Made by a program: the position numbers and the translations under genes
Shown here: one piece after another, positions 1 to 64,000 of the stretch
How positions within the stretch are numbered: the first letter of the stretch is position 1
How the letters are laid out: each line of letters starts with the position of its first letter
Notes under the pieces: generated by a model
What the model saw: the letters and a program-made list of their open reading frames with translations, nothing else
Database searches by the model: none
Told to the model about the DNA's origin: nothing
DNA from: Catellatospora methionotrophica
GTDB taxonomy: Bacteria; Actinomycetota; Actinomycetes; Mycobacteriales; Micromonosporaceae
DNA length: 64,000 bases
Direction: 5' to 3'
Assembly (NCBI RefSeq): GCF_011297335.1
Contig: NZ_JAAOTJ010000010.1
Location: forward strand, 1 to 64,000

Positions 1-6
1 GATAGA

Positions 7-124
7 GTTACGGCGGTCATGGCGGAGGGGAAACGCCCGGTAACATTCCGAACCCGGAAGCTAAGCCCTCCAGCGCCGATGGTACTGCAACGGGGACGTT
101 GTGGGAGAGTAGGACACCGCCGGA
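7..124 (+). rRNA. rrf: 5S ribosomal RNA
   Basis: The closing helix is visible: CGGCGGT (11-17) pairs with ACCGCCG (116-122). The highly conserved internal stretches CATTCCGAACCCGGAAGC and GATGGTACTGC are present, and the length of about 118 nt is normal for 5S rRNA. It is the last gene of an rRNA operon whose 16S and 23S genes lie upstream, outside the window. The exact ends are uncertain by a few bases. Confidence 0.95.
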
Positions 125-133
125 CAAACGTTC

Positions 134-172
134 CATACGAGGGCCACCCCGCGAGGGGTAGGCCCTCGTATG
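134..172 (+). terminator. rRNA operon terminator hairpin
   Basis: A perfect 12-bp stem (CATACGAGGGCC at 134-145 with its complement at 161-172) lies ten bases after 5S rRNA. The loop contains a further short GC pairing (ACCCC/GGGGT). There is no long T tract, which is common for actinobacterial terminators. A second small hairpin (GCCGCCG/CGGCGGC, 179-197) follows just before the ribosome binding site of the next gene. Confidence 0.8.
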
Positions 173-215
173 CGTTGTGCCGCCGATTCACGGCGGCATC
201 AGGAAGGATGTACCC

Positions 216-3152
216 GTGAACTCGAGTTCCAACGACAAGCCCGGACAGGACTCGTCCGGCCAGGCCGGCCGCGGAGGCGGCGGGTCTCGCTCCGAAAAGG
301 GCGGGTACGACCGTTCTCACGGCAAGCGTGAGGGTTTCCGGCGCGACGGCGACCGCGCCCGTGGTTTCGACGGCGGCTACGAGAAGCCGCGCGGCGCCGG
401 TGAGCGTGGCGCACCTCGTACCGGCGGCGACGACCGCGGCGGTTTCCGCGCCGGCGGCGAGCGCCGTGAGGGCGGCTTCCGCAGCAGTGGTGCAGGCGAC
501 CGCACCGGTGGCGACCGCGGCGGGTTCCGTGGCGGTGACCGGGACCGTGGTGCGGGTGGCGATCGTGGTGGTTTCTCCCGCGGTGGCGACCGGCCCAGCT
601 ATGGCGACCGTTCCGGCGGCAGCCGTGAAGGCAGTGGCGGCGGGTTCCGTTCCGGTGGCGCCGATCGTGGTGGGTTCTCCCGCGGTGGCGACCGTCCGAG
701 CTACGGCGACCGTCCCGGTGGCAGCCGTGAAGGCGGCTTCCGCAGCGCCGGTGACCGTACCGGTGGTGACCGTGGCGGCTTCCGCAGTGGCGGAGCTTCC
801 GGTGGCAGCCGCGAGGGTGGCTTCCGCTCGGGCAGCGGTGACCGCACCGGTGGCAGCCGTGAGGGCGGGTTCCGCTCCGGTGGCGACCGCCGTGAAGGTG
901 GCTTCCGCAGTGGTGGCGGCGACCGTCCGAGTTACGGCGACCGTTCGGGTGGCAGCCGTGAGGGTGGTTTCCGCAGTGGTGGCGACCGTGCCGGTGGCGA
1001 CCGTGGTGGTTTCCGTTCCGGTGGTGACCGTCCGAGCTACGGCGACCGTTCCGGTGGCAGCCGCGAGGGCGGTTTCCGCTCCGGTGGCGACCGTGAGCGC
1101 TTCGGCGGCGGCGACCACCGTGAAGGCGGTTTCCGTTCCGGCGGCGACCGTCCGAGCTACGGCGACCGTTCCGGTGGCAGCCGTGAAGGCGGCTTCCGCA
1201 GTGGCGGCGACAGCCGTGGCGGCGACAGCCGTGAGGGTGGCTTCCGTTCCGGCGGCGACCGTCGCGAGGGCGGTTTCCGCAGCGACCGCCCCAGTTCGGG
1301 CGACCGTTCCGGTGGCAGCCGCGAGGGCGGTTTCCGCAGTGGCGGTGCCGGTGGTGACCGTGGTGGTTTCCGCAGCGGCGGCGACCGTCCGAGTTACGGC
1401 GACCGTTCGGGTGGCAGCCGTGAGGGTGGCTTCCGCAGTGGTGGCGACCGTGCCGGTGGTGACCGTGGTGGTTTCCGCAGCGGCGGCGACCGTCCGAGCT
1501 ACGGCGACCGTTCCGGTGGCAGCCGTGAGGGTGGCTTCCGCAGTGGCGGCGACAGCCGTACCGGTGGTGACCGTCCGAGCTACGGCGACCGTTCCGGTGG
1601 CAGCCGCGAGGGCGGCTTCCGCCGTCCGTCCGATGACCGCGGTGGTTACCGCAGCGGCGGTTTCGGCGACCGTACCGGTGGCAGCCGTGAAGGCGGCTTC
1701 CGTGGCGGTGACCGGGACCGTGCCGGTGGCGACCGTCGTGAGGGTGGCTTCCGCAGCGACCGTCCCAACTCCGGGGGCAGCCGCGAGGGCGGCTTCCGCA
1801 GTGGCGACAGCCGTGGCGGCGACAGCCGTGAGGGTGGCTTCCGTTCCGGCGGCGGCGACCGCGCCGGGTTCTCCGGCGGCGACCGGCCCGCGTCCGGCGA
1901 CCGTCGTGAGGGTGGTTTCCGCAGCGGTGCGGGCGAGCGCGCCGGTGGCGAGCGCCGCGAGGGCGGCTTCCGCAGTGGTGGCGACGACCGTGGCGCTGCC
2001 CGTGAGGGTGGCTTCCGTGGCGGTGACCGGGACCGTGCCGGTGCCGACCGCCGTGAGGGCGGTTTCAGCGGTGGCGACCGTGAGCGGCCCGCCGCGAGCC
2101 GCGAGGGCGAGCAGACCCGCGAATTCGAGGGTACGGGTCGACCCGGCCCCGAGCTGCCGGACAGCATCACGGCCGCGGACCTCGACAACGACGTGCGCGC
2201 CGAGCTGCTGTCGCTGGCCAAGCCGGTCGCGGAGACCGTCGCGCGGCACCTGGTCGCGACCGGTCAGCTGATCGACGACGACCCGGAGAAGGCGCTGGAG
2301 CACGCGCTGGCCGCCCGCCGGCTGGCGTCGCGCATCGCCGTCGTCCGTGAGGCCGTCGGCCTGGCCGCGTACCAGTCGGGTGACTGGGCCAGCGCGATCG
2401 CGGAGATCCGTACGTACCACCGGATGACCGGGCGGCAGACGCACCTGGCCGTGCTGGCCGACTGCGAGCGCGCGCTGGGCCGTCCGGAGAAGGCGATCGA
2501 CCTGTTCCGGGGTGTCGAGCGCGACAAGCTGAGCCAGGGCGAGGCCCTGGAGCTGCTGATCGTGGCCGCGGGCGCGCGGGGTGACATGGGCCAGCACGAG
2601 GCCGCTGCGGCGATGCTGCAGGTGCGGGAGCTGACCATGGAGTCCAGCGAGGACTGGTCGCCGCGGCTGCGGTACGCGTACGCCGATTCGCTGCTGGCGT
2701 CGGGTCGTACCGAGGAGGCGCGGGAGTGGTTCGCGAAGGCGGCCGCCGCCGACTCCGACGCGGTGACCGACGCGGCCGAGCGGCTGCTCGAACTCGACGG
2801 CGTGGAGATCGAGGACGAGGACGAGGGCGACGACGAGTCCGCCGACCGTGCCCGTCCCGCCTCGGCTGAGGCCTCCGACACCGACTCCGACACCGACTCC
2901 GACTCGGATTCCGACGACGATGACGATGACGATGAGGACTACGACGACGAGGATGACGACGACCTCGACGATGACGAGGACGACGACCTCGACGACGACG
3001 ACGATGACGAGGACGACGACGACCTCGACGAGGACGACGACGAAGATGAGGGTCGTGACGGCGGCGAGGACGACGACCTCGCGGACTCCGATGAGAAGCC
3101 CGCGCCCGCTGCCGGCGAGACCCCTGCCACGAAGGCGGAAGCAGACAAGTGA
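216..3152 (+). CDS. RGG-repeat / TPR / poly-acidic protein
   Basis: This is a 978-residue protein in three parts. Residues 1 to about 640 are a disordered Gly/Arg/Ser/Asp repeat built from GGFRSGG and [16 protein letters not shown]-like units, with eight copies of PSYGDR. Residues about 645-865 are helical with TPR-like pairs ([37 protein letters not shown]). Residues about 868-978 are almost entirely Asp/Glu. The chosen start is GTG 216, because AGGAAGG lies at 201-207; an upstream in-frame ATG at 177 would sit inside the leader hairpin. The first part resembles eukaryotic RGG boxes that bind RNA; that role is inference here. It lies directly after the rRNA operon and overlaps the next gene by GTGA. 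The function is unknown. The TPR part is the only region with a recognisable fold. Confidence 0.85.
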
Positions 3153-3961
3153 CATCGCTCGTCGAGAAGTATGACCTGGTCATATTCGATCTCGACGGCG
3201 TGCTTTACCTCATCGACCGCCCCATTCCCGGGGCGGTCGATGCGTTGGCACGCCTCAGGGATCAGGGCATGGCCGTACGGTTCGCGACCAACAACGCCTC
3301 GCGTCGCGCGGCCGAGGTCGCGGCGCTGCTGCGGGGCATGGGCATCGCTGCCACGCCGCAGGAGGTGCTGACGTCGGCCGGTGCCGCCGCGGCGCTGCTG
3401 GCGCAGCGGCTGGAGCCGGGCGCGCCGGTGCTGGTGTTGGGCGCGCCCGCGCTGCGTGGCGAGGTGACCGACGTGGGGCTGCGGCCGGTGGACAGCGCCG
3501 ACGACAACCCCCGCGCGGTCGTCCAGGGTTTCGGCCCTGACCTGGGCTGGAAGCAGCTGGCGGAGGCGTGCGTGGCGATCCGGGCCGGGGCGTGGTGGGT
3601 GGCGACGAACACCGACCGCACCCTGCCGACGCTGCGCGGGCCGTTGCCGGGCAACGGTTCCCTGGTCGCGCTGCTGGCGCACGCCCTGGAGCGGGAGCCC
3701 GACGTGGTGGTGGGCAAGCCCGAGCCGGGCCTGTTCGCGACCGCGGCGGCGCAGGCGTCCGCGCGGCGGGCGCTGGTGGTCGGCGACCGGCTGGACACCG
3801 ACATCGCCGGTGCGCACCGTGCCGGAATGGACAGCCTGCTGGTGCTGACCGGGGTTTCGACGGCTGTCGAGGCGGCCGCGGCGAGCGGGGCACTGCGTCC
3901 GACATACGTGTCGGCGGATCTGGGGGGCCTGTTCACGGCACCTGCGGTTCCGGCACTGTAG
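3149..3961 (+). CDS. HAD-IIA family sugar/nucleotide phosphatase (NagD-like)
   Basis: This 270-residue protein is probably a cytoplasmic Mg-dependent phosphohydrolase acting on small phosphate esters. It shows HAD motif I DLDGV (Asp14 nucleophile, Asp16 acid/base) and motif II Asn/Ser in TNNAS. Near the C terminus, GKPEPGLF followed by [13 protein letters not shown] supplies the Lys and acidic metal ligands (motifs III/IV). The NagD/PGP type is indicated by the C2 cap between these blocks. Start GTG 3149 overlaps the stop of the upstream gene (GTGA), so the two are probably translationally coupled. In M. tuberculosis the equivalent gene also lies just upstream of tlyA. The substrate cannot be told from sequence. 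Confidence 0.9.
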
Positions 3962-3976
3962 CGTTGGTCCGCGAAA

Positions 3977-4007
3977 CGGTACGGGGCGCTGTCGGCGCCG
4001 CGTACCG
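3977..4007 (+). terminator. Hairpin after the HAD gene
   Basis: The stem CGGTACG/CGTACCG continues after one mismatch into GGCGC/GCGCC, with a five-base loop. It lies 16 bp after the HAD stop and ends 18 bp before the next ribosome binding site. It could be a weak terminator or an attenuator. There is no T tract. Confidence 0.5.
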
Positions 4008-4039
4008 GACATCAGTCGGTAGGAGAGGTGGCGACCGCT

Positions 4040-5089
4040 GTGGCGAGCAAGTCGGGCGAACCGATGCAGGACGTGGTGAAGGCGTACCTGGAGCTGGCCT
4101 TCGGGCTGACCGAGGCGTCGAAGAAGAAGGCGGAGAAGACCGTCAAGAAGGCGGCGAAGGGTCTGCTCGGCAAGGGCGGCGCGACCGCGGCGCAGCTGCA
4201 GACCGTGGCGGAGGAGCTGGTCTCCACCGGTCTACAGAACCGTGAGGCGATCACCCGCATCGTGCGCCTGGAGCTCGACCGTGCGCTCGGCCGGGTCGGT
4301 CTGGCCACCGCCGAGGAGGTCGCGACGCTGACCGCCCGCATCGAGGACCTCGAAGGCCAGCTGCGCGACGCCAGGGCCGACACCCGGCCCGCGTCCGCCG
4401 CTGCCACGGCAGCCGGCAACGGCACCTCGGGCAGCAACGGCACCTCCGGCAGCAATGGCACCTCCGGCAGCAACGGCACGTCCGGCAGCAACGGCACGTC
4501 GGGCAGCAACGGCACCGCGACGGCCGTGGCGACCCCGGTCGCGAAGAAGGCCGTGGCCAAGAAGACGGTCGCTCCGGCGCAGGCCACCGGCCCGGCGAAG
4601 CCCGCCGCGCCTGCCGCACCGGCTGAGGCCACCAGCCCCGCGAAGCCTGCCGCATCCGCTGAGGCCGCATCCGCACCGGCCGACGCCGCCGGCGAACCAG
4701 CCGCGACGGCGGAGCCCGTCACGACCACGCCCGCCGCGGTCGCCAAGCGTGTCAAGAAGGCCGCGCCCGTGGTGAAGGCAGCCCCGGCGAAGAAGGCGGC
4801 AGCACGGAAGACGGCCGCCGTGGCGGCCGAGCCCGCCACCGACGCCCCGATCAAGGGTGCCGCGGCGGCCCGCAAGCCGGGCCAGGCCGTGGCGAAGAAG
4901 GCGCCGGTCAAGGCCGTGGCCGCCAAGGGTGTCACCGTGACGGACGCCACCAAGGCGATCGCCGCCCACGAGCCGGTCGCCGCGGTCGCGTTCAGCGATG
5001 CTCCGGACGTGCCGGTGGCCGCGAAGAAGGCTCCCGGCAAGAAGGCCGCCGCCAAGAAGGCTTCCGCGCGCAGGGCGGCCGGCGCGTGA
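4040..5089 (+). CDS. Phasin-like helical protein with histone-H1-like tail
   Basis: The protein has 349 residues. Residues 1 to about 115 are amphipathic helix and coiled coil (KAYLELAFGLTEASKKKAEK ... TARIEDLEGQLRD), like the N-terminal part of actinobacterial phasin/PhaF-type proteins. A linker of five NGTSGS repeats follows. The rest is Ala/Pro/Lys with many AKKA, AKKTV and KKAPVK clusters, like histone H1 or the basic tails of PhaF and mycobacterial HupB. A nucleoid- or granule-binding role is inference. GTG 4040 is preferred, since GAGGTG (4025-4030) sits nine bases before it; the alternative GTG 4028 lies inside this ribosome binding site. Its stop overlaps the start of the next small gene. 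Confidence 0.75.
   Translation: MASKSGEPMQDVVKAYLELAFGLTEASKKKAEKTVKKAAKGLLGKGGATAAQLQTVAEELVSTGLQNREAITRIVRLELDRALGRVGLATAEEVATLTARIEDLEGQLRDARADTRPASAAATAAGNGTSGSNGTSGSNGTSGSNGTSGSNGTSGSNGTATAVATPVAKKAVAKKTVAPAQATGPAKPAAPAAPAEATSPAKPAASAEAASAPADAAGEPAATAEPVTTTPAAVAKRVKKAAPVVKAAPAKKAAARKTAAVAAEPATDAPIKGAAAARKPGQAVAKKAPVKAVAAKGVTVTDATKAIAAHEPVAAVAFSDAPDVPVAAKKAPGKKAAAKKASARRAAGA
4418..4516 (+). repeat. Five and a half 18-bp tandem repeats
   Basis: The unit AACGGCACCTCSGGCAGC is repeated head to tail from 4418 to 4507, with a half unit after it. It encodes NGTSGS. Because the unit is a multiple of three, copy-number change would alter linker length without breaking the frame. Confidence 0.9.
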
Positions 5090-5310
5090 CCTCACCGCAG
5101 CTGCCGCTGTCGTTCTCGCCGTCGGTGCCGGGACCTCGTCCGATGCCGTCCCCGGCGACGCTGATGCCCGGCCCGACCGGCCACCACGCGGTCGACGCCG
5201 CGGTGCGGGGGGTGGCCAACGCCACCGACCTGCCGCTGGCAGAGCAGCTGGCGGCGTACGAGGCGGCGCACAAGACGTTGCGGGAAGTCCTGACCGCGAT
5301 CGAGGCCTGA
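5086..5310 (+). CDS. Small conserved-position protein between the phasin-like gene and tlyA
   Basis: This is a 74-residue protein I do not recognise. It has a Pro/Ser-rich N terminus (SFSPSVPGPRPMPSP) and a helical C-terminal half (PLAEQLAAYEAAHKTLREVL). GTG 5086 overlaps the previous stop as GTGA, and tlyA starts five bases after its stop, so it is embedded in a tightly packed operon. Codon use with G/C in third positions supports real coding. No domain can be assigned. Confidence 0.7.
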   Translation: MTSPQLPLSFSPSVPGPRPMPSPATLMPGPTGHHAVDAAVRGVANATDLPLAEQLAAYEAAHKTLREVLTAIEA

Positions 5311-5315
5311 GGCAC

Positions 5316-6137
5316 ATGGCACGTCGTACGCGCCTGGACGCGGAACTGGTCCGACGCGGGCTGGCCCGCTCCCGCGAGCAGGCCGGTGAGCTGATCGCCG
5401 CGGGCCGGGTCGAGGTCAGGGGTTCCGTGGCGCACAAGGCCGCGGCCATGGTCGACCCGGCCGACGCGGTGCGGGTCGTCGGTGAGCCCACCGGCGAGGA
5501 GTATGTCTCCCGGGGCGGGCACAAGCTGGCCGGGGCGCTGGCCGCGTTCATGCCGCGCGGGCTGGCCGTGACCGGTCGCCGCTGCCTGGACGCGGGCGCC
5601 TCGACCGGCGGCTTCACCGACGTGCTGCTGCGCAACGGGGTGGCCGAGGTCGCCGCCGTGGACGTGGGCTACGGCCAGCTGGCGTGGTCGCTGCGGACCG
5701 ACGAGCGGGTCAAGGTGTACGAGCGCACCAACGTGCGCACGCTCACCCCTGAGGCGATCGGCGGCGTGGTCGAGCTGACCGTGGCCGACCTGTCTTTCAT
5801 CTCGCTGCGGCTGGTGCTGCCCGCGCTGGCCGCGTGCACCGACGGCGACCTGGTGCTGATGGTCAAGCCGCAGTTCGAGGTCGGCAAGGAGCGCGTCGGC
5901 ACCGGCGGCGTGGTCCGCGACCCGGCTCTGCGCGCCGAGGCGGTGCTGGACGTCGCCGCCGCGGCGGGCACGCTCGGGCTGGGCGTGGCCGGGGTGACGG
6001 CGAGCCCGCTGCCGGGCCCGTCGGGCAATGTGGAGTTCTTCGTATGGTTCCGGCGTGACGCCCCAGCCCCCGCGGTGGACGACATCCGCACCGTGGTGGA
6101 GGCTGGGGTGCCGAACGCACTCGACACGGAGGACTGA
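5316..6137 (+). CDS. tlyA: TlyA rRNA 2'-O-methyltransferase
   Basis: The protein has 273 residues. In mycobacteria TlyA methylates the 2'-OH of C1409 in 16S and C1920 in 23S rRNA and is needed for capreomycin sensitivity. An N-terminal S4 RNA-binding domain (LDAELVRRGLARSREQAGEL, to about residue 65) is followed by an FtsJ/RrmJ-type SAM fold with DAGASTGGFTD. The tetrad expected for 2'-O-methylation is visible: Lys in HKLAGAL, Asp in VADLSF, Lys in MVKPQFE and Glu in NVEFFV. ATG 5316 is chosen because the S4 domain starts at once. The nadK ATG follows the stop with no gap. Confidence 0.95.
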   Translation: MARRTRLDAELVRRGLARSREQAGELIAAGRVEVRGSVAHKAAAMVDPADAVRVVGEPTGEEYVSRGGHKLAGALAAFMPRGLAVTGRRCLDAGASTGGFTDVLLRNGVAEVAAVDVGYGQLAWSLRTDERVKVYERTNVRTLTPEAIGGVVELTVADLSFISLRLVLPALAACTDGDLVLMVKPQFEVGKERVGTGGVVRDPALRAEAVLDVAAAAGTLGLGVAGVTASPLPGPSGNVEFFVWFRRDAPAPAVDDIRTVVEAGVPNALDTED

Positions 6138-7043
6138 ATGGCGGAGCGCGTGGCGCTGCTGGTCACCCATACCGGCCGCAAGGATTCCACCGATCACGCC
6201 CGCACCGTCGCGCGGGACCTGATCACGGCGGGGTTCAGCGTGCGGGTGGTGGCCGAGGAGGCCGAGGACCTCGGACTGTCCGGGGTCGCGCCGATGTCCG
6301 GCGCGTGTGCCGCCCAGGGTGCGGAGATCGTGTTCGCGCTGGGCGGCGACGGGACCCTGCTGCGGGCGGCGGAGCTGGCCCGTCCGGCGGGTGTGCCGCT
6401 GCTGGGCATCAACCTCGGCAAGGTCGGCTTCCTGGCCGAGGCCGAGATCGCCGACCTGGACACCGCCGTGCGTGACGTGGTCGCCCGCGACTACAGCGTC
6501 GAGGAGCGGCTGACCATCGACGTCACCGCGGAGCTGGCCGGTGAGGTCATCGCCGAGTCGTGGGCGCTCAACGAGGTCAGCGTCGAGAAAGGCAGCCGCG
6601 AGCGCATGCTCGAACTGCTGGTCGACGTCGACGGCCGCCCGCTGTCGCGCTACGGCTGCGACGGTGTGGTGTGCGCCACCCCGACCGGTTCGACGGCGTA
6701 CGCGTTCTCGGCGGGCGGGCCCGTGGTGTGGCCGCGGGTGGAGGCGCTGCTGCTGGTGCCGATCAGCGCCCACGCGCTGTTCAGCCGCCCGCTGGTCGTA
6801 GCGCCGGACTCGACGATCCAGATCACGGTCGACCCGTACACCGAGCAGGCGGTGTTGAGCTGCGACAGCCGCCGGGTGTTCGCGCTGCCGCCGGGTGCGC
6901 GGGTCACGGTGCGGCGCGGCGTGCTGCCGGTGCGTGTGGCGCGGCTGCGGCCGCAGCCGTTCACCGACCGGCTGGTGGCCAAGTTCGGGCTGCCGGTCGA
7001 GGGCTGGCGCGCGCACGGCCAGCGGCACGCGACCGGCCACTGA
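6138..7043 (+). CDS. nadK: NAD kinase
   Basis: This 301-residue cytoplasmic enzyme phosphorylates NAD to NADP. The GGDGT motif lies at residues 69-73, the NE/D region follows (SWALNEVSVEKGSRERML), and CDGVVCATPTGSTAYAFSAGGP marks the second conserved block in two parts. The length fits the family. It directly abuts tlyA (TGA then ATG) and uses GGAGGA inside the tlyA 3' end as ribosome binding site. The tlyA-nadK-recN order is the standard actinobacterial one. Confidence 0.96.
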   Translation: MAERVALLVTHTGRKDSTDHARTVARDLITAGFSVRVVAEEAEDLGLSGVAPMSGACAAQGAEIVFALGGDGTLLRAAELARPAGVPLLGINLGKVGFLAEAEIADLDTAVRDVVARDYSVEERLTIDVTAELAGEVIAESWALNEVSVEKGSRERMLELLVDVDGRPLSRYGCDGVVCATPTGSTAYAFSAGGPVVWPRVEALLLVPISAHALFSRPLVVAPDSTIQITVDPYTEQAVLSCDSRRVFALPPGARVTVRRGVLPVRVARLRPQPFTDRLVAKFGLPVEGWRAHGQRHATGH

Positions 7044-7110
7044 CGGGGTGAATCCGGGGCGTTCATGGTGGGTAACGTCCCCATATCGGCAGGCCCGACG
7101 GCGGCCCGGC

Positions 7111-7139
7111 GTGACACTGTCGGAGGTGCGGGCTACTGT
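7111..7139 (+). promoter_or_regulatory. recN promoter, leaderless type
   Basis: The -35 box GTGACA (7111-7116) and -10 box TACTGT (7134-7139) are separated by exactly 17 bp. The GTG start of recN is 8 nt after the -10 box, and no Shine-Dalgarno sequence fits, so the transcript should begin at or next to the start codon. I saw no match to the actinobacterial LexA box in this gap. Confidence 0.65.
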
Positions 7140-7147
7140 CATCTGCT

Positions 7148-8893
7148 GTGCTGGAAGAGTTGCGTATCACCGGTCTCGGCGTGATCGAGGACACCACCCT
7201 CCCGCTGACCCGTGGCATGAATGTCATCACCGGTGAGACCGGTGCCGGCAAGACCATGGTCGTCACCGGGCTGGGGCTGCTGTTCGGCGGGCGTGCTGAC
7301 GCCGGCCGTGTGCGAGCCGACCCGGGCCGGGCCACCGTCGAAGGCCGGCTGCGGCTGACGGGCAGCGCGGCCAGTGCCGTGGCCGCCCGCGTCGCCGACG
7401 CCGGGGCCGAGGGCGACGACGACGGCACGCTGCTGATGAGCCGCACCGTCACCGTCGAGGGCCGGTCCAAGGCCCACGTGGGCGGGCGCACCGTGCCGGT
7501 GTCGCTGCTCAGCGACGTCGGGGAGCTGGTCGTCGCCGTGCACGGCCAGTCCGACCAGCTGCGCCTGCTGCGCCCGGCCGAGCAGCGCGGCTCGCTGGAC
7601 CGGTTCGCCGGGCCCGAGCACGAGAAGCTGCTCGTCGAGTTCAAGGAGCTGTTCGGCCGCTGGCGCGGCGTCGCCGACGACCTGGCCGACCGCCGGGCCA
7701 ACGCGCGCACCCGGGCCCAGGAGGCCGATCTGCTGCGCCTCGGCCTCGACGAGATCACGCGGGTCGACCCGCAGCAGGGCGAGGACGAGGAGCTGCGCGC
7801 CGACGCCCAGCGCCTGGAGCACGCCGAGGGCCTGCGCACCGCCGCGCACATCGCGCACCATGCGATCGCCGGCGGCGGCGAGACCGACAGCGAGGACGCG
7901 ACCAGCCTCGTCGGCACCGCGCGGCGCACCCTGGAGTCGCAGTCCAGCGTGGACGCGAAGCTGGGGGAGTACGCCGCCCGCCTGGAGGAGGCCGCGTCGC
8001 TGCTCGGCGACGTCTCCGTCGAACTGTCGACGTACCTGGCCAGCCTGGATGCCGACCCGGCCCGGCTGCAGCAGATCTACGAGCGCCGCGCCGCGCTGCG
8101 CTCGCTGACCCGCAAGTACGCCGACGACGTCGACGGCGTCATCGCCTGGGCCGACAACGCCAAGGCCCGCCTGGCCGCACTGGACACCTCCGACGAGCTG
8201 CTCGACGAGCTGGAGCGGGAGATGAACCGGCTCGCCGGCGAGGTCGCCGAGCTGGCCGCGAAGCTGCGCGCGGCACGGGTGGAGGCCGCCGGCCGCTTCG
8301 CCGACAAGGTCACCGTCGAGCTGGCGGGCCTGGCCATGCCGCACTCGCGCATCTCGGTGCTGGTCGTGCCCCGCCCCGCCGGTGACATCAGCCTCGTCGT
8401 CGACGGCGTCGCGTCCGGGATCACCCCCGACGGCGCCGACGACATCGAGCTGCGCCTGCTGGCGCACCCCGGCGCACCCGCGCTGCCGCTGCAGAAGGGT
8501 GCGTCCGGCGGTGAGCTGTCCCGGGTGATGCTCGCCATCGAGGTCGTCTTCGCCGGTGTCGGCGGCCCGCCGACGCTGGTCTTCGACGAGGTCGACTCGG
8601 GTGTCGGCGGCCGTGCCGCGGTCGAGATCGGACGTCGCCTGGCCCGCCTGGCGCGTAACCACCAGGTGCTGGTCGTCACGCACCTGCCGCAGGTCGCCGC
8701 GTTCGCCGACCGCCACCTGGTGGTGGCCAAGGACACCGGCGGCGCGATCACCACCAGCGGCGTACGCGTCGTCGAGGAGACCGAGCGGGCCCGTGAACTG
8801 GCCCGCATGCTGGCCGGTCTGCCCGACTCCGACCTGGGCATCGCCCACGCCGAGGAGCTGCTGGCCGTAGCGGCCCGCGAACGCACCTCCTGA
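7148..8893 (+). CDS. recN: DNA repair protein RecN
   Basis: This 581-residue SMC-like ATPase acts in double-strand break repair. Walker A GETGAGKT is at residues 29-36. Two coiled-coil arms fill the middle (about 150-360). The ABC signature is GASGGELSRVMLA, Walker B is LVFDEVDSGVGG, and the switch His is in VVTHLPQVAAF. All catalytic blocks are intact and the length is normal. It has its own promoter although it lies 104 bp after nadK. A strong hairpin follows the stop. Confidence 0.96.
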   Translation: MLEELRITGLGVIEDTTLPLTRGMNVITGETGAGKTMVVTGLGLLFGGRADAGRVRADPGRATVEGRLRLTGSAASAVAARVADAGAEGDDDGTLLMSRTVTVEGRSKAHVGGRTVPVSLLSDVGELVVAVHGQSDQLRLLRPAEQRGSLDRFAGPEHEKLLVEFKELFGRWRGVADDLADRRANARTRAQEADLLRLGLDEITRVDPQQGEDEELRADAQRLEHAEGLRTAAHIAHHAIAGGGETDSEDATSLVGTARRTLESQSSVDAKLGEYAARLEEAASLLGDVSVELSTYLASLDADPARLQQIYERRAALRSLTRKYADDVDGVIAWADNAKARLAALDTSDELLDELEREMNRLAGEVAELAAKLRAARVEAAGRFADKVTVELAGLAMPHSRISVLVVPRPAGDISLVVDGVASGITPDGADDIELRLLAHPGAPALPLQKGASGGELSRVMLAIEVVFAGVGGPPTLVFDEVDSGVGGRAAVEIGRRLARLARNHQVLVVTHLPQVAAFADRHLVVAKDTGGAITTSGVRVVEETERARELARMLAGLPDSDLGIAHAEELLAVAARERTS

Positions 8894-8909
8894 CCCCGTA
8901 CCCACCGCC

Positions 8910-8948
8910 GAGGGCGGTGCGCCCACACCCGTGGCGCGCGCCGCCCTC
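8910..8948 (+). terminator. recN terminator hairpin
   Basis: GAGGGCGGTGCGCC (8910-8923) pairs with GGCGCGCGCCGCCCTC (8933-8948), with one wobble and a small bulge. It begins 17 bp after the recN stop. There is no T run. Confidence 0.65.
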
Positions 8949-8975
8949 GTCGTCTGTCACGGCGGCCTCCGATGT

Positions 8976-9042
8976 CATCGACGCTGGCCTATTACATCGA
9001 TTATTTTGAGCTCAAATTCGATGTAATAGGCCAGCGTCGATG
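8976..9042. repeat. Intergenic palindrome, family A copy 1
   Basis: Perfect 25-bp arms (8976-9000 and 9018-9042) carry the shared core GACGCTGGCCTAT plus TACATCGA. The 17-nt loop holds a second small palindrome, TTGAGCTCAA (9006-9015). It lies between the convergent recN and SMR genes and is followed by GCGAAGCGGG rather than T residues. The core recurs at 26377, 40122 and 52112. Confidence 0.95.
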
Positions 9043-9103
9043 CGAAGCGGGGGATTGGCGGGCGGGCGGGGCGGGTGGGGGTGTGGGTGTGGGGGGTGTC
9101 GGG

Positions 9104-9427
9104 TCAGTGTTGTTGGCCTAGTTCGAGGGCGACTACGCCGGCGGCGACGAGGGCCAGGCCGAGGACCTGGAGCCAGCTGAAGCGGTCCTGGAAGAAGACG
9201 ACGCCGGCCAGGGCGACCAGGGCGACGCCGATGCCCGCCCAGATGCCGTACGCCAGGCCGAGGGCCATGCCGCGCTTGAGCACCTGGCTCAATAGTGCGA
9301 ACGCGGTGATGTACCCCACGACCACCACGACGGACGGCAACACCTTGGTGAAGCCTGCGGACGCCCGCAGGCACACGGTCGCGACGACTTCGGCGAGGAT
9401 GGCTCCGGCGAGCATGAGGTAGATCAC
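9104..9427 (-). CDS. SMR-family multidrug efflux protein (Mmr/EmrE-like)
   Basis: This 107-residue inner-membrane protein with four transmembrane helices works as a dimeric proton/drug antiporter in its family. The essential membrane Glu is in the N-terminal helix (LAEVVATVCLRAS), and the GIWAGIGVALVAL helix-3 motif is present. GTG 9427 is chosen over GTG 9436 for two reasons: mycobacterial Mmr begins at the equivalent residue (MIYL...), and a -10 box lies 7 nt before 9427. The gene stands alone between convergent recN and divergent steA. Confidence 0.88.
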   Translation of the reverse strand: MIYLMLAGAILAEVVATVCLRASAGFTKVLPSVVVVVGYITAFALLSQVLKRGMALGLAYGIWAGIGVALVALAGVVFFQDRFSWLQVLGLALVAAGVVALELGQQH

Positions 9428-9434
9428 GAGGCTC

Positions 9435-9440
9435 ACTGTA
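9435..9440 (-). promoter_or_regulatory. -10 box of the SMR gene, leaderless
   Basis: TACAGT on the minus strand ends 7 nt before GTG 9427, with no ribosome binding site between. No convincing -35 box was found. Confidence 0.5.
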
Positions 9441-9588
9441 AGCGTCGATCTTGGAGGTCGGCGCGAGCGGCGCGATGCGGTTACCGTTGACGGCGCGCGA
9501 GGTTTCAGACATCACAATTCAGCCCGTATGGGCCGATCAAGGGGTGTCGTACGCGCCAATACCGGACTGACATGCCAGGATGGCTGCG

Positions 9589-10767
9589 ATGCGTCTTCCC
9601 ACCTTGCGCCGGACCCGGCCCGCCGAACCGGGGATCCTGACCGGCACCGCACGGCTCGACCGCCGGACCAAACGTCTGGTCGGCCGACTGCGCCCTGGCG
9701 AGATCGCCGTGATCGATCACGTCGACATCGACCGGGTCGCCGCCGACTCCCTGGTGGCCGTGGGGGTGGCGGCGGTGCTCAACGCCAAGCCCTCCATCTC
9801 GGGCCGCTACCCCAACCTAGGTCCCCAGGTGCTGGTCGAGGCCGGCATCACCCTGCTCGACGATCTCGGCGAGGGGGTGTTCCAGCAGATCCGCGAGGGC
9901 GACTCGGTCCGGGTCGAGGGCAACACCGTCTTCGTCCGCGGTGAGCCGGTGGCGCACGGGGTGCGCCAGGACGCCGACTCCATCTCCAAGGCCATGCTCG
10001 ACGCCCGCGAGGGTCTGTCGGTGCAGCTGGAGGCGTTCGCCGCGAACACCATGGAGTACCTCAAGCAGGAGCGGGAGCTGCTGCTCGACGGTGTCGGCGT
10101 GCCCGAGATCAAGACTCAGATCTCCGGCCGGCACTGCCTGATCGTGGTGCGCGGCTACGACTACAAGGCCGATCTCGACGTGCTGCGGCCCTACATCCGC
10201 GAGTTCAAGCCGGTGCTGATCGGTGTGGACGGTGGCGCGGACGCGCTGGTCGAGGCGGGCTACACGCCCGACATGATCATCGGTGACATGGACTCGGTGA
10301 CCGACGACGTGCTGCGCTGCGGTGCCGAGGTGGTCGTGCACGCCTATCCCGACGGCCGGGCTCCGGGTCTGGACCGGGTGCACCAGCTCGGTGTGTCGGG
10401 GATCACCTTCCCGGCGGCGGCGACGAGCGAGGACATCGCGATGCTGCTGGCCGACGAGAAGGGCGCGACCCTGATCGTGGCGGTCGGCACCCACGCGACG
10501 CTGGTCGAGTTTCTGGACAAGGGCCGCGGGGGCATGGCTTCGACGTTCCTCACCCGGCTGCGGGTGGGTGGCAAGCTCGTCGACGCCAAGGGTGTGAGCC
10601 GGCTCTACCGGCAGAGCATTTCAGGTTCCTCGTTGCTTTTGCTGGTATTGTCCGCCATCGCGGCTATGGCCGCGGCTGTCGCCGTGTCCACGGTCGGCAA
10701 GGCCTACCTGTCGCTGGCCGCGGAGTGGTGGGACGACGTGATGTTCCATCTGCAGCGGCTGTTCTAG
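9589..10767 (+). CDS. steA: SteA, septation-linked membrane protein
   Basis: The protein has 392 residues. SteA and SteB (Rv1697/Rv1698 in mycobacteria; cglmar_1603-type locus in corynebacteria) form a septal complex that affects cell separation. The N-terminal soluble region (LTGTARLDRRTKRLVGRLR) is followed by a thiamin-pyrophosphokinase-like fold with GVDGGADAL and IIGDMDSV. A single C-terminal membrane helix lies at about residues 345-370 (SSLLLLVLSAIAAMAAA). ATG 9589 (MRLPTLRR) has AGGA eight bases upstream; ATG 9580 is the alternative. steB follows after 27 bp. Confidence 0.9.
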   Translation: MRLPTLRRTRPAEPGILTGTARLDRRTKRLVGRLRPGEIAVIDHVDIDRVAADSLVAVGVAAVLNAKPSISGRYPNLGPQVLVEAGITLLDDLGEGVFQQIREGDSVRVEGNTVFVRGEPVAHGVRQDADSISKAMLDAREGLSVQLEAFAANTMEYLKQERELLLDGVGVPEIKTQISGRHCLIVVRGYDYKADLDVLRPYIREFKPVLIGVDGGADALVEAGYTPDMIIGDMDSVTDDVLRCGAEVVVHAYPDGRAPGLDRVHQLGVSGITFPAAATSEDIAMLLADEKGATLIVAVGTHATLVEFLDKGRGGMASTFLTRLRVGGKLVDAKGVSRLYRQSISGSSLLLLVLSAIAAMAAAVAVSTVGKAYLSLAAEWWDDVMFHLQRLF

Positions 10768-10794
10768 GAACCCGGACGATCAAGAGGCTCTGAC

Positions 10795-11724
10795 GTGATC
10801 AACTTTAGGTACCACGTGGTGTCCATGACGGCGGTGTTCCTCGCGCTGGCGATCGGGCTGGTCGTCGGCACCGCCGCGCTCAACGGCCCGGCGGCGGACG
10901 CCCTCGAGAAGAACGTCAACGCGCTGCGGGCGACCAACTCGCAGCTGCGTGACCAGGTCACCGGCCTGCGCGACCAGGCCAACCGCGAGGAGCAGTTCGT
11001 CACCGAGGCCGCGCCGATCCTGCTGAACGGCAAGCTCACCAACCGCCGGGTGCTGCTGCTGGTGCTGCCCTCGGGCCGCGACCAGGTCGAGGGCGTCGAG
11101 AACATCCTCAAGACCGCCGGAGCCAAGATCGCGGGCACCGTCGAGCTGACCGACAAGTTCTTCAACCCCGACAACAGCGTCGAACTGCTCGACCTGGAGA
11201 ACAAGGCCGAGCCGGCCAGCGTGCCGACCACGGCCATCCCGGCCAACAGCGACGGCGTCGAGTCGTCCAGCGCGCTGCTGGCCGCGGTGCTGCTGGACCG
11301 CAGCCCGGCCGTGCCCGCGCCGGACCGCGCCGCGGTGCTCGCCGCGTACAGCAAGCTCGGCTACCTGACCACCAGTGGGGCCGTGACCGGGCCCGCCGAG
11401 GCGGTCGTCCTGGTCAGCGGCTCGCCGTACACCGACAGCCAGGCTGCGGGCAAGAACGCCTCCGTGGTCACCACCGCGGTGCAGTTCGACCACGCCGGGG
11501 TCGCGGTCGTCGGCGGCGTGCTCGGCGGTGAGGGCAACCTCATGATCGAGGTACGCGACGACGCCACCCTCGCCAAGACCATCTCGACCGTCGACAACGC
11601 CGAGACGGTGCAGGGGCAGGTCGCCGCGGCGCTGGCGCTGTACGAGCAGTTCTCCGACAGCAAGGCGGGCCACTACGGCGTCGGGCCCAACGCCAGCGCG
11701 CTGCTGCCGCAGTTGCAGAAGTGA
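10795..11724 (+). CDS. steB: SteB / MctB-type protein
   Basis: This 309-residue protein is the partner of SteA. In M. tuberculosis the homologue is called MctB and has been linked to copper. It has one N-terminal membrane helix (TAVFLALAIGLVVGTAAL), then a coiled coil (EKNVNALRATNSQLRDQVTG) and an extracytoplasmic domain that ends in LLPQLQK. GTG 10795 gives MINFRYHVVS, the usual N terminus of the family. The next gene starts 6 bp downstream, so one operon is likely. Confidence 0.9.
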   Translation: MINFRYHVVSMTAVFLALAIGLVVGTAALNGPAADALEKNVNALRATNSQLRDQVTGLRDQANREEQFVTEAAPILLNGKLTNRRVLLLVLPSGRDQVEGVENILKTAGAKIAGTVELTDKFFNPDNSVELLDLENKAEPASVPTTAIPANSDGVESSSALLAAVLLDRSPAVPAPDRAAVLAAYSKLGYLTTSGAVTGPAEAVVLVSGSPYTDSQAAGKNASVVTTAVQFDHAGVAVVGGVLGGEGNLMIEVRDDATLAKTISTVDNAETVQGQVAAALALYEQFSDSKAGHYGVGPNASALLPQLQK

Positions 11725-11730
11725 GCTGAC

Positions 11731-13047
11731 GTGGGATTGCTCGCCAGAGCGGCACTGATCGGCCTGGGCGCTTACGGCGCCCGGGCCGCACTGCGTGTGG
11801 TGCGCGACCAGCCCCGGGCCAGGGAGTTGGAGCGCACGAACTTCAGGGGGCGCACGCTGACCCTGGCCGGCGGTCCCGCGCTGGCGGTCTCCGCGAGCGT
11901 CACCAGTGCCCTCGGCGCGGGTGACCCCCGTACGGCGGCCGCCGCGCTGGCGGCGGGACTGTCCGGCGGCGCGGTCGGGCTGTACGACGACGTGGTCGGC
12001 GCACGCCCCGACCAGAAGGCCGACAAGGGCTTCCGTGGACACCTGCGGGCGCTACGCGAAGGCCGCGTCACCAGCGGCCTGGTCAAGATCGCCGGAGTGG
12101 GCGCGGGTGCGCTCGCCGCTGCCGCGCTGCTGCCGAACCGCCACGAGCGGGGCAGGCTCGGCCGGGCGGCCGAGGTGGCGCTGGGCGCGGGCGTGATCGC
12201 GGGCAGTGCGAACCTGATGAACCTGTTCGACCTGCGCCCCGGCCGGGCGCTCAAGGTCGGTGTGCTGGTCGGCGCACCGCTGACCGCGACCCGTGCGGGC
12301 GGCCTGGCCGCCGGTCCGGTGGGCGCGAGCGTGGGCCTGCTGCCCGCCGACCTGGGTGAAGAGATCATGCTCGGCGACTCGGGCGCGAACGCGCTCGGCG
12401 CACTGCTCGGGGTCAGCGCGACCGCGCGCACCGGCCTGTTCGGCCGCGCCGTCCTGCTCGCGGGCATCGCCGCGCTGACCGCCGCCAGCGAGAAGGTCAG
12501 CTTCACCAAGGTCATCGAACGCACCCCGGTGCTCCGCGAGATCGACGCCTGGGGCCGCATCCCGGCTGCCAGGCCGACCGGTGGCACGCCGACCGGCATC
12601 ATCGCGGCGGCCAAGCCGACCGATCACACGCCGACCGGCATCATCGCGGCGGCCACGCCGACCGATCACACGCCGACCGGTGGCACGCCCAGCGGCCTGG
12701 GTCCGGATGAGACTGACCACAGTGGTACAGCGGACGTCGTTCCGGCTGACGGGCCCGGCGGCGGTGTCGTGCACTCGGCGATCGCGCCGCGACCGGCCGT
12801 GCGGGAGACCGCCGCGCCCTTGCCCTTGTTCACGGGCGGGACGGCGGGCGAGCCGATGACCCCCACTGGTGAGGAAGCCGTCAAACCGAAGACGGCCAGG
12901 AAGGCGGTCCGGGCTGTCCCGGCAGCCCCCGCTGACGAGGCGGCGACCGTCGCGGAGGCGGTGGAGGCCGAGCACGCCACGGATGCGGCCCCGGCCGCCG
13001 ACAAGCCGAAGCCACGAGCACGGGCGCCGCGCCGTACCGCTTCATGA
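11731..13047 (+). CDS. MraY/WecA-like membrane phosphotransferase with repeat tail
   Basis: This 438-residue protein belongs to the polyprenyl-phosphate phospho-sugar transferase superfamily. Aspartate motifs are visible: YDDVVG at about residue 87 and LGDSGANALG at about 214. Hydrophobic helices span residues 1 to about 270. MraY proper is about 360 residues and more conserved, so this is a divergent relative. The C-terminal third is disordered, with two 14-residue repeats (TPTGIIAAAKPTDH) followed by an Ala/Pro/Lys-rich stretch. Start GTG 11731 lies 6 bp after steB. The stop overlaps the murJ start (ATGA). A role starting a lipid-linked polymer is inference. Confidence 0.75.
   Translation: MGLLARAALIGLGAYGARAALRVVRDQPRARELERTNFRGRTLTLAGGPALAVSASVTSALGAGDPRTAAAALAAGLSGGAVGLYDDVVGARPDQKADKGFRGHLRALREGRVTSGLVKIAGVGAGALAAAALLPNRHERGRLGRAAEVALGAGVIAGSANLMNLFDLRPGRALKVGVLVGAPLTATRAGGLAAGPVGASVGLLPADLGEEIMLGDSGANALGALLGVSATARTGLFGRAVLLAGIAALTAASEKVSFTKVIERTPVLREIDAWGRIPAARPTGGTPTGIIAAAKPTDHTPTGIIAAATPTDHTPTGGTPSGLGPDETDHSGTADVVPADGPGGGVVHSAIAPRPAVRETAAPLPLFTGGTAGEPMTPTGEEAVKPKTARKAVRAVPAAPADEAATVAEAVEAEHATDAAPAADKPKPRARAPRRTAS
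12586..12680 (+). repeat. Two and a quarter 42-bp tandem repeats
   Basis: Units at 12586-12627 and 12628-12669 differ by a single base and are followed by a partial third copy. Each encodes TPTGIIAAA(K/T)PTDH in the cytoplasmic or periplasmic tail of the MraY-like protein. Confidence 0.9.
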
Positions 13048-14684
13048 CCGTGACCGCTGACGACAGGGCCTCGGTCGCCGCGGGGACCGGCCCGGCCGCG
13101 GCCCGGATCGCGGGCGCCGCGACGCTGATCGCGCTGCTGACCGTGCTGAGCCGGGTGGCCGGATTCGGCCGCACCCTGGTGTTCTCGCAGACCGTCGGCG
13201 ACGGCGGGCTCGGCGGCACGTACCTGGCCGTCAACACCATCCCCAACATCATCTTCGAGATCGTGGCAGGTGGGGCGCTGGCCGGGCTGGTCGTGCCGCT
13301 GCTGGCCGGGCCGCTGGCGGCCGGGGACCGCGAGCAGGTGCGCCGTACCGTGTCCGCGCTGCTGACCTGGGCGCTGGTGGCGCTGATCCCGCTGGCCGCG
13401 CTGCTGTGGCTGGCCGCCGACCCCGTGGTGACGCTGCTGCAGTCCACGGCGACCCCGGAGTTGCACGAGGCGGGCGTGTCGATGCTGCGGGTGTTCGCGC
13501 CGCAGGTGCCGCTGTACGGCATCGGCATCGTGCTCACCGGCGTGCTGCACGCCCACCGCCGGTTCGCCTGGCCGGTGCTCGCACCGCTGCTGTCCAGCCT
13601 GACCGTGATCGGCGCGTACCTGCTGTTCGCCGCGGAGGCCGGGTCCGATCCGCTGCCGGGCACGGTCAGCGCGGGTGAGCTGGCGATCCTGTCGGTCGGC
13701 ACCACCCTGGGCGTGGTCGTGCTGACCCTGTGCCTGATCGTACCGGTGAGCCGCCTGGGCCTGGGGCTGCGGCCGGTGTTGCGGGTCGAGCCCGCGCAGC
13801 GGCGGCGGATGAGCTCGCTGGCGCTGGCGGGCGCGGCCACCGTGGTGGCCCAGCAGGTCGCGCTGCTGGTCGCGATCATCCTGGCCGGGCGGGTCGTGCC
13901 GGCCGGGGACGCGGCGTCGGCCAACGCGCTCTACAACTTCGCGATGACGCTGTACCTGCTGCCCTGGGCGGTGCTCGCGGTGCCCGCCGCGACGGCCGCG
14001 TACCCGGCGATCGCGACCGCGTTCGCCACCGCCGACCACGGCGCGCTGCGGCTCACGGTCGCCCGGACGAGCCGCGCGGTGCTGCTGCTCAGCGGGCTCG
14101 GCGCGGCCGGGCTGGCCGCGGTCGCCGCGCCCGCGTCGGCGTTCCTGACCGAGGGCGAGGGCACCGGGGCGCTGACCACGGCCGTGCTGGCGTTCGCGCC
14201 CGGCCTGCTCGGCTACGGGCTGGCCGCCCTGCACCAGCGGACCCTGTATGCCGTGGGCGCGAACCGGCTCGCCGCACTCGGGGTCAGTGGCGGCTGGGCG
14301 GTCACCCTGGTCAGCGCGGTGATCCTGGCGGCGGTGCTGCCGGACGGGCAACGGGCGGCGGCGCTGGGCGCGGCGAACTCCCTCGGCATGATCGTGATGG
14401 CGGTGCTGCTGGCCGTGGCGGTCCGGGCCCGTACGGGTGGTAGCTCCCTGACCGGCCTGTTCCGTGCCGGGCTGGCCGCTTGCGCGGCGGGGCTGGCCGG
14501 TGCCGTGGCCGGGGTGGAGGCGGGCCGGGCGGTCGTCTCCGGGACCCCAGGCATCATGGGTCTGGTCGGACAGGGCATGCTGTCCGGTGGCGTGTCGCTC
14601 GTCGTCTTCCTGATCGTGTGTGCCCTGCTCGACCTGCCGGACCTGCGTCCGCTGCTCGAGCGGCTGAGCCGCCGACGCGGATGA
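13044..14684 (+). CDS. murJ: MurJ/MviN-family lipid II flippase homologue
   Basis: This 546-residue polytopic membrane protein of the MOP superfamily has about 14 predicted helices. The N-terminal motif SRVAGFGRTLVFSQ and the NTIPNIIFEIVAGGALAG block are typical of MurJ. In mycobacteria MurJ is fused to a pseudokinase domain, which is absent here. It starts by ATGA overlap with the MraY-like gene and ends by ATGA overlap with the glycosyltransferase, so the three should be made together. It might flip lipid II or a dedicated lipid-linked glycan; a second murJ elsewhere in the genome would favour the latter. Confidence 0.9.
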   Translation: MTVTADDRASVAAGTGPAAARIAGAATLIALLTVLSRVAGFGRTLVFSQTVGDGGLGGTYLAVNTIPNIIFEIVAGGALAGLVVPLLAGPLAAGDREQVRRTVSALLTWALVALIPLAALLWLAADPVVTLLQSTATPELHEAGVSMLRVFAPQVPLYGIGIVLTGVLHAHRRFAWPVLAPLLSSLTVIGAYLLFAAEAGSDPLPGTVSAGELAILSVGTTLGVVVLTLCLIVPVSRLGLGLRPVLRVEPAQRRRMSSLALAGAATVVAQQVALLVAIILAGRVVPAGDAASANALYNFAMTLYLLPWAVLAVPAATAAYPAIATAFATADHGALRLTVARTSRAVLLLSGLGAAGLAAVAAPASAFLTEGEGTGALTTAVLAFAPGLLGYGLAALHQRTLYAVGANRLAALGVSGGWAVTLVSAVILAAVLPDGQRAAALGAANSLGMIVMAVLLAVAVRARTGGSSLTGLFRAGLAACAAGLAGAVAGVEAGRAVVSGTPGIMGLVGQGMLSGGVSLVVFLIVCALLDLPDLRPLLERLSRRRG

Positions 14685-15844
14685 CCGGGCGGACGCGGCG
14701 GGCGAGGGCAGGAGGACCGTTGACCACGGGGACGGAATGGACCGGCAGCGTGGTGCTGCTGCTCGCCTCCAGCACGGGCGGCATCGGCCAGCATGTGGCC
14801 GCGCTGGCCGAGGGGCTTAGCCGGGCCGGGTGCGAGGTGACCGTCTGCGGTCCCGCCTCGACCGAGCAGCAGTTCCACTTCACCGACCGCGGCGCGCGCT
14901 TCCACCCCGTCGAGATCCCCGCCGAACTGCATCCCAGTGACATGCGGGCGGTACGCACACTGCGCGCGTTCCTGGCCGCCCAGCGCCCCGACGTCGTGCA
15001 CGCGCACGGCCTGCGCGCCGGGCTCGCCGCAGCGCTGTCCCGCCCGCCGTGCCCGCTCGTGACGACCTGGCACAACGCCCCGCTGCGAGCCGGGCTGCGC
15101 GGCCGGGTGCACACCCTGGTCGAGCGGATCGTGGCGCGGTCGTCCGCGGTCACCCTCGGCGCGTCCAGCGACCTGGTCGCGCGGGCACACGCGGTCGGCG
15201 CGAGCGACGCCCGGCTGGCCCCGGTGGCCGCCCCCCGACTGCGCCGCAGCCGCCGCACCAGGGCCGCCGTACGCGCCGGGCTCGGCCTGGCCGACAGCGT
15301 GCCGCTGGTGCTGTCCGTGGGGCGGCTGCACCCGCAGAAGGCGTACGACATGCTCGTGGCCGTCGCCGCCCGCTGGCGGGACATGTCCCCGGTGCCGCGG
15401 GTGCTGATCGCCGGCGAGGGCCCGGCCTACCTCGACCTCGCCGCCCAGATCTCGCAGCTGCGGGCCCCGGTCACCCTGCTCGGGCACCGCACCGACATCG
15501 GCGACCTGATCGCCGCCGCCGACCTGGGCGTGGTCACCAGCGTCTGGGAGGCGCGCCAGCTGTTCGCGCAGGAGGCGCTCACCGGGGGACTGCCGCTGGT
15601 CGCCACCTCCGTCGGCGGCATCCCCGAACTGGTCGGCGACGGCGCGCACCTGATCGAGCCGAGCGACCCCGACGGGCTGGACAGCGCGGTGCGCAAGCTG
15701 CTCGGCGACGGGCAGGCGCGGGCCCGGCTCGGCGAGCGCGGCCAGACCCAGGCCGCCACCTGGCCCGACGAGCAGGCCAGCATCGACGGCGTGCGCGCCG
15801 TGTACGCCGAGCTGGCCGCCCCGAACCGTGCGGAGCTCCCCTGA
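14681..15844 (+). CDS. GT4-family glycosyltransferase
   Basis: This 387-residue protein has the GT-B fold. The N-terminal donor/acceptor motif is STGGIGQHVAALAEGL. The C-terminal half carries LSVGRLHPQKAYDMLV and the retaining GT4 signature E-x7-E (EARQLFAQE) followed by GLPLVATSVGGIPELV. It is probably cytoplasmic or membrane-peripheral and uses a nucleotide sugar. ATG 14681 overlaps the murJ stop; TTG 14720, after GGAGGA, is a less likely alternative start because the spacing is only about four bases. The sugar is unknown. Confidence 0.85.
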   Translation: MTGRTRRARAGGPLTTGTEWTGSVVLLLASSTGGIGQHVAALAEGLSRAGCEVTVCGPASTEQQFHFTDRGARFHPVEIPAELHPSDMRAVRTLRAFLAAQRPDVVHAHGLRAGLAAALSRPPCPLVTTWHNAPLRAGLRGRVHTLVERIVARSSAVTLGASSDLVARAHAVGASDARLAPVAAPRLRRSRRTRAAVRAGLGLADSVPLVLSVGRLHPQKAYDMLVAVAARWRDMSPVPRVLIAGEGPAYLDLAAQISQLRAPVTLLGHRTDIGDLIAAADLGVVTSVWEARQLFAQEALTGGLPLVATSVGGIPELVGDGAHLIEPSDPDGLDSAVRKLLGDGQARARLGERGQTQAATWPDEQASIDGVRAVYAELAAPNRAELP

Positions 15845-18165
15845 TGCTCCGTCGGCCGGTTCCCCTCCCCACGGCCCTCCTGTTGACCCTGCTGGCGCTG
15901 CTCGGCCTCGCCGTGCCGCTGGCCGGGACGCTGTTCGCGGCGCCCGCGGCGGCGGCCGGGCCGGTCGAGGACGACGAGGCCGACTACGTGGTCATCGCCG
16001 GTGCGGCCGGGCTGCGCTGGGACGACATCGACGCCGACCGGACCCCGAACCTGTGGAAGCTGGCCGAGCGCGGCTCGATCGGCTCGCTGTCGACCCGGTC
16101 CGCGCATACGCCCACCTGCCCGGCCGACGGCTGGCTGACCCTGGGCGCGGGCAACCTGGCCGAGCGGACCGGCGTCGGCGAGAAGCCCGCCGACGGGCAG
16201 GTAGAGCCCAACCCCGACCTGCCCGTGCAGTGCGAGAAGCTGGACGTGGCGATCGAGCGCCCGGACGCGGTCGGGGCGTACCTGCCCGACCAGGAGGCGG
16301 TCGTGGAGCGCCAGCGCGAGCTGCCGTACGGCACCGTGCCCGGGGCGCTGGCCGAGTCGGTGCGCTGCACGACCGCGGTCGGTGAGGGCGCGGCGGTCGC
16401 GGCGGCGCGCTCGTTCGGCCGGGTCGACCGGTACCACCCCGCGCTGCCCGCGGCGAAGGAGGCGAAGAAGGCGCTCAGCGAGTGCCTGCTCACCATCGTC
16501 GACCTGGGTGCGATCGACGGGCGCACCCCGGCGCAGCGGCTGCGCCAGGCGGCCGCCGCCGACAAGCAGCTCGGCCAGCTGCTCGCGGCCCGCCCGAAGA
16601 ACTCGACGCTGCTGGTCGCCGGGGTCGCCGACACCGAGGCCAGTTCCCGGCTGCACGCGGTCATCGCCGACGGCAAGGGCTGGGAGGGCGGCTACCTGAC
16701 GTCGGCGTCCACCGGCCGCGCCGGATACCTGCAGCTGGTCGACCTGGCGCCGACGGCGCTGAACCTGCTGGGCCGCGACGTGCCCAAGCGGATCATGGTC
16801 GGTCACCCGGCGGTGCTGACCGACGGGCGCCCGGCCGACCTGGACCAGGCGACCGCCGCGGGCACCGACGCCGACCGGCGCGCGGCCGCCTCGCGTACCG
16901 TGTCGGCCTGGTTCTTCTGGCTGCTGGCGCTGGTGCAGATCGGCCTGTTCACGGCCGTGGTGCCGCTACTGCGGCGCAGTTACCGCCATGCCGGGCCGAC
17001 GGGGCCCAGCTCGCCCCCACCGCGCCTGGTGAGCCTGCTGGAGGTGCTGCTGACCGGGGCCTCGCTGGCGCTGCCCGCCGCGCTGATCGCCGGGGTGGTG
17101 CCGTGGTGGCGCTTCGGCCGCCGCGGACTGATCTTCGGCCTGGTCACGGCCGGTATCACCCTGGTCCTCACCGTCGTCACGGTCCGGCTGCCGGTGTACC
17201 GCAGACGCACCCTCGGCCCGGTCGGCGTGGTCGCCGCGATCGCCGCCGCCGTCGTCGGCATCGACCTGATCACCGGCGCGCGGCTGCAGCTCAACGGCGT
17301 GGCCGGGTACTCGGTGCTGGAAGGCACCCGGTATGCGGGCATCGGCATGGTCGGCATGGGCGTGTTCTTCGCCGGGGTGCTGCTGACCGCCGGCACGCTG
17401 GCCCAGCTCGTGCCGCAGCGCAACCGCCCGGGCCTGGTCGCCGCGATCGGCGCGGCCGGCGTGCTGCTGGTCGGCATCCCCGCGCTCGGCGCGGACGCGG
17501 GCGGCGCGGTCGCGCTGACCGCGGGGGTATGCCTGACCGCCGCGCTGTGCCCCGGCGGCTGGCTCACCTTCCGGCGGCTCGCCCTGGCCATGCTCGCCGG
17601 GCTGGCCGCGACCGTGGTGTTCGCGCTGATCGACGTACGCCAGCCGGTGGACCAGCAGGGCAGTCTGGGCCGTTTCCTCACCCAGCTCTCCGACGGCACC
17701 TCCGGCCCGACCCTGGCCCGCCTCGGCGGCGCGAACCGGATCGCGCTGTTCACCAGCCCGCTGACCGTGCTGGCACTGGTCTCGGCGGTGTTCCTGTGGG
17801 TGGTGCTGATGCGCCCGTGGGGCGGCCTGAAGCGGCTGTACGGCATCTACCCGCCCATCCGGGCGGCGGTGGCCGGGCTGTGGCTCGCCTCGATCGTGGG
17901 TGGCCTGCTGGGCGGCGCGGCCCTCAACGTGATGGGCGCGGCGGCCGCCACGGCGGTCCCGATCCTCACGCTGGGCGCGATGCGGGTGCTCGGCCACGCC
18001 GCGGACCGCACCCGGATCTCCGAGGACACGCCTACCGCTCCCGCGACGATGGGCGACGACCCGGCCGCGACCCAGCCCCCGGCCCTGCGGGTCGCCACGC
18101 CGGAGGCGGCGTCGTCGCCCGCGCCGGTGAGCGGCGACACCCCCGAAGCGGTTTCGGGGCCGTAG
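15844..18165 (+). CDS. Alkaline-phosphatase-fold domain fused to polytopic membrane domain
   Basis: The protein has 773 residues. A signal/anchor helix (residues about 8-32, LLTLLALLGLAVPLAGTLFA) precedes an extracytoplasmic region. That region looks like an alkaline-phosphatase-superfamily domain: VVIAGAAGLRWDDI, then TPNLWKLAERGSIGSLS and SAHTPTCPADGWLTLGAGN. From about residue 355 there are about ten membrane helices, and a short disordered tail. The stop of the GT gene overlaps this start (TGATG). The domain is of the type that hydrolyses or transfers phospho-alcohols, so polymer modification at the septum is possible. I do not know a characterised homologue, and the metal ligands cannot be assigned with confidence. 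Confidence 0.7.
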   Translation: MLRRPVPLPTALLLTLLALLGLAVPLAGTLFAAPAAAAGPVEDDEADYVVIAGAAGLRWDDIDADRTPNLWKLAERGSIGSLSTRSAHTPTCPADGWLTLGAGNLAERTGVGEKPADGQVEPNPDLPVQCEKLDVAIERPDAVGAYLPDQEAVVERQRELPYGTVPGALAESVRCTTAVGEGAAVAAARSFGRVDRYHPALPAAKEAKKALSECLLTIVDLGAIDGRTPAQRLRQAAAADKQLGQLLAARPKNSTLLVAGVADTEASSRLHAVIADGKGWEGGYLTSASTGRAGYLQLVDLAPTALNLLGRDVPKRIMVGHPAVLTDGRPADLDQATAAGTDADRRAAASRTVSAWFFWLLALVQIGLFTAVVPLLRRSYRHAGPTGPSSPPPRLVSLLEVLLTGASLALPAALIAGVVPWWRFGRRGLIFGLVTAGITLVLTVVTVRLPVYRRRTLGPVGVVAAIAAAVVGIDLITGARLQLNGVAGYSVLEGTRYAGIGMVGMGVFFAGVLLTAGTLAQLVPQRNRPGLVAAIGAAGVLLVGIPALGADAGGAVALTAGVCLTAALCPGGWLTFRRLALAMLAGLAATVVFALIDVRQPVDQQGSLGRFLTQLSDGTSGPTLARLGGANRIALFTSPLTVLALVSAVFLWVVLMRPWGGLKRLYGIYPPIRAAVAGLWLASIVGGLLGGAALNVMGAAAATAVPILTLGAMRVLGHAADRTRISEDTPTAPATMGDDPAATQPPALRVATPEAASSPAPVSGDTPEAVSGP

Positions 18166-18191
18166 CCCGCAGGTGAACGCGGGACCCGTGT

Positions 18192-18197
18192 TAGGGT
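18192..18197 (+). promoter_or_regulatory. -10 box of pyrG, leaderless
   Basis: TAGGGT is followed by 8 nt and the GTG start of pyrG. No matching -35 box was recognised. A CCCCGAA/TTCGGGG hairpin (18141-18159) at the 3' end of the previous gene could terminate upstream transcription. Confidence 0.45.
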
Positions 18198-18199
18198 GA

Positions 18200-19909
<1,710 letters not shown>

Positions 19910-19932
19910 CCCGGCCGGACAACCGAACAACC

Positions 19933-19965
19933 ACGCTGGTCGCAGGCACTGCCTGCGGCCAGCGT
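19933..19965 (+). terminator. Strong hairpin between pyrG and the NUDIX gene
   Basis: ACGCTGG + T + CGCAGGC pairs with GCCTGCG + G + CCAGCGT: 15 pairs with one T-G wobble and a three-base loop. CGTCTT follows. It ends 13 bp before the AGGAG ribosome binding site of the next gene, so it could terminate or attenuate read-through from pyrG. Confidence 0.75.
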
Positions 19966-19988
19966 CGTCTTGCAGGACAGGAGATCGT

Positions 19989-20579
19989 GTGTACGAGGTC
20001 GTCGGCAGCACCGAGCGGTTCAAGGGGCACATCTTCCGGGTCGTCACCGATCGGGTGACGATGCCCGGGGGAGAGGTCGCGGGGCGGGACGTGGTACGCC
20101 ACGTCGGCGCGGTCGGGGTCGTCGCACTGGACGAGCAGGGCCGCGTGGTGCTGGTCCGCCAGTACCGGCACCCGGTCGGCCGCTACCTGTGGGAGCTGCC
20201 CGCCGGCCTGATCGACGTGCAGGGCGAGGGCCTGGCCGCCGCGGCGCTGCGCGAGCTGGCCGAGGAGGCCGACCTGACCGCGGGCCGCGTCGACCTGCTG
20301 GTGGACATGTTCACCACCCCCGGCTGCTCGGACGAGATGATCCGGGTCTTCCTGGCCCGCGACCTGGCCGAGATCCCGCAGCACGAGCGGCACGTGCGCA
20401 CCGAGGAGGAGGCCGACATGACGGTCGACCGGGTCCCCCTCGACGAGGCGCTGGCCATGGTCTTCGACGGCCGGATCAGCAACGGACCCGCCGTCGGAGG
20501 GCTGCTCGCCGCCGCTCGCGCCCGTGACACGGACTTCAAGGACCTCCGTCCCGCCGACGCGCCCCTGCCACCCCGGTGA
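19989..20579 (+). CDS. NUDIX hydrolase, ADP-ribose pyrophosphatase type
   Basis: The protein has 196 residues. Family members cleave ADP-ribose to AMP and ribose-5-phosphate. The N-terminal strand pair is followed by VRQYRHPVGRYLWELPAG and the NUDIX helix ALRELAEEADL. It corresponds in position to M. tuberculosis Rv1700. GTG 19989 is chosen because AGGAG lies at 19979-19983. In many relatives xerD follows; here the next gene is ald. Confidence 0.9.
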   Translation: MYEVVGSTERFKGHIFRVVTDRVTMPGGEVAGRDVVRHVGAVGVVALDEQGRVVLVRQYRHPVGRYLWELPAGLIDVQGEGLAAAALRELAEEADLTAGRVDLLVDMFTTPGCSDEMIRVFLARDLAEIPQHERHVRTEEEADMTVDRVPLDEALAMVFDGRISNGPAVGGLLAAARARDTDFKDLRPADAPLPPR

Positions 20580-20653
20580 GGGCTGGGCGGTAAGAGGCAA
20601 TTATCCGATTCAGCACTATCCTTGGTGGTACCGCAGGGCGGTGGGGTGCCGTG

Positions 20654-20700
20654 TTGACACCATGTCAAGTCGAGCAGTCATCGGCTGTCATCCTGTCAGG
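20654..20700 (+). promoter_or_regulatory. Candidate operator upstream of ald
   Basis: TTGACA-CCA-TGTCAA (20654-20668) is a perfect inverted repeat. Two more TGTCA half sites follow at 20686 and 20695. The first TTGACA could also act as a -35 box, but no good -10 box stands 17 bp away. Mycobacterial ald is controlled by the Lrp-type regulator AldR; whether that applies here is inference. Confidence 0.4.
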
Positions 20701-20807
20701 CACTGGGGCCTGTTTTCCGGGCCTAGACTGCCGCCGCGGGGGGTAGACCAGCGGCAACGGCGCCGTTCGGCCCCCTCGCACAGCGCAGGATCGAGGAAGG
20801 TGCAGTC

Positions 20808-21920
20808 GTGAAGGTCGGTATCCCCCGCGAGGTCAAGAACCACGAGTACCGGGTGGCGATCACCCCGGCGGGCGTACACGAGTTCGTCCGCAACGGACAC
20901 GACGTCGTCATCGAGACCGGCGCCGGGCTCGGCTCGTCCATCACCGACGCGGAGTACGTCGCCGCCGGTGCGACCATCCTGTCCACCGCGGACGAGGTGT
21001 GGGCCGGTGCCGAGCTGATCCTCAAGGTCAAGGAGCCCATCGCCGAGGAGTACCACCGGATGCGCGAGGGGCAGGTGCTGTTCACCTACCTGCACCTGGC
21101 CGCGTCCAAGGAGTGCACCGACGCGCTGATGACCCAGAAGGTCACCGGCATCGCGTACGAGACGGTGGAGACCGCCGACCGCGCCCTGCCGCTGCTGGCC
21201 CCGATGAGCGAGGTGGCCGGACGGCTCGCCCCGCAGGTCGGCGCGTACCACCTGATGCGTTTCGCGGGCGGCCGGGGCGTGCTGCCCGGCGGCGTGCCCG
21301 GCGTGCGCCCGGCCAAGGCCGTCGTCATCGGCGCGGGCGTGTCCGGCATGAACGCCGCCACCATCGCCCACGGCCTGGCCTTCGAGGTCACCGTCCTGGA
21401 CAAGAACATCAAGAAGCTGCGCGAGGTCGACCAGCAGTTCCACGGCCAGGTCCGCACGGTCATGTCGAACGCGTTCGAGCTGGAGCAGGCGGTGCTGGAG
21501 GCCGACCTGGTCGTCGGCGCGGTCCTGGTGCCCGGCGCGAAGGCCCCGACGCTGATCAGCAACGAGCTGGTGAGCCGGATGAAGCCGGGCAGCGTGCTCG
21601 TCGACATCTCGATCGACCAGGGCGGCTGCTTCGAGGACTCGCACCCGACCACGCACGCCAACCCGGTCTACAAGGTGCACGAGTCGATCTTCTACTGCGT
21701 GGCGAACATGCCCGGCGCGGTCCCGCACACCAGCACCTACGCGCTGACCAACGTGACCCTGCCGTACGCCGTCGAGCTGGCCAACTACGGCTGGCAGGAG
21801 GCGCTGCGCCGCGACCCCGCCCTGAAGCTGGGCCTGAACACCCACGCGGGCGAGATCACCTACGGCCCGGTGGCCGAGGCGCACGGCCTCACCGCCGTGG
21901 ACGTCGACTCGCTGCTCTGA
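20808..21920 (+). CDS. ald: Alanine dehydrogenase
   Basis: This 370-residue NAD-dependent enzyme interconverts L-alanine and pyruvate plus ammonia. The N terminus [20 protein letters not shown] is the family signature, the Rossmann motif is [13 protein letters not shown], and the substrate-binding Lys (ILKVKEP) and His (YLHLAAS) are present. GTG 20808 follows GAGGAAGG with normal spacing. The gene has a 228-bp upstream region with repeated TGTCA motifs, so it is probably regulated on its own. Confidence 0.96.
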
Positions 21921-21933
21921 GCAGTGCTTTCCT

Positions 21934-21965
21934 GATGCCGGTGGCGCTGGAGCGTCACCGGCATC
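21934..21965 (+). terminator. ald terminator hairpin
   Basis: GATGCCGGTG pairs perfectly with CACCGGCATC, and the interior adds a few pairs. It starts 13 bp after the ald stop. Confidence 0.7.
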
Positions 21966-22164
21966 ATGCTGTTCACAGCGCGCGCCCGCCCGGTCCGGCC
22001 GGTCTGCGTAAGACACGCCGAGCCGTGGCGGCACACCGGCGTGGTCGGTGACGTACAGTCGGACGACGACGACGACACCAGGCGGCCGGTCGGGGAGCTG
22101 GCGGTCCACCCACGACGGTGCCTCATCCGGCCGGTCGGATGTCGTCGGGAAGGGCGTAGCGGAG

Positions 22165-23094
22165 ATGGCAGGCAACGGGCGCGCGGAGGCATGGACCTCG
22201 ACGCTGCGGGCAGAACAGTCCCGCCTCGACCTCGGCGCTGACCTGGGTCCGGCCGATCCGTCGGCCTACACCGCCCGCAAGGAGATCCCCGAGCCGATGC
22301 CGACCGATCGGCACGGTCCCTCCCGGATCATCGCGATGGCGAACCAGAAGGGCGGCGTGGGCAAGACCACGACGACCATCAACCTGGGGGCCGCCCTGGC
22401 CGAGTACGGCCGCAAGGTGCTGCTCGTCGACTTCGACCCGCAGGGCGCGCTGTCCGTCGGCCTCGGCGTCAACCCGCACAACCTCGACCTGTCGATCTAC
22501 AACCTGCTCATGCAGGACGACGTCACCGCCGAGGACGTCATCATCAAGACCGACGTCGCCGGGCTGCACCTGCTGCCCGCCAACATCGACCTGTCGGCCG
22601 CCGAGATCCAGCTCGTCAACGAGGTCGCCCGCGAGATGGCGCTGGCCCGGGTGCTGAAGTCGGTGCGCAAGGAGTACGACTACATCCTCATCGACTGCCA
22701 GCCGTCGCTGGGCCTGCTGGCCATCAACGCCCTCACCGTCGCGCACGGCGTGCTCATCCCGCTGGAGTGCGAGTTCTTCAGCCTGCGCGGCGTCGCGCTG
22801 CTGCTGGACACCATCGACAAGGTGCGCGAGCGGCTCAACTTCGACCTGGAACTCGAAGGCATCCTGGCCACCATGTACGACAGCCGCACCACCCACTGCC
22901 GCCAGGTGCTGCAGCGCGTGGTCGAGGCGTTCGGCGACAAGGTGTACCAGACCGTGATCACCAAGACGGTGAAGTTCCCGGAGTCGACCGTGGCCGGCGC
23001 CCCGATCACGTCGCTGGATCCCGCCTCGTCGGGCGCCCGCAACTACCGGCAGCTCGCACGCGAGGTCATCGCCGCCGAGGCCGCCCGCAGGTGA
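22165..23094 (+). CDS. ParA/MinD-family ATPase (Rv1708-like)
   Basis: The protein has 309 residues. The deviant Walker A motif KGGVGKTT is at residues 62-69, after a 55-residue polar N-terminal extension. Walker A' is VDFDPQGALS and Walker B is ILIDCQPSLG. It is a soluble dimerising ATPase of the chromosome/cargo partition class and lies directly upstream of scpA/scpB, as in other actinobacteria. There is no adjacent parB, so this is not the main parAB locus. ATG 22165 is favoured, with GGGAAGGG ten bases upstream; longer starts up to 22048 are possible. Confidence 0.9.
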   Translation: MAGNGRAEAWTSTLRAEQSRLDLGADLGPADPSAYTARKEIPEPMPTDRHGPSRIIAMANQKGGVGKTTTTINLGAALAEYGRKVLLVDFDPQGALSVGLGVNPHNLDLSIYNLLMQDDVTAEDVIIKTDVAGLHLLPANIDLSAAEIQLVNEVAREMALARVLKSVRKEYDYILIDCQPSLGLLAINALTVAHGVLIPLECEFFSLRGVALLLDTIDKVRERLNFDLELEGILATMYDSRTTHCRQVLQRVVEAFGDKVYQTVITKTVKFPESTVAGAPITSLDPASSGARNYRQLAREVIAAEAARR

Positions 23095-23102
23095 CCTCGG
23101 CC

Positions 23103-23120
23103 CACCGGCGTGCGCCGGTG
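23103..23120 (+). terminator. Small hairpin between parA-like gene and scpA
   Basis: CACCGGC-GTGC-GCCGGTG starts 9 bp after the stop and lies just ahead of the scpA -10 box. It is short and may only weakly terminate. Confidence 0.45.
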
Positions 23121-23134
23121 AACTGAGCTGCTGG

Positions 23135-23140
23135 GATACT
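23135..23140 (+). promoter_or_regulatory. -10 box of scpA, leaderless
   Basis: GATACT (one mismatch to TATACT) is followed by 6 nt and the GTG start of scpA, with no ribosome binding site. Confidence 0.45.
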
Positions 23141-23146
23141 GGCGAC

Positions 23147-24238
23147 GTGAGCGATCCCGTGGTGACGGCCGACCCGGCCGGAGAGCAGTCGGCTGAACCT
23201 GCCGGTTCAGGCCGCTTCACCGTGCGGCTCACCAACTTCGAGGGCCCGTTCGACCTGCTGCTGCAGCTCATCGGCAAGCACAAACTCGACGTCACCGAGG
23301 TCGCGCTGCACCGGGTGACCGACGACTTCATCGCCCACATCCGCGCCATGGGCAAGGAATGGGACCTCGACGAGGCCAGCGAGTTCCTGGTCATCGCGGC
23401 CACCCTGCTCGACCTGAAGGCCGCCCGGCTGCTGCCCGCCGCCCAGGTCGAGAACGAGGAGGACCTCGCCCTGCTGGAGGCCCGCGACCTGCTGTTCGCC
23501 CGGCTGCTGCAGTACCGCGCGTTCAAGCAGGCGGCCGCGTTCATCGCCGACCTGGAGACCACCGGCGGACGCCGCTGGCCTCGGTCGGTCGCGCTGGAGG
23601 AGCGGTACGCCCAGGCGCTGCCCGACCTGATCGTGGGCATCGGGGTGGACCGGCTGGCCAAGCTGGCGCTCAAGGCGTTCACGCCCAAGGCCGCCCCGCC
23701 GCTGGTCTCCGTCGCGCACATCCACCAGGTCCGGGTCAGCGTCCGTGAGCACGCCGAGATGCTGCGCAACCGCCTGTTCGAACTCGGCAGCGCGACGTTC
23801 AGCCTGCTCACCGAGGACTGCGAGAACACCCTGGAGGTGGTCGCCCGCTTCCTCGCCCTGCTGGAGCTGTATCGCGAGGGACTGGTCGGCTTCGATCAGG
23901 AGCTGGCGCTGGGTGAACTGACCGTGCACTGGACCGGTGGCGAGACGGCCGCGGGCGACCTCGCGGTCGACGACTACGACGGCGACGACGAGGCCAAGCA
24001 GGCCCTGGCCGCCGAGGTCCCCGACAGCGCCGCACCCGACGGCGACCTCGACGACGACGACCTTGACGACGACCTCGACGACGACGATGACTCTGACGAC
24101 GAGGATCCTGACGACGGAGATCTTGCCGACGAGCGGGATGAGGACCCGGCCGAGCCGGGTACGCAGCAGACGGCCGACGAAGCCGAGATCTCGGTGGGCC
24201 AGCCGGGCAAGGGTGGGGGAGCAGACGACGATGACTGA
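23147..24238 (+). CDS. scpA: Segregation and condensation protein ScpA
   Basis: This 363-residue protein is the kleisin subunit that bridges SMC heads in chromosome condensation. The kleisin N domain FTVRLTNFEGPFDLLLQLIG begins near residue 22. The C-terminal winged helix is at about residues 215-260 (TLEVVARFLALLELYREGLV). The last 90 residues are an added Asp-rich tail ([16 protein letters not shown]), longer than in most ScpA proteins. It overlaps scpB by 8 bp. Confidence 0.95.
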   Translation: MSDPVVTADPAGEQSAEPAGSGRFTVRLTNFEGPFDLLLQLIGKHKLDVTEVALHRVTDDFIAHIRAMGKEWDLDEASEFLVIAATLLDLKAARLLPAAQVENEEDLALLEARDLLFARLLQYRAFKQAAAFIADLETTGGRRWPRSVALEERYAQALPDLIVGIGVDRLAKLALKAFTPKAAPPLVSVAHIHQVRVSVREHAEMLRNRLFELGSATFSLLTEDCENTLEVVARFLALLELYREGLVGFDQELALGELTVHWTGGETAAGDLAVDDYDGDDEAKQALAAEVPDSAAPDGDLDDDDLDDDLDDDDDSDDEDPDDGDLADERDEDPAEPGTQQTADEAEISVGQPGKGGGADDDD

Positions 24239-25559
24239 CAACGAGTCCCTGGAACAACAGGCCGCATCCTGGGTTCCCCCCTGGGCCCGTACCCCCGCCC
24301 CCGAAGAGGGCAAGGGCTCCTTCCTGACGGATTCCGTCGAGGAAGGGCACCTTCCCATCGCGGAGGCAGACCCGGACGCGGAGCGCTCGCTGGACGCTGG
24401 CCCGGCGGAGGAGTCACCGGCTGCCGACAGCCCGCTCGACTGCGGACCTGACGACCTGGCCGGACCCCTGGACGCGGACGGCTTGGAAACGTATGCGCCC
24501 GCAGCCGACGAGCCGGACGCTGAGGACCCGCACGCCGCCCAACCCGACGCCAGCGAACCCGACGCCGGCGAACCCGACGCCGGCGAACCCGACGCCGGCG
24601 AACCCGACGCCGGCGAACCCGACGCCGGCGAACCCGACGCCGGCGAACCTGCCTTCAGCGAGGCTGTGGCCGGCGAACCTGCCTTCAGCGAGGCTCTGGC
24701 CGGCGAACCTGCATCCAGAGAAGCTGAGGCCCCGGTCGAGGAGCTGACGCTGGACCAGGCGGTGGACCTGGCCGTGGCGGATGTCGTGGTCGTGCCGGTG
24801 CCTGCCGCGCACGGCGGGCCGGTCGCCGAGGACGAGGCTGCGGACGAGGCCGAGGACGTCGCCGAGATCGCGGTGGTCGAGGATCTCGCCGAGGCGCTGG
24901 GCCTGGACGGCTCGGCGGCCGCTCGGGCGTTCGACGTCGACGGGGCGGACGACAGCGGCGAGGCCGCCGTCGCGTACGCCGGATCGAAGCTCGCGACCCC
25001 GCCCCCCGGCCTGGCCGAAGCCGACCTCGTGCCGACCCTCGAAGCGATCCTGCTGGTCGTCGACGAGCCGGTCAGCGAGCTGACCCTCGCCGAGGTGCTG
25101 GACGTGCCCGCCGAGCTGATCGCGGGCACGCTGATCGACCTGTCGGCCTCCTACACCCGGCAGAACCGCGGTTTCGACCTGCGCCGCGCCGCCGGTGGCT
25201 GGCGGCTCTACACCCGTGCCGAGTTCGCCCCGTACGTGGAGCGGTTCGTGCTGGACGGGCAGCAGTTGCGGCTCACCCAGGCCTCCCTGGAGACCCTGGC
25301 GGTGGTCGCGTACAAGCAGCCGGTGACGCGTTCGCGGATTTCCGCTATCCGGGGCGTCAACTGCGACGGCGTCATCCGTACCCTGGTCACCCGGGGCATG
25401 ATCGAGGAGTGCGGCACCGAGCCCGAGTCGGGCGCCTTCCTCTACCGCACCACCAGCCTGTTCCTGGAGAAGCTGGGCCTCGATTCCGTCGGCCAGCTCC
25501 CGCCGCTGGCCCCGTTCCTACCTGACAACGTCGAGGAGATCGCTGATGAGCAGCGCTGA
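24231..25559 (+). CDS. scpB: ScpB with a long acidic repeat extension
   Basis: The protein has 442 residues, whereas ScpB is usually about 200. The true ScpB region is residues about 260-442 (LEAILLVVDEPVSELTLAEV ... ETLAVVAYKQPVTRSRI) with its two winged-helix domains. The first 255 residues are acidic and disordered. They include seven EPDAG repeats and two PAFSEAVAGE-type repeats. ATG 24231 overlaps the scpA stop. The condensin role should be intact; the extension may add a flexible charged arm. It ends overlapping the pseudouridine synthase gene by 14 bp. Confidence 0.93.
   Translation: MTDNESLEQQAASWVPPWARTPAPEEGKGSFLTDSVEEGHLPIAEADPDAERSLDAGPAEESPAADSPLDCGPDDLAGPLDADGLETYAPAADEPDAEDPHAAQPDASEPDAGEPDAGEPDAGEPDAGEPDAGEPDAGEPAFSEAVAGEPAFSEALAGEPASREAEAPVEELTLDQAVDLAVADVVVVPVPAAHGGPVAEDEAADEAEDVAEIAVVEDLAEALGLDGSAAARAFDVDGADDSGEAAVAYAGSKLATPPPGLAEADLVPTLEAILLVVDEPVSELTLAEVLDVPAELIAGTLIDLSASYTRQNRGFDLRRAAGGWRLYTRAEFAPYVERFVLDGQQLRLTQASLETLAVVAYKQPVTRSRISAIRGVNCDGVIRTLVTRGMIEECGTEPESGAFLYRTTSLFLEKLGLDSVGQLPPLAPFLPDNVEEIADEQR
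24340..24361. repeat. 22-mer shared with 49889-49910
   Basis: AGGAAGGGCACCTTCCCATCGC occurs exactly here, inside scpB, and again upstream of the Stealth gene; 22 bases are identical. The core GGAAGG-GCA-CCTTCC is palindromic. A weaker relative, CAAGGGCTCCTTCC, lies 30 bp upstream. Confidence 0.9.
24541..24705 (+). repeat. 15-bp and 30-bp tandem repeats in scpB
   Basis: Seven head-to-tail copies of AACCCGACGCCGGCG (24541-24645; the first has one change) are followed by two copies of a 30-bp unit (24646-24675, 24676-24705; one mismatch). All unit lengths are multiples of three. Confidence 0.95.
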
Positions 25560-26352
25560 AGTACGCACTGAGGGCGCTGAGAGGCTGCAGAAGGTCATGG
25601 CCCAGGCCGGGGTCGCCTCCCGCCGGGCCAGCGAGGACCTGATCGCCGCGCGGCGGGTCACCGTCAACGGCAAGGTCGCCAAGCTGGGCGACAAGGCCGA
25701 CCCGCTCGTCGACGTCATCCACGTCGACGGCCAGCGCATCGTCACCGACGCGAACCTGGTCTACCTGGCCATGAACAAGCCGCGTGGCGTGGTCTCGACG
25801 ATGGCCGACGACAAGGGCCGCGAGGCGGTCGCCGACTACATCGGCAACATCACGGCCCGGGTTTACCACGTGGGCCGGCTCGACGCCGACTCCGAGGGCC
25901 TGCTGCTGCTCACCAACGACGGCAACCTGGCCCACAAGCTGATGCACCCGTCGTACGAGGTGCCCAAGACGTACCTGGTCGAGGTCGTGGGCCCGCTGCC
26001 GCGGGTGGTCGGCCGTGAGCTGATGGCCGGGGTGGAGCTGGAGGACGGGCTCGCGCGGCTGGACGACTACCGCCTCAAGCAGGCGATCGACAAGCAGGCG
26101 CTGATCGAGGTCGTGCTGCACGAGGGCCGCAACCGCATCGTGCGGCGCATGTTCGACCACGTCGGCTTCCCGGTGCAGCGTCTGGTGCGTACCGCGATCG
26201 GCCCGATCAAGCTCGGTGACCTGAAGGCGGGCCGCCACCGCCGCCTCAACGCGGGCGAGATCGCCGCCCTGTTCAAGATCACCGATCGGAAGAACCGCGC
26301 CGCGGCCCAGGAGGACGTCATCCGCGAGGCCCCCGAGGTCTTCGAGGACTGA
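25546..26352 (+). CDS. RsuA/RluB-family 23S/16S rRNA pseudouridine synthase
   Basis: The protein has 268 residues. An N-terminal S4 domain (ERLQKVMAQAGVASRRASED) precedes the RsuA-type catalytic domain. The catalytic Asp is in VGRLDADSEGLLLLTNDG, and the conserved RNRIVRRMF motif follows. Closely related actinobacterial proteins are annotated as RluB, but RsuA specificity cannot be excluded. The start lies inside the scpB 3' end, so translation is coupled. Confidence 0.92.
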   Translation: MSSAEVRTEGAERLQKVMAQAGVASRRASEDLIAARRVTVNGKVAKLGDKADPLVDVIHVDGQRIVTDANLVYLAMNKPRGVVSTMADDKGREAVADYIGNITARVYHVGRLDADSEGLLLLTNDGNLAHKLMHPSYEVPKTYLVEVVGPLPRVVGRELMAGVELEDGLARLDDYRLKQAIDKQALIEVVLHEGRNRIVRRMFDHVGFPVQRLVRTAIGPIKLGDLKAGRHRRLNAGEIAALFKITDRKNRAAAQEDVIREAPEVFED

Positions 26353-26376
26353 CCGCCGCTCCGCCCCGCGCCGTCA

Positions 26377-26441
26377 ATAGACGTTGGCCTATCTGGATGA
26401 GTTCGATCCGCAAAAAGTGATCCAGATAGGCCAACGTCTAT
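26377..26441. repeat. Intergenic palindrome, family A copy 2
   Basis: Perfect 22-bp arms (26377-26398 and 26420-26441) have the core ATAGACGTTGGCCTAT and the inner part CTGGAT. Compared with other copies, C-to-T in the left arm is matched by G-to-A in the right arm, and the inner arm differs on both sides. It lies between two genes on the same strand and is followed by GCAAAACGGG, as at 40122. Confidence 0.95.
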
Positions 26442-26546
26442 GCAAAACGGGTCGTTGGCGCGGCGCGCGCCGGGGTGGGGCAGGGGCTGAGGGTCGGTGG
26501 GTAGGGTGGGCGGGACCGTTGACCGTTTACCGCTGGGAGCCGCTCG

Positions 26547-27320
26547 ATGCAGCCGACGACCGTCACCGACCTGCCCGCCCTGCTCGGTGGGAACGCGGTG
26601 GCCGGAGTTGATCGTCCGCTGCTGACCTACTGCGACGACGCCACCGGCGAGCGCACCGAACTGTCCGCCGCCGAGCTCGGCGGGCTGGCCGCGCAGACGG
26701 CCGGGCTGCTGCGGCAGGACTGCGGCCTGGACACCGGCTCGCGGGTGGCGGTGCTGCTCCCGCCGCACTGGCAGACCGCCGCGGTGCTGCTGGGCGCGTG
26801 GTCGATCGGGGCGGCCGTCTCCTTCCGCCCGTGGGCGACCGCGGGTCTCGCGCCGGTCGGGGTGGGCGAGAACGACCCGCTCGACGTGCTGTTCGTCAGC
26901 CGTAAGCGGATGGACAGCTGGCTGGAGCAGGTGCCCGAGGCGCGGCACCGCTACGTGCTCGGCCTCGCCCCGGGTGGCGCGCCGCTCGACGCGGTGCCGG
27001 ACGGCTACCGGGACTTCGTCGCCGACGCCGGACGCCACCCGGCGCACCTGCCCGCGTACGGCGGGATCGGCAGCGCGGACGCCGCGAGCCCCGACGGCAC
27101 CACCTACCGGCAGTGGGGCGGGCTGGCGCAGGGGGTCGCCGACCAGCTCGGCCTGCGTGCGGGCGACAAGCTGCTGGTCGACGTGGCCAAGCACGAGCAG
27201 CCCGTGATGTGGCTGCTGACGCCGCTGGCGGCGGGGGCGTCCGTGGTGCTGTGCGCCAACCTGGACCGCGCGAACCTCGACGCCCGGATCGCCGCCGAGG
27301 GCATCACCCGCGTCATCTGA
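26547..27320 (+). CDS. TIGR03089-type AMP-binding-fold protein
   Basis: This 257-residue protein resembles the N-terminal part of acyl-CoA synthetases (ELSAAELGGLAAQTAGLLRQ, SRVAVLLPPHWQTAAVLLGA). It lacks the ATP-binding TGGTTGxPK loop and the whole C-terminal lid, so it should not adenylate substrates. This short form is common in actinobacteria and is usually left without a function. ATG 26547 has GGGAG eight bases upstream. A hairpin terminator follows the stop. Confidence 0.85.
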   Translation: MQPTTVTDLPALLGGNAVAGVDRPLLTYCDDATGERTELSAAELGGLAAQTAGLLRQDCGLDTGSRVAVLLPPHWQTAAVLLGAWSIGAAVSFRPWATAGLAPVGVGENDPLDVLFVSRKRMDSWLEQVPEARHRYVLGLAPGGAPLDAVPDGYRDFVADAGRHPAHLPAYGGIGSADAASPDGTTYRQWGGLAQGVADQLGLRAGDKLLVDVAKHEQPVMWLLTPLAAGASVVLCANLDRANLDARIAAEGITRVI

Positions 27321-27326
27321 GCGGCC

Positions 27327-27355
27327 GTCGCGGCGGCCGGGTGAGCCGCCGCGAC
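27327..27355. terminator. Bidirectional terminator hairpin
   Basis: GTCGCGGCGG (27327-27336) pairs perfectly with CCGCCGCGAC (27346-27355) around a nine-base loop. It lies between two convergent genes and can serve both. Confidence 0.75.
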
Positions 27356-27362
27356 GCGGCAC

Positions 27363-28232
27363 TCAGTTCAGCAGCGCGTTGACGATCAGCGTGGCGTTGT
27401 CCTCGTGCTTGGCGTACGCGTCGGGGAACGCCGAGATCTGCACGGACTGGGCGGCGCGGGTCAGCGACATGTCCTCCCAGTCGTCGATCTGCACGAGGCG
27501 CCGGAAGAACGCGCCCGCCGCGTACTGCGGCTGCATGATCTCCTCGACGGAGCCCCAGCTGCCGCTGGCGCGCTGCTGGAACAGGCCGATGGAGTCGTGG
27601 TCGGAACCGGTGCCCTGGTGCGGGTAGTTCAGCGACTCGGGCACGACGTGGCTGGCCACGTTGTAGAGGCGGCTCTCCTGCATGGCGGTGGCCACGCCGA
27701 CGATCATCGCCCACTTGGTCAGGCCCATGGACTGCGCCTTCTTGACGATCGCGGCGGCGTTGTCCATCTGCTGGCGGTCCATGCCGGCGACCAGCTGCAC
27801 GACCCGTACCACCGGCTTGGGTTTCGGCTTCGGCTTCGGCTTCGGTTGGGGTTTCGGTTTGGGTTTCGGCTTGACCACGGGCGCGCTGGGCTTGGCGGCC
27901 CGCAGCTGCGGCATGCGGTGCAGCAGGGCGCTGCTGGTCACGTCGCTGGCGGCGAGCATGGCGGGGGAGGCCACGTTGCCGGGCAGCAGCCCGGAGGCGG
28001 TCGGCGGTTCGACGACGACCGGCCGGGCGTTGCCGGACAGGATCGCCACCACGCCGACTCCGGCGAGTGCCGCGGTCGTGAGTACGGGCGCGAGCAGGCG
28101 GCGCGCCCCGGCCCGCGGGCGGCGGTGACGGGCCTGCCAGACGTCGTCGCGACGGTGCCGGCCGGTGGCGGGGGAGTCGGCGGTGCGATCGGAACGAAGG
28201 TGTTGCTGATCACGGGGGGTATGCGGGGGCAT
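27363..28232 (-). CDS. Membrane-anchored lysozyme-like protein
   Basis: The protein has 289 residues. A basic cytoplasmic N terminus precedes one membrane helix (residues about 47-67, LLAPVLTTAALAGVGVVAIL). A Pro-Lys spacer follows (KPKPKPKPQPKPKPKPKP, about residues 122-142), then a C-terminal globular domain of about 135 residues. The globular domain has the pattern VATAMQESRLYN ... GLFQQRASGSWG, which is typical of actinobacterial transglycosylase-like domains; the Glu in MQES is the likely catalytic acid. The PK stretch probably spans peptidoglycan. A -10 box TAATAT lies 6 nt before the ATG. Confidence 0.75.
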   Translation of the reverse strand: MPPHTPRDQQHLRSDRTADSPATGRHRRDDVWQARHRRPRAGARRLLAPVLTTAALAGVGVVAILSGNARPVVVEPPTASGLLPGNVASPAMLAASDVTSSALLHRMPQLRAAKPSAPVVKPKPKPKPQPKPKPKPKPKPVVRVVQLVAGMDRQQMDNAAAIVKKAQSMGLTKWAMIVGVATAMQESRLYNVASHVVPESLNYPHQGTGSDHDSIGLFQQRASGSWGSVEEIMQPQYAAGAFFRRLVQIDDWEDMSLTRAAQSVQISAFPDAYAKHEDNATLIVNALLN

Positions 28233-28238
28233 TGGCCG

Positions 28239-28244
28239 ATATTA
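28239..28244 (-). promoter_or_regulatory. -10 box of the lysozyme-like gene, leaderless
   Basis: TAATAT on the minus strand is followed by 6 nt and ATG 28232. TTTACC, 16 bp upstream, is a possible -35 box. Confidence 0.5.
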
Positions 28245-28250
28245 AGAAGG

Positions 28251-28358
28251 CATAAGCCCAGGTAAAAGGGGGTGCTGTTAGATTTCTCCCAGGGTGGGGC
28301 TGATTTAGCCCGAATTGCTGGCACTTGTTCTCAAGATTGTTTCTGACCTGGGGTTATG
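28251..28358. repeat. AT-rich segment closed by a long-range inverted repeat
   Basis: CATAAGCCCAGGT (28251-28263) matches the complement of ACCTGGGGTTATG (28346-28358) at 12 of 13 positions. The 82 bp between are distinctly AT-richer than the surroundings and include the hairpin GGGCT-GATTT-AGCCC (28297-28311). The segment lies between divergent genes and could be a structured leader or a small mobile element. I could not match it to a riboswitch class. Confidence 0.6.
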
Positions 28359-28435
28359 TGAGCCCCGTTCGTGCTGGTGGAAGCCCGATCGGCTGAGCCG
28401 TCACCGGCCTGCGCCGTACCGCGCGCACCGGGCAC

Positions 28436-28441
28436 TAGCAT
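28436..28441 (+). promoter_or_regulatory. -10 box of the NUDIX gene, leaderless
   Basis: TAGCAT is followed by 7 nt and GTG 28449. There is no ribosome binding site. Confidence 0.5.
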
Positions 28442-28448
28442 CGGCCGG

Positions 28449-28991
28449 GTGACGCAGACCCTGCACGCCGATGCCGTACGCCTGCTGACCGGGTGGCAGC
28501 CGCCCGCCGACGCGGAGGCCGACCTCGCCCAGACGCTAACCCTGCTGGAGCACGGGCCCGAGGTCATGGCCAAGCCGCATCCCGACGGCCACGTCACCGC
28601 CAGCGCGGTCATCGTCTCGCACGACCGCTCCCGCATCCTGCTCTGCCTGCACGGCAGGCACGACATCTGGTGCCAGCTCGGCGGCCACCTGGAGCCCGAG
28701 GACGGCGACCTCGCCGCGGCGGCCCTGCGCGAGGCCACCGAGGAGAGCGGCATCGCGGGGCTGGTCGTGGACCCGGTGCCGGTGGACGTCGACGTGCACC
28801 ACGTGAACTGCGCGGGCGAGCCCAACCGGCACTACGACGTGATCTTCCTGGTGTACGCGCCGGCGGACGCGGTGGCGCAGGTCAGCGAGGAGTCCCACGA
28901 GCTCGGCTGGTTCGCCCCGGACGCGCTGCCGAGCCCGCTGGGCGCGGACACCGCACGCGTGGTGCGCAACGCCATGGCCCGGCTCGGCTGA
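28449..28991 (+). CDS. NUDIX hydrolase
   Basis: The protein has 180 residues. The NUDIX signature is visible as GHLEPEDGDLAAAA followed by LREATEESGI. A preceding strand has SAVIVSHDRSRILLCLHGR. It is a soluble nucleotide-diphosphate-type hydrolase of unknown substrate. GTG 28449 is chosen from the -10 box; an upstream in-frame start (28371) would give a low-complexity N terminus. A broken endonuclease V gene begins 8 bp after its stop. Confidence 0.85.
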   Translation: MTQTLHADAVRLLTGWQPPADAEADLAQTLTLLEHGPEVMAKPHPDGHVTASAVIVSHDRSRILLCLHGRHDIWCQLGGHLEPEDGDLAAAALREATEESGIAGLVVDPVPVDVDVHHVNCAGEPNRHYDVIFLVYAPADAVAQVSEESHELGWFAPDALPSPLGADTARVVRNAMARLG

Positions 28992-28999
28992 GCCCCGCG

Positions 29000-29681
29000 A
29001 TGAGGGTGCCGCACGAGCCGTGGCCCGCCGACGAGGCCGAGGCGCTGCGCCAGCAGCTCGCGTTGCGGGAGCGGGTCGAGCCGGGCGGGCCGTTCACCGT
29101 ACGGACCGTGGCCGGGCTGGACGTGTCGTACGACGGGGAGACCGGCCGGGCCGTCGCCGCCGTCGTGGTGCTCGACCTGGCGACGCTGACCGTCGTCGAG
29201 ACGGCGACCGCGACCGGGGCGGTGGCCTTCCCGTACGTGCCGGGCCTGCTGGCGTTCCGGGAGCTTCCGCTGCTGGCAGACGCGCTGGAGCGGCTGACGG
29301 TCACCCCCGACGTGCTGGTCTGCGACGGCTACGGGGTGGCCCACCCGCGCCGGTTCGGGCTGGCCTGCCACCTGGGCGTGCTCACCGGGCTGCCCGCGTT
29401 TCGGGGTGGCCAAGACGCCGTTCACGGCCGCGTTCGCCGCACCGGGGCCGGTCCGGGGCGACTGGTCCCCGCTGACCGAGGACGGCGACGTGCTGGGGCG
29501 GGTGCTGCGCACCCAGCCGAAGGTGAAACCGGTCTTCGTCTCCGTCGGGCACCGCGTCGACCTGGACACGGCCACCGCGCTGACCCTGACGCTGTCGCCG
29601 CGGTTCCGGCTGCCCGAGACGACCAGGCAGGCCGATCAGATCTCCCGGCGGCTGCTCGGCGGATTGCCGGCGACCCGCTGA
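29000..29681 (+). pseudogene. nfi: Endonuclease V, frameshifted
   Basis: The first part (29000 to about 29400) reads MRVPHEPWPADEAEALRQQL ... VAGLDVSYDG ... VLVCDGYGVAHPRRFGLACH ... GLPAF, which is endonuclease V with its catalytic Asp residues. The second part, from about 29402 in the +1 frame, reads GVAKTPFTAAF ... VFVSVGHRVDL ... LPETTRQADQ, the expected C terminus. Removing one T from TTT at 29399-29401 restores GLPAFGVAKTPF exactly. So one base is inserted in an otherwise intact gene of about 226 codons. Either the strain has lost this deaminated-base repair enzyme or the assembly has an error. Confidence 0.88.
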
Positions 29682-29924
29682 CGGCAGTGGGTGACGCGGC
29701 TCACCGGGTGCCCGACATGAGTGAGTCCATCGTCACCGGCAAGGGTGCCGCCGAGCACGTCGGGGCTGCTGGGCGGGCCGTGTTCGGGCAGCTCACCGTG
29801 TGACGCGAGGGGCGGTCGGGGCCGCCGGGACGTGTTCTGCACCGCCTGGAGGCCCTCTGCCTGATCGGCGTCCGGACGGACCGGGCAGAATGGGAGCATC
29901 AAACCTAGGGGCGGAGGATGTGTC

Positions 29925-30593
29925 GTGGCTGAACTGCGCTGCGTGGTCGCGGTGGACGGGCCTTCGGGCTCGGGCAAGTCGACGGTGTCGCGCCGGCTGG
30001 CACGCCGCCTGGACGCACGCTACCTCGACACCGGCGCGATGTACCGGGCGCTGACCTGGGCCGTGCTGCAGGCCGGGGTGGACCTCACCGACCCCGACGG
30101 TATCGCCAAGGTGGCCGTCGACTGCGAGCTGCTCATCATGACCGACCCCGAGCACCCCTCGATCAGCGTCAACGGCGAGAACGTGGACGCCCCGATCCGC
30201 GGCGGCGAGGTCACCGCGGCCGTGTCCGCCGTGTCCGCGGTGCCGTTCGTCCGGCAGGTGCTCACCGCCCGCCAGCGCGCGATCATCGAGGAGTCGGACC
30301 GGATCGTCGTCGAGGGCCGCGACATCGGCACCGTCGTCGCGCCCGACGCCGACCTCAAGGTCTTCCTGACCGCCTCCTCCGCCGAGCGGGCGCGCCGCCG
30401 CAGCGCCGAGACCGCCGGCGACCACGCTGCGACCGAGGCCGACCTGGCCCGTCGCGATCACCTGGATTCCACCCGCAAGGTCAACCCGTTGCAGCAGGCC
30501 GCCGACGCGGTGGTGCTGGACTCGACCGAGCTGGGCATCGATGAGGTTGTCAGCGAGCTGTACCGCCTGCTGACAACAAGGAAGGCAGCATGA
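29925..30593 (+). CDS. cmk: Cytidylate kinase
   Basis: The enzyme has 222 residues and phosphorylates CMP and dCMP. The P-loop GPSGSGKST is at residues 12-20. YLDTGAMYRALTW and the RDIGTVVAPDADLKVFLTA block are the family signatures, and RRDHLDSTRKVNPL is the lid region. GTG 29925 has GGAGG eight bases before it. The stop overlaps an ATG that opens a 27-codon micro-ORF leading to der. About 240 bp upstream contain no gene. Confidence 0.96.
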   Translation: MAELRCVVAVDGPSGSGKSTVSRRLARRLDARYLDTGAMYRALTWAVLQAGVDLTDPDGIAKVAVDCELLIMTDPEHPSISVNGENVDAPIRGGEVTAAVSAVSAVPFVRQVLTARQRAIIEESDRIVVEGRDIGTVVAPDADLKVFLTASSAERARRRSAETAGDHAATEADLARRDHLDSTRKVNPLQQAADAVVLDSTELGIDEVVSELYRLLTTRKAA

Positions 30594-30673
30594 ACGAGCG
30601 CAGCGAGCGAATCATGGGCGCAGTGCTCATGGCTGCTCATGACGGTTGTGAGCGAAGCGAGGAACCGGCATGA
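30590..30673 (+). repeat. REP-like element forming a 27-codon micro-ORF
   Basis: The sequence carries GAGCGCAGCGAGCGAATCATG and GTGAGCGAAGCGAGGAACC, motifs I recognise as dispersed in actinobacterial genomes. It is open from ATG 30590 (ATGA overlap with the cmk stop) to TGA 30673 (ATGA overlap with the der start). The peptide would begin MNERSERIM and end CERSEEPA. It may be translated only to carry ribosomes from cmk to der. It is listed as a repeat because the peptide itself is probably not functional. Confidence 0.7.
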
Positions 30674-32097
30674 GCAGCAACACTGAGTGGAGCGAGCTGG
30701 AGGTCGTCGAGCAGCCGACGCCGGAGGCACCTCCGGCGACGCACGTCGTCACCCCGCAGCCGGTCCTGGCGGTGGTGGGCCGCCCGAACGTGGGCAAGTC
30801 GACCCTCGTCAACCGCATCATCGGCCGCCGCCAGGCGGTGGTCGAGGACATCCCCGGCGTGACCCGGGACCGGGTGGCATACGACGCCAACTGGGCCGGG
30901 CGCAAGTTCACCGTCGTGGACACCGGCGGCTGGGAGCCCGACGCCAAGGACCGCGCCGCGGCCATCGCCGCGCAGGCCGAGGCCGCCATCGCCGCCGCCG
31001 ACGTGGTGCTGTTCGTGGTCGACTCGTCCATCGGCGCGACCGACGAGGACGCCGCCGCGGTGAAGATGCTGCGCCGCAGCTCCAAGCCGGTGCTGCTGGT
31101 CGCCAACAAGGCCGACAACCAGAACATGGAGTACGAGGTCCACGCGCTGTGGTCGCTCGGCCTGGGCCAGCCCTGGCCCGTGTCGGCGCTGCACGGCCGC
31201 GGCTCGGGTGACCTGCTCGACGCGGTGCTCGCCGCGTTCCCGAAGCAGGCCCCGCTGGAGGACCACGTGCCCGGCCCGCGCGGCCCGCGCCGCGTGGCCC
31301 TGGTCGGCCGCCCCAACGTCGGCAAGTCCAGCCTGCTCAACCGGCTCGCCCGGGAGGAGCGCTCGGTCGTCGACTCCGTCGCCGGCACCACCGTCGACCC
31401 GGTCGACTCCCTGGTCGTCATCGGCGGCGAGACCTGGCAGTTCGTCGACACCGCGGGCCTGCGCAAGCGCGTCGGCAAGGCCAGCGGCACGGAGTACTTC
31501 GCCTCGCTGCGCACCGCCGCCGCGATCGAGACCTCCGAGGTCACCGTCGTGCTGCTGGACTCCAGCGAGGTCATCAGCGAGCAGGACCAGCGCCTGCTGT
31601 CGATGGTGTCCGAGGCCGGCCGCGGCGTGGTGCTCGCCTTCAACAAGTGGGACCTGGTCGACGCCGACCGGCGGCACTACCTGGACAAGGAGATCGACCG
31701 GGAGCTCAAGCGGATCCCGTGGGCGCTGCGCGTCAACATCTCCGCGCTGACCGGCCGTGCCGTCGAGAAGCTCGCCCCCGCGCTGCGCCAGGCCCTGGTC
31801 AGCTGGGAGAAGCGCATCCCGACCGGCCAGCTCAACCAGTGGCTGACCGCGCTGGTGCAGGCGACCCCGCACCCGGTGCGTGGTGGCCGTGCCCCGCGCA
31901 TCCTGTTCGCCACCCAGCCCAGCATCTCGCCGCCGAAGTTCGTGCTGTTCACGACGCAGCCGCTGGACCCCGGCTACGTCCGCTTCGTCGAGCGCAAACT
32001 CCGCGAAGAGTTCGGCTTCGAAGGCAGCCCCATCGACATCGCCGTGAAGCCCCGCAAGGAAAAGGGCCCCGGCGGCCGCGGCAAGACCCACGGCTGA
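30670..32097 (+). CDS. der: Ribosome-assembly GTPase Der (EngA)
   Basis: This 475-residue protein has two tandem GTPase domains and a C-terminal KH-like domain. G1 motifs are GRPNVGKST (37-45) and GRPNVGKSS (about 212-220). G3 motifs are DTGGW and DTAGL; G4 motifs are NKAD and NKWD. It acts in 50S subunit maturation. The N terminus has a 30-residue Glu/Pro/Thr-rich extension. It forms the end of the conserved cmk-der block; a long palindrome follows. Confidence 0.96.
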
Positions 32098-32110
32098 CCC
32101 GTATCACCTT

Positions 32111-32179
32111 CGATGATCGCTGTTTCGTGTCAAAACCTCGGGTTAGACCGCAGGTTCTGACCCGAAACAGCGATCATCG
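32111..32179. repeat. Intergenic palindrome, family B
   Basis: 28-nt arms (32111-32138 and 32152-32179) have two mismatches and outer sequence CGATGATCGCTGTTTCG. It differs from family A in sequence but has the same size and the same type of location. It lies 14 bp after der and could terminate der transcripts; no T tract follows. Confidence 0.9.
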
Positions 32180-32260
32180 TCCGTAAGCGGCCCGCAGGCG
32201 GTAGCACGGCCCAGGAGGGGCGCACCCTCCGATGTGCCCTCTTGGGCGACGCGGCGTTCG

Positions 32261-32295
32261 TGGGCAAGGGGAGCTGCGGACGGTACTGTCAGTAC
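32261..32295 (+). promoter_or_regulatory. srsA promoter with overlapping operator-like palindrome
   Basis: TGGGCA (32261-32266) and TACTGT (32284-32289) are 17 bp apart, and ATG 32296 is 6 nt after the -10 box (leaderless). The inverted repeat GTACTG-T-CAGTAC (32283-32295) covers the -10 box and ends at the start codon, as expected for a repressor site. Confidence 0.6.
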
Positions 32296-33378
32296 ATGAT
32301 TCACATCGATGAGTCGGCGCCGCAGGTGTCGGCGGTGCGGCTGGCCTTTCCGGCGCACCGCTACCGCCAGGAGGAGATCGTCGCCGAGTTCACCGCGATG
32401 TGCCTGCCCGGCGAGCATCCCGGGCGTGAGGTGTTCGCCCGTTTCGGCCGGACCACCGGCGTGCAGACCCGCAACCTGGCGCTGCCCCTGGACCGGTACG
32501 CCAAGCTCAGCGGGTTCACCGAGGCCAACGACGCGTTCATCGAGGTGGCCCAGGAACTGGGCGAGGCCGCGCTGCGCGAGGCGCTGGACGCGGCCGGGGT
32601 GCGCCCCGACGAGGTCGATCTCATCGCGACCACCAGCGTCACCGGCCTGGCCGTGCCGTCTCTGGACGCGCGCCTGGCGGCACGGGTCGGCCTGCGCCCG
32701 GACGTGAAGCGGCTGCCGCTGTTCGGGCTGGGCTGCGTGGCGGGCGCGGCGGGCGTGGCCCGGCTGCACGACTACCTGCGCTCCTTTCCCGACCAGGTGG
32801 CGGTGCTGCTCGCGGTGGAGCTGTGCTCGCTGACCGTGCAGCAGCAGGACACCACACCGGCCAACCTGGTCGCCTCCAGCCTGTTCGGCGACGGCGCGGC
32901 CGCGGTCGTGATGGTCGGCGGGCAGCGCGCCACCGCGCAGCCGGGACGGCCGCGCGTGCTGGCCACCCGCAGCCGCCTCTACCCCGACACCGAGCAGGTG
33001 ATGGGCTGGCGCATCGGGTCCACCGGCTTCCAGATCGTGCTGTCCAACGAGGTCGCCCCGATCGCCGAGCGTTTCCTCGGCGGCGACGTGCGCGGATTCC
33101 TGGCCGATCACGACGTCGACGAGACCGACGTGGCCACGTGGATCTGCCATCCCGGCGGGCCGAAGGTCATCGACACCATCGAGAAGATCCTCGACCTGCC
33201 GCCCGAGGCGCTGCAGCCGACGCGCCGGTCGCTGGCCGGGCGCGGCAACCTGTCGTCGGTGTCGGTGCTGGACGTGCTGCACGAGGCGATGGCCGCCCCG
33301 CCCCGCGAAGACCAGCCCGGACTCATGATCGCCATGGGGCCGGGGTTCTGCTCCGAACTCGTTCTGCTGGGGTGGTGA
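32296..33378 (+). CDS. srsA: Type III polyketide synthase, alkylresorcinol-synthase-like
   Basis: This 360-residue chalcone/stilbene-synthase-fold enzyme probably extends a fatty acyl starter with malonyl units to make an alkylresorcinol or pyrone. The catalytic triad is visible as Cys147 (FGLGCVAGAAG), His285 (WICHPGG) and Asn318 (GRGNLSS), with spacing as in the family. ATG 32296 is preferred to the in-frame 32242 because of the leaderless promoter. It is followed with GTGA overlaps by a methyltransferase and a flavoprotein, the same order as srsABC in Streptomyces griseus. The product is inferred from that match. Confidence 0.88.
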   Translation: MIHIDESAPQVSAVRLAFPAHRYRQEEIVAEFTAMCLPGEHPGREVFARFGRTTGVQTRNLALPLDRYAKLSGFTEANDAFIEVAQELGEAALREALDAAGVRPDEVDLIATTSVTGLAVPSLDARLAARVGLRPDVKRLPLFGLGCVAGAAGVARLHDYLRSFPDQVAVLLAVELCSLTVQQQDTTPANLVASSLFGDGAAAVVMVGGQRATAQPGRPRVLATRSRLYPDTEQVMGWRIGSTGFQIVLSNEVAPIAERFLGGDVRGFLADHDVDETDVATWICHPGGPKVIDTIEKILDLPPEALQPTRRSLAGRGNLSSVSVLDVLHEAMAAPPREDQPGLMIAMGPGFCSELVLLGW

Positions 33379-33893
33379 GCGTGCTCGCGTACACGCTGCT
33401 GATCGTGGCGGTGGCCGCCGAACGCCTGGTGGAGCTGGTGGTGTCCAAGCGCCACGCGGCCTGGGCGCTGGCCAGCGGGGGCCGCGAGTTCGGGCGCGGG
33501 CACTACCCGTACATGGTGGCGCTGCACACGGCCCTGCTGGTCGGCTGCCTGGCCGAGGTGTGGCTGCTGGACCGGCCGTTCCTGCCCGTGCTCGGCTGGA
33601 CCATGCTGGCCCTCGTCGCCGCGAGCCAGGCCCTGCGCTGGTGGTGCGTGACGACCCTGGGCAGGCGGTGGAACACCCTGGTCATCGTGGTGCCGGGGCT
33701 GCCGCTGGTGGACCGCGGGCCCTACCGCTGGCTCAAGCACCCCAACTATCTGGCCGTCGTCGTCGAGGGCTTCGCGCTGCCGCTGGTGCACTCCGCGTGG
33801 CTGACCGCGCTCACCTTCACCCTGCTCAACTTCGTCCTGCTGGCCGTGCGCATCCGGGTGGAGGACGCCGCGCTGGCCGAGGCCACGGCGTGA
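33375..33893 (+). CDS. srsB: ICMT-family membrane methyltransferase (SrsB-like)
   Basis: The protein has 172 residues and about four to five membrane helices. The C-terminal motif GPYRWLKHPNYLAVVVEGFA matches the isoprenylcysteine carboxyl methyltransferase family. In srsABC the homologue O-methylates the alkylresorcinol. GTG 33375 overlaps the srsA stop and its own stop overlaps srsC, so coupled translation is likely. Confidence 0.82.
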   Translation: MSVLAYTLLIVAVAAERLVELVVSKRHAAWALASGGREFGRGHYPYMVALHTALLVGCLAEVWLLDRPFLPVLGWTMLALVAASQALRWWCVTTLGRRWNTLVIVVPGLPLVDRGPYRWLKHPNYLAVVVEGFALPLVHSAWLTALTFTLLNFVLLAVRIRVEDAALAEATA

Positions 33894-34918
33894 GCTTCGA
33901 CGCCGACCTGCTGGTCGCCGGGGGTGGCCCGGCGGGGCTGGCGACGGCCCTGCTGGCGCGGCAAGCCGGGATGTCGGTGGCGGTCGTCGAGCCGCGCGCC
34001 GACCCCATCGACAAGGCCTGCGGCGAGGGCCTGATGCCCGGCGGGCTGGCCAGGCTGCTGGCCCTGGGCGTCGACCCGGCCGGGGTGCCGCTGCACGGCA
34101 TCGCCTATCGCGCCGGGCGGCGCTGCGCCCACGCCCGCTTCGCGGCCGGACCGGGCCGCGGCGTGCGCCGCACCACCCTGCAGGCCGCGTTGCGCGAACG
34201 CGCCGCACAGGCCGGGATCGCGTGGATCACCGGCCGCGTCGCCGACCTGCGGCAGGACGCCCACGGCGTCGAAGCGGCGGGCGTACGCGCCCGCTGGCTG
34301 GTCGGCGCCGACGGCCTGCACTCGCGGGTACGCCGGGAGGCCGGCATCGCGTCGGCGGCCGGTGCCCCGGCCCGTTTCGGGCAGCGGCGGCACTATCCCG
34401 TCGCGCCCTGGTCGGACCTGGTCGAGGTGTGGTGGTCGCCGCACGCCGAGGCCTACGTGACCCCGGTCGCGCCCGGCCTGGTCGGGGTCGCGATCCTGCA
34501 CCGCCGCTCCGGGCTGGGCTACGAGACGCTGCTCGACGGGTTCCCCGAGCTCAGACAGCGGCTCGGCGACGCGCCCGCCGGTCCGGTGCGCGGTGCGGGG
34601 CCGCTGCGCCGTACGGTCGCCGCGCGGGTGCGGGGCCGGGTGCTGCTGGTCGGCGACGCGGCGGGCTACGAGGACGCGCTCACCGGCGAGGGGGTCAGCC
34701 TCGCCCTGAACCAGGCCGAGGCGGCGGTGTCCGCGCTGGTCAGCGGCGACCTCGCCGGATACGAGACGCAGTGGCGGCGGCGTACCCGCACCTACCGCCT
34801 GCTCACCCGCGCCCTGGTGCTGGCGACCTCGGCCCGGCCGGTGCGCGGCGCGGTGGTGCCGCTGTGCGTCGCTGTCCCGCCGCTGTTCCGCGGCGCGGTC
34901 AACGTGCTGGCGGGATAG
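33890..34918 (+). CDS. srsC: FAD-dependent monooxygenase (SrsC-like)
   Basis: The protein has 342 residues. The FAD Rossmann motif is VAGGGPAGLATALLARQAG at the N terminus, the second motif is RARWLVGADGLHSRVR, and GRVLLVGDAAGYEDALTGEG is the third (the GD motif). It resembles geranylgeranyl-reductase/monooxygenase flavoproteins. In srsABC this enzyme hydroxylates the methylated ring towards a quinone. It is the last gene of the operon; mscL has its own promoter. Confidence 0.82.
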   Translation: MSFDADLLVAGGGPAGLATALLARQAGMSVAVVEPRADPIDKACGEGLMPGGLARLLALGVDPAGVPLHGIAYRAGRRCAHARFAAGPGRGVRRTTLQAALRERAAQAGIAWITGRVADLRQDAHGVEAAGVRARWLVGADGLHSRVRREAGIASAAGAPARFGQRRHYPVAPWSDLVEVWWSPHAEAYVTPVAPGLVGVAILHRRSGLGYETLLDGFPELRQRLGDAPAGPVRGAGPLRRTVAARVRGRVLLVGDAAGYEDALTGEGVSLALNQAEAAVSALVSGDLAGYETQWRRRTRTYRLLTRALVLATSARPVRGAVVPLCVAVPPLFRGAVNVLAG

Positions 34919-34960
34919 GCGTCACCGTGTCGCCGCCGGGGGTCGCGCCGGACTCTCGGA

Positions 34961-34966
34961 TACGGT
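34961..34966 (+). promoter_or_regulatory. -10 box of mscL, leaderless
   Basis: TACGGT is followed by 7 nt and ATG 34974. There is no ribosome binding site; no clear -35 box. Confidence 0.45.
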
Positions 34967-34973
34967 GTGGGAC

Positions 34974-35408
34974 ATGCTAAGCGGCTTCAGAAACTTCATC
35001 ATGCGCGGCAACGTCATCGACCTCGCGGTCGGTGTGGTCATCGGCGCGGCCTTCACCGGCCTGGTCACCTCGTTCACGGACTCGTTCCTCAAACCCGTGA
35101 TCAACCTGGTCGGCGCGGGCGGCGACAAGGTCGGCGGCGAGTGGAGGATCGGTGACGACAGCGTCATCGCCTGGGGCGCGTTCCTCAACGCGGCGATCAC
35201 ATTCGCGCTCACCGCCGCGGTGCTGTACTTCCTCGTCGTGCTGCCCATGAACAAACTCGCCGAGCGGCGCAACCGGGGCGTCGAGCCCGAGCCCAAGCCG
35301 GTGACCGAGGACATCCGGCTGCTCACCGAGATCCGTGACGCGCTGGTCGCGGCCCGGGTGCCCGCGCAGGCCGTCCGCCAGGACGGCGACCAGCCCGCCG
35401 AGCGCTGA
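34974..35408 (+). CDS. mscL: Large-conductance mechanosensitive channel
   Basis: This 144-residue homopentameric channel opens under membrane tension to release solutes. The N-terminal amphipathic helix and TM1 (FRNFIMRGNVIDLAVGVVIG) and TM2 (AAITFALTAAVLYFLVVLPM) are clear, with a charged C-terminal bundle (TEDIRLLTEIRDAL). ATG 34974 is chosen; in-frame GTG 34965 would add three residues. It is convergent with the kinase gene. Confidence 0.96.
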   Translation: MLSGFRNFIMRGNVIDLAVGVVIGAAFTGLVTSFTDSFLKPVINLVGAGGDKVGGEWRIGDDSVIAWGAFLNAAITFALTAAVLYFLVVLPMNKLAERRNRGVEPEPKPVTEDIRLLTEIRDALVAARVPAQAVRQDGDQPAER

Positions 35409-35415
35409 GTCAGCA

Positions 35416-35440
35416 GGCGGGCGGCGCACCGCCGCCCGCC
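35416..35440. terminator. Bidirectional terminator hairpin
   Basis: GGCGGGCGGC (35416-35425) pairs perfectly with GCCGCCCGCC (35431-35440) around GCACC. It sits between convergent mscL and the kinase gene. Confidence 0.8.
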
Positions 35441-35441
35441 C

Positions 35442-37586
35442 TCACGGTCCGGTGAGCAGAGAGAGCGCGAGCACGTCCGGCATGTCGGGGTTGTCGAACG
35501 GCGGCGGACGCAGCAGCACGTACGCGGTCGGATGCCGCACCACGAACCCGCTGACGTTCTCCTCCCGCGCGTCGGTGGGCAGCGGCTCGGACCACAGGTT
35601 GCGGCCGGTCGCCGGTTCGACCGCGGCGATGCTCTGCTGGGCCACCACGTAGCACAGCCTGCCGTCCTGCGCGGGGGCCAGCCGGCCGCCGCGCGCCTGG
35701 ATGCTCCAGCGTTCCACGCCCGTGTCGGTGCGGAACCCGTAGATGCGGTCCGCGGCCATCAGCACCGTGTCGCCGATCAGTTCGACACTGGTCACCGGCT
35801 TCTGCCAGGGCTTGCTCCACCGGGTCGTACCGTCGGACAGGCGGATCACCCGCACGTCGCCGCCCTCGCGCAGCAGCAGGTGCGTGGTGCCCAGCCGGGC
35901 CTCGACGGCCTCCCAGGCGTCCTCCGGCGGCCCGCCGTCCGGGCCGCCGGGCCCACCCGGTCCGCCACCGGGTCCGCCGGGCCCGCCCCGGCCGCCGTCC
36001 TGTGGCGGCGGCGCGAGCTTGTGCGTCACCTGCCACTTCTGCTTGCCGGTCGCCGCCTCGCGCAGCGTGATCCACACCGTGCCGTTGCGCTCCTGGCGGG
36101 TGACCAGCCACGACATGTCGGCGACCAGCGGTGATTCGATCACGTCCTGCCGCCACACGGAGGCGCCGACCCGGTTGAACGCGCGTACCGAGTCGGGCAG
36201 CCCGACGAAGGCCCGGTCGGGGGCGAGCGCGACGTCGGCCACCGTCCCGCCCGCGTCGACGGCGGAGAACTCCACGTTGCCGGTCTCGTTCTGCACCCGC
36301 CACAGCCGGCTGTCCACACTGACCAGCACGGCCGGTCCCCAGTCGCGCACGGCGACCGGCTCGGCGTCGATCCGTACGCTCCAGGCCTGGTTCTGGCCCG
36401 GACCGGGCGGGTCGGTGGCGAACACGCGCGGCCCGTCGGTGCCGATCAGCCGCCCGCCGTCGGTCACCACGCGGCGCAGCGGTCCGGGTGCCATGCCCGA
36501 GTTGGCCCGCCAGCGCAGCGCACCCGGCCGCAGCGGGCCGGTCGGCGACGCCGATGCCGGACCGGTCGGGTCCGGGCCGGCCGGGGTGCCCGTGCCGCCG
36601 CGGGTGACCGCCCACGCGCCGCCCGCGGCCAGGCCGAGCACGCCGAGCACGGCGCCCGCCACCACCGGCCGCCGCTGCCAGACCTTCGGGGTGCCCCAGG
36701 TCGGCGCGGGCTGCTCCAGGACCGGCGGCTGCTCGCCGCTGGGCAGCGCGATCAGCGGCTGGAACCAGCCGGGCGTCGGCGTCGACACCCCCGTGCCGAT
36801 GAGGATGCGGGACAGTTCCTTGGCGGTGGGCCGGTCCTGCGGGCGCAGGCTGATGCAGCGCACCACGAAGGGGCGCAGCTGCACCGGCAGCGCGGCCAGG
36901 TCGAACCGGCCCTGGGTGACCTGGTTGATCTGCTCGAACATGCTGCCGCCGTTGATCAGGGTGCGGCCGGTGGCGGCGAAGAACAGCGTCGCGCCCAGGG
37001 AGAAGATGTCGCCCGGCGAACCGGCGTCCTCGCCCTGGATGCGCTCGGGGGCCATGTACGACGGGGTGCCGACGTTGACGCCGGTGGTCATCCGTTCGGC
37101 GTCGTTGGCCAGCGCGATGCCGAAGTCGATGATGTGCGGGCCGGTGTCGTCGAGCAGGATGTTGGCCGGTTTCAGGTCACGGTGCACCAGGCCCGCCCGG
37201 TGGATCGAGGCCAGCGCCTCGGCCAGGCCGGTGGCCAGGGTGAGCACGGCGGTGACCGACAGCGGGCCGCTGGAGCGCACCCGCTGCTCCACACTCGGCC
37301 CCTCGATGTACGTGGTGGCCAGCCAGGGCGACTCGGTCTCGGTGTCGGCGTCCACCACCGCGGCGGTGAACAGCGGGTTCACCAGGCGCGCGGCCGCCAC
37401 CTCGCGGCTGAACCGGCGCCGGAACATCGGGTCGGCCGCCAGCTCGGGGCGGATCACCTTGATGGCCACGTACCGGCCGCTCGGCGACTGTCCGAGGTAG
37501 ACGCGGCCCATGCCGCCGCCGCCGAGTACGCCGACCAGCCGGTACGTTGCTACGGAGTGCGGGTCGGTGGTTCCCAGCGGCCTCAT
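35442..37586 (-). CDS. Ser/Thr protein kinase with extracellular PQQ-type beta-propeller
   Basis: The protein has 714 residues. The Hanks-type kinase domain covers about 15-275: Gly loop GGGGMGRVY at 22-30, the catalytic Lys in AIKVI, HRDLKPANILL, DFGIAL and YMAPERI. A juxtamembrane linker and one membrane helix follow (about 311-331, VVAGAVLGVLGLAAGGAWAV). The extracellular part has repeated WRANSG, WSVRID, WRQDV, WSKPW, WSIQARG and LWSEPL strands, like a PQQ-like propeller. A Gly/Pro loop (GGPGGPGGGPGGPGGPDGG) splits the propeller at about residue 540. It probably senses an extracellular ligand, which is unknown. It is transcribed alone, divergent from the AlkB-like gene. Confidence 0.9.
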   Translation of the reverse strand: MRPLGTTDPHSVATYRLVGVLGGGGMGRVYLGQSPSGRYVAIKVIRPELAADPMFRRRFSREVAAARLVNPLFTAAVVDADTETESPWLATTYIEGPSVEQRVRSSGPLSVTAVLTLATGLAEALASIHRAGLVHRDLKPANILLDDTGPHIIDFGIALANDAERMTTGVNVGTPSYMAPERIQGEDAGSPGDIFSLGATLFFAATGRTLINGGSMFEQINQVTQGRFDLAALPVQLRPFVVRCISLRPQDRPTAKELSRILIGTGVSTPTPGWFQPLIALPSGEQPPVLEQPAPTWGTPKVWQRRPVVAGAVLGVLGLAAGGAWAVTRGGTGTPAGPDPTGPASASPTGPLRPGALRWRANSGMAPGPLRRVVTDGGRLIGTDGPRVFATDPPGPGQNQAWSVRIDAEPVAVRDWGPAVLVSVDSRLWRVQNETGNVEFSAVDAGGTVADVALAPDRAFVGLPDSVRAFNRVGASVWRQDVIESPLVADMSWLVTRQERNGTVWITLREAATGKQKWQVTHKLAPPPQDGGRGGPGGPGGGPGGPGGPDGGPPEDAWEAVEARLGTTHLLLREGGDVRVIRLSDGTTRWSKPWQKPVTSVELIGDTVLMAADRIYGFRTDTGVERWSIQARGGRLAPAQDGRLCYVVAQQSIAAVEPATGRNLWSEPLPTDAREENVSGFVVRHPTAYVLLRPPPFDNPDMPDVLALSLLTGP

Positions 37587-37769
37587 ACGACCCCTTAAGT
37601 CGGCTCCCAGTTACGTTCCCGCGCGGCATACTATCGCCGTCGATCCTCGGCGGGCGGTTCGACACCACATACAACAGTCGTGATCGGATTTGCCGTCTGG
37701 GAGAGCTTCGGGAGTCATCATGCCCTGCCGTCCCGTCGGCCGACCAGCCAGGGTAGCGAATCCCGTGGA

Positions 37770-37800
37770 TTGGTACCCGTGTTCGAAGCGGGTATAGAAT
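37770..37800 (+). promoter_or_regulatory. Promoter of the AlkB-like gene, leaderless
   Basis: TTGGTA (37770-37775) and TAGAAT (37795-37800) are 19 bp apart, and ATG 37809 follows 8 nt later. The rest of the 222-bp divergent region (37587-37769) shows no further clear site. Confidence 0.5.
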
Positions 37801-37808
37801 CCCTGGTC

Positions 37809-38441
37809 ATGGCGCACGTACACCAACCGTCGATCTTTGATCTTGATGAGCGGGCGACCCTGGGCCCGCTGGCCGGGGCGGTCACCCGGCACCCGCTGGC
37901 CCGCGGTGCCTGGGTCGACCACCTGCCCGGCTGGGTGCACGGCTCCGAAGACGTGCTCGGCGCGCTGCTGGAACAGGTCGACTGGCGCGCCGAACGGCGC
38001 GAGATGTACGAGCGCGAAGTCGACGTGCCCCGGCTGCTGCGCTGGTACGGCCCCGACGAGACGCTGCCGCACCCGGCGCTGACCGAGGCCCGCACCGCCC
38101 TGAACGAGCACTACGCCGCCGAACTGGGCGAGCCGTTCGTCTCGGCGGGCATGTGCCTCTACCGCGACGGCCGCGACAGCGTGGCCTGGCACGGCGACAC
38201 CATCGGCCGTGGCTCGCACACCGACACCATGGTCGCCATCGTGTCCTTCGGCGAGCCCCGGCCCCTGCTGCTGCGCCCGCGCGGCGGCGGCGAGTCCAGC
38301 ATCCGCTTCCCGCTCGGCCACGGCGACCTGATCGTGATGGGCGGCTCCTGCCAGCGCACCTGGGAGCACTGCGTCCCGAAGACGGCCCGCCACGTCGGGC
38401 CGCGGGTCAGCGTCCAGTTCCGCCCGGTGAACGTGGCCTGA
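37809..38441 (+). CDS. AlkB-like 2-oxoglutarate/Fe(II) dioxygenase
   Basis: This 210-residue enzyme is probably an oxidative dealkylase of DNA or RNA bases. Iron ligands are His and Asp in WHGDTIG (about residue 131) and His in TWEHCVPK; the 2-oxoglutarate-binding Arg is in GPRVSVQFR. DLIVMGGSCQRTWEH is the family core. ATG 37809 is supported by the nearby -10 box. Substrate base and strand preference cannot be told. Confidence 0.9.
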   Translation: MAHVHQPSIFDLDERATLGPLAGAVTRHPLARGAWVDHLPGWVHGSEDVLGALLEQVDWRAERREMYEREVDVPRLLRWYGPDETLPHPALTEARTALNEHYAAELGEPFVSAGMCLYRDGRDSVAWHGDTIGRGSHTDTMVAIVSFGEPRPLLLRPRGGGESSIRFPLGHGDLIVMGGSCQRTWEHCVPKTARHVGPRVSVQFRPVNVA

Positions 38442-38472
38442 CCCGCCAGCCGTCACCCCGGCGGGCGGGGGT

Positions 38473-38712
38473 TCAGCCCTGCGTGCCCATGCCGAGGCGT
38501 TCGCGAAGCTTGCCGCGCCGGTCCTCCAGCACCTCGATCAGCGCCTCCTGTTCCTCCGCACTGCTGATCAGCAGTGCCGTGTCGCCCGGATCGACCGGCC
38601 CGTCCTCGCGGTTGCCGACCTCCTCGCGGATCTGCCGCGCCTGACCCCGCAACTCGGCGATCATCGCGTCGACCTGCTCCAGCTCACGCCGCATCGCATT
38701 CTCGTCACCCAT
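38473..38712 (-). CDS. Small coiled-coil protein
   Basis: This 79-residue hydrophilic protein has two predicted helices, MRRELEQVDAMIAELRGQAR and AEEQEALIEVLEDRRGKLRE, separated by a short Gly/Pro/Asp turn. I do not recognise the family. The start ATG 38712 lacks a strong ribosome binding site; ATG 38694 is an alternative. It is convergent with the AlkB-like gene; a weak CCCGCC/GGCGGG hairpin (38442-38465) lies between. Confidence 0.6.
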   Translation of the reverse strand: MGDENAMRRELEQVDAMIAELRGQARQIREEVGNREDGPVDPGDTALLISSAEEQEALIEVLEDRRGKLRERLGMGTQG

Positions 38713-38847
38713 GCGTTCATTGTCGGCTTCCGGCCACCCGCACAGGCCGCTTCCACCACGCCGACACGCGAGCCACCCGGACCCGAACCCGTCCCAGGGG
38801 GCGCGACGGGGCTTCTGCGGGGCGGTGGAGTGATCCATACTGCGGCG

Positions 38848-40083
38848 GTGACCATGCCGCCGGACAATCTGCTCGCGTTCCTTCGTGAATGCGGGGTCGC
38901 CCTGTGCCTGGCCGGGGAGACGGCCAACCGCATCCCGGAGGAGCTGGTCGCGCTCGCGGACGCGTACGGGGTCGGCGACGTCGAGTTCCTGGTCGTGCCG
39001 ACGGGGGTGTTCGTCCGGGCGGGCAGCGAGGGCGGGGTCACCGTCGACTTCGCCAACGCCGACGGCCCGCCGCTGCGCCTGGACCAGGTGGCCCGGCTGT
39101 ACACGCTGTTCGAGCAGGTCAAAGCCCATCCCATCCCGCCCGCCGAGGGCATCGAGCGGGTGCAGGACATCATCGACGCGCCGCCGCGCTTCAACGCGCT
39201 CGTCACCGTGTTCGGCCACGGCGTGCTGACGGTCGGTATCGGCCTGCTGTTCGTCCGCGACGGCCGGGCCCTGATCAGCCTCGCCCTGCTCGGGCTGCTG
39301 GTCGGGGTGCTGCGGCTGCTGGCCGACCGGGTGCAGGTGCTGTCGTTGGCGCTGCCGGTGGCCGCCGCGATGCTGGTCACGGTGCTGGCCTACCGGTACA
39401 GCCCCGAGCTGGGGGCCGACCCGGCCAGCCTGCTGATCCCGCCGCTGGCCACGTTCCTGCCCGGGGCGGCGCTGACGCTCGGCGCGCAGGAGATGGTCAC
39501 CCGGTCCATCATCAGCGGCGCGAGCCGCCTGGTGTCCAGCGTGTACGTGCTGCTCCTGCTGACCTTCGGCATCTACGCCGGGATGCAGATCGCCGGGCCC
39601 GCCCAGGGCCTGCCCGAGACCGAGCCGCTGGGCGTATGGGCGCCGTGGGTCGGGGTGCTGGTCTTCGGCGTCGGCATCTACCTCAACAGCTCCGCGCCGC
39701 CCCGGTCGCTGCCGTGGCTGCTGGTCACGCTCGTCATCGCGTACGCCGGACAGTTTCTCGCCGGGCTGTGGGCCGGCGGCCTGTTCGCGGCCTTCGCGGG
39801 CGGCCTGCTGATCGTGCCGCTGGCCAACGCGGTGCAGCGCCTGCACGGCCCGCCCGCCCAGGTCGTCTTCCTGCCCTCGTTCTGGCTGCTGGTCCCCGGC
39901 GCGCTCAGCCTCGTCGGCGTCACCGGCGTCACGGGCCTGGTCGAACTCTCCGACACCGGCCGCTCGAACCTGGTCACAGCCTTCCTGACCGTCGTCGCCG
40001 TCTCCCTCGGCGTCCTCGTCGGCTCCAGCCTCCTCTCCAACGTCACCGCCACCTCCCGCCTCCTGACCTCCCGCTCCACCTGA
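38848..40083 (+). CDS. ThrE-family amino-acid exporter-like membrane protein
   Basis: The protein has 411 residues. An N-terminal soluble domain (ECGVALCLAGETANRIPEEL ... VEFLVVPTGVFV) precedes about ten membrane helices, as in the ThrE threonine/serine exporter (DUF1212/DUF3815) family. The membrane half includes LIPPLATFLPGAALTLGAQEM, a conserved family block. Export of threonine/serine is known for C. glutamicum ThrE; the substrate here is inferred. GTG 38848 follows CATACT by 6 nt; GTG 38830 is an in-frame alternative. Confidence 0.85.
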   Translation: MTMPPDNLLAFLRECGVALCLAGETANRIPEELVALADAYGVGDVEFLVVPTGVFVRAGSEGGVTVDFANADGPPLRLDQVARLYTLFEQVKAHPIPPAEGIERVQDIIDAPPRFNALVTVFGHGVLTVGIGLLFVRDGRALISLALLGLLVGVLRLLADRVQVLSLALPVAAAMLVTVLAYRYSPELGADPASLLIPPLATFLPGAALTLGAQEMVTRSIISGASRLVSSVYVLLLLTFGIYAGMQIAGPAQGLPETEPLGVWAPWVGVLVFGVGIYLNSSAPPRSLPWLLVTLVIAYAGQFLAGLWAGGLFAAFAGGLLIVPLANAVQRLHGPPAQVVFLPSFWLLVPGALSLVGVTGVTGLVELSDTGRSNLVTAFLTVVAVSLGVLVGSSLLSNVTATSRLLTSRST

Positions 40084-40121
40084 CCCACCCCGCTCGACGG
40101 GTGCGGCCCGACCCCGTTTGT

Positions 40122-40188
40122 CATAGACGCTGGCCTATTACATCGACTCAGACGAGATCAAACTCGATGTAATAGGCCAGTGTCTATG
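40122..40188. repeat. Intergenic palindrome, family A copy 3
   Basis: 25-bp arms (40122-40146 and 40164-40188) match the copy at 8976 in core and inner TACATCGA. One G-T wobble is present. It lies between convergent genes and is followed by CAAAAGCGGG. Confidence 0.95.
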
Positions 40189-40237
40189 CAAAAGCGGGTC
40201 GCGGACGTGCCGCGCACGGGGCGAGTCGTGGGAGTGG

Positions 40238-42718
40238 TCAGCCGCCGAGCTGCCCGACGTCCGTGATCGTGACGACGGCCTGGCCCTGCTCATCGGAGGC
40301 GGCCAGATCGACCTCCGCACTGATGCCCCAGTCGTGGTGGCCGTCCGGGTCGTCCAGGATCTGGCGTACCTTCCAGACGTCCTTGCCCTGCTCGATGATG
40401 ATCCGGGCGGGGCCGCGGGCGTCCGGCCCGATCCCGATCTCGTCGTACAGCTCGAAGTACGGCTCCAGTGCCTCGCGCCACGCGGCGCTGTCCCAGCCGT
40501 CGGCGGCGTCCAGCTCGCCGAGCGCCTCCCAGCGCCTGCGGGCGGCCAGCTCGACGCGGCGGAACAGGGCGTTGCGCACCTGGACCCGGAACGCGCGCAC
40601 GTTGCGGGTGACCGCGGGCGGCGCGGCCTCGACGGGAGCGTCGCCGGGGTTGCTCAGCTGCTCCCATTCGTCGAGCAGGCTGGAGTCGACCTGGCGGACC
40701 AGCTCGCCCAGCCACTCGATGACGTCGTGCAGCTCCTCGGTCTTGCTGTCCTCGGGCACGGTCTGGCGCAGCGTGCGGTACGCGTCGGCGAGGTAGCGCA
40801 GGACCAGGCCCTCGGAGCGGGTCAGGCCGTAGAAGCTGACGTACTCGGTGAAGGTCATGCCCTGCTCGAACATGTCCCGGACCACGGACTTCGGGGACAG
40901 CCGCTGGTCGTCGACCCACGGGTGGCCCTTGCGGTAGGACTCGAACGCGACCTCCAGCAGCTCCTCGAGCGGCTTGGGCCAGGTCACGTTCTCGAGCAGC
41001 GCCATGCGCTCCTCGTACTCGATGCCGTCGGCCTTCATCTGCGCCACGGCCTCGCCCTTGGCCCGGTCCTGCTGCGCGTACAGGATCTGCCGGGGGTCCT
41101 CCAGCACCGCCTCGATGATCGACACGACGTCCATGGCGTAGCCGGGGTCGTCCCTGCCGAGCAGCTCGATCGCGGCCACGGCGAACGGCGACAGCGGCTG
41201 GTTGAGCGCGAAGCCGAGCTGCAGCACGTCGGTGACCCGGATGCGGCCGTCGCCGTCCTGCTCGACGATGCCCGCGGTGCGCAGCGCCCGGTAGATCATG
41301 ACGGCGCGGCGGATGTGCCTGCGGCGGGCCGTCGGCGTCTCGTGGTTGTCGGTGAGCAGGTGGCGCATGTTGGCGAACGCGTTGCCGCCGCGCTCGATGA
41401 CGTTGAGCACCATCGCGTGGCTGACGTTGAAGCTGGACGTCAGCGGCTCGGGCTCGGCGGAGACCAGACGCTCGAAGGTGGGCTGCGCCCAGCCGACGAA
41501 ACCCTCCGGCGGCTTCTTGCGCACCAGCTTCTTCATCTTCTTCGGGTCACCGGCGGCCTTCGCGACGGCCTTCTCGTTCTCGACCACGTGCTCGGGGGCC
41601 TGCACGATGACCGTGCCGAGCGTGTCGTAGCCGGCCCGCCCCGCGCGCCCCGCGATCTGGTGGAACTCGCGCGCCTTGAGCAGCCGCATCCGCTGCCCGT
41701 CGAACTTGTTCAGGCCGGTGAACAGCACCGTGCGGATGGGCAGGTTGATGCCGACGCCCAGGGTGTCCGTGCCGCAGATGACCTTGAGTAGCCCGGCCTG
41801 GGCGAGCTGCTCGACCAGGCGGCGGTACTTGGGCAGCATGCCCGCGTGGTGTACGCCGATGCCGTGCCGGACCAGCCGCGACAGCGTCTTGCCGAAGCCC
41901 GCCGTGAACCGGAACGTGCCGATCAGCTCGGCGATGGCGTCCTTCTCCGCGCGGGTGCTCATGTTGATGCTCATCAGCGCGCTGGCCTGCTCCAGGGCCG
42001 CGGCCTGGGTGAAGTGCACGATGTACACCGGGGCCTGCTTGGTGGACAGCAGCTCCTCGATGGTCTCGTGCAGCGGCGTGGTGACGTACGAGTGGATCAG
42101 CGGGACGGGCCGCTCGCCGGAGCTGACCACGGCGGTGGGTCGGCCGGTGCGCCGCGACAGGTCGTCGACGAACCGGGTGACGTCGCCCAGCGTGGCCGAC
42201 ATCAGCACGAACTGCGCGTCGGGCAGTTCGATGATCGGCACCTGCCAGGCCCAGCCCCGGTCGGGCTCGGCGTAGAAGTGGAACTCGTCCATGACGACCT
42301 GGCCGACGTCGGCGTCCGCGCCGTCGCGCAGGGCCAGGTTGGCCAGGATCTCCGCGGTGCAGCAGATGATCGGCGCGTCCGGGTTGACGGCGGCGTCGCC
42401 GGTCATCATGCCGACGTTGTCCGGGCCGAACGCGGCGCACAGCGCGAAGAACTTCTCCGAGACCAGCGCCTTGGTCGGGGCGGTGTAGAAGGTGCGCCGG
42501 TTGTCGGCCATCGCGGCGAAGTGCGCGCCGAGCGCGACCAGGCTCTTACCGGAGCCGGTCGGCGTGCTCAGGATCAGGTTCGCCCCGGAGACGATCTCGA
42601 TCAGCGCGTCCTGCTGCGCCGGATACAGCGAGATGCCCTGTTCGGCCACCCAGCCGGAGAAGGCGTCGAAGAGGGAGTCGGGATCGGTGTCGCGGGGGAG
42701 GTGATCAGTGAGCGTCAT
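40238..42718 (-). CDS. DEAD/DEAH-box superfamily 2 helicase with DUF3516 domain
   Basis: The protein has 826 residues. Motif I is STPTGSGKSLVA, motif II DEFH (VVMDEFHFY), motif III SAT, and motif VI QIAGRAGRAG. The helicase core fills residues 1 to about 400. The long C-terminal domain (about 410-826) matches the actinobacterial DUF3516 type. This places it near the Ski2/Mtr4-like RNA helicases, so RNA unwinding is likely but not shown. Its start overlaps the 3' end of the upstream MFS gene by 14 bp. Confidence 0.9.
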   Translation of the reverse strand: MTLTDHLPRDTDPDSLFDAFSGWVAEQGISLYPAQQDALIEIVSGANLILSTPTGSGKSLVALGAHFAAMADNRRTFYTAPTKALVSEKFFALCAAFGPDNVGMMTGDAAVNPDAPIICCTAEILANLALRDGADADVGQVVMDEFHFYAEPDRGWAWQVPIIELPDAQFVLMSATLGDVTRFVDDLSRRTGRPTAVVSSGERPVPLIHSYVTTPLHETIEELLSTKQAPVYIVHFTQAAALEQASALMSINMSTRAEKDAIAELIGTFRFTAGFGKTLSRLVRHGIGVHHAGMLPKYRRLVEQLAQAGLLKVICGTDTLGVGINLPIRTVLFTGLNKFDGQRMRLLKAREFHQIAGRAGRAGYDTLGTVIVQAPEHVVENEKAVAKAAGDPKKMKKLVRKKPPEGFVGWAQPTFERLVSAEPEPLTSSFNVSHAMVLNVIERGGNAFANMRHLLTDNHETPTARRRHIRRAVMIYRALRTAGIVEQDGDGRIRVTDVLQLGFALNQPLSPFAVAAIELLGRDDPGYAMDVVSIIEAVLEDPRQILYAQQDRAKGEAVAQMKADGIEYEERMALLENVTWPKPLEELLEVAFESYRKGHPWVDDQRLSPKSVVRDMFEQGMTFTEYVSFYGLTRSEGLVLRYLADAYRTLRQTVPEDSKTEELHDVIEWLGELVRQVDSSLLDEWEQLSNPGDAPVEAAPPAVTRNVRAFRVQVRNALFRRVELAARRRWEALGELDAADGWDSAAWREALEPYFELYDEIGIGPDARGPARIIIEQGKDVWKVRQILDDPDGHHDWGISAEVDLAASDEQGQAVVTITDVGQLGG

Positions 42719-43988
42719 GGTCCGGAAATTGTCTCACGTCGCCCGCCCGCAGCCCGGCTGCCGTGCCCGCGGAGCGTGGCGCATCCCACCTGCGGGCAGT
42801 GAGGGTGCGGCGCAGCGCGAGGGCGGCGATCAGGGAGGCCGCGCCGCACAGGGCGATCACGGCGGTGGGAGGCAGGACCTCGCCCAGGGCGCCGCCGACG
42901 GCGGCGGACAGGCCCTGCAGGGTCATGGTGCCGGTCAGGGCCAGGCCGAACGCCTGGCCGCGGGTCGCCTCCGGGACCGCGTCGAGGAACCTGCGGGCCA
43001 ACCCCAGCTGGTACGCGATGCCGAAGCCGGACACCGCCAGCAGCGCCGAGGCGGTCACCGGTCCGGGCAACAGCGCGAAGCCGAGCAGCGGCGCACCGAG
43101 CAGCAGCGCGAGCGGCGCGGCCAGCCGTTCCCGGCGCTCGGGGGCGAGCAGCCGCCCGACGACCAGGTTGCCCGCGAGCATGCCCGCCGCGACGGCGGTG
43201 AACAGCAGCCCGGCCGCGTCCGGCAGGCCCGCCTCGACGGCGTACGGGACGAGCACGCCCTCCGCCCCGACCATCAGCGACGGCGGCAGCCACTGCGCCA
43301 GCAGCAGCGACCGGACCTCGGGCCGGGCCAGCAGGCTCCGGTTGACCCGCCAGGTCGCGGCGACACCCGTGCCACCGGTCCCGCCCCGGCTCGGATGATC
43401 GTCCAGCCGGAACCGGATCAGCGCGGCGGACAGCAGACACGTCACCACGGTGATCCACATCGCCCCGGCCGCGTCGACGGCCGCGATCAGGACCCCGCCG
43501 ACGGCGAAGCCCAGCACCTGCGTGCCGCCCGCGGCCATGCCGAACGCGGCCCGGCCCAGCACGTACCGGTCGCCGTCGAGCAGGTCGGGCAGCAGCGCGG
43601 TGCGCGCCGACGCGGCGACGGCGCTCGGTATGCCGGTGACGAACACCAGCGCCAGCATGGCCGGGGCGGGCAGCACCCCGATCGCCAGCACCACCCCGAC
43701 GACGGCCCGCAGCAGGTCGTAGCCGACCATCACGGCGCGGGGCGGCCACCGGTCGGCGTACGCCAGCAGCAGCGTCCCGCCGAGCGCGTACGGCAGGAAG
43801 CCCGACACGTACGCCAGCGCCGACAGCAGCGCCGATCCCGTTCCGGCGTACACGAGCACCGACAGCGCGAGCATGCGTACCGTCTCGCCGATCAGGAACA
43901 GCGTGTAGCCGGTGAACAGCACCCGGAACTGGCGTACGGCGAAGACCTCGCGGTAGGTGGCCTGCGGGGGCGCGGCGGTGACGGTCAT
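42705..43988 (-). CDS. MFS transporter
   Basis: This 427-residue membrane protein with about 12 helices belongs to the major facilitator superfamily. The loop YADRWPPRAVMVGYDLLRAV after helix 2 is the D/G-R motif of drug exporters. It is divergent from a DUF5937/ArsR regulator, a layout typical of regulator-controlled efflux pumps. ATG 43988 (MTVTAAPP) is chosen; an upstream in-frame ATG at 44003 is possible. The helicase gene starts before its stop. Confidence 0.85.
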   Translation of the reverse strand: MTVTAAPPQATYREVFAVRQFRVLFTGYTLFLIGETVRMLALSVLVYAGTGSALLSALAYVSGFLPYALGGTLLLAYADRWPPRAVMVGYDLLRAVVGVVLAIGVLPAPAMLALVFVTGIPSAVAASARTALLPDLLDGDRYVLGRAAFGMAAGGTQVLGFAVGGVLIAAVDAAGAMWITVVTCLLSAALIRFRLDDHPSRGGTGGTGVAATWRVNRSLLARPEVRSLLLAQWLPPSLMVGAEGVLVPYAVEAGLPDAAGLLFTAVAAGMLAGNLVVGRLLAPERRERLAAPLALLLGAPLLGFALLPGPVTASALLAVSGFGIAYQLGLARRFLDAVPEATRGQAFGLALTGTMTLQGLSAAVGGALGEVLPPTAVIALCGAASLIAALALRRTLTARRWDAPRSAGTAAGLRAGDVRQFPDHDAH

Positions 43989-44027
43989 GCCCGCCAGCAT
44001 CACGGCCCCCGCCCGGCCTGGCTAAGC

Positions 44028-44045
44028 TTTCGCGTGGAGGCGAAA
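44028..44045 (+). promoter_or_regulatory. Operator-like inverted repeat over the regulator's RBS
   Basis: TTTCGC-GTGGAG-GCGAAA is a perfect 6-bp inverted repeat in the 58-bp divergent gap. It contains the ribosome binding site GGAGG of the regulator gene and follows TAAGCT (44023-44028), a possible -10 box. Autoregulation and control of the MFS gene are plausible. Confidence 0.5.
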
Positions 44046-44046
44046 C

Positions 44047-45057
44047 ATGCTGGCCATCGAAGTGGGCCCGGTCGACGTGGCGCACACCCGCTACGCGATC
44101 TCGCCGCTCGGCGAGACGATGCAGGCGCTCCGGGTGGCGTCCGGCGCGCAGCCGGCCGGGGCGCTGCGCCCCTGGGCCGAGCGCATCGCCCCGCTCTACC
44201 AGCGCCTACGCGCCGACGTGCCCGCGGTCGGGGCGCTGACGGCGCTGATGCGGCGCGGCGGCTACAACGCCGACTTCATCCACCCGCCGCCGTCCGGTCC
44301 GGGCGGCGACTTCACCGCCGAGCTGGCCGCGGTGCGCGCGACGCCGCTGCCCCAGGCCCGCGCGGAGCTGGCCCGCAACCTGGCCGGGCTGCGCCCGCCG
44401 CCGCGCTACGTGCAGCAGATCCTGGACGCCCCGGACGTGGTCGACCGGCTCGCCGACGCGATCGAAGCGGCCTGGCACGCGCTGGTCGCACCCGACTGGG
44501 CGCGGGTGCGCACCGTGCTGGAGCGCGACCTGGTCCGCCGCGCCGGGCACCTGGCGATGTACGGCTGGGCCGCCGCGCTGTCCGATCTCGATGCTCGGGT
44601 GAGCTGGCGTTCGGAGGGCGTCGCCGGGACGATCGAGGTGCGGACCGGCTCGCGCACCACGTGGGAGCGGCACCGCCTGGGCGGCCAAGGGCTGCTGCTG
44701 ATGCCGACGGTGTTCGGCTCGATGATCACTTACGTGGAGCCGCCGTGGCCGTACGCCCTGGTGTATCCGGCACGGGGGATCGCGGACCTGATCGGGCCGC
44801 CGCCGGCCGAGGTGGCCGGGCAGTGCCTGGGCCGGTTGCTGGGCCCGCACCGGGCCGACGTGCTGCGGGCCCTGGCGGTGCCCGCGACGACCACGCAGCT
44901 GGTGCGCCAGCTCGGCCTGAGCCTCGGCGCGGTGGGCGGTCACCTGGCCGTGCTGCGCGACACCGGCCTGGTCACCCGCGTCCGGACCGGCCGGTCGGTC
45001 CGCTACGAACGCACCCCGCTGGGCGACGCCCTGGCCGCGACGCGATCGAGCCGGTGA
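44047..45057 (+). CDS. DUF5937/ArsR-type winged-helix regulator
   Basis: The protein has 336 residues. The N-terminal DUF5937-like region (EVGPVDVAHTRYAISPLGET) is followed by a ligand-type middle domain. A C-terminal winged helix lies at about residues 270-330 (ADVLRALAVPATTTQLVRQL, GGHLAVLRDTGLVTRVRTG). It probably represses the divergent MFS gene. No metal-binding Cys motif is present. Confidence 0.85.
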   Translation: MLAIEVGPVDVAHTRYAISPLGETMQALRVASGAQPAGALRPWAERIAPLYQRLRADVPAVGALTALMRRGGYNADFIHPPPSGPGGDFTAELAAVRATPLPQARAELARNLAGLRPPPRYVQQILDAPDVVDRLADAIEAAWHALVAPDWARVRTVLERDLVRRAGHLAMYGWAAALSDLDARVSWRSEGVAGTIEVRTGSRTTWERHRLGGQGLLLMPTVFGSMITYVEPPWPYALVYPARGIADLIGPPPAEVAGQCLGRLLGPHRADVLRALAVPATTTQLVRQLGLSLGAVGGHLAVLRDTGLVTRVRTGRSVRYERTPLGDALAATRSSR

Positions 45058-45079
45058 CGCGATGAGCACCGGCCGACAC

Positions 45080-45114
45080 GGGGGTGGCGGACCGCGACGC
45101 GGCCCGCCACCCCC
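45080..45114. terminator. Bidirectional terminator hairpin
   Basis: GGGGGTGGCGG (45080-45090) pairs with CCGCCACCCCC (45104-45114), with further inner CCGCG/CGCGG pairing. It follows the regulator by 22 bp and the small minus-strand gene by 9 bp, which supports the latter's direction. Confidence 0.8.
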
Positions 45115-45123
45115 GGCAAGGGA

Positions 45124-45375
45124 CTACCGCTTCGGCTGGTTGTGCTTGGGCTGGTTGCCCTTCTTGGCCTTCATCGAGGTGGGCGTGCTGCCCGCCTGGT
45201 CCTTCTTCTGCGGCATCGTCGCCGTGGGAGCCGCATGTTCATGCTCGCCCTCGGCGTGGTTCATGGAATGCGCGTTCATGCCACCGGCCGCGTGACCCTG
45301 CTGGCCGCCCACGTGCTGGGCGTCCTCGTGCTGTGCTGCGCGCGGGTCGCGTTCGGGTCGGTTGTTCTTCACCAT
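45124..45375 (-). CDS. Small His/Met-rich protein with basic tail
   Basis: This 83-residue protein was not recognised. The middle is rich in His and Met (GGMNAHSMNHAEGEHEHAA) and the end is Lys-rich (MKAKKGNQPKHNQPKR). Support for coding: GAGGAGG lies nine bases before ATG 45375, and a terminator follows. The opposite strand also has an open frame (45062-45295), but it would run through the terminator and is Cys-rich. The His/Met cluster could bind metal; this is only a suggestion. Confidence 0.6.
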   Translation of the reverse strand: MVKNNRPERDPRAAQHEDAQHVGGQQGHAAGGMNAHSMNHAEGEHEHAAPTATMPQKKDQAGSTPTSMKAKKGNQPKHNQPKR

Positions 45376-45498
45376 GCTGCCGTGCCTCCTCGGGCCGGGC
45401 CTCAGCACCTTGCTGACACCCACGGCACCACGCTAGAAGAGCGGCGGCGGCCGCTGCGGCAGAATGGACATTCTTGGCGTACCGGCCGGTAACGAAGG

Positions 45499-46101
45499 TC
45501 AGGCTGCCCGGCCCAGGTATGCCGCCAGCCGGTCGGCCTCGGTCGCGCCCGCCGGGGCGGGCAGCTCCGGCCCGAACGGCCCGCCGTCGCGGGGCTGCCC
45601 GTCCAGGTAGGACGCCCAGCTCGCGCGCACGCGGCGGGCCAGGTCCGGGGCGACGTCGGTGTCCGCGCCGAGCGCGCGGGCCAGGTCCCAGCCGTGCGTG
45701 GTCAGCTCGTTGACGACGTGCTGCACGGTGACCTCGCCCGGCTGCGGCCCGATCGGCGTCGGCCCGACCTCGGCCAGGTAACCCGGCCGCCGGAACGCGG
45801 CCCGCGCCCGCACCGCGTGCTCGCCGAACGCGGCCACCGGGTCGGCGTAGTCAGGATGCTCCTCCAGCAGCGGACCGCCCTCGGCGAGCGTGGCGTACCG
45901 GTCGTTGATGAAAGCCAGGTGGCGCAGCAGCTGCCGGACCGTCCAGTCCGCACACGGCGTCGGGTCGTCCATCCGCTGCGGGGTGACCGTGGCCATGAGC
46001 CCGCCGACCTCGTCCACGATCGTGTCGTAGGCGGCGGTCGGGTCGTCCAGGGTGAGATAACCGTCCATGCCCTGATCCTGCCCGGCCGCTGTGACGTTCA
46101 T
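45499..46101 (-). CDS. DinB/mycothiol-dependent-type metal-binding protein (TIGR03086-like)
   Basis: The protein has 200 residues. The four-helix DinB-like fold is indicated by CADWTVRQLLRHLAFINDRY near residue 53 and TVQHVVNELTTHGWDLARAL, which supply the His ligands of a metal centre. Proteins of this family in actinobacteria include mycothiol-dependent isomerases and transferases; the reaction here is unknown. ATG 46101 overlaps the stop of the PIG-L gene (ATGA), so it is the third gene of the Stealth operon. ATG 46068 is an alternative start. Confidence 0.85.
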   Translation of the reverse strand: MNVTAAGQDQGMDGYLTLDDPTAAYDTIVDEVGGLMATVTPQRMDDPTPCADWTVRQLLRHLAFINDRYATLAEGGPLLEEHPDYADPVAAFGEHAVRARAAFRRPGYLAEVGPTPIGPQPGEVTVQHVVNELTTHGWDLARALGADTDVAPDLARRVRASWASYLDGQPRDGGPFGPELPAPAGATEADRLAAYLGRAA

Positions 46102-48098
46102 GCCGGCACCGGCGCGGGCGCGGCCTGCCAGCGGGCCTCGGCCCCGTCCAGGGCACACGTCCACAGGTGCCCGTCCGCGCCGACGGCCGCCGCGTACGCC
46201 CGACCGCGAGGGTCCACGGCCACCGCGGGCGCGCCCGTGAACAGCGCCCCCGACGCGGGCCACGCCGCGGTCGCGCCGATCGGGTGCGCGGCGGTGATGC
46301 CCACCCGGCCCGTGTCGTCGCGGCGCAGCAGCCGCAGGCGGCCGTCGCGGAACAGCCCGGCGAACGCGCCCGAACCCCCGCCCGCGGGCACCGTCGTGCA
46401 GACACCGGCCTGCACCACGGTCAGCGTCGCGCCGTCGGCGTGCCCGGCCAGCACCGGCCCGTCCGCCCCGGCGGCGGTGCGGGCCGCCGACAGCGCGCCG
46501 TCCATCACCCCGCGCATCAGCTCCTCCGGCTGGCCGAACCGGCCCGCCGGGGTGTCGCGCCGCCAGCACAGCAGCTGGTCGTTGGTGACCGCGTACAGCG
46601 CGGTGCGCGGCCCGGCCGCCACCGCGACCAGCGCGTCACGGATGCCGTTGCCGCCCAGCCGCATCCACGGACCCCAGCGCCCGTCGGCGGTCCGGGTACG
46701 CGTCGCGGCGTCCCGGTCGAAGTCACGCGCGAACACGCTCAGGCCCCCGTCGGGGTGGGCCACCGCGACCGGCATACCCACCTCCCGGCCCCGCGCCGGG
46801 TCGCCCCCCGCATCCGGATTGCCGACCTCCGCCCAGGTGAACGACCCGCCCGGTGCGGCCTGCTCGCCGTGCACGACGGCCAGGCGCGGGCCGCTCGCGG
46901 ACAGATCCTGGCGTACGCCGAACAGGTGTGTCCGGCCGTCCGGCGTGGACACCGCGCACAGGTGCGGGAGCAGGTTCTCACCGCCGATCGCCTCCGGTGC
47001 GGTCCACGAACCGGGGTCCGCGCCGCGCCGCCACATCAGCGCCGTCCCGCCGAACACCGCGAACGCGGCCAGCCCGTCGCCGTACGGGATCAGCCAGTCC
47101 GTGCCGCCCGGGTGCCGGTGGGTCTGGCTGCGGCCGTAGCGCTTGGCCCGCGAGCGGGTGCCCACCTGCAGGTCGCCGCACCCGTACGGCACCGCGCACG
47201 GGTGCTCGTCGGCCCAGCCGTAGACGTCCAGATAGGAGAACTTGCGTTCGTACACCGCCGGGCTCAGGTTGCGCGGCCAGTACTTGTTGAAGTAGCCCCG
47301 ATAGCTCTGCACCTGCACGGCGGCACCGGCCCGCCGGTGGCGGCGCACCGCCTCGTACGCGAACCAGGCCGCGTAGAGATGATCGGTGTGATCGGAGTAG
47401 TCGACGTGCCCCTCGGCGTACTTCAGGTGCTCCGGCGTGGGATCGAGGGTGCGCACCACCGTCGGCTCGGCCGTGTCCAGCAGCGAGGCCAGGATCGCCA
47501 GCACCTGCGCGCGGGTCAGCTCCCCGGCCGCGGCCAGCGGGCTGTCGGTGGGCCGCAGGTAGGGCTGCGCCTCGCGGCGGCCGTCCCACAGCCACTCCAG
47601 CCGGTTCGACCCCGGCCCGTCCAGCGGCGCGCGCAGGTTCAGGAACCCCAGCGTCACGTGCGGGGCGGCGGCCAGCGTGGCGGTCTCGTACACCGCGCCG
47701 CCGACCTGGCGGACCTCCCGTCGCCAGGCGCTGTCCCGGTTCCCGGTCGCCATCGCCGCGTACGCCGACCGGATCCCGTACTGGCGCGCCGCGGCGTACC
47801 CCTCGAAGTCGGCCGCGGGTCTGCGGCCGTCACCCAGCGGCGCGTTGACCCCGTTGGCCTCCCCGGCGGTCAGGTAGACGCTGGTCACCGCGTTGCCGCG
47901 GTCCAGGGCCTGCATCACGTCCGGGTTGAGGAAGTACAGGTCGTCGTCGGGGTGCGCGCAGATGTTGAGGAACGCGGCCTGCCGCGGCGGCGCGGCCGCC
48001 GACCAGACCCGCTCCCACGGCCGGGTCAGGCCCAGCCCGATCACCCCGCCGCCGGTCAGCAGCAGGGCGGACAGTGCCGTGCGACGGTGCAAGGTCAA
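46098..48098 (-). CDS. Secreted PIG-L deacetylase with C-terminal beta-propeller
   Basis: The protein has 666 residues. A Tat-like signal (HRRTALSALLLTGGG) is followed by the PIG-L zinc motif AHPDDD (48-53) and HVDYSDHTDH, the second ligand group. Members remove acetyl groups from N-acetylglucosamine-type sugars. From about residue 330 there are repeated strands such as GSWTAPEAIG, RWGPWMRLG and DGHLWTCAL, like a PLL/tectonin-type propeller that may bind glycans. TTG 48098 is the likely start because it overlaps the stop of the Stealth gene (TTGA) and precedes the twin Arg. It probably acts outside the cell on wall or capsule sugar. Confidence 0.88.
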   Translation of the reverse strand: MTLHRRTALSALLLTGGGVIGLGLTRPWERVWSAAAPPRQAAFLNICAHPDDDLYFLNPDVMQALDRGNAVTSVYLTAGEANGVNAPLGDGRRPAADFEGYAAARQYGIRSAYAAMATGNRDSAWRREVRQVGGAVYETATLAAAPHVTLGFLNLRAPLDGPGSNRLEWLWDGRREAQPYLRPTDSPLAAAGELTRAQVLAILASLLDTAEPTVVRTLDPTPEHLKYAEGHVDYSDHTDHLYAAWFAYEAVRRHRRAGAAVQVQSYRGYFNKYWPRNLSPAVYERKFSYLDVYGWADEHPCAVPYGCGDLQVGTRSRAKRYGRSQTHRHPGGTDWLIPYGDGLAAFAVFGGTALMWRRGADPGSWTAPEAIGGENLLPHLCAVSTPDGRTHLFGVRQDLSASGPRLAVVHGEQAAPGGSFTWAEVGNPDAGGDPARGREVGMPVAVAHPDGGLSVFARDFDRDAATRTRTADGRWGPWMRLGGNGIRDALVAVAAGPRTALYAVTNDQLLCWRRDTPAGRFGQPEELMRGVMDGALSAARTAAGADGPVLAGHADGATLTVVQAGVCTTVPAGGGSGAFAGLFRDGRLRLLRRDDTGRVGITAAHPIGATAAWPASGALFTGAPAVAVDPRGRAYAAAVGADGHLWTCALDGAEARWQAAPAPVPA

Positions 48099-49870
48099 CC
48101 GTCCTGTCGCGCGCCGTTCGGCGCGGTCAGCTCCCACGGCGCGGCGACCGGGTAGTAGGCCGTCAGGAAGTCGCGCAGCAGCTCGTGCCGCGACTGGCGC
48201 TGCCCGGGCGTGCCGTCCTCGTCGTTGACGCAGAACACGTCGTGGCTGCGGGCGGCCAGCAGCCGGGCCAGCTGACGTTTCGTGTCCGGCGCGGCCAGGC
48301 TCACATACGTGCTGGTGATCCGGTCGATGGCGGCCCGGCCCGTGGCCAGCGCGTAGTAGTGGTACGCCGAGGACACCAGCGAGACGTCGGTCGGGTCCCG
48401 GAACCGGTTGCCCGCGGTGCGCTCCAGCTCCTCGGCGTACCGGTCGGACATCTCGGCGAGCACGTCGCGGCGCAGCGCGTGCGGCACGTGCTTCATCTTG
48501 TAGGTCAGGTGCCGCCCGAAGTCGCGGGCGATCAGCGCCCGGTTGTTCTTGCCCGCCACCGTCGGCGCGAGATCGGCGGCGTCGGCCGGGCCCGGATCGA
48601 CCTTGCCGCGCGACGGGAACAGCTTGGACAGCCCGTTGGGCTGGAAGAACTTCAGCGTGTTCACCGGACGGCCGACGAAGACGTCGTCGTTGAAGTAGAC
48701 GAACTGCTCGGAGAGCCCGTCCAGGTGGTGCAACCGGCTCTCGATCGCGTGCGAGTTGAACGTCGGCAGGCGGCCGTGGTCGCCGAACAGCTCCTTGTGG
48801 CTGACCAGCCGCACCCGGTCGTGGCTCACGTCCAGCCACGACGGCACCTGGTCGTCGGTGACCAGCCAGATCCGGCGCACCCACGGCGCGTACAGGTGCA
48901 GCGAGCGCATCGAGTAGCGCAGCTCGTCGTGGTTGGCGAACCGGGACACCCCCGCCGCCTGCGCCGTCATCGGCCGGTCCGCGCTGGCCAGCGCCGCGTC
49001 ACGGCGGGCCTGCCAGGCCGGGTCGCTGTCGTCGACCCAGGTGTAGACCACGTCGACCGGGAACGTGATGTCGTCGAGCAGGGTGCCCGCGAACTCCGCC
49101 CGGGTCGGGCGCTGCGGCTGGCCGGGCACGTACGCCGAGGTCATCCGGGTGAACGCGGACTCGTCGAGGGTGCGTGCCGGGCCGGTGGCGGCGACCCGGT
49201 CGGCGACCCGGTTGGGCCGGGGCGCGTGCAGCGGGCCCTGCGGGGTACGCGACCACACCTCCAGGTCACAGCCGTGCGCCTCACCCAGCAGCAGGTTGCC
49301 CGACGGGTCGCAGACGTACTGGATCAGCCGGATCACCCGCTGCCCGTGCAGCGTGCGCCAGGCGTGGTGCGACGTGGCGGGCATCGGCTTCTGCACACCC
49401 TGCTCGGTCACCGCGGCCACGAACAGCGGCCGCCGCAGCGCCTCGCGCCGCAGCGCCGCCCACGCCTGCTTGCGCCCACCCGAGCCGATGGCGACCGCGG
49501 ACGCCTTGTCGTCGTAGCCGCGTACGCAGAAGTGGTCCACCCCCGCGTCGCGCAGCACCGTCAGCACCGTCTCCAGGTTGAGCCGCCGCGCCTCCAAGGG
49601 CGTCGCCTCGGCCAGCGGACGGGCCAGCACCGGCCCGTGCAGGCCCGGCACGAGCCGCAGCTCGCTGGTGTCGTAACGGCTGGTCAGGTGCCAGCGCACG
49701 GCCGAGCGCGCCCACCGTTCCGCCGGTCCGCCGGCCCGTTTGACACGCGGCAGGAGCAGGTCCACCGACCTGCGGGATATCGCGGCCAACACGGCCGACC
49801 GTCCGGGCACCTGGAAGATCACGCCGTAATAACGATCGTGATCACCGATCCGCCACGCCTGCCTGTACAT
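48095..49870 (-). CDS. Stealth-family sugar-phosphate transferase
   Basis: The protein has 591 residues. Stealth conserved regions are seen in order: CR1 DVVYTWVDDSDP (about 272), CR2 RYSMRSLHLYAPWVRRIWLV, CR3 LPTFNSHAIESRLHHL with FVYFNDDVFVGR, and CR4 near the C terminus. Stealth proteins are hexose-1-phosphate transferases that build phosphoglycan capsules (for example CpsY). A 260-residue N-terminal extension of unknown role precedes CR1. ATG 49870 is used, but AGGAG abuts it with no spacer, which is odd. It is the first gene of a three-gene coupled operon. Confidence 0.9.
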   Translation of the reverse strand: MYRQAWRIGDHDRYYGVIFQVPGRSAVLAAISRRSVDLLLPRVKRAGGPAERWARSAVRWHLTSRYDTSELRLVPGLHGPVLARPLAEATPLEARRLNLETVLTVLRDAGVDHFCVRGYDDKASAVAIGSGGRKQAWAALRREALRRPLFVAAVTEQGVQKPMPATSHHAWRTLHGQRVIRLIQYVCDPSGNLLLGEAHGCDLEVWSRTPQGPLHAPRPNRVADRVAATGPARTLDESAFTRMTSAYVPGQPQRPTRAEFAGTLLDDITFPVDVVYTWVDDSDPAWQARRDAALASADRPMTAQAAGVSRFANHDELRYSMRSLHLYAPWVRRIWLVTDDQVPSWLDVSHDRVRLVSHKELFGDHGRLPTFNSHAIESRLHHLDGLSEQFVYFNDDVFVGRPVNTLKFFQPNGLSKLFPSRGKVDPGPADAADLAPTVAGKNNRALIARDFGRHLTYKMKHVPHALRRDVLAEMSDRYAEELERTAGNRFRDPTDVSLVSSAYHYYALATGRAAIDRITSTYVSLAAPDTKRQLARLLAARSHDVFCVNDEDGTPGQRQSRHELLRDFLTAYYPVAAPWELTAPNGARQDG

Positions 49871-49888
49871 CTCCTGTGAGTTATGGCA

Positions 49889-49936
49889 AGGAAGGGCACC
49901 TTCCCATCGCTATCCGTACCGCAAGGGCACCTTGTC
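49889..49936. repeat. Two AAGGGCACCTT palindromes upstream of the Stealth gene
   Basis: AGGAAGGGCACCTTCCCATCGC (49889-49910) is identical to part of scpB (24340-24361). A second palindrome, CAAGGGCACCTTG, follows at 49922-49934. They lie in the 121-bp divergent gap and could act on either gene. Confidence 0.8.
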
Positions 49937-49991
49937 AACGCCGTCCGGGGGCGGCCGCAGGCCGGTGGCGGGGTGGTGGGAGGGTGGGGGC

Positions 49992-50810
49992 GTGCTGGAC
50001 GCGTCAGAGGTGGCCGAGGTCGAGCGGGCAGTGCGCCGCGTCGCCGAGGAGCAGATCCTGCCCAGGTTCGGCCGCCTCACCGCGGCCGACATCGCCTTCA
50101 AGACCTCCGAGACCGACTACGTCACCGTCGCGGACCGGGCCGCCGAGGAGGAGCTGGCCAAACACCTGACCGCCGCCGTCCCCGGCTCGATCATGGTCGG
50201 TGAGGAGGCCGTCGCCGCCGACCCCTCGCTGCTGGCCGCGATCAACGGCGACGCCCCGGTGTGGATCGTCGACCCGATCGACGGCACCCACAACTTCGTC
50301 AGCGGCAGCCCCCGGTTCACCACCCTGGTCGCGCTCGCCCACCGCGGCCGCCTGCTGGCCTCCTGGACGTACGCCCCGGTGCTCGACCTGATGGCGGTCG
50401 CCACCGCGGGCGGCGGGGCGTACGTCGACGGCCAGCGCGTCCGGGTGCGCCCCGTCGAGCCGGTGCTGCGCCACCTCGACGTCAGCGTGTCCCCGCCGAT
50501 CTGGTGGAAACCCGCGCAGCGCGACGGCTTCCACCGGCTCAGCGCGCGCGGCGTGGCGCTGTCCTTCTTCGACACCTCCGGGCTGGAGTACATCCAGCTC
50601 GCCAGCGGGCGGCGCACCGCCATGGTGCTCACCTGGGAACTGCCCTGGGACCACGCCGCCGGGCTGCTGCTGCACGCCGAGGCGGGAGGCGTCGCCCTGG
50701 CCGCCGACGGCAGCCCGGTCCGCATCGGCGGCGGCAACGCCCTGCCGTTCCTCGTCGCCCCCGACCCCGAAACCGCCCGCCTCGTCCTCTCCGCCCTCAA
50801 CCCCACCTGA
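49992..50810 (+). CDS. Inositol-monophosphatase-family phosphatase
   Basis: The protein has 272 residues. Metal motifs are GEEAVA, DPIDGTHNF (about 95) and WELPWDHAAGLLLHAEAGG. Members hydrolyse inositol phosphate, histidinol phosphate or PAP; the substrate is not evident. GTG 49992 is preferred to in-frame ATG 49932, which lies within the palindromic upstream DNA; GAGGGT lies 6 nt before it and could be a degenerate -10 box. Confidence 0.88.
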   Translation: MLDASEVAEVERAVRRVAEEQILPRFGRLTAADIAFKTSETDYVTVADRAAEEELAKHLTAAVPGSIMVGEEAVAADPSLLAAINGDAPVWIVDPIDGTHNFVSGSPRFTTLVALAHRGRLLASWTYAPVLDLMAVATAGGGAYVDGQRVRVRPVEPVLRHLDVSVSPPIWWKPAQRDGFHRLSARGVALSFFDTSGLEYIQLASGRRTAMVLTWELPWDHAAGLLLHAEAGGVALAADGSPVRIGGGNALPFLVAPDPETARLVLSALNPT

Positions 50811-50868
50811 CCCGAGCGCCCGCGTCCTCCGGTTCGGGGTTCTGCGGCCGCGCCGAGCCCGGGCCGGG

Positions 50869-52039
50869 TCAGCGGGCCGTGAGGGCGGCGGTGATCAGGC
50901 CGATGGTGGTCCAGTCGACGTCGGGGTCGGTCAGCAGGGCGGCGTAGGTGGTGAACTCCAGGGTGGTGGACTCGCCGTCGGCGGTGACGCCGTGCGACTG
51001 CGGGCCCGTCTCCAGCGCGGCCAGTTCCGCCTCGGTCAGTTGCACGCTGAACAGGTGGATCCGGTGCGCGGACACGGTCGCCGCGGGCTGGCGTACGCCG
51101 TGGGAGTGCAGGCGTGCCGGGTCCACGTGCAGGCCCGTCTCCTCAGCCAGTTCCGCGAGGGCGGTCTGCCGTGGGTCGGCTGTGCCGGGCTGGGAACCGC
51201 CGGGCAGTTCGTGTACGTAGCCGTCGGTGGTCACGGCGCTGGATCGGAACTCGCGTACCAGCACGATCCGGGTCTGCGCCAAGGTATCGCCGGGCAGGTA
51301 GGCGAGCACCGCGCTCACGTCGGGCCGCCCGAGCACCACCTCGTTGTCCTTGACGCGCCCCTCGGCGGCGATCTCGACGCCGACGTGGGCCGCCCACCAG
51401 AACGGTCGCTGGTCCCCGCCCGGCCACGTCCAGACGACCCGGGCCGAGCGCAGCCGGTTGCCCGCCGACTCCTGCGCGCTCAGCCAGGTGCGTACGGTCT
51501 GGTCCTGCCACAGTGGCAGGGGCAGCTCGCGGTGCGTTCCCGACCGGGTGCTCCCGCCGCGCAGCAGCGCCAGACCGGCGGCGAGTACGCCGTCGAGGGT
51601 GTCCGCGACGGGTGCGCCGTGCAGCCGGGCATAGTGCGCCAGGTATCGCATGCCGGGGGCGTCTGCGGGCGCGCCGAGCACGACCCGGCCGCTGGACTCC
51701 CAGCGGCCCCACTCGACGTTCGTCGTGAAGCCGGGCAGTGTGGCGAGGTCACGGGGCACCCAGAACACGACCGTGTCGGAACAGGTGCAGGCAGGCGTCC
51801 TCCCATCGCACCTGGTCCAGCCAGCCGTGCGGCATACCGCCCTCGGGCCGCTCGGGCACGAACACGACCAGGCGGCCGGGACCCTTCCACTGCGTCTGGA
51901 GCTTCTCCACGGCCTGCGGCCGCCAGGACGCGACGTCGGGCGAGCGCGGGGTCGGCCCGGCGAGGAACAGGGCCGCCGCCCAGGAGTCCGGGGGCGGGTC
52001 GCCTGCGTACACGGGGATGACCTCGCGCGTGATCTCCAT
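50869..52039 (-). pseudogene. Nucleoside 2-deoxyribosyltransferase-like / NUDIX fusion, frameshifted
   Basis: From ATG 52039 the protein reads MEITREVIPVYAGDPPPDSW ... ALFLAGPTPRSPDVASWRPQ ... WEDACLHL, the start of a nucleoside 2-deoxyribosyltransferase-like domain. The continuation, SDTVVFWVPRDLATLPGFTT, lies in another frame. Deleting one A from AA at 51780-51781 (plus strand) restores HLSDTVVFWVPRD. The rest (to 50869) carries a NUDIX box (TALAELAEETGL) and a C-terminal NUDIX fold. Known fusions of this type are thought to remove modified nucleotides. Here the gene is either broken or misassembled. Confidence 0.8.
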
Positions 52040-52111
52040 GCCGGTGATCGTCCCACGGTCCACAGTGGCCGTGCCCTGCCGCCCGGCTCCCGCTCCGCCC
52101 CACCGGTTTTA

Positions 52112-52176
52112 ATAGACGCTGGCCTATCTCATCGAAAATAAGGAGGTCAAATTCGATGAGATAGGCCAGCGTCTAT
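52112..52176. repeat. Intergenic palindrome, family A copy 4
   Basis: Perfect 25-bp arms (52112-52136 and 52152-52176) carry ATAGACGCTGGCCTAT and inner CTCATCGAA. It lies between divergent genes, so it cannot simply be a terminator for them. Confidence 0.95.
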
Positions 52177-52244
52177 GACGGGCGGGGTGGGCGCGGCGGG
52201 CGGGGCGGGTGCCGGCGGGGCGGCTGCGGCGGGGCGGGTGTCGG

Positions 52245-52250
52245 TAGGGT
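52245..52250 (+). promoter_or_regulatory. -10 box of the uridine-kinase-like gene, leaderless
   Basis: TAGGGT is followed by 6 nt and GTG 52257. The upstream DNA is G/C-rich without a clear -35 box. Confidence 0.45.
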
Positions 52251-52256
52251 GAGCGG

Positions 52257-52889
52257 GTGCGAGTGCGGTCGGTGACGCCTGACGGGCTGGTGGATGAGCT
52301 GGTCGAGCGGATCGCGGCGATCGCGGACCCGGACGGGTTCACCCGGGTCGCGCTGGACGGGGCACCCGCCGCCGGGCCGGACCGGCTGGCCGAGGCGCTG
52401 GTCGAGCCGCTGCGCGCGCTGGGACACGAGGTGCTGCACGTACGCACCGAGGACTTCCTGCGGCCGAAGTCGGTGCGCTGGGAGTTCGGGCGGACCAACG
52501 CCGACTCCTACTACGAGGGCTGGCTCGACGACTCGGGGCTGCGCCGGGAGGTGCTCGACCCGCTCGGGCCGGGTGGTTCCGGGCGGGTGCTGCCGACGCT
52601 GCGTGACCCGGTGCGCGACCGGGCGACCCGCGCCGCCTACCTGACCCTGCCGCCGGGGGCGGTGTTGCTGGTCAGCGGGGATCTGCTGCTCGGCGCTGGG
52701 CTGCCGTTCGAGCTGACCGCGCACCTGGTCATGTCGGCGGGTGCGCTGGCCCGGCACACCCCGCCGGAGCTGGACTGGGCGTTGCCCGCGTACGCCCGTT
52801 ATGCCGACGAGGTGGCCCCGCAGACGTTCGCGGACCTGGTGGTGAAGGTCGACGACGCCCGCCATCCGGCGATCATGTCCGTCGATTAG
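52257..52889 (+). CDS. Uridine-kinase-like protein with degenerate P-loop
   Basis: The protein has 210 residues. The fold matches nucleoside/uridine kinases (VALDGAPAAGPDRLAEAL, then HVRTEDFLRPKSVRWEFG and LLVSGDLLLGAGLPFELT). The P-loop reads GAPAAGPDR, so the Lys and Ser/Thr needed to hold ATP phosphates are missing. This substitution is common to the actinobacterial branch of the family, so the protein is probably not a normal kinase. The function is unknown. Confidence 0.82.
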   Translation: MRVRSVTPDGLVDELVERIAAIADPDGFTRVALDGAPAAGPDRLAEALVEPLRALGHEVLHVRTEDFLRPKSVRWEFGRTNADSYYEGWLDDSGLRREVLDPLGPGGSGRVLPTLRDPVRDRATRAAYLTLPPGAVLLVSGDLLLGAGLPFELTAHLVMSAGALARHTPPELDWALPAYARYADEVAPQTFADLVVKVDDARHPAIMSVD

Positions 52890-52951
52890 GCAGCGCCGCC
52901 ACGGGCCGAGAGCGCAGGATGACCCCAGGGGACTGGCTACAGGGGGTAATC

Positions 52952-53383
52952 ATGACCACGGCTAAGCAGATCATGCACCTGGGTGCGCAGTGCGTGCCCG
53001 AGAACGAGACGCTGGCCCGCGCGGCGCAGCTGATGCGGGACATGGGCGTCGGCTCGCTGCCGATCTGCGGCAGCGACGACAAGTTGCGCGGCATCATCAC
53101 CGACCGTGACATCGTGATCAAGTGCATCGCGTCGGGCGGCGACCCGAACACGATGACCTGCATCGAGATGGCCAAGGGCACGCCGATCTGGGTCGACGCG
53201 AAGGCCGACGAGGACGAGATCCTCAAGACCATGGAACAGCACAAGATCCGTCGCGTACCGGTGATCGAGGATCACCAGATCATCGGCATGATCAGCGAGG
53301 CGGACCTGGCCCAGCACCTGTCGAACGAGAAGCTGGCGCATTTCGTCGCCACGATCACGGCAGCGCCGCCGACGCGCGGCTGA
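52952..53383 (+). CDS. Two-CBS-domain protein
   Basis: This 143-residue protein consists of two CBS domains: residues about 8-60 (AQLMRDMGVGSLPICGSDDK, ITDRDIVIKCIA) and about 75-130 (ILKTMEQHKIRRVPVIEDHQ, GMISEADLAQHL). CBS pairs bind adenine nucleotides. There is no effector domain, so it may act as a sensor or by protein contact. ATG 52952 follows AGGGGG with normal spacing. A strong terminator follows. Confidence 0.93.
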   Translation: MTTAKQIMHLGAQCVPENETLARAAQLMRDMGVGSLPICGSDDKLRGIITDRDIVIKCIASGGDPNTMTCIEMAKGTPIWVDAKADEDEILKTMEQHKIRRVPVIEDHQIIGMISEADLAQHLSNEKLAHFVATITAAPPTRG

Positions 53384-53392
53384 GCGGACGGG

Positions 53393-53425
53393 AGAGGGGC
53401 GCCCCGGAATGCGGGGCGCCCCTCT
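53393..53425. terminator. Bidirectional terminator hairpin
   Basis: AGAGGGGCGCCCC (53393-53405) pairs perfectly with GGGGCGCCCCTCT (53413-53425), followed by TT. It lies between the convergent CBS and actP genes. Confidence 0.9.
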
Positions 53426-53440
53426 TGACGTGCCGGATGG

Positions 53441-55084
53441 TCAGTGCGCGCCGACACCGGTCAGCGAACGCACCTCGAGCTCGGCGTACTTCTGCGGGTC
53501 CGCGGGCTCGCGGGACAGGATGGTGCCGAGCCAGCCGCACAGGAAACCGACCGGGATCGAGATGATGCCGGGGTTGGACAGCGGGAACCAGTGCCAGTCC
53601 GAGTTCGGGAACATCGCGGTCGGGCTGCCGGACACGACCGGCGAGAAGAACACCAGCACCACGGCGGTGATCAGGCCGCCGTAGATCGCGGCGGTCGCCC
53701 CGGCGGTGGTGAACCGCTTCCAGAACAGCGAGTACAGGATCGCGGGCAGGTTGCCCGAGGCCGCCACCGCGAAGGCCAGTGCGACGAGGAACGCCACGTT
53801 GAGGCTCTGCGCGAAGATGGCCAGCACGATCGCGACCGCGCCGATGGCGAACGCCGCGATGCGGGCGACCCGCACCTCGGAGCCCTCGCTGACCTGGCCC
53901 TTGCGGATGACGCTGGCGTAGATGTCGTGCGCCAGCGAGCTGGACGAGGCCAGCGTCAGACCGGCGACGACGGCCAGGATGGTGGCGAACGCGACCGCCG
54001 CGATGATGGCCAGCATCGCCGCGCCGCCGGTGGCACCGCCGAGGAACTTCTCGCCGAGCACCTGTGCCAGCTGCGGGGCGGCGGTGTTGCCGCCCTTGTC
54101 CTGGGCGGTGATGGCCTCGCCGCCGACCAGCGCCGCCGCGCCGAAGCCCAGCGCGAGGGTCATCAGGTAGAAGGTGCCGATGATGCCGATGGCCCAGAGC
54201 ACGCTCTTACGGGCGGCCTTGGAGTTGGGCACCGTGTAGAAGCGGATCAGGATGTGCGGCAGGCCGGCCGTGCCGAGCACCAGCGCGATGCCCAGCGACA
54301 GCAGATCCATCTTGTTGTAGAAGGTCTGTGCCGCGTCCCCGGCCACTTCCTTGCCGTAGCGCAGGCCCGGTTCGAGGAACGACGCGCCCTTGCCGGACTT
54401 GGTCGCGGCCTCGCCGAGCAGGTCGGACAGGTTGAACTTGAACGCCGCCAGCACCAGCACGGTCATCAGCGCCGCGCCGACCATCAGCAGGAACGCCTTG
54501 ACGATCTGAACGTACGTGGTGCCCTTCATGCCGCCGACGGTCACGTAGACGATCATCAGGATGCCGATGAAGATGATCGTGGCGATCTTCGCGGTGTCGG
54601 CGTCCATGCCCAGGAAGTGCGCGCCGGGCTTGATGCCCAGCAGCAGCGCCACCAGCGCGCCCGCGCCGACCATCTGGGCCAGCAGGTAGAAGATCGACAC
54701 CACGATGGTGGAGATCGAGGCGGCCACCCGGACCGGCGTCTGGCGCATCCGGAACGCCAGCACGTCGGCCATCGTGTACTTGCCCGAGTTGCGCAGCAGC
54801 TCCGCCACCAGCAGCAGCGCCACCAGCCAGGCCACCAGGAAGCCGATCGAGTACAGGAAGCCGTCGTAGCCGAACAGCGCGATGATGCCGGCGATGCCCA
54901 GGAAGCTCGCCGCCGACATGTAGTCGCCGCCGATCGCCAGGCCGTTGGAGAACCCGGAGAACGACCGGCCGCCGGCGTAGAAGTCCGCCGCGGTCTTCGT
55001 CTGCCGGCTCGCCCAGATCGTGATCGCCAGCGTGATGACCACGAAGACCACGAACAGGACGATCGTTAGCGTGCGAGAGCTCAT
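53441..55084 (-). CDS. actP: Cation/acetate symporter of the SSS family
   Basis: The protein has 547 residues and about 13 membrane helices. The motif LAIGGDYMSAASFLGIAG after helix 1 and GLPHILIRFYTVPNSKAARKS in the middle are typical of ActP. It imports acetate or a related short carboxylate with sodium. The ATG overlaps the stop of the DUF485 gene (ATGA). That pairing is the same as yjcH-actP in E. coli. Confidence 0.9.
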   Translation of the reverse strand: MSSRTLTIVLFVVFVVITLAITIWASRQTKTAADFYAGGRSFSGFSNGLAIGGDYMSAASFLGIAGIIALFGYDGFLYSIGFLVAWLVALLLVAELLRNSGKYTMADVLAFRMRQTPVRVAASISTIVVSIFYLLAQMVGAGALVALLLGIKPGAHFLGMDADTAKIATIIFIGILMIVYVTVGGMKGTTYVQIVKAFLLMVGAALMTVLVLAAFKFNLSDLLGEAATKSGKGASFLEPGLRYGKEVAGDAAQTFYNKMDLLSLGIALVLGTAGLPHILIRFYTVPNSKAARKSVLWAIGIIGTFYLMTLALGFGAAALVGGEAITAQDKGGNTAAPQLAQVLGEKFLGGATGGAAMLAIIAAVAFATILAVVAGLTLASSSSLAHDIYASVIRKGQVSEGSEVRVARIAAFAIGAVAIVLAIFAQSLNVAFLVALAFAVAASGNLPAILYSLFWKRFTTAGATAAIYGGLITAVVLVFFSPVVSGSPTAMFPNSDWHWFPLSNPGIISIPVGFLCGWLGTILSREPADPQKYAELEVRSLTGVGAH

Positions 55085-55437
55085 GCGACGACCTCCTTCG
55101 GCTGCTCGTCGGCGTCGAACTCGCCGGCGGTGATGCGGGTGTTGAGGTCCTCGGCGACCGGGTCGAGCTTGCGGTCGGCGTAGCGGGCGTACAGCCAGGC
55201 GATGAGGAACGTCGTCACGAACTGCAGCAGGCCGAAGATCAGCGCGACGTTGATGTTGCCGAACAGGATCCGGCCCATGAAGTCGCGCGCGTACGCCGAC
55301 AGGATCACGTACAGGGCGTACCAGCTGAAGAACGCGATCGTCATCGGGAACACGAAGCGCCGCAGGGCGCGCCGCAGCCCGCTGAACTCGGGGCTTTCCG
55401 CGATGCGCTCGTAGCGGTCGGGAGCGTCGGTGCTCAT
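55081..55437 (-). CDS. DUF485 membrane protein (YjcH-like)
   Basis: This 118-residue protein has two membrane helices: FVFPMTIAFFSWYALYVILSA and VALIFGLLQFVTTFLIAWLY. DUF485 proteins are co-encoded with acetate/pyruvate SSS symporters and are thought to assist them. A promoter lies about 80 bp upstream. The start ATG 55437 follows GGTGATTC. Confidence 0.9.
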   Translation of the reverse strand: MSTDAPDRYERIAESPEFSGLRRALRRFVFPMTIAFFSWYALYVILSAYARDFMGRILFGNINVALIFGLLQFVTTFLIAWLYARYADRKLDPVAEDLNTRITAGEFDADEQPKEVVA

Positions 55438-55518
55438 GAATCACCAGCCTCGGTGAGGGGAGGGAGCAACGTGGCACGTCGACGTGTGTGTGCGACGGGT
55501 CACAGTGCGGTTGCCCGC

Positions 55519-55548
55519 AGGCTAGGGACCGTCGTGTCGATCTGTGAA
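55519..55548 (-). promoter_or_regulatory. Promoter of the DUF485-actP operon
   Basis: On the minus strand, TTCACA (55548-55543) and TAGCCT (55524-55519) are 18 bp apart. The predicted leader is about 75 nt. The promoter lies between the response regulator gene and the transporter operon, so it is a natural target for that regulator. Confidence 0.6.
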
Positions 55549-55638
55549 CGGCCTGAAGGGGACATGTGCGCCGTTCGCGCCGAGCGGTCGTCCTCCCGCG
55601 CCCAGCGGCGCGCTCCCACGCGCCGAACGGCGGGTGCG

Positions 55639-56415
55639 TCAGCCCCAGTGCTGCTTCGCGGGCCGGATGAGGCGGTCCTTGAGGACGCGGGTGTGGCGCC
55701 GGGCCACCGGCAGCTGGTGCCCGCCGACGGTGACGACGTACCCGGAGCCGGTCAGCCGCAGCTCGGTGACCAGGTCCAGGCGCACCAGGTAGGAGCGGTG
55801 GATGCGCAGGAACCCGGCGTCGGTCCAGCGCTCCTCCAGCTGGGTCAGCGACACCCGCACCAGGTGCGAGCCGTCGGTGGTGTGCAGGCGCGCGTAGTCG
55901 CCCTGCGCCTCCACCCAGCACACCGACGAGCGCGGCAGCAGCCGTACGACCCCGCCCAGCTCCACCGGGATCATCGGATCGCCGCCGGCCGGGCTGGCCT
56001 CGGGTGGGGCGGCCGGACGCTCCTCGACGGCGGCGCGCTCGGACAGCACCCGGCGCAGCGACTCGGCGATGCGCTCGGCGCGCACCGGCTTGCGTACGTA
56101 GTCGACGACACCCAGGTCGAAGGCGTCCGCTGCCCGGTCGTCGTACGCGGTGACGAACACGACGGCGGGGGAGCGGGCGAAGCGCTGCAGCACCCGGGCC
56201 AGGTCCATGCCGTCCAGGCCCGGCATGCGGATGTCGAGGAACGCCACGTCGACGTCGTTCTCGTGCAGCACCCGCAGCGCCTCGGCCGCGTCGGCGGCAC
56301 TGTACACGTACTCCACGCGCGGGTCGTTGCGCAGCAGGTAGAGCAGCTCGTCCAGGGCCGGGGGCTCGTCGTCGACGGCGAGCACCCGCAGCCGCGGCGG
56401 GGTCCGGCCGGTCAT
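55639..56415 (-). CDS. LytTR-family response regulator
   Basis: The protein has 258 residues. The receiver domain has its phosphoacceptor at Asp61 (VAFLDIRMPG), the acidic pair at 15-16 (VDDEP) and the Lys in VRKPVRAERI. A linker rich in Ala/Pro follows, then a LytTR DNA-binding domain at about 155-258 (VCWVEAQGDYARLHTTDGSH, FLRIHRSYLVRL). The start overlaps the kinase stop (ATGA). It lies just upstream of the DUF485-actP operon. Confidence 0.94.
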   Translation of the reverse strand: MTGRTPPRLRVLAVDDEPPALDELLYLLRNDPRVEYVYSAADAAEALRVLHENDVDVAFLDIRMPGLDGMDLARVLQRFARSPAVVFVTAYDDRAADAFDLGVVDYVRKPVRAERIAESLRRVLSERAAVEERPAAPPEASPAGGDPMIPVELGGVVRLLPRSSVCWVEAQGDYARLHTTDGSHLVRVSLTQLEERWTDAGFLRIHRSYLVRLDLVTELRLTGSGYVVTVGGHQLPVARRHTRVLKDRLIRPAKQHWG

Positions 56416-57650
56416 GCCCGCCGCCCGTCGCGCGCCGCCGCCGGACGCGCGCCCGGCATCGCCGGCTCGCTCATCACCGCGCCGCCCCGGAACTTCGGAA
56501 TGCGCAGGCTCACCCGTGTCCCGGCCTGCGGCGCGGTCTCCACGACCAGGCCGTACGCGTCCCCGAACACCGCCCGCAGCCGGTCGTCCACGTTGCCCAG
56601 CCCCACGTGCTGGCCGCCGTCGCCGTCCACCGTGCCGTCGCCGTTCAGCAGCACCGCCGGGTCCATGCCCACGCCGTCGTCCTCCACGATGATCTCGCAG
56701 TCCGCGCCCGCGTCCGCGGCGATGATCCGGATCGTGCCTACTCCCGGCTTCGGGGCCAGTCCGTGCCGCACCGCGTTCTCCACCAGCGGCTGCAGGCACA
56801 GGAACGGCACCTCGACCGGCAGCACCTCCGGCGCGACCCGCAGCCGCACCTGCAGCCGCTCACCGAACCGGGCCCGCTCGATGGTCAGGTACCGGTCGAT
56901 CGAGCGCAGCTCCTCGGCCAGCGTGGTGAACTCCCCGTGCGCCCGGAACGAGTACCGGGTGAACTCGGCGAACTCCAGGATCAGCTCGCGGGCCTGCTCC
57001 GGGTCGGTGCGCACGAACGAGGCGATGGCCGTCAGCGCGTTGTACACGAAATGCGGGCTGATCTGCGCGCGCAGTGCCCGCACCTCGGCCCGTGCCGTCC
57101 GGGCCCGCTCCTCCTGCAGCTCGGCCAGCTCCAGCTGCAACCCGACCCAGTGCGCCGTCTCCAGCACCACCCGGACCAGGCCCGGCGTCGGCCGCGCCTC
57201 GGTGACCGCGACCAGCGCCCCGACCGTACCCCCGTCGGGTTTGGAGACCGGGGCGGCGACCGCGCCGCGCACCGGGCAGTCCAGGCGTACACACGTCAGC
57301 TCCTGTGGCCGCACCAGCACCGGCCGCCCGGTGGACAGCGCCCGCTGCGCCGCGGCCAGCAGCGCCTCGCGGTGGTGGCCGCCCTCGCCGTCGTGGGCCA
57401 GGAACCCGGTGCCGTCGGCCAGCGCCAGCCCCGCCGCCCCGACCAGTGTCCGCAGGTGTTTGAGCGCGGCGGCCGCGGTCTCGTCGCGCAGCCCCTGCCG
57501 CAGCGGTTCACTGGCCAGCGTCGCCAGGTGCAGCACCTGGTACGTCGCCCGCTCCTCCGGCGTCACGACGCGCCGCCGCCCGCGCATCATCACCACCGCG
57601 GTCGCGGCGATGACGGCCGCCACGGCGGCGGCGCCCAGCGCTGGGTACAT
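56412..57650 (-). CDS. LytS/YehU-type sensor histidine kinase
   Basis: The protein has 412 residues. One N-terminal membrane helix is followed by a GAF-like domain (residues about 40-170, with Cys120 and Cys125). The His-kinase domain has His200 in QISPHFVYNALTAI, NAVRHGLAPKPG (N box) and DDGVGMDP (G box). Because there is only one membrane helix, the signal is probably sensed in the cytoplasm by the GAF-like domain. It is the first gene of the pair. Confidence 0.93.
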   Translation of the reverse strand: MYPALGAAAVAAVIAATAVVMMRGRRRVVTPEERATYQVLHLATLASEPLRQGLRDETAAAALKHLRTLVGAAGLALADGTGFLAHDGEGGHHREALLAAAQRALSTGRPVLVRPQELTCVRLDCPVRGAVAAPVSKPDGGTVGALVAVTEARPTPGLVRVVLETAHWVGLQLELAELQEERARTARAEVRALRAQISPHFVYNALTAIASFVRTDPEQARELILEFAEFTRYSFRAHGEFTTLAEELRSIDRYLTIERARFGERLQVRLRVAPEVLPVEVPFLCLQPLVENAVRHGLAPKPGVGTIRIIAADAGADCEIIVEDDGVGMDPAVLLNGDGTVDGDGGQHVGLGNVDDRLRAVFGDAYGLVVETAPQAGTRVSLRIPKFRGGAVMSEPAMPGARPAAARDGRRA

Positions 57651-57696
57651 GGCAGCGATCGTGCCACGCCCCGCCCCCGCACTCCACCCCCGCCTT

Positions 57697-57771
57697 GATC
57701 ATCGGACTTGCCTGGCACCTGCGCGCAGCTTGACCTCGCTTTCGCCCGGTTGCCCGGCAAGTCGATCGATC
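57697..57771. repeat. Intergenic imperfect palindrome
   Basis: GATCATCGGACTTGCCTGG (57697-57715) and CCCGGCAAGTCGATCGATC (57753-57771) are complementary apart from a few changes and one shifted base. The perfect core is ACTTGCC/GGCAAGT. It lies in the divergent gap between the kinase and APH genes. Confidence 0.7.
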
Positions 57772-57837
57772 TTGGCACAGGGGGACCTGGCGGAAACCGA
57801 GCTGCGACGCAGGTGGTGGCGGTGCGACCATCGTCGG

Positions 57838-58791
57838 ATGGTGGTGGCGAGCGGGGTACGGATCACGTGGCAGGAACTGCCCGAACACGTCCAGGCCGGG
57901 GTCGAGGCGATCCTCGGCGACCGGGTCGTGGCCGCAGAGTCGCAGTCGGGCGGGTTCTCGCCGGGCACCGCCGACCGGGTCCGCACCGCGAGCGGCGGCC
58001 GCGCCTTCGTCAAGGCCGTCAGCCCCACGCAGAACGCCCGCTCGGTGGAGCTGCACCGCCAGGAGGCACTGGTCAGCGCCGCCCTCCCGCCGGACGTGCC
58101 CGCGCCGCGACTGCTCGGCCGCTACGACGACGGCGAATGGATCGCCCTGGTGCTGGCCGACGTCGACGGCCGCCACCCGGTGACGCCGTGGACGCGGTCC
58201 GAACTCGACGCGGTGCTGGCCACCCTGCGCGTGCTCGCGGCGGCCACGACCCCGTGCCCGATGCCGGAGCTGCCGACGGTCGCCGCCCTGCTCGGCGTGG
58301 ACCTGTCCGGCTGGGACCGCCTGGCCGCTGACCCACCCGACGACCTCGACCCGTGGGCGGCCGCGCGCCTGCCCGAGCTGGTCGCGCTCGGCGCGGCCGG
58401 GGTGGCGGCGCTGGGCGGCGACACGATCGCGCACACCGACCTGCGGGCCGACAACCTGCTCGTCGCCCCGGACGGCACGGTGACGGTGGTCGACTGGCCG
58501 TGGGCCTGCGTCGGCCCCGCCTGGCTCGACACCGCCATGATCATGGTGAACGTGAACCTGTTCGGCGGCCACGACGTCGACGCGCTACTGGCCGAGCACG
58601 CCCACCCGCTCGGCGCCCGCCCCGCCGACCTGAACGGGCTGCTCGCAGGCATGACCGGCTACTTCCTCGACGCCGCCCGCCGCCCCGCCCCACCCGGCCT
58701 GCCCACCGTCCGCGCCTTCCAGCGCGCCCAGGGCGACGCCACCCTGCGCTGGCTCCGCACCCGCCTCGAAGCTACGATCCAGCGGCCGTGA
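57838..58791 (+). CDS. APH-family phosphotransferase
   Basis: The protein has 317 residues. The aminoglycoside-phosphotransferase fold has the Brenner-type motif AHTDLRADNLLV and the metal-binding VVDWPWACVG. The N-terminal lobe has AFVKAVSP. Such proteins phosphorylate small molecules including drugs, choline or homoserine; no specificity can be read. Its stop overlaps the start of an SSS symporter gene (GTGA), so the two form an operon. Confidence 0.85.
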   Translation: MVVASGVRITWQELPEHVQAGVEAILGDRVVAAESQSGGFSPGTADRVRTASGGRAFVKAVSPTQNARSVELHRQEALVSAALPPDVPAPRLLGRYDDGEWIALVLADVDGRHPVTPWTRSELDAVLATLRVLAAATTPCPMPELPTVAALLGVDLSGWDRLAADPPDDLDPWAAARLPELVALGAAGVAALGGDTIAHTDLRADNLLVAPDGTVTVVDWPWACVGPAWLDTAMIMVNVNLFGGHDVDALLAEHAHPLGARPADLNGLLAGMTGYFLDAARRPAPPGLPTVRAFQRAQGDATLRWLRTRLEATIQRP

Positions 58792-60278
58792 ATGCCTATG
58801 CCCTGCTCGCGATAGCGACCGTCACCGTGGCGACGGTCGCCATCGGCGCGTGGGGGATAAGGCTCGTCCGGAGCACCTCCGATCTGCTGGTCGCGTCCCG
58901 GATGGTCAGCCCGACGCAGAACGCGGCCGCGATCGGCGGGGAGTACCTGTCGGCGGCGAGCTTCCTCGGCGTCGCCGGGCTGATCCTGGCGTACGGCGCG
59001 CAGATGCTCTGGTATCCCGTCGGATTCGCCGCCGGTTACCTGGCCCTGCTGCTGTTCGTCGCCGCGCCGCTGCGCCGCTCCGGGGCGTTCACCCTGCCCG
59101 ACTTCTGCGAGGCCCGGCTCGCCTCCCCCCGGCTGCGGCGGCTGGCGACCGCGTTCGTGCTGTTCATCGGCTGGTTCTACCTGCTGCCACAACTCCAGGG
59201 CGCGGGCCTGACGTTCCAGATCGTCACCGGTGCGCCGAGCTGGGTCGGCGTCGTGCTCGTCGGTGCGGTCGTCACCGGCAACGTCGCCTTCGGCGGCATG
59301 CGCTCGGCGACGTACGTACAGGCCTTCCAGTACTGGCTGAAACTGACCGCCATCGCCGTCCCCGCGTTCTTCCTGCTCGCGAGATGGAACGACGACGGCC
59401 GTCCCGCGATCCCCGTCGACGACGCGTGGCTGGCCCCGGCGGGCGGCCTGGTCGCCACGTACTCGCTGATCCTCGCGACGTTCCTGGGCACCATGGGCCT
59501 GCCGCACGTGCTCGCCCGCTTCTACACCAACCCCGACGGCGGCTCCGCCCGAAGAACCACCACCATCGTGCTCGGCCTCGTCGGCCTGTTCTACCTGTTC
59601 CCGACCGTCTACGGCGTACTCGGCCGCGTCTACACCCCCGAACTGGCCACCGGCCGCAACGACACCGTCGTGCTGCTCCTCCCGGCCGCAGCCCTCGGGC
59701 CGGGCGTCGCCGCCGACGCACTCGGCGCCCTCGTCGCCGCCGGTGCCTTCGCCGCCTTCCTGTCCACCTCGAACGGGCTGCTGACCAGCGTCGCCGGGGT
59801 GCTCGCCAACGACGTGCTGGGCAAGGCACGGCTGTCGTGGGGCCCACTGACGCAGTTCCGGGCGGCGGCGCTGTTCGCGGGCGCGGTGCCGATGGGCCTG
59901 GCGCTGGCCGTACACGGACTGAACGTCTCCCAGGTCGTCGGGCTCGCGTTCGCCGTGGCCGCGTCGAGCTTCTGCCCGATGCTGGTGCTCGGCATCTGGT
60001 GGCGCGGCCTCACCGCCGCCGGGGCGGCCGCGGGCATCCTCGCCGGAGGCGGCAGCGCCGTCGTCGCCGTACTCTGGACGATCTTCCTCCCGCCCGCCCC
60101 CGGCCTGGCCGCCGACCTGCTCGCCCAGCCCGCCGCGTGGACGGTCCCGCTGGCGTTCGCGGTCATGGTCTCCGTGTCGCTGGCCACCCGGCGGCGCATA
60201 CCGGGCGCGGTCGGCGCGATGCTGCTGCGCCTGCACGCACCCGAAACCCTGCACACCCCGGAAACATCGCGGTTGTAG
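58788..60278 (+). CDS. SSS-family sodium:solute symporter
   Basis: This 496-residue protein with about 13 membrane helices is homologous to ActP. It has AAAIGGEYLSAASFLGVAGL after helix 1 and GLPHVLARFYTNPDGGSARR in the middle. The first motif has Glu in place of Asp. It probably carries a short organic acid. It is coupled to the APH gene upstream and followed by a small membrane protein with a DUF485-like layout. Confidence 0.88.
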   Translation: MNAYALLAIATVTVATVAIGAWGIRLVRSTSDLLVASRMVSPTQNAAAIGGEYLSAASFLGVAGLILAYGAQMLWYPVGFAAGYLALLLFVAAPLRRSGAFTLPDFCEARLASPRLRRLATAFVLFIGWFYLLPQLQGAGLTFQIVTGAPSWVGVVLVGAVVTGNVAFGGMRSATYVQAFQYWLKLTAIAVPAFFLLARWNDDGRPAIPVDDAWLAPAGGLVATYSLILATFLGTMGLPHVLARFYTNPDGGSARRTTTIVLGLVGLFYLFPTVYGVLGRVYTPELATGRNDTVVLLLPAAALGPGVAADALGALVAAGAFAAFLSTSNGLLTSVAGVLANDVLGKARLSWGPLTQFRAAALFAGAVPMGLALAVHGLNVSQVVGLAFAVAASSFCPMLVLGIWWRGLTAAGAAAGILAGGGSAVVAVLWTIFLPPAPGLAADLLAQPAAWTVPLAFAVMVSVSLATRRRIPGAVGAMLLRLHAPETLHTPETSRL

Positions 60279-60288
60279 CGTGACTCCT

Positions 60289-60669
60289 GTGAGTGACCGG
60301 GTACGGGTCGACCTCGCCGCACACCGCCGGGTCCGGCCGCGTCCCGGCGCGCACGACGAGATCGTCGAGCAGACACCGATGGGCGACGCGCTGGTGCGCG
60401 AACTGATGCGCGTACAGCTCGGCCTCGCCCTGCGCCTGGCCGCCGTCGTCGCCGTCGCCCTCGGCGGCCTGCCGCTGCTGTTCACCGTCTGGCCCGCCGG
60501 CACCCACGTCGCCGTCGCCGGGATGCCGCTGCCCTGGCTGCTGCTCGGCGTCGCCGCGTTCCCGTTCCTGGCCGGCGCGGGCCTGGTCTACACCCGCCTG
60601 GCCGAACGCAACGAAGCCGACTTCGCCGCCCTCGTCGGCCGCCCCGCCGAACGCGGCACGCCACGCTGA
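60289..60669 (+). CDS. Small two-helix membrane protein, possibly a DUF485-like partner
   Basis: The protein has 126 residues with two membrane helices, LALRLAAVVAVALGGLPLLF and LPWLLLGVAAFPFLAGAGLV, and a short charged tail. The layout resembles DUF485 subunits of SSS transporters, but similarity is weak. GTG 60289 is preceded by TAGCGT; GTG 60280 is also possible. Confidence 0.75.
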   Translation: MSDRVRVDLAAHRRVRPRPGAHDEIVEQTPMGDALVRELMRVQLGLALRLAAVVAVALGGLPLLFTVWPAGTHVAVAGMPLPWLLLGVAAFPFLAGAGLVYTRLAERNEADFAALVGRPAERGTPR

Positions 60670-60697
60670 CCTGTCGCCCGGCTGACATCGAAAGATC

Positions 60698-60750
60698 TAG
60701 ACGTGCCGACACGCCGTCGCTAGTGTGACCCTTCTGACCTGGCAGAAGGG
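60698..60750 (+). promoter_or_regulatory. Promoter and RBS-masking hairpin of the AMP-ligase gene
   Basis: TAGACG (60698-60703) and TAGTGT (60721-60726) are 17 bp apart. The hairpin CCCTTCT (60729-60735) with AGAAGGG (60744-60750) encloses the ribosome binding site, which ends 8 nt before GTG 60759. Folding would hide the site, so translation may be regulated. Confidence 0.55.
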
Positions 60751-60758
60751 CATCGGCT

Positions 60759-62321
60759 GTGGACGACGACGTGGCAGCCCGCAGTTACGTGTGGCGCGCA
60801 CTGGACCAGTTCGAGAGCTACGGCGACGCCGAGGCGATCCGCGCCCCCGGCCGCACCCTCACCTACCGCGAACTGCGCACCGCCGTGCTGACCACGGCCA
60901 CCGCCCTGCACGAACAGGGCGTCCACGCCGGAACCTCGGTCGCGATCCTCGTCGGCAACCCCCACGAGGCGATCTTCCTCCAGCTCAGCCTGCACCTGCT
61001 CGGCTGCCGCTCGGTCTGGATGATCCCGTCCGCCCCGCACCGGCACCGCGTCGCATTCCTGCGCCTGGCCGAAGCCGACGTCTTCGTCTACGACGCCCGC
61101 ACCCACGACCAGCTCGGCCGCGAACTGCTCGCCGAAGTCCCGCACCTGTCCGTGCTGTGCCTCGGCGACGGCGGCCTCGGCCCCGACCTGCTCGCCCACG
61201 CACCCGCCACCGAGCCGCCGATCGGCCGCGACGGCCCCGCCGCCGAACCGCACTCGCTGTTCCAGACCGGCGGCACCACCGGCACCCCGAAACTCGTCCT
61301 GCACCGGCACACGTTCTTCCAGACCCTCGCGGCGTACTCCGACCACTGGACCGCCTCCGGCGGCCACCCCCTGCGCCACCTCGCCGTGTCCGCGTTCTGG
61401 CACGTCAGCGCACAGGTGCCGGTGCTCATGACGCTGTTCACCGGCGGCACCCTGGTCATGCACGACAAGTACGACACGCAGCCGTTCCTCGACGCCATCG
61501 CCCGCGACCGGATCACCAGCATCCTGCTCCCGCCGCCCCTGCTCTACCAGCTGCTCGACGACCCGCGCCTGGCCGCCGCCGACACGTCCACCCTCCAGAT
61601 GATCTCCTGCGGCGGCAGCGCGGCCGCCCCCGCGCGCCTCGCCCAGGCCGTCGACCGCTTCGGGCCGGTGCTGCGCCCGGTGTACGGCATGACCGAAGCG
61701 CCGTTCATCACCGCGCAGGCCGGCCTCACCGTCGACCCCGCGCACCCGGAACGGCTCGGCTCGTGCGGGCTGCCGTTCGGCGACATGCGCGTCGAGATCC
61801 GCGCCGCCGACGGAACCCCGCTGCCCGACGGCGAGACCGGCGAGGTGTGGATCAGCGGCAGCCTGATGATGGACGGCTACCACGGCGAACCCGGCCTGAC
61901 CGCGCAGACCCTGGTCGACGGCTGGCTGCGCACCGGCGACGTCGGACGCCTCGACGCCGACGGCTACCTGTTCCTGGTCGACCGCGTCAAAGACATGATC
62001 ATCACCGGGTACGGGTCGACGAACATCTACAGCCGCCCCGTCGAGGACGCGCTCGTCGCGCACCCGCAGGTCCGCGCGGCAGCGGTCATCGGGGTTCCGG
62101 CCGACGACACCGGTGAGGCCGTGCACGCATATGTGGTGCCCGAGCCCGGTGCCGACCTCAGTCCCGACGAGCTGCGCGGGTTCGTCATCGGGGAACTCAA
62201 CGAGATGTGGGCGCCGCGGACCATCGAGTTCGTCGACGATCTGCCGCTGACCGCGATGGGGAAGGTCGACAAGAAGGCGCTGCGGGCGCGGTACCTGGCG
62301 TCGGCCCCGGCAACGGCGTGA
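60759..62321 (+). CDS. Acyl/aryl-adenylating enzyme (AMP-dependent synthetase)
   Basis: The protein has 520 residues. The core motifs are complete: FQTGGTTGTPKLVLH (ATP loop), VYGMTEAPF, GWLRTGDVGRLDADGYLFLV, and the C-terminal Lys in AMGKVDKKALR. It resembles 2,3-dihydroxybenzoate-AMP ligases and similar stand-alone activating enzymes. No carrier protein gene is nearby. It is coupled to a downstream MFS exporter by GTGA overlap, suggesting that the two act on one pathway. Confidence 0.88.
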   Translation: MDDDVAARSYVWRALDQFESYGDAEAIRAPGRTLTYRELRTAVLTTATALHEQGVHAGTSVAILVGNPHEAIFLQLSLHLLGCRSVWMIPSAPHRHRVAFLRLAEADVFVYDARTHDQLGRELLAEVPHLSVLCLGDGGLGPDLLAHAPATEPPIGRDGPAAEPHSLFQTGGTTGTPKLVLHRHTFFQTLAAYSDHWTASGGHPLRHLAVSAFWHVSAQVPVLMTLFTGGTLVMHDKYDTQPFLDAIARDRITSILLPPPLLYQLLDDPRLAAADTSTLQMISCGGSAAAPARLAQAVDRFGPVLRPVYGMTEAPFITAQAGLTVDPAHPERLGSCGLPFGDMRVEIRAADGTPLPDGETGEVWISGSLMMDGYHGEPGLTAQTLVDGWLRTGDVGRLDADGYLFLVDRVKDMIITGYGSTNIYSRPVEDALVAHPQVRAAAVIGVPADDTGEAVHAYVVPEPGADLSPDELRGFVIGELNEMWAPRTIEFVDDLPLTAMGKVDKKALRARYLASAPATA

Positions 62322-63835
62322 CCGCCGAGGCCGTCGCCCGCCGTCGTGGCGGGCTCGTCGGCGTGCTGGTCGCCGAGGCGATCTCGCAGGTCGGCACGAA
62401 GATGACGTTCGTGGCCCTGCCGTGGCTCGTGCTCGTCGAAACCGGCAGCCCGACGATGATGGGCCTGGTCGCGGCTGCGGAGATGGTGCCGTACGTGGCG
62501 GCGGGGGTGCTCGGGGCACCGTGGATCGACCGGCTCGGGGCCTGGCGGGTCACCGTCGACGCCGACCTGCTCAGCGCGGTGGCACTGATGGGGATCGTGC
62601 TCGGGTATCGGGACCTCGGGTTCGGGGCGCTGCTCGTGCTCGTGGCGATCGCCGGTGGGCTCCGAGGGCTCAGTGACCGGGCGCGGGCGGTGCTGCTGCG
62701 GCCGATGATCGAGCTGGCGGGAGCGGAGACGGCACGGGTCACCGGGTTCTATGACGGGATCGGGCGGTTGACCACGCTGATCGGTGCGCCGGTCGGTGGG
62801 CTGCTCATCGCGTGGACTGATCCGTTGACGGTGATGGGGGTGGACGCTGCCACGTTCGCGGCGTCCGGGCTGATCGTCGCTGCGCTGGTGCGGATGCCGG
62901 AGCCCGCAGCGGTGGCGGAGCCTGCCGGGGCTCGGGAGTCCTACCTGGAGTCGCTGCGGGGTGGGTTCACGTACTTGAAGTACGACCGGCTGATCCTCGG
63001 GGTGCTGGTCATGCTGTTCGTCAGCAACCTGGCGACGCAGGCGCACCAGGTGGTGTTCGTGCCGCTGTGGGTCAGCGAGCGGCTGGGGACGCCGGCAGGG
63101 CTGGGGGTGGTGTTCGGGTCGTTCGCGCTGGGGGCGGTGCTCGGGAACATCGCGTTCACGGCCATGGCGAAGAGGCTGCCCCGGTATTGGACGTTGACCG
63201 CTGGATACCTGGTGGGCGGGGCGCCTCGGATGCTGGTGCTGGCGTTCACGGATTCGCTGCCCGTGGTGGTGACGGTGTTGTTCCTGTCGGGGGTCGGGCT
63301 GGCGGCGGTGAACCCGATCATCGGGGCGGTGCTGTATCAGCGGGTGCCGGTGGCGTATCAGGCGCGGGTGTTCGGGCTGGCGGCGGGGAGCCTGGTCGGC
63401 GGGTGGCTCGCTAAAGACGTAGGTCTTACTGCGGGTCTGATGGCGTGCGGGCTCATTTTGCTCGCTGCGACGCTTGGCCCGGTGTTCGGGTATCGCACTT
63501 GGCGGCAACTCGACGACACCGAGTCGGTGTTCGAGGTGCCGGTGCTGGGGCCTTCGTTAGCGGTGACGCTTGCCTACACAGGAGGCGCGTGGTGGATAAA
63601 GGCTAACCAGGGTCGGGTAAGACTGGGAGCGCCACGACAACTCGATGCTGGTATAGCGCTGGGCGCTCTGGAGGCGTTGGCACCTGCCGAGGCGTACCTC
63701 GTTGCAGAGCGCATCGTTGCAGGCCAACGCGAGGAAGCCCGCACTGAGGCTGATCGGCTGCGAACCCTGATCATGGATGCAACGGTTAGGCTCAATCAGG
63801 TGGAAGAGGCCATAGCAGGGTTGCAAGATCAATAA
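62318..63835 (+). CDS. MFS exporter with a C-terminal coiled-coil tail
   Basis: The protein has 505 residues. About 12 membrane helices fill residues 1 to about 390. It resembles EntS-type siderophore/drug exporters (TFVALPWLVLVETGSPTMMG, AAEMVPYVAAGVLGAPWIDR). The last 100 residues are soluble and include a coiled coil (AERIVAGQREEARTEADRLR). From about 63400 the codon use shifts to more A/T-ending codons, and the stop is TAA, so the tail may have been joined recently. It is translated from GTG 62318, overlapping the adenylating enzyme. Confidence 0.82.
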   Translation: MTAEAVARRRGGLVGVLVAEAISQVGTKMTFVALPWLVLVETGSPTMMGLVAAAEMVPYVAAGVLGAPWIDRLGAWRVTVDADLLSAVALMGIVLGYRDLGFGALLVLVAIAGGLRGLSDRARAVLLRPMIELAGAETARVTGFYDGIGRLTTLIGAPVGGLLIAWTDPLTVMGVDAATFAASGLIVAALVRMPEPAAVAEPAGARESYLESLRGGFTYLKYDRLILGVLVMLFVSNLATQAHQVVFVPLWVSERLGTPAGLGVVFGSFALGAVLGNIAFTAMAKRLPRYWTLTAGYLVGGAPRMLVLAFTDSLPVVVTVLFLSGVGLAAVNPIIGAVLYQRVPVAYQARVFGLAAGSLVGGWLAKDVGLTAGLMACGLILLAATLGPVFGYRTWRQLDDTESVFEVPVLGPSLAVTLAYTGGAWWIKANQGRVRLGAPRQLDAGIALGALEALAPAEAYLVAERIVAGQREEARTEADRLRTLIMDATVRLNQVEEAIAGLQDQ

Positions 63836-64000
63836 ACAATCGTGCGCGTAGCAACGGCTGTCCCCAGGGATGTGAACACGTCCGGCTACCTGGATGGAAT
63901 CGTGAAGCCCGGATTGGGCGCGCGGCTCAGGATGGCGCTAACTGTTGTCGGCTTTTGAGTCTCGTTCGCGCGCAGCCGAGCTCAGCTCCAGACATTTAAA
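63836..64000. other. Gene-free right edge
   Basis: No convincing gene was found. A 38-codon open frame (63842-63958, plus strand) has no ribosome binding site and no recognisable product. GC content here is clearly lower than in the rest of the window. Confidence 0.5.

What the first reader, a model, noticed from the sequence alone, without database searches (positions are those of the whole stretch)
8976..52176. Four copies of a long covarying intergenic palindrome (family A)
Copies at 8976-9042, 26377-26441, 40122-40188 and 52112-52176 share the core ATAGACGYTGGCCTAT in each arm (the first copy has TCGACG in place of TAGACG). Arms are 22-25 bp and nearly perfect. Differences between copies are compensated: GACGT/ACGTC replaces GACGC/GCGTC, and the inner parts TACATCGA, CTGGAT and CTCATCGA each keep their own partner. 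Loops differ in sequence, while arms are preserved as pairs. They sit in convergent, co-directional and divergent gaps, so a plain terminator role does not explain them all. Selection on a hairpin, or spread of a small palindromic mobile element, fits.
Basis: seen in the sequence. Interest (0 to 1): 0.78.

Follow-up and report, generated by a model that had tools for sequence, protein, structure and literature searches.

The report
Genus-wide covarying 3'-end hairpin repeats
The four long palindromes belong to a large family of about 65-base hairpin repeats scattered just after genes in one bacterial genus; they look like small spreading DNA elements that also occupy the places where transcripts end, and some transposons are found inserted in their loops.

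Summary
The four palindromes are real: inverted conserved cores at a fixed 57-bp span, a variable inner stem that stays paired, a partly conserved loop. The genome holds 115 copies; all 11 genomes of the genus have copies (3-135), against 0 of 90 and, in an overlapping survey, 1 chance-like match in 239 others. Copies lie mostly just behind genes, above all between convergent ones. Two other families of like size (C, D) do the same. At orthologous convergent gaps, species of different clades usually carry different families (44 of 55); within clades mostly the same (43 of 64). No REP transposase (RAYT) accompanies them. Four IS30-type transposon lineages are each tied to one hairpin family (15 of 15 copies; both arms seen for 12). 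Best reading: a REPIN-like, non-autonomous palindromic repeat that spread within the genus and is kept, or tolerated, as a two-sided 3'-end hairpin. Mobility is inferred from presence/absence; the mover is unknown and no clean target duplication was seen. Termination is untested and the U-tract is missing. Strand-specific evidence for an RNA role was sought and not found. New variant of a known kind.

The parts
8976..9042 (.). family A copy 1, perfect 25-bp arms, inner block TTACATCGA type; convergent gap between genes ending 8893 (+) and 9436-9104 (-)
   Evidence: G005 has a family A copy in the orthologous gap, G001 a family C and G008 a family D hairpin
26377..26441 (.). family A copy 2, 22 bp of perfect arms, CTGGATGA type; co-directional gap, 24 nt after the stop of the gene ending at 26352
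   Evidence: the five relatives with an alignable gap have no long hairpin there
40122..40188 (.). family A copy 3, 25-bp arms with one non-Watson-Crick position, TTACATCGA type; convergent gap between a ThrE-like gene and a DUF3516 helicase gene
   Evidence: relatives carry hairpins of other families in the orthologous gap
52112..52176 (.). family A copy 4, perfect 25-bp arms, CTCATCGA type; divergent gap
   Evidence: no long hairpin at the orthologous gap in the nine relatives that could be aligned
40109..40201 (.). copy 3 with its outer flanks CCCCGTTTG / CAAAAGCGGG, an example of the flank consensus CCCCGYTTTn / nAAARCGGGG
32111..32179 (.). a copy of a second hairpin family (C: about GATCNNNGTYTCGTGTC in each arm, 61-bp core), recognised by reading its sequence
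   Evidence: family pattern

Best explanation
The palindromes are copies of a REPIN-like repeat: two inverted conserved cores at a fixed distance, joined by an inner stem and loop that vary but keep folding. In the genomes searched the family is confined to this genus; it spread by a mechanism not identified here and apparently not by a resident RAYT. Copies persist where a two-sided hairpin does no harm or some good: mostly 11-77 nt behind stop codons and above all between convergent genes, where several unrelated hairpin families of about the same size replace one another over evolution. I infer that in RNA from either strand the 25-bp stem marks or protects the transcript's 3' end (an I-shaped, U-less terminator or an exonuclease barrier). 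Pairing is kept partly by arm-to-arm correction through template switching, which would also explain inverted loops. Shown: anatomy, number, distribution, context, turnover, and IS30 insertions into the loops. Inferred: mobility, 3'-end role, correction mechanism.
For: 115 copies in G000 with 0 for the reversed control pattern; 11 of 11 genus genomes and 0 of 90 others; in a 250-genome family survey (50 of its genomes shared's others) 11 of 11 against 1 of 239 others, that one a 3-mismatch match without a palindrome. Lone cores are rare: 80 of 84 arm hits are paired; of the other four, three have a mismatched partner and one is split by a transposon. Inner block 92.7% paired against 56.1% in shuffles (maximum 67.3% of 500) with up to 3 pair types per position. 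Context in 2,072 kb of syntenic sequence: A 34 convergent, 17 co-directional (17 of 17 nearer the upstream stop, median 39 nt), 1 divergent, against 142, 485 and 225 gaps of these types. Between clades 44 of 55 convergent gaps occupied in both species hold different families; within clades 21 of 64. Copies missing from, or substituted in, relatives. Loops inverted between orthologues at two sites.
Against: No clean empty site with a target duplication was found; near-empty sites differ by more than the element. No mobilising enzyme identified. Sense-strand G-T versus A-C mismatches are not significantly different (A co-directional 33 vs 20, sign test p 0.39; G000 alone 8 vs 7). In convergent gaps occupancy is close to independent between clades (P 0.65 vs 0.53), so mere filling of a permissive niche is not excluded. 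Family B does not share the placement: 4 convergent, 3 co-directional, 4 divergent. In G005 the inner block is only slightly better paired than shuffles (88.8% vs 83.1%, maximum 88.3%). Core invariance is partly built in, because copies were found by their core.
Confidence: 0.58

Rival explanations
1. They are host-made bidirectional transcription terminators first and foremost; sequence families arise by gene conversion among copies, not by transposition.
For: Position behind stops and in convergent gaps; family replacement at the same gaps between clades; for co-directional gaps, occupancy in one clade raises it in the other (0.23 vs 0.05, on 10 doubly occupied cases). U-lacking structured 3' ends and bidirectional ends with long stems are reported for Streptomyces clavuligerus (PMC8269248, passages seen; its bidirectional ends have short loops, unlike these).
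Against: No U-tract: T-rich before and A-rich after the hairpin on either strand. Confined to one genus in the surveys, with 3-135 copies per genome; sites differ between species. A near-invariant core is not needed for termination.
Confidence: 0.25
2. They are DNA binding sites (supercoiling, nucleoid or topoisomerase sites) placed between convergent genes.
For: Conserved core blocks at a fixed spacing, convergent enrichment. REPs and BIMEs are said to bind several proteins (start of the abstract of PMC2817692, search listing).
Against: A plain duplex site does not need a loop or a covarying inner stem; several unrelated families occupy the same gaps.
Confidence: 0.07
3. They are miniature transposons (MITEs) of a cut-and-paste (DDE) transposase, for example an IS30 relative.
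For: IS30 lineages are tied to single hairpin families.
Against: The G002 IS30 element has its own inverted ends, unlike the arms by eye, and sits in the loop as an insertion with 3-base repeats at its sides; G000, G005, G009 and G010, which hold 71-135 A copies, have no match to this IS30 protein at E 1e-30.
Confidence: 0.05
4. Uptake-signal-like motifs that happen to be paired as terminators.
For: Conserved core in inverted pairs behind genes.
Against: Lone cores are almost absent (4 of 84 arm hits lack a regular partner), whereas uptake signals occur mostly singly (recalled, not from a call).
Confidence: 0.01

Closest known systems
REPINs (REP doublets forming hairpins) of Pseudomonas fluorescens SBW25, PMC3116915 (start of abstract in a listing; passages)
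   Same: two inverted invariant 16-mers at a fixed distance, variable spacer with compensatory changes, extragenic, several families per genome, lone halves look like remnants
   Different: no linked RAYT gene found; an actinobacterial genus; IS30 insertions in the loop
GTAG- and CGTC-tagged REPs, PMC3733652 (abstract, section 6 and passages seen)
   Same: intergenic, mostly between convergent and co-directional genes, often as inverted dimers; CGTC REPs also lack a dedicated transposase
   Different: no unpaired tag with an 8-9 bp stem; the CGTC here is inside the paired arm; the words Actinobacteria, Micromonospora, Streptomyces and Frankia do not occur in that paper's main text
I-shaped or bidirectional terminators of GC-rich bacteria, PMC8269248 (passages seen)
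   Same: long stable stems without U-tract at transcript ends, some used on both strands
   Different: no evidence of termination here; a sequence family with a conserved core; longer loop
IS elements that target REPs, PMC1525189 (passages seen)
   Same: IS lineage specific for a palindromic repeat
   Different: the families that paper counts as REP-targeting are IS3, IS110, IS4, IS256 and IS5 (its table also lists IS1655, an IS30-type element as I recall, at 2 of 13 and 2 of 6 copies); here IS30-type lineages are matched to different hairpin families
IS30 of E. coli, PMC9333248 (passages seen)
   Same: prefers nearly palindromic hot spots or its own ends as targets
   Different: here whole lineages are found in loops of repeat families

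Membership tests
REPIN | inverted doublet of a conserved core at fixed spacing | tested here: met
   57-bp core span in 115 copies; 80 of 84 arm hits paired
REPIN | spacer variable but able to pair, with compensatory changes | tested here: met
   inner block 92.7% paired vs 56.1% shuffled in G000; weaker in G005, 88.8% vs 83.1%
REPIN | associated RAYT (Y1 transposase) gene with the repeats beside it | tested here: not met
   PF01797 in 6 of 11 genomes only, no match in G008 and G009 which hold 126 and 135 copies; no exact A, C or D core in any of the 9 Y1 loci, about 1.5 kb each side
REPIN | movement (excision or new insertions) observed | tested here: inconclusive
   presence/absence between species but no precise empty site
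CGTC-tagged REP | unpaired CGTC end followed by an 8-9 bp stem | tested here: not met
   CGTC is paired inside the arm
canonical intrinsic terminator | hairpin followed by a U-tract | tested here: not met
   flank consensus of 56 copies is A-rich after the hairpin; the scans list nothing at the four copies but only allow loops of 3-8, so they are uninformative
I-shaped or bidirectional terminator | transcript ends at the hairpin | not testable with these tools
   position only
MITE of a DDE transposase | target-site duplication and ends shared with an autonomous element | tested here: inconclusive
   no duplication recognised by eye; the G002 IS30 has different ends; other transposases were not searched
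Rfam family | score above gathering cut-off | tested here: not met
   only 5S rRNA in the window

The most novel reading that the evidence does not exclude
A RAYT-independent ecology of hairpin elements: several unrelated families of about 65-bp palindromes copy themselves around one genus by an undescribed route, serve interchangeably as two-sided transcript ends, displace one another in convergent gaps as clades diverge, and are in turn parasitised by IS30 transposons, each lineage tied to the loop of one family.
Probability: 0.3. Interest if true: 0.8.

Novelty: new variant of a known kind. Interest (0 to 1): 0.56.

Why it matters
The REPIN paper seen here links these repeats to co-evolution with RAYT transposases (PMC3116915, passages). 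A copy-rich, covarying, genus-restricted set of palindrome families without a RAYT asks how such repeats multiply, and gives a comparative system (11 genomes, hundreds of copies, shared and species-specific sites). Family replacement at orthologous convergent gaps makes the question of whether REP-like repeats act as transcript ends testable. IS30 lineages matched to hairpin families offer a natural series for working out how these transposases choose targets.

Tried and rejected
RNA-strand test: a first count that included orthologous copies gave 110 G-T against 55 A-C on the sense strand in co-directional gaps, but also 51 against 86 on an arbitrary strand in convergent gaps. With 20-nt-context deduplication (orthologues of other species still included) and 60 more loci nothing was significant: A co-directional 33 vs 20 (p 0.39), C 51 vs 36 (p 1.0), D 15 vs 5 (p 0.39). 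I do not use it. Insertion of the element into the loop of an older GC-rich hairpin was suggested by single loci (L052, L027, L046), but flank complementarity equals that of mismatched flanks. RAYT or Y1 transposase as the mover: rejected. Uptake-signal reading: rejected. Closely spaced A copies (L298, L303, L296, L292) enclose called genes or, in L298, a 334-aa frame; none of these was put to a family search. Beside a conserved A-like copy (L352-L354) I read a protein that resembles inositol-phosphate synthase from memory, and saw no obvious transposase; no family search was run there. Naming the organism: near records are left out of the named collection; the first-listed named match is Rhizocola hellebori at 81%, so only the family Micromonosporaceae is inferred. 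Long-loop hairpins are rarer in other genera: 26 in 1,635 kb of 80 named loci against 156 in 2,072 kb of this genus. The terminator scans cannot see loops longer than 8.

Literature on such repeats in this group: the listings of the searches showed none; this is not proof of absence, and only listed titles, starts of abstracts or passages were seen.
Full report
OBSERVATION. The four palindromes lie where stated. All four are among the first five inverted repeats that the repeat finder lists for the window, and the core TAGACGYTGGCCTAT is found only as four inverted pairs, 8 hits against 0.78 expected. My gene calls, a codon-usage finder trained on the window, put them in a convergent, a co-directional, a convergent and a divergent gap. 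Rfam has no family for them at the gathering cut-off: only a 5S rRNA scores in the window.

NUMBER AND RANGE. The paired core (ACGY TGGCCTAT, 33 free bases, ATAGGCCA RCGT, up to 3 mismatches) occurs 115 times in the window's genome and 0 times for the reversed control (the listing itself shows only the first places). In 101 genomes it is present in 11 of 11 of the genus, 3 to 135 copies, and in 0 of 90 others. In a survey of 250 genomes of the family with a slightly looser pattern it is present in 11 of 11 of the genus and in 1 of 239 others; that match has 3 mismatches and no palindrome, and the reversed control also gave single hits in two other genomes (50 of the 239 were already). Lone arms are rare: 80 of 84 exact arm hits in 2,072 kb are paired; of the other four, three have a mismatched partner and one is split by a transposon (for the split copy).

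ANATOMY. In 114 copies taken from the listing, the blocks GACG, TGGCCTAT and GA are nearly fixed in G000 and G005 and less so in G002; one position covaries (C-G, T-A, rarely A-T), and a six-base block inside varies but stays mostly paired. Caveat: copies were found through their core, and the G000 rows used there had no mismatch, so core invariance is partly selection; the inner block is not part of the first search pattern. In 65 distinct copies of G000, 93.9% of 25 positions are Watson-Crick pairs (shuffled arms 81.3%, maximum 84.4%); for seven inner pairs 92.7% against 56.1% (maximum 67.3% of 500 shuffles). In 28 copies of G005 the contrast is weaker (88.8% against 83.1%, maximum 88.3%) because the copies are more alike. 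The flanks of 56 copies share CCCCGYTTTn before and nAAARCGGGG after the hairpin, the opposite of the A-before, T-after order of a canonical terminator. The terminator scan lists nothing at the four copies, but it only allows loops of 3-8, so that is uninformative. Flanks further out are no more complementary within a locus than between loci.

CONTEXT. Of 51 distinct copies from 11 genomes, 24 are convergent, 22 co-directional and 5 divergent; one overlaps the end of a called gene by about 2 nt. Of the 22 co-directional copies 19 are nearer the upstream stop than the downstream start, and 20 lie 11-77 nt behind that stop. In three syntenic regions of 8 to 11 genomes (2,072 kb) there are 142 convergent, 485 co-directional and 225 divergent gaps of at least 90 bp; family A falls in 34, 17 and 1 of them (52 of 54 copies), and in the co-directional gaps 17 of 17 are nearer the upstream stop (median 39 nt against 101). 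Families C (22, 32, 3; 27 of 32 co-directional nearer the stop; 3 inside called genes) and D (17, 17, 2; 15 of 17; 2 inside) behave much alike; family B does not (4, 3, 4). These counts include orthologous copies. Within one genome, G000, 38 of 67 copies are convergent, 25 co-directional, 4 divergent; G005: 18, 10, 0 of 28.

OTHER FAMILIES AND TURNOVER. The gap of window copy 3 shows the pattern: G002, G003, G005, G006 and G010 have a family B hairpin there, G001 and G007 two of family C, G008 and G009 family D, and G004 a family E hairpin visible in the sequence though below the threshold. Fixed-length patterns for C (61 bp) and D (60 bp) are likewise found only in the genus (11 of 11, 0 of 50 others each), with copy numbers unlike those of A: C is 250 and 240 in G001 and G007, where A has 3 copies each; D is 270, 194 and 179 in G009, G008 and G004. 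For orthologous gaps compared between clades, both species have some hairpin in 55 convergent cases and in 44 of these the families differ; one only in 47; none in 16. Within clades both are occupied in 64, with the same family in 43 and a different one in 21. Between clades P(occupied given the other is occupied) is 0.65 against 0.53 in convergent gaps, so these fill nearly independently; in co-directional gaps it is 0.23 against 0.05, more than chance filling, though on 10 cases; in divergent gaps 0 of 18 (genome pairs are not independent).

GAIN, LOSS AND PAIRING. Some A sites are old (one is occupied in 9 of 11 genomes), others were found in one species only (gaps whose flanks could not be aligned are marked there as not available). 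Orthologous copies keep the core while the inner block changes, often on both sides: over 68 genome pairs in 11 within-clade groups (10 sites; cross-clade rows and one tandem copy left out), 190 positions changed on both sides and stay paired, 191 are paired in one genome only, 19 in neither (inherited changes count repeatedly). Loops match better in the same orientation in 53 pairs and as reverse complement in 12; the clear cases are two sites (X9k G010, Y42k G005), as expected if arms exchange or template switching occurs. Near-empty sites exist but with altered flanks, so no target duplication can be read. A test for RNA function, more G-T than A-C mismatches on the sense strand, is negative: 33 against 20 in 62 co-directional A copies, sign test p 0.39; G000 8 against 7.

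MOVER. A Y1 (RAYT-like) transposase family matches in only 6 of 11 genomes, in three of them broken or partial, and not in G008 and G009, which hold 126 and 135 A copies; none of the nine Y1 loci has an exact A, C or D core within about 1.5 kb. I found no other candidate, and did not search other transposase families genome-wide.

TRANSPOSONS IN THE LOOPS. Comparing G010 with G002 showed two A copies of G002 split in the loop by a 1,179-bp element whose protein is an IS30 transposase (NF033563, E 7e-74; Pfam HTH_38 and rve). Of 22 match rows in the genus: 4 of 4 copies of this element are in A loops (3-base repeats GGC, GTC and GTA at the sides of three of them), 3 of 3 of a G008 lineage (53% identical) are in A loops, 3 of 3 of another G008 lineage (82% identical) in D loops, and 5 of 5 of a second G002 lineage (57%) abut an arm of family E (both arms seen in two; for the other three only one side was seen, one with a one-base variant). 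Of 4 G007 copies 2 lie in GC-rich hairpins and 2 do not clearly; 3 rows of G003 were not resolved. In an alignment of four of these proteins (the 53% lineage was not recovered) the two most similar ones, with different targets, differ most in their N-terminal part, which fits the reported role of that region in IS30 target binding (passage in PMC1525189). G000, the window's genome, has no match to this protein at E 1e-30, so these elements exploit the hairpins rather than explain them.

CONCLUSION. What is shown is a set of hairpin families, found only in this genus in the surveys made, of fixed length and covarying, at gene 3' ends, with turnover between families and family-matched IS30 insertions. 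The closest known thing is the REPIN (PMC3116915; inverted 16-mers, fixed distance, compensatory spacer changes, passages), but the linked RAYT is missing, so I call these REPIN-like and do not file them as REPINs. Spread is inferred from distribution, and a 3'-end function from position; both need the experiments listed.

Noticed in passing
L270, L274, L278, L282 (G002); L284, L285, L287, L271, L275, L279 (G008); L286, L288-L291 (G002): IS30-type transposons sit in or against A, D and E hairpins, each lineage in one family.
   Followed up: partly
L352, L353, L354 (near 2,700-2,840): An A-like hairpin (CGATGGCCTATCTAC...) behind a gene that resembles inositol-phosphate synthase (from memory) is conserved with its loop and flanks between clades, unlike other copies; possibly a conserved terminator or RNA.
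   Followed up: partly
G004 region 1 near 34010 (joined from L099-L102) and G008 region 1 near 33727 (joined from L072-L075): A longer palindrome (about 129-146 bp, ends GATCATGAAC...GTTCATGATC) is present in G004 and G008 and absent from the orthologous G009 gap.
   Followed up: no
L113, L125, L132, L135, L137, L162: Other actinobacterial genera also carry single 60-70 bp or shorter palindromes with long loops, of unrelated sequence; possibly families of their own.
   Followed up: no
G010 C4 near 581599 (L194, about 12,000-12,100): A stretch beside an A copy (GTCTATGAAAAACGGGTCA) is tandemly duplicated, including the outer end of the arm.
   Followed up: no
window 9000-9027, minus strand: The single promoter-like match of the scan of 8800-27000 lies inside copy 1 (9 of 12, expected 0.4 by chance); probably chance.
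   Followed up: no
window 9-125: 5S rRNA gene at the window's start.
   Followed up: no
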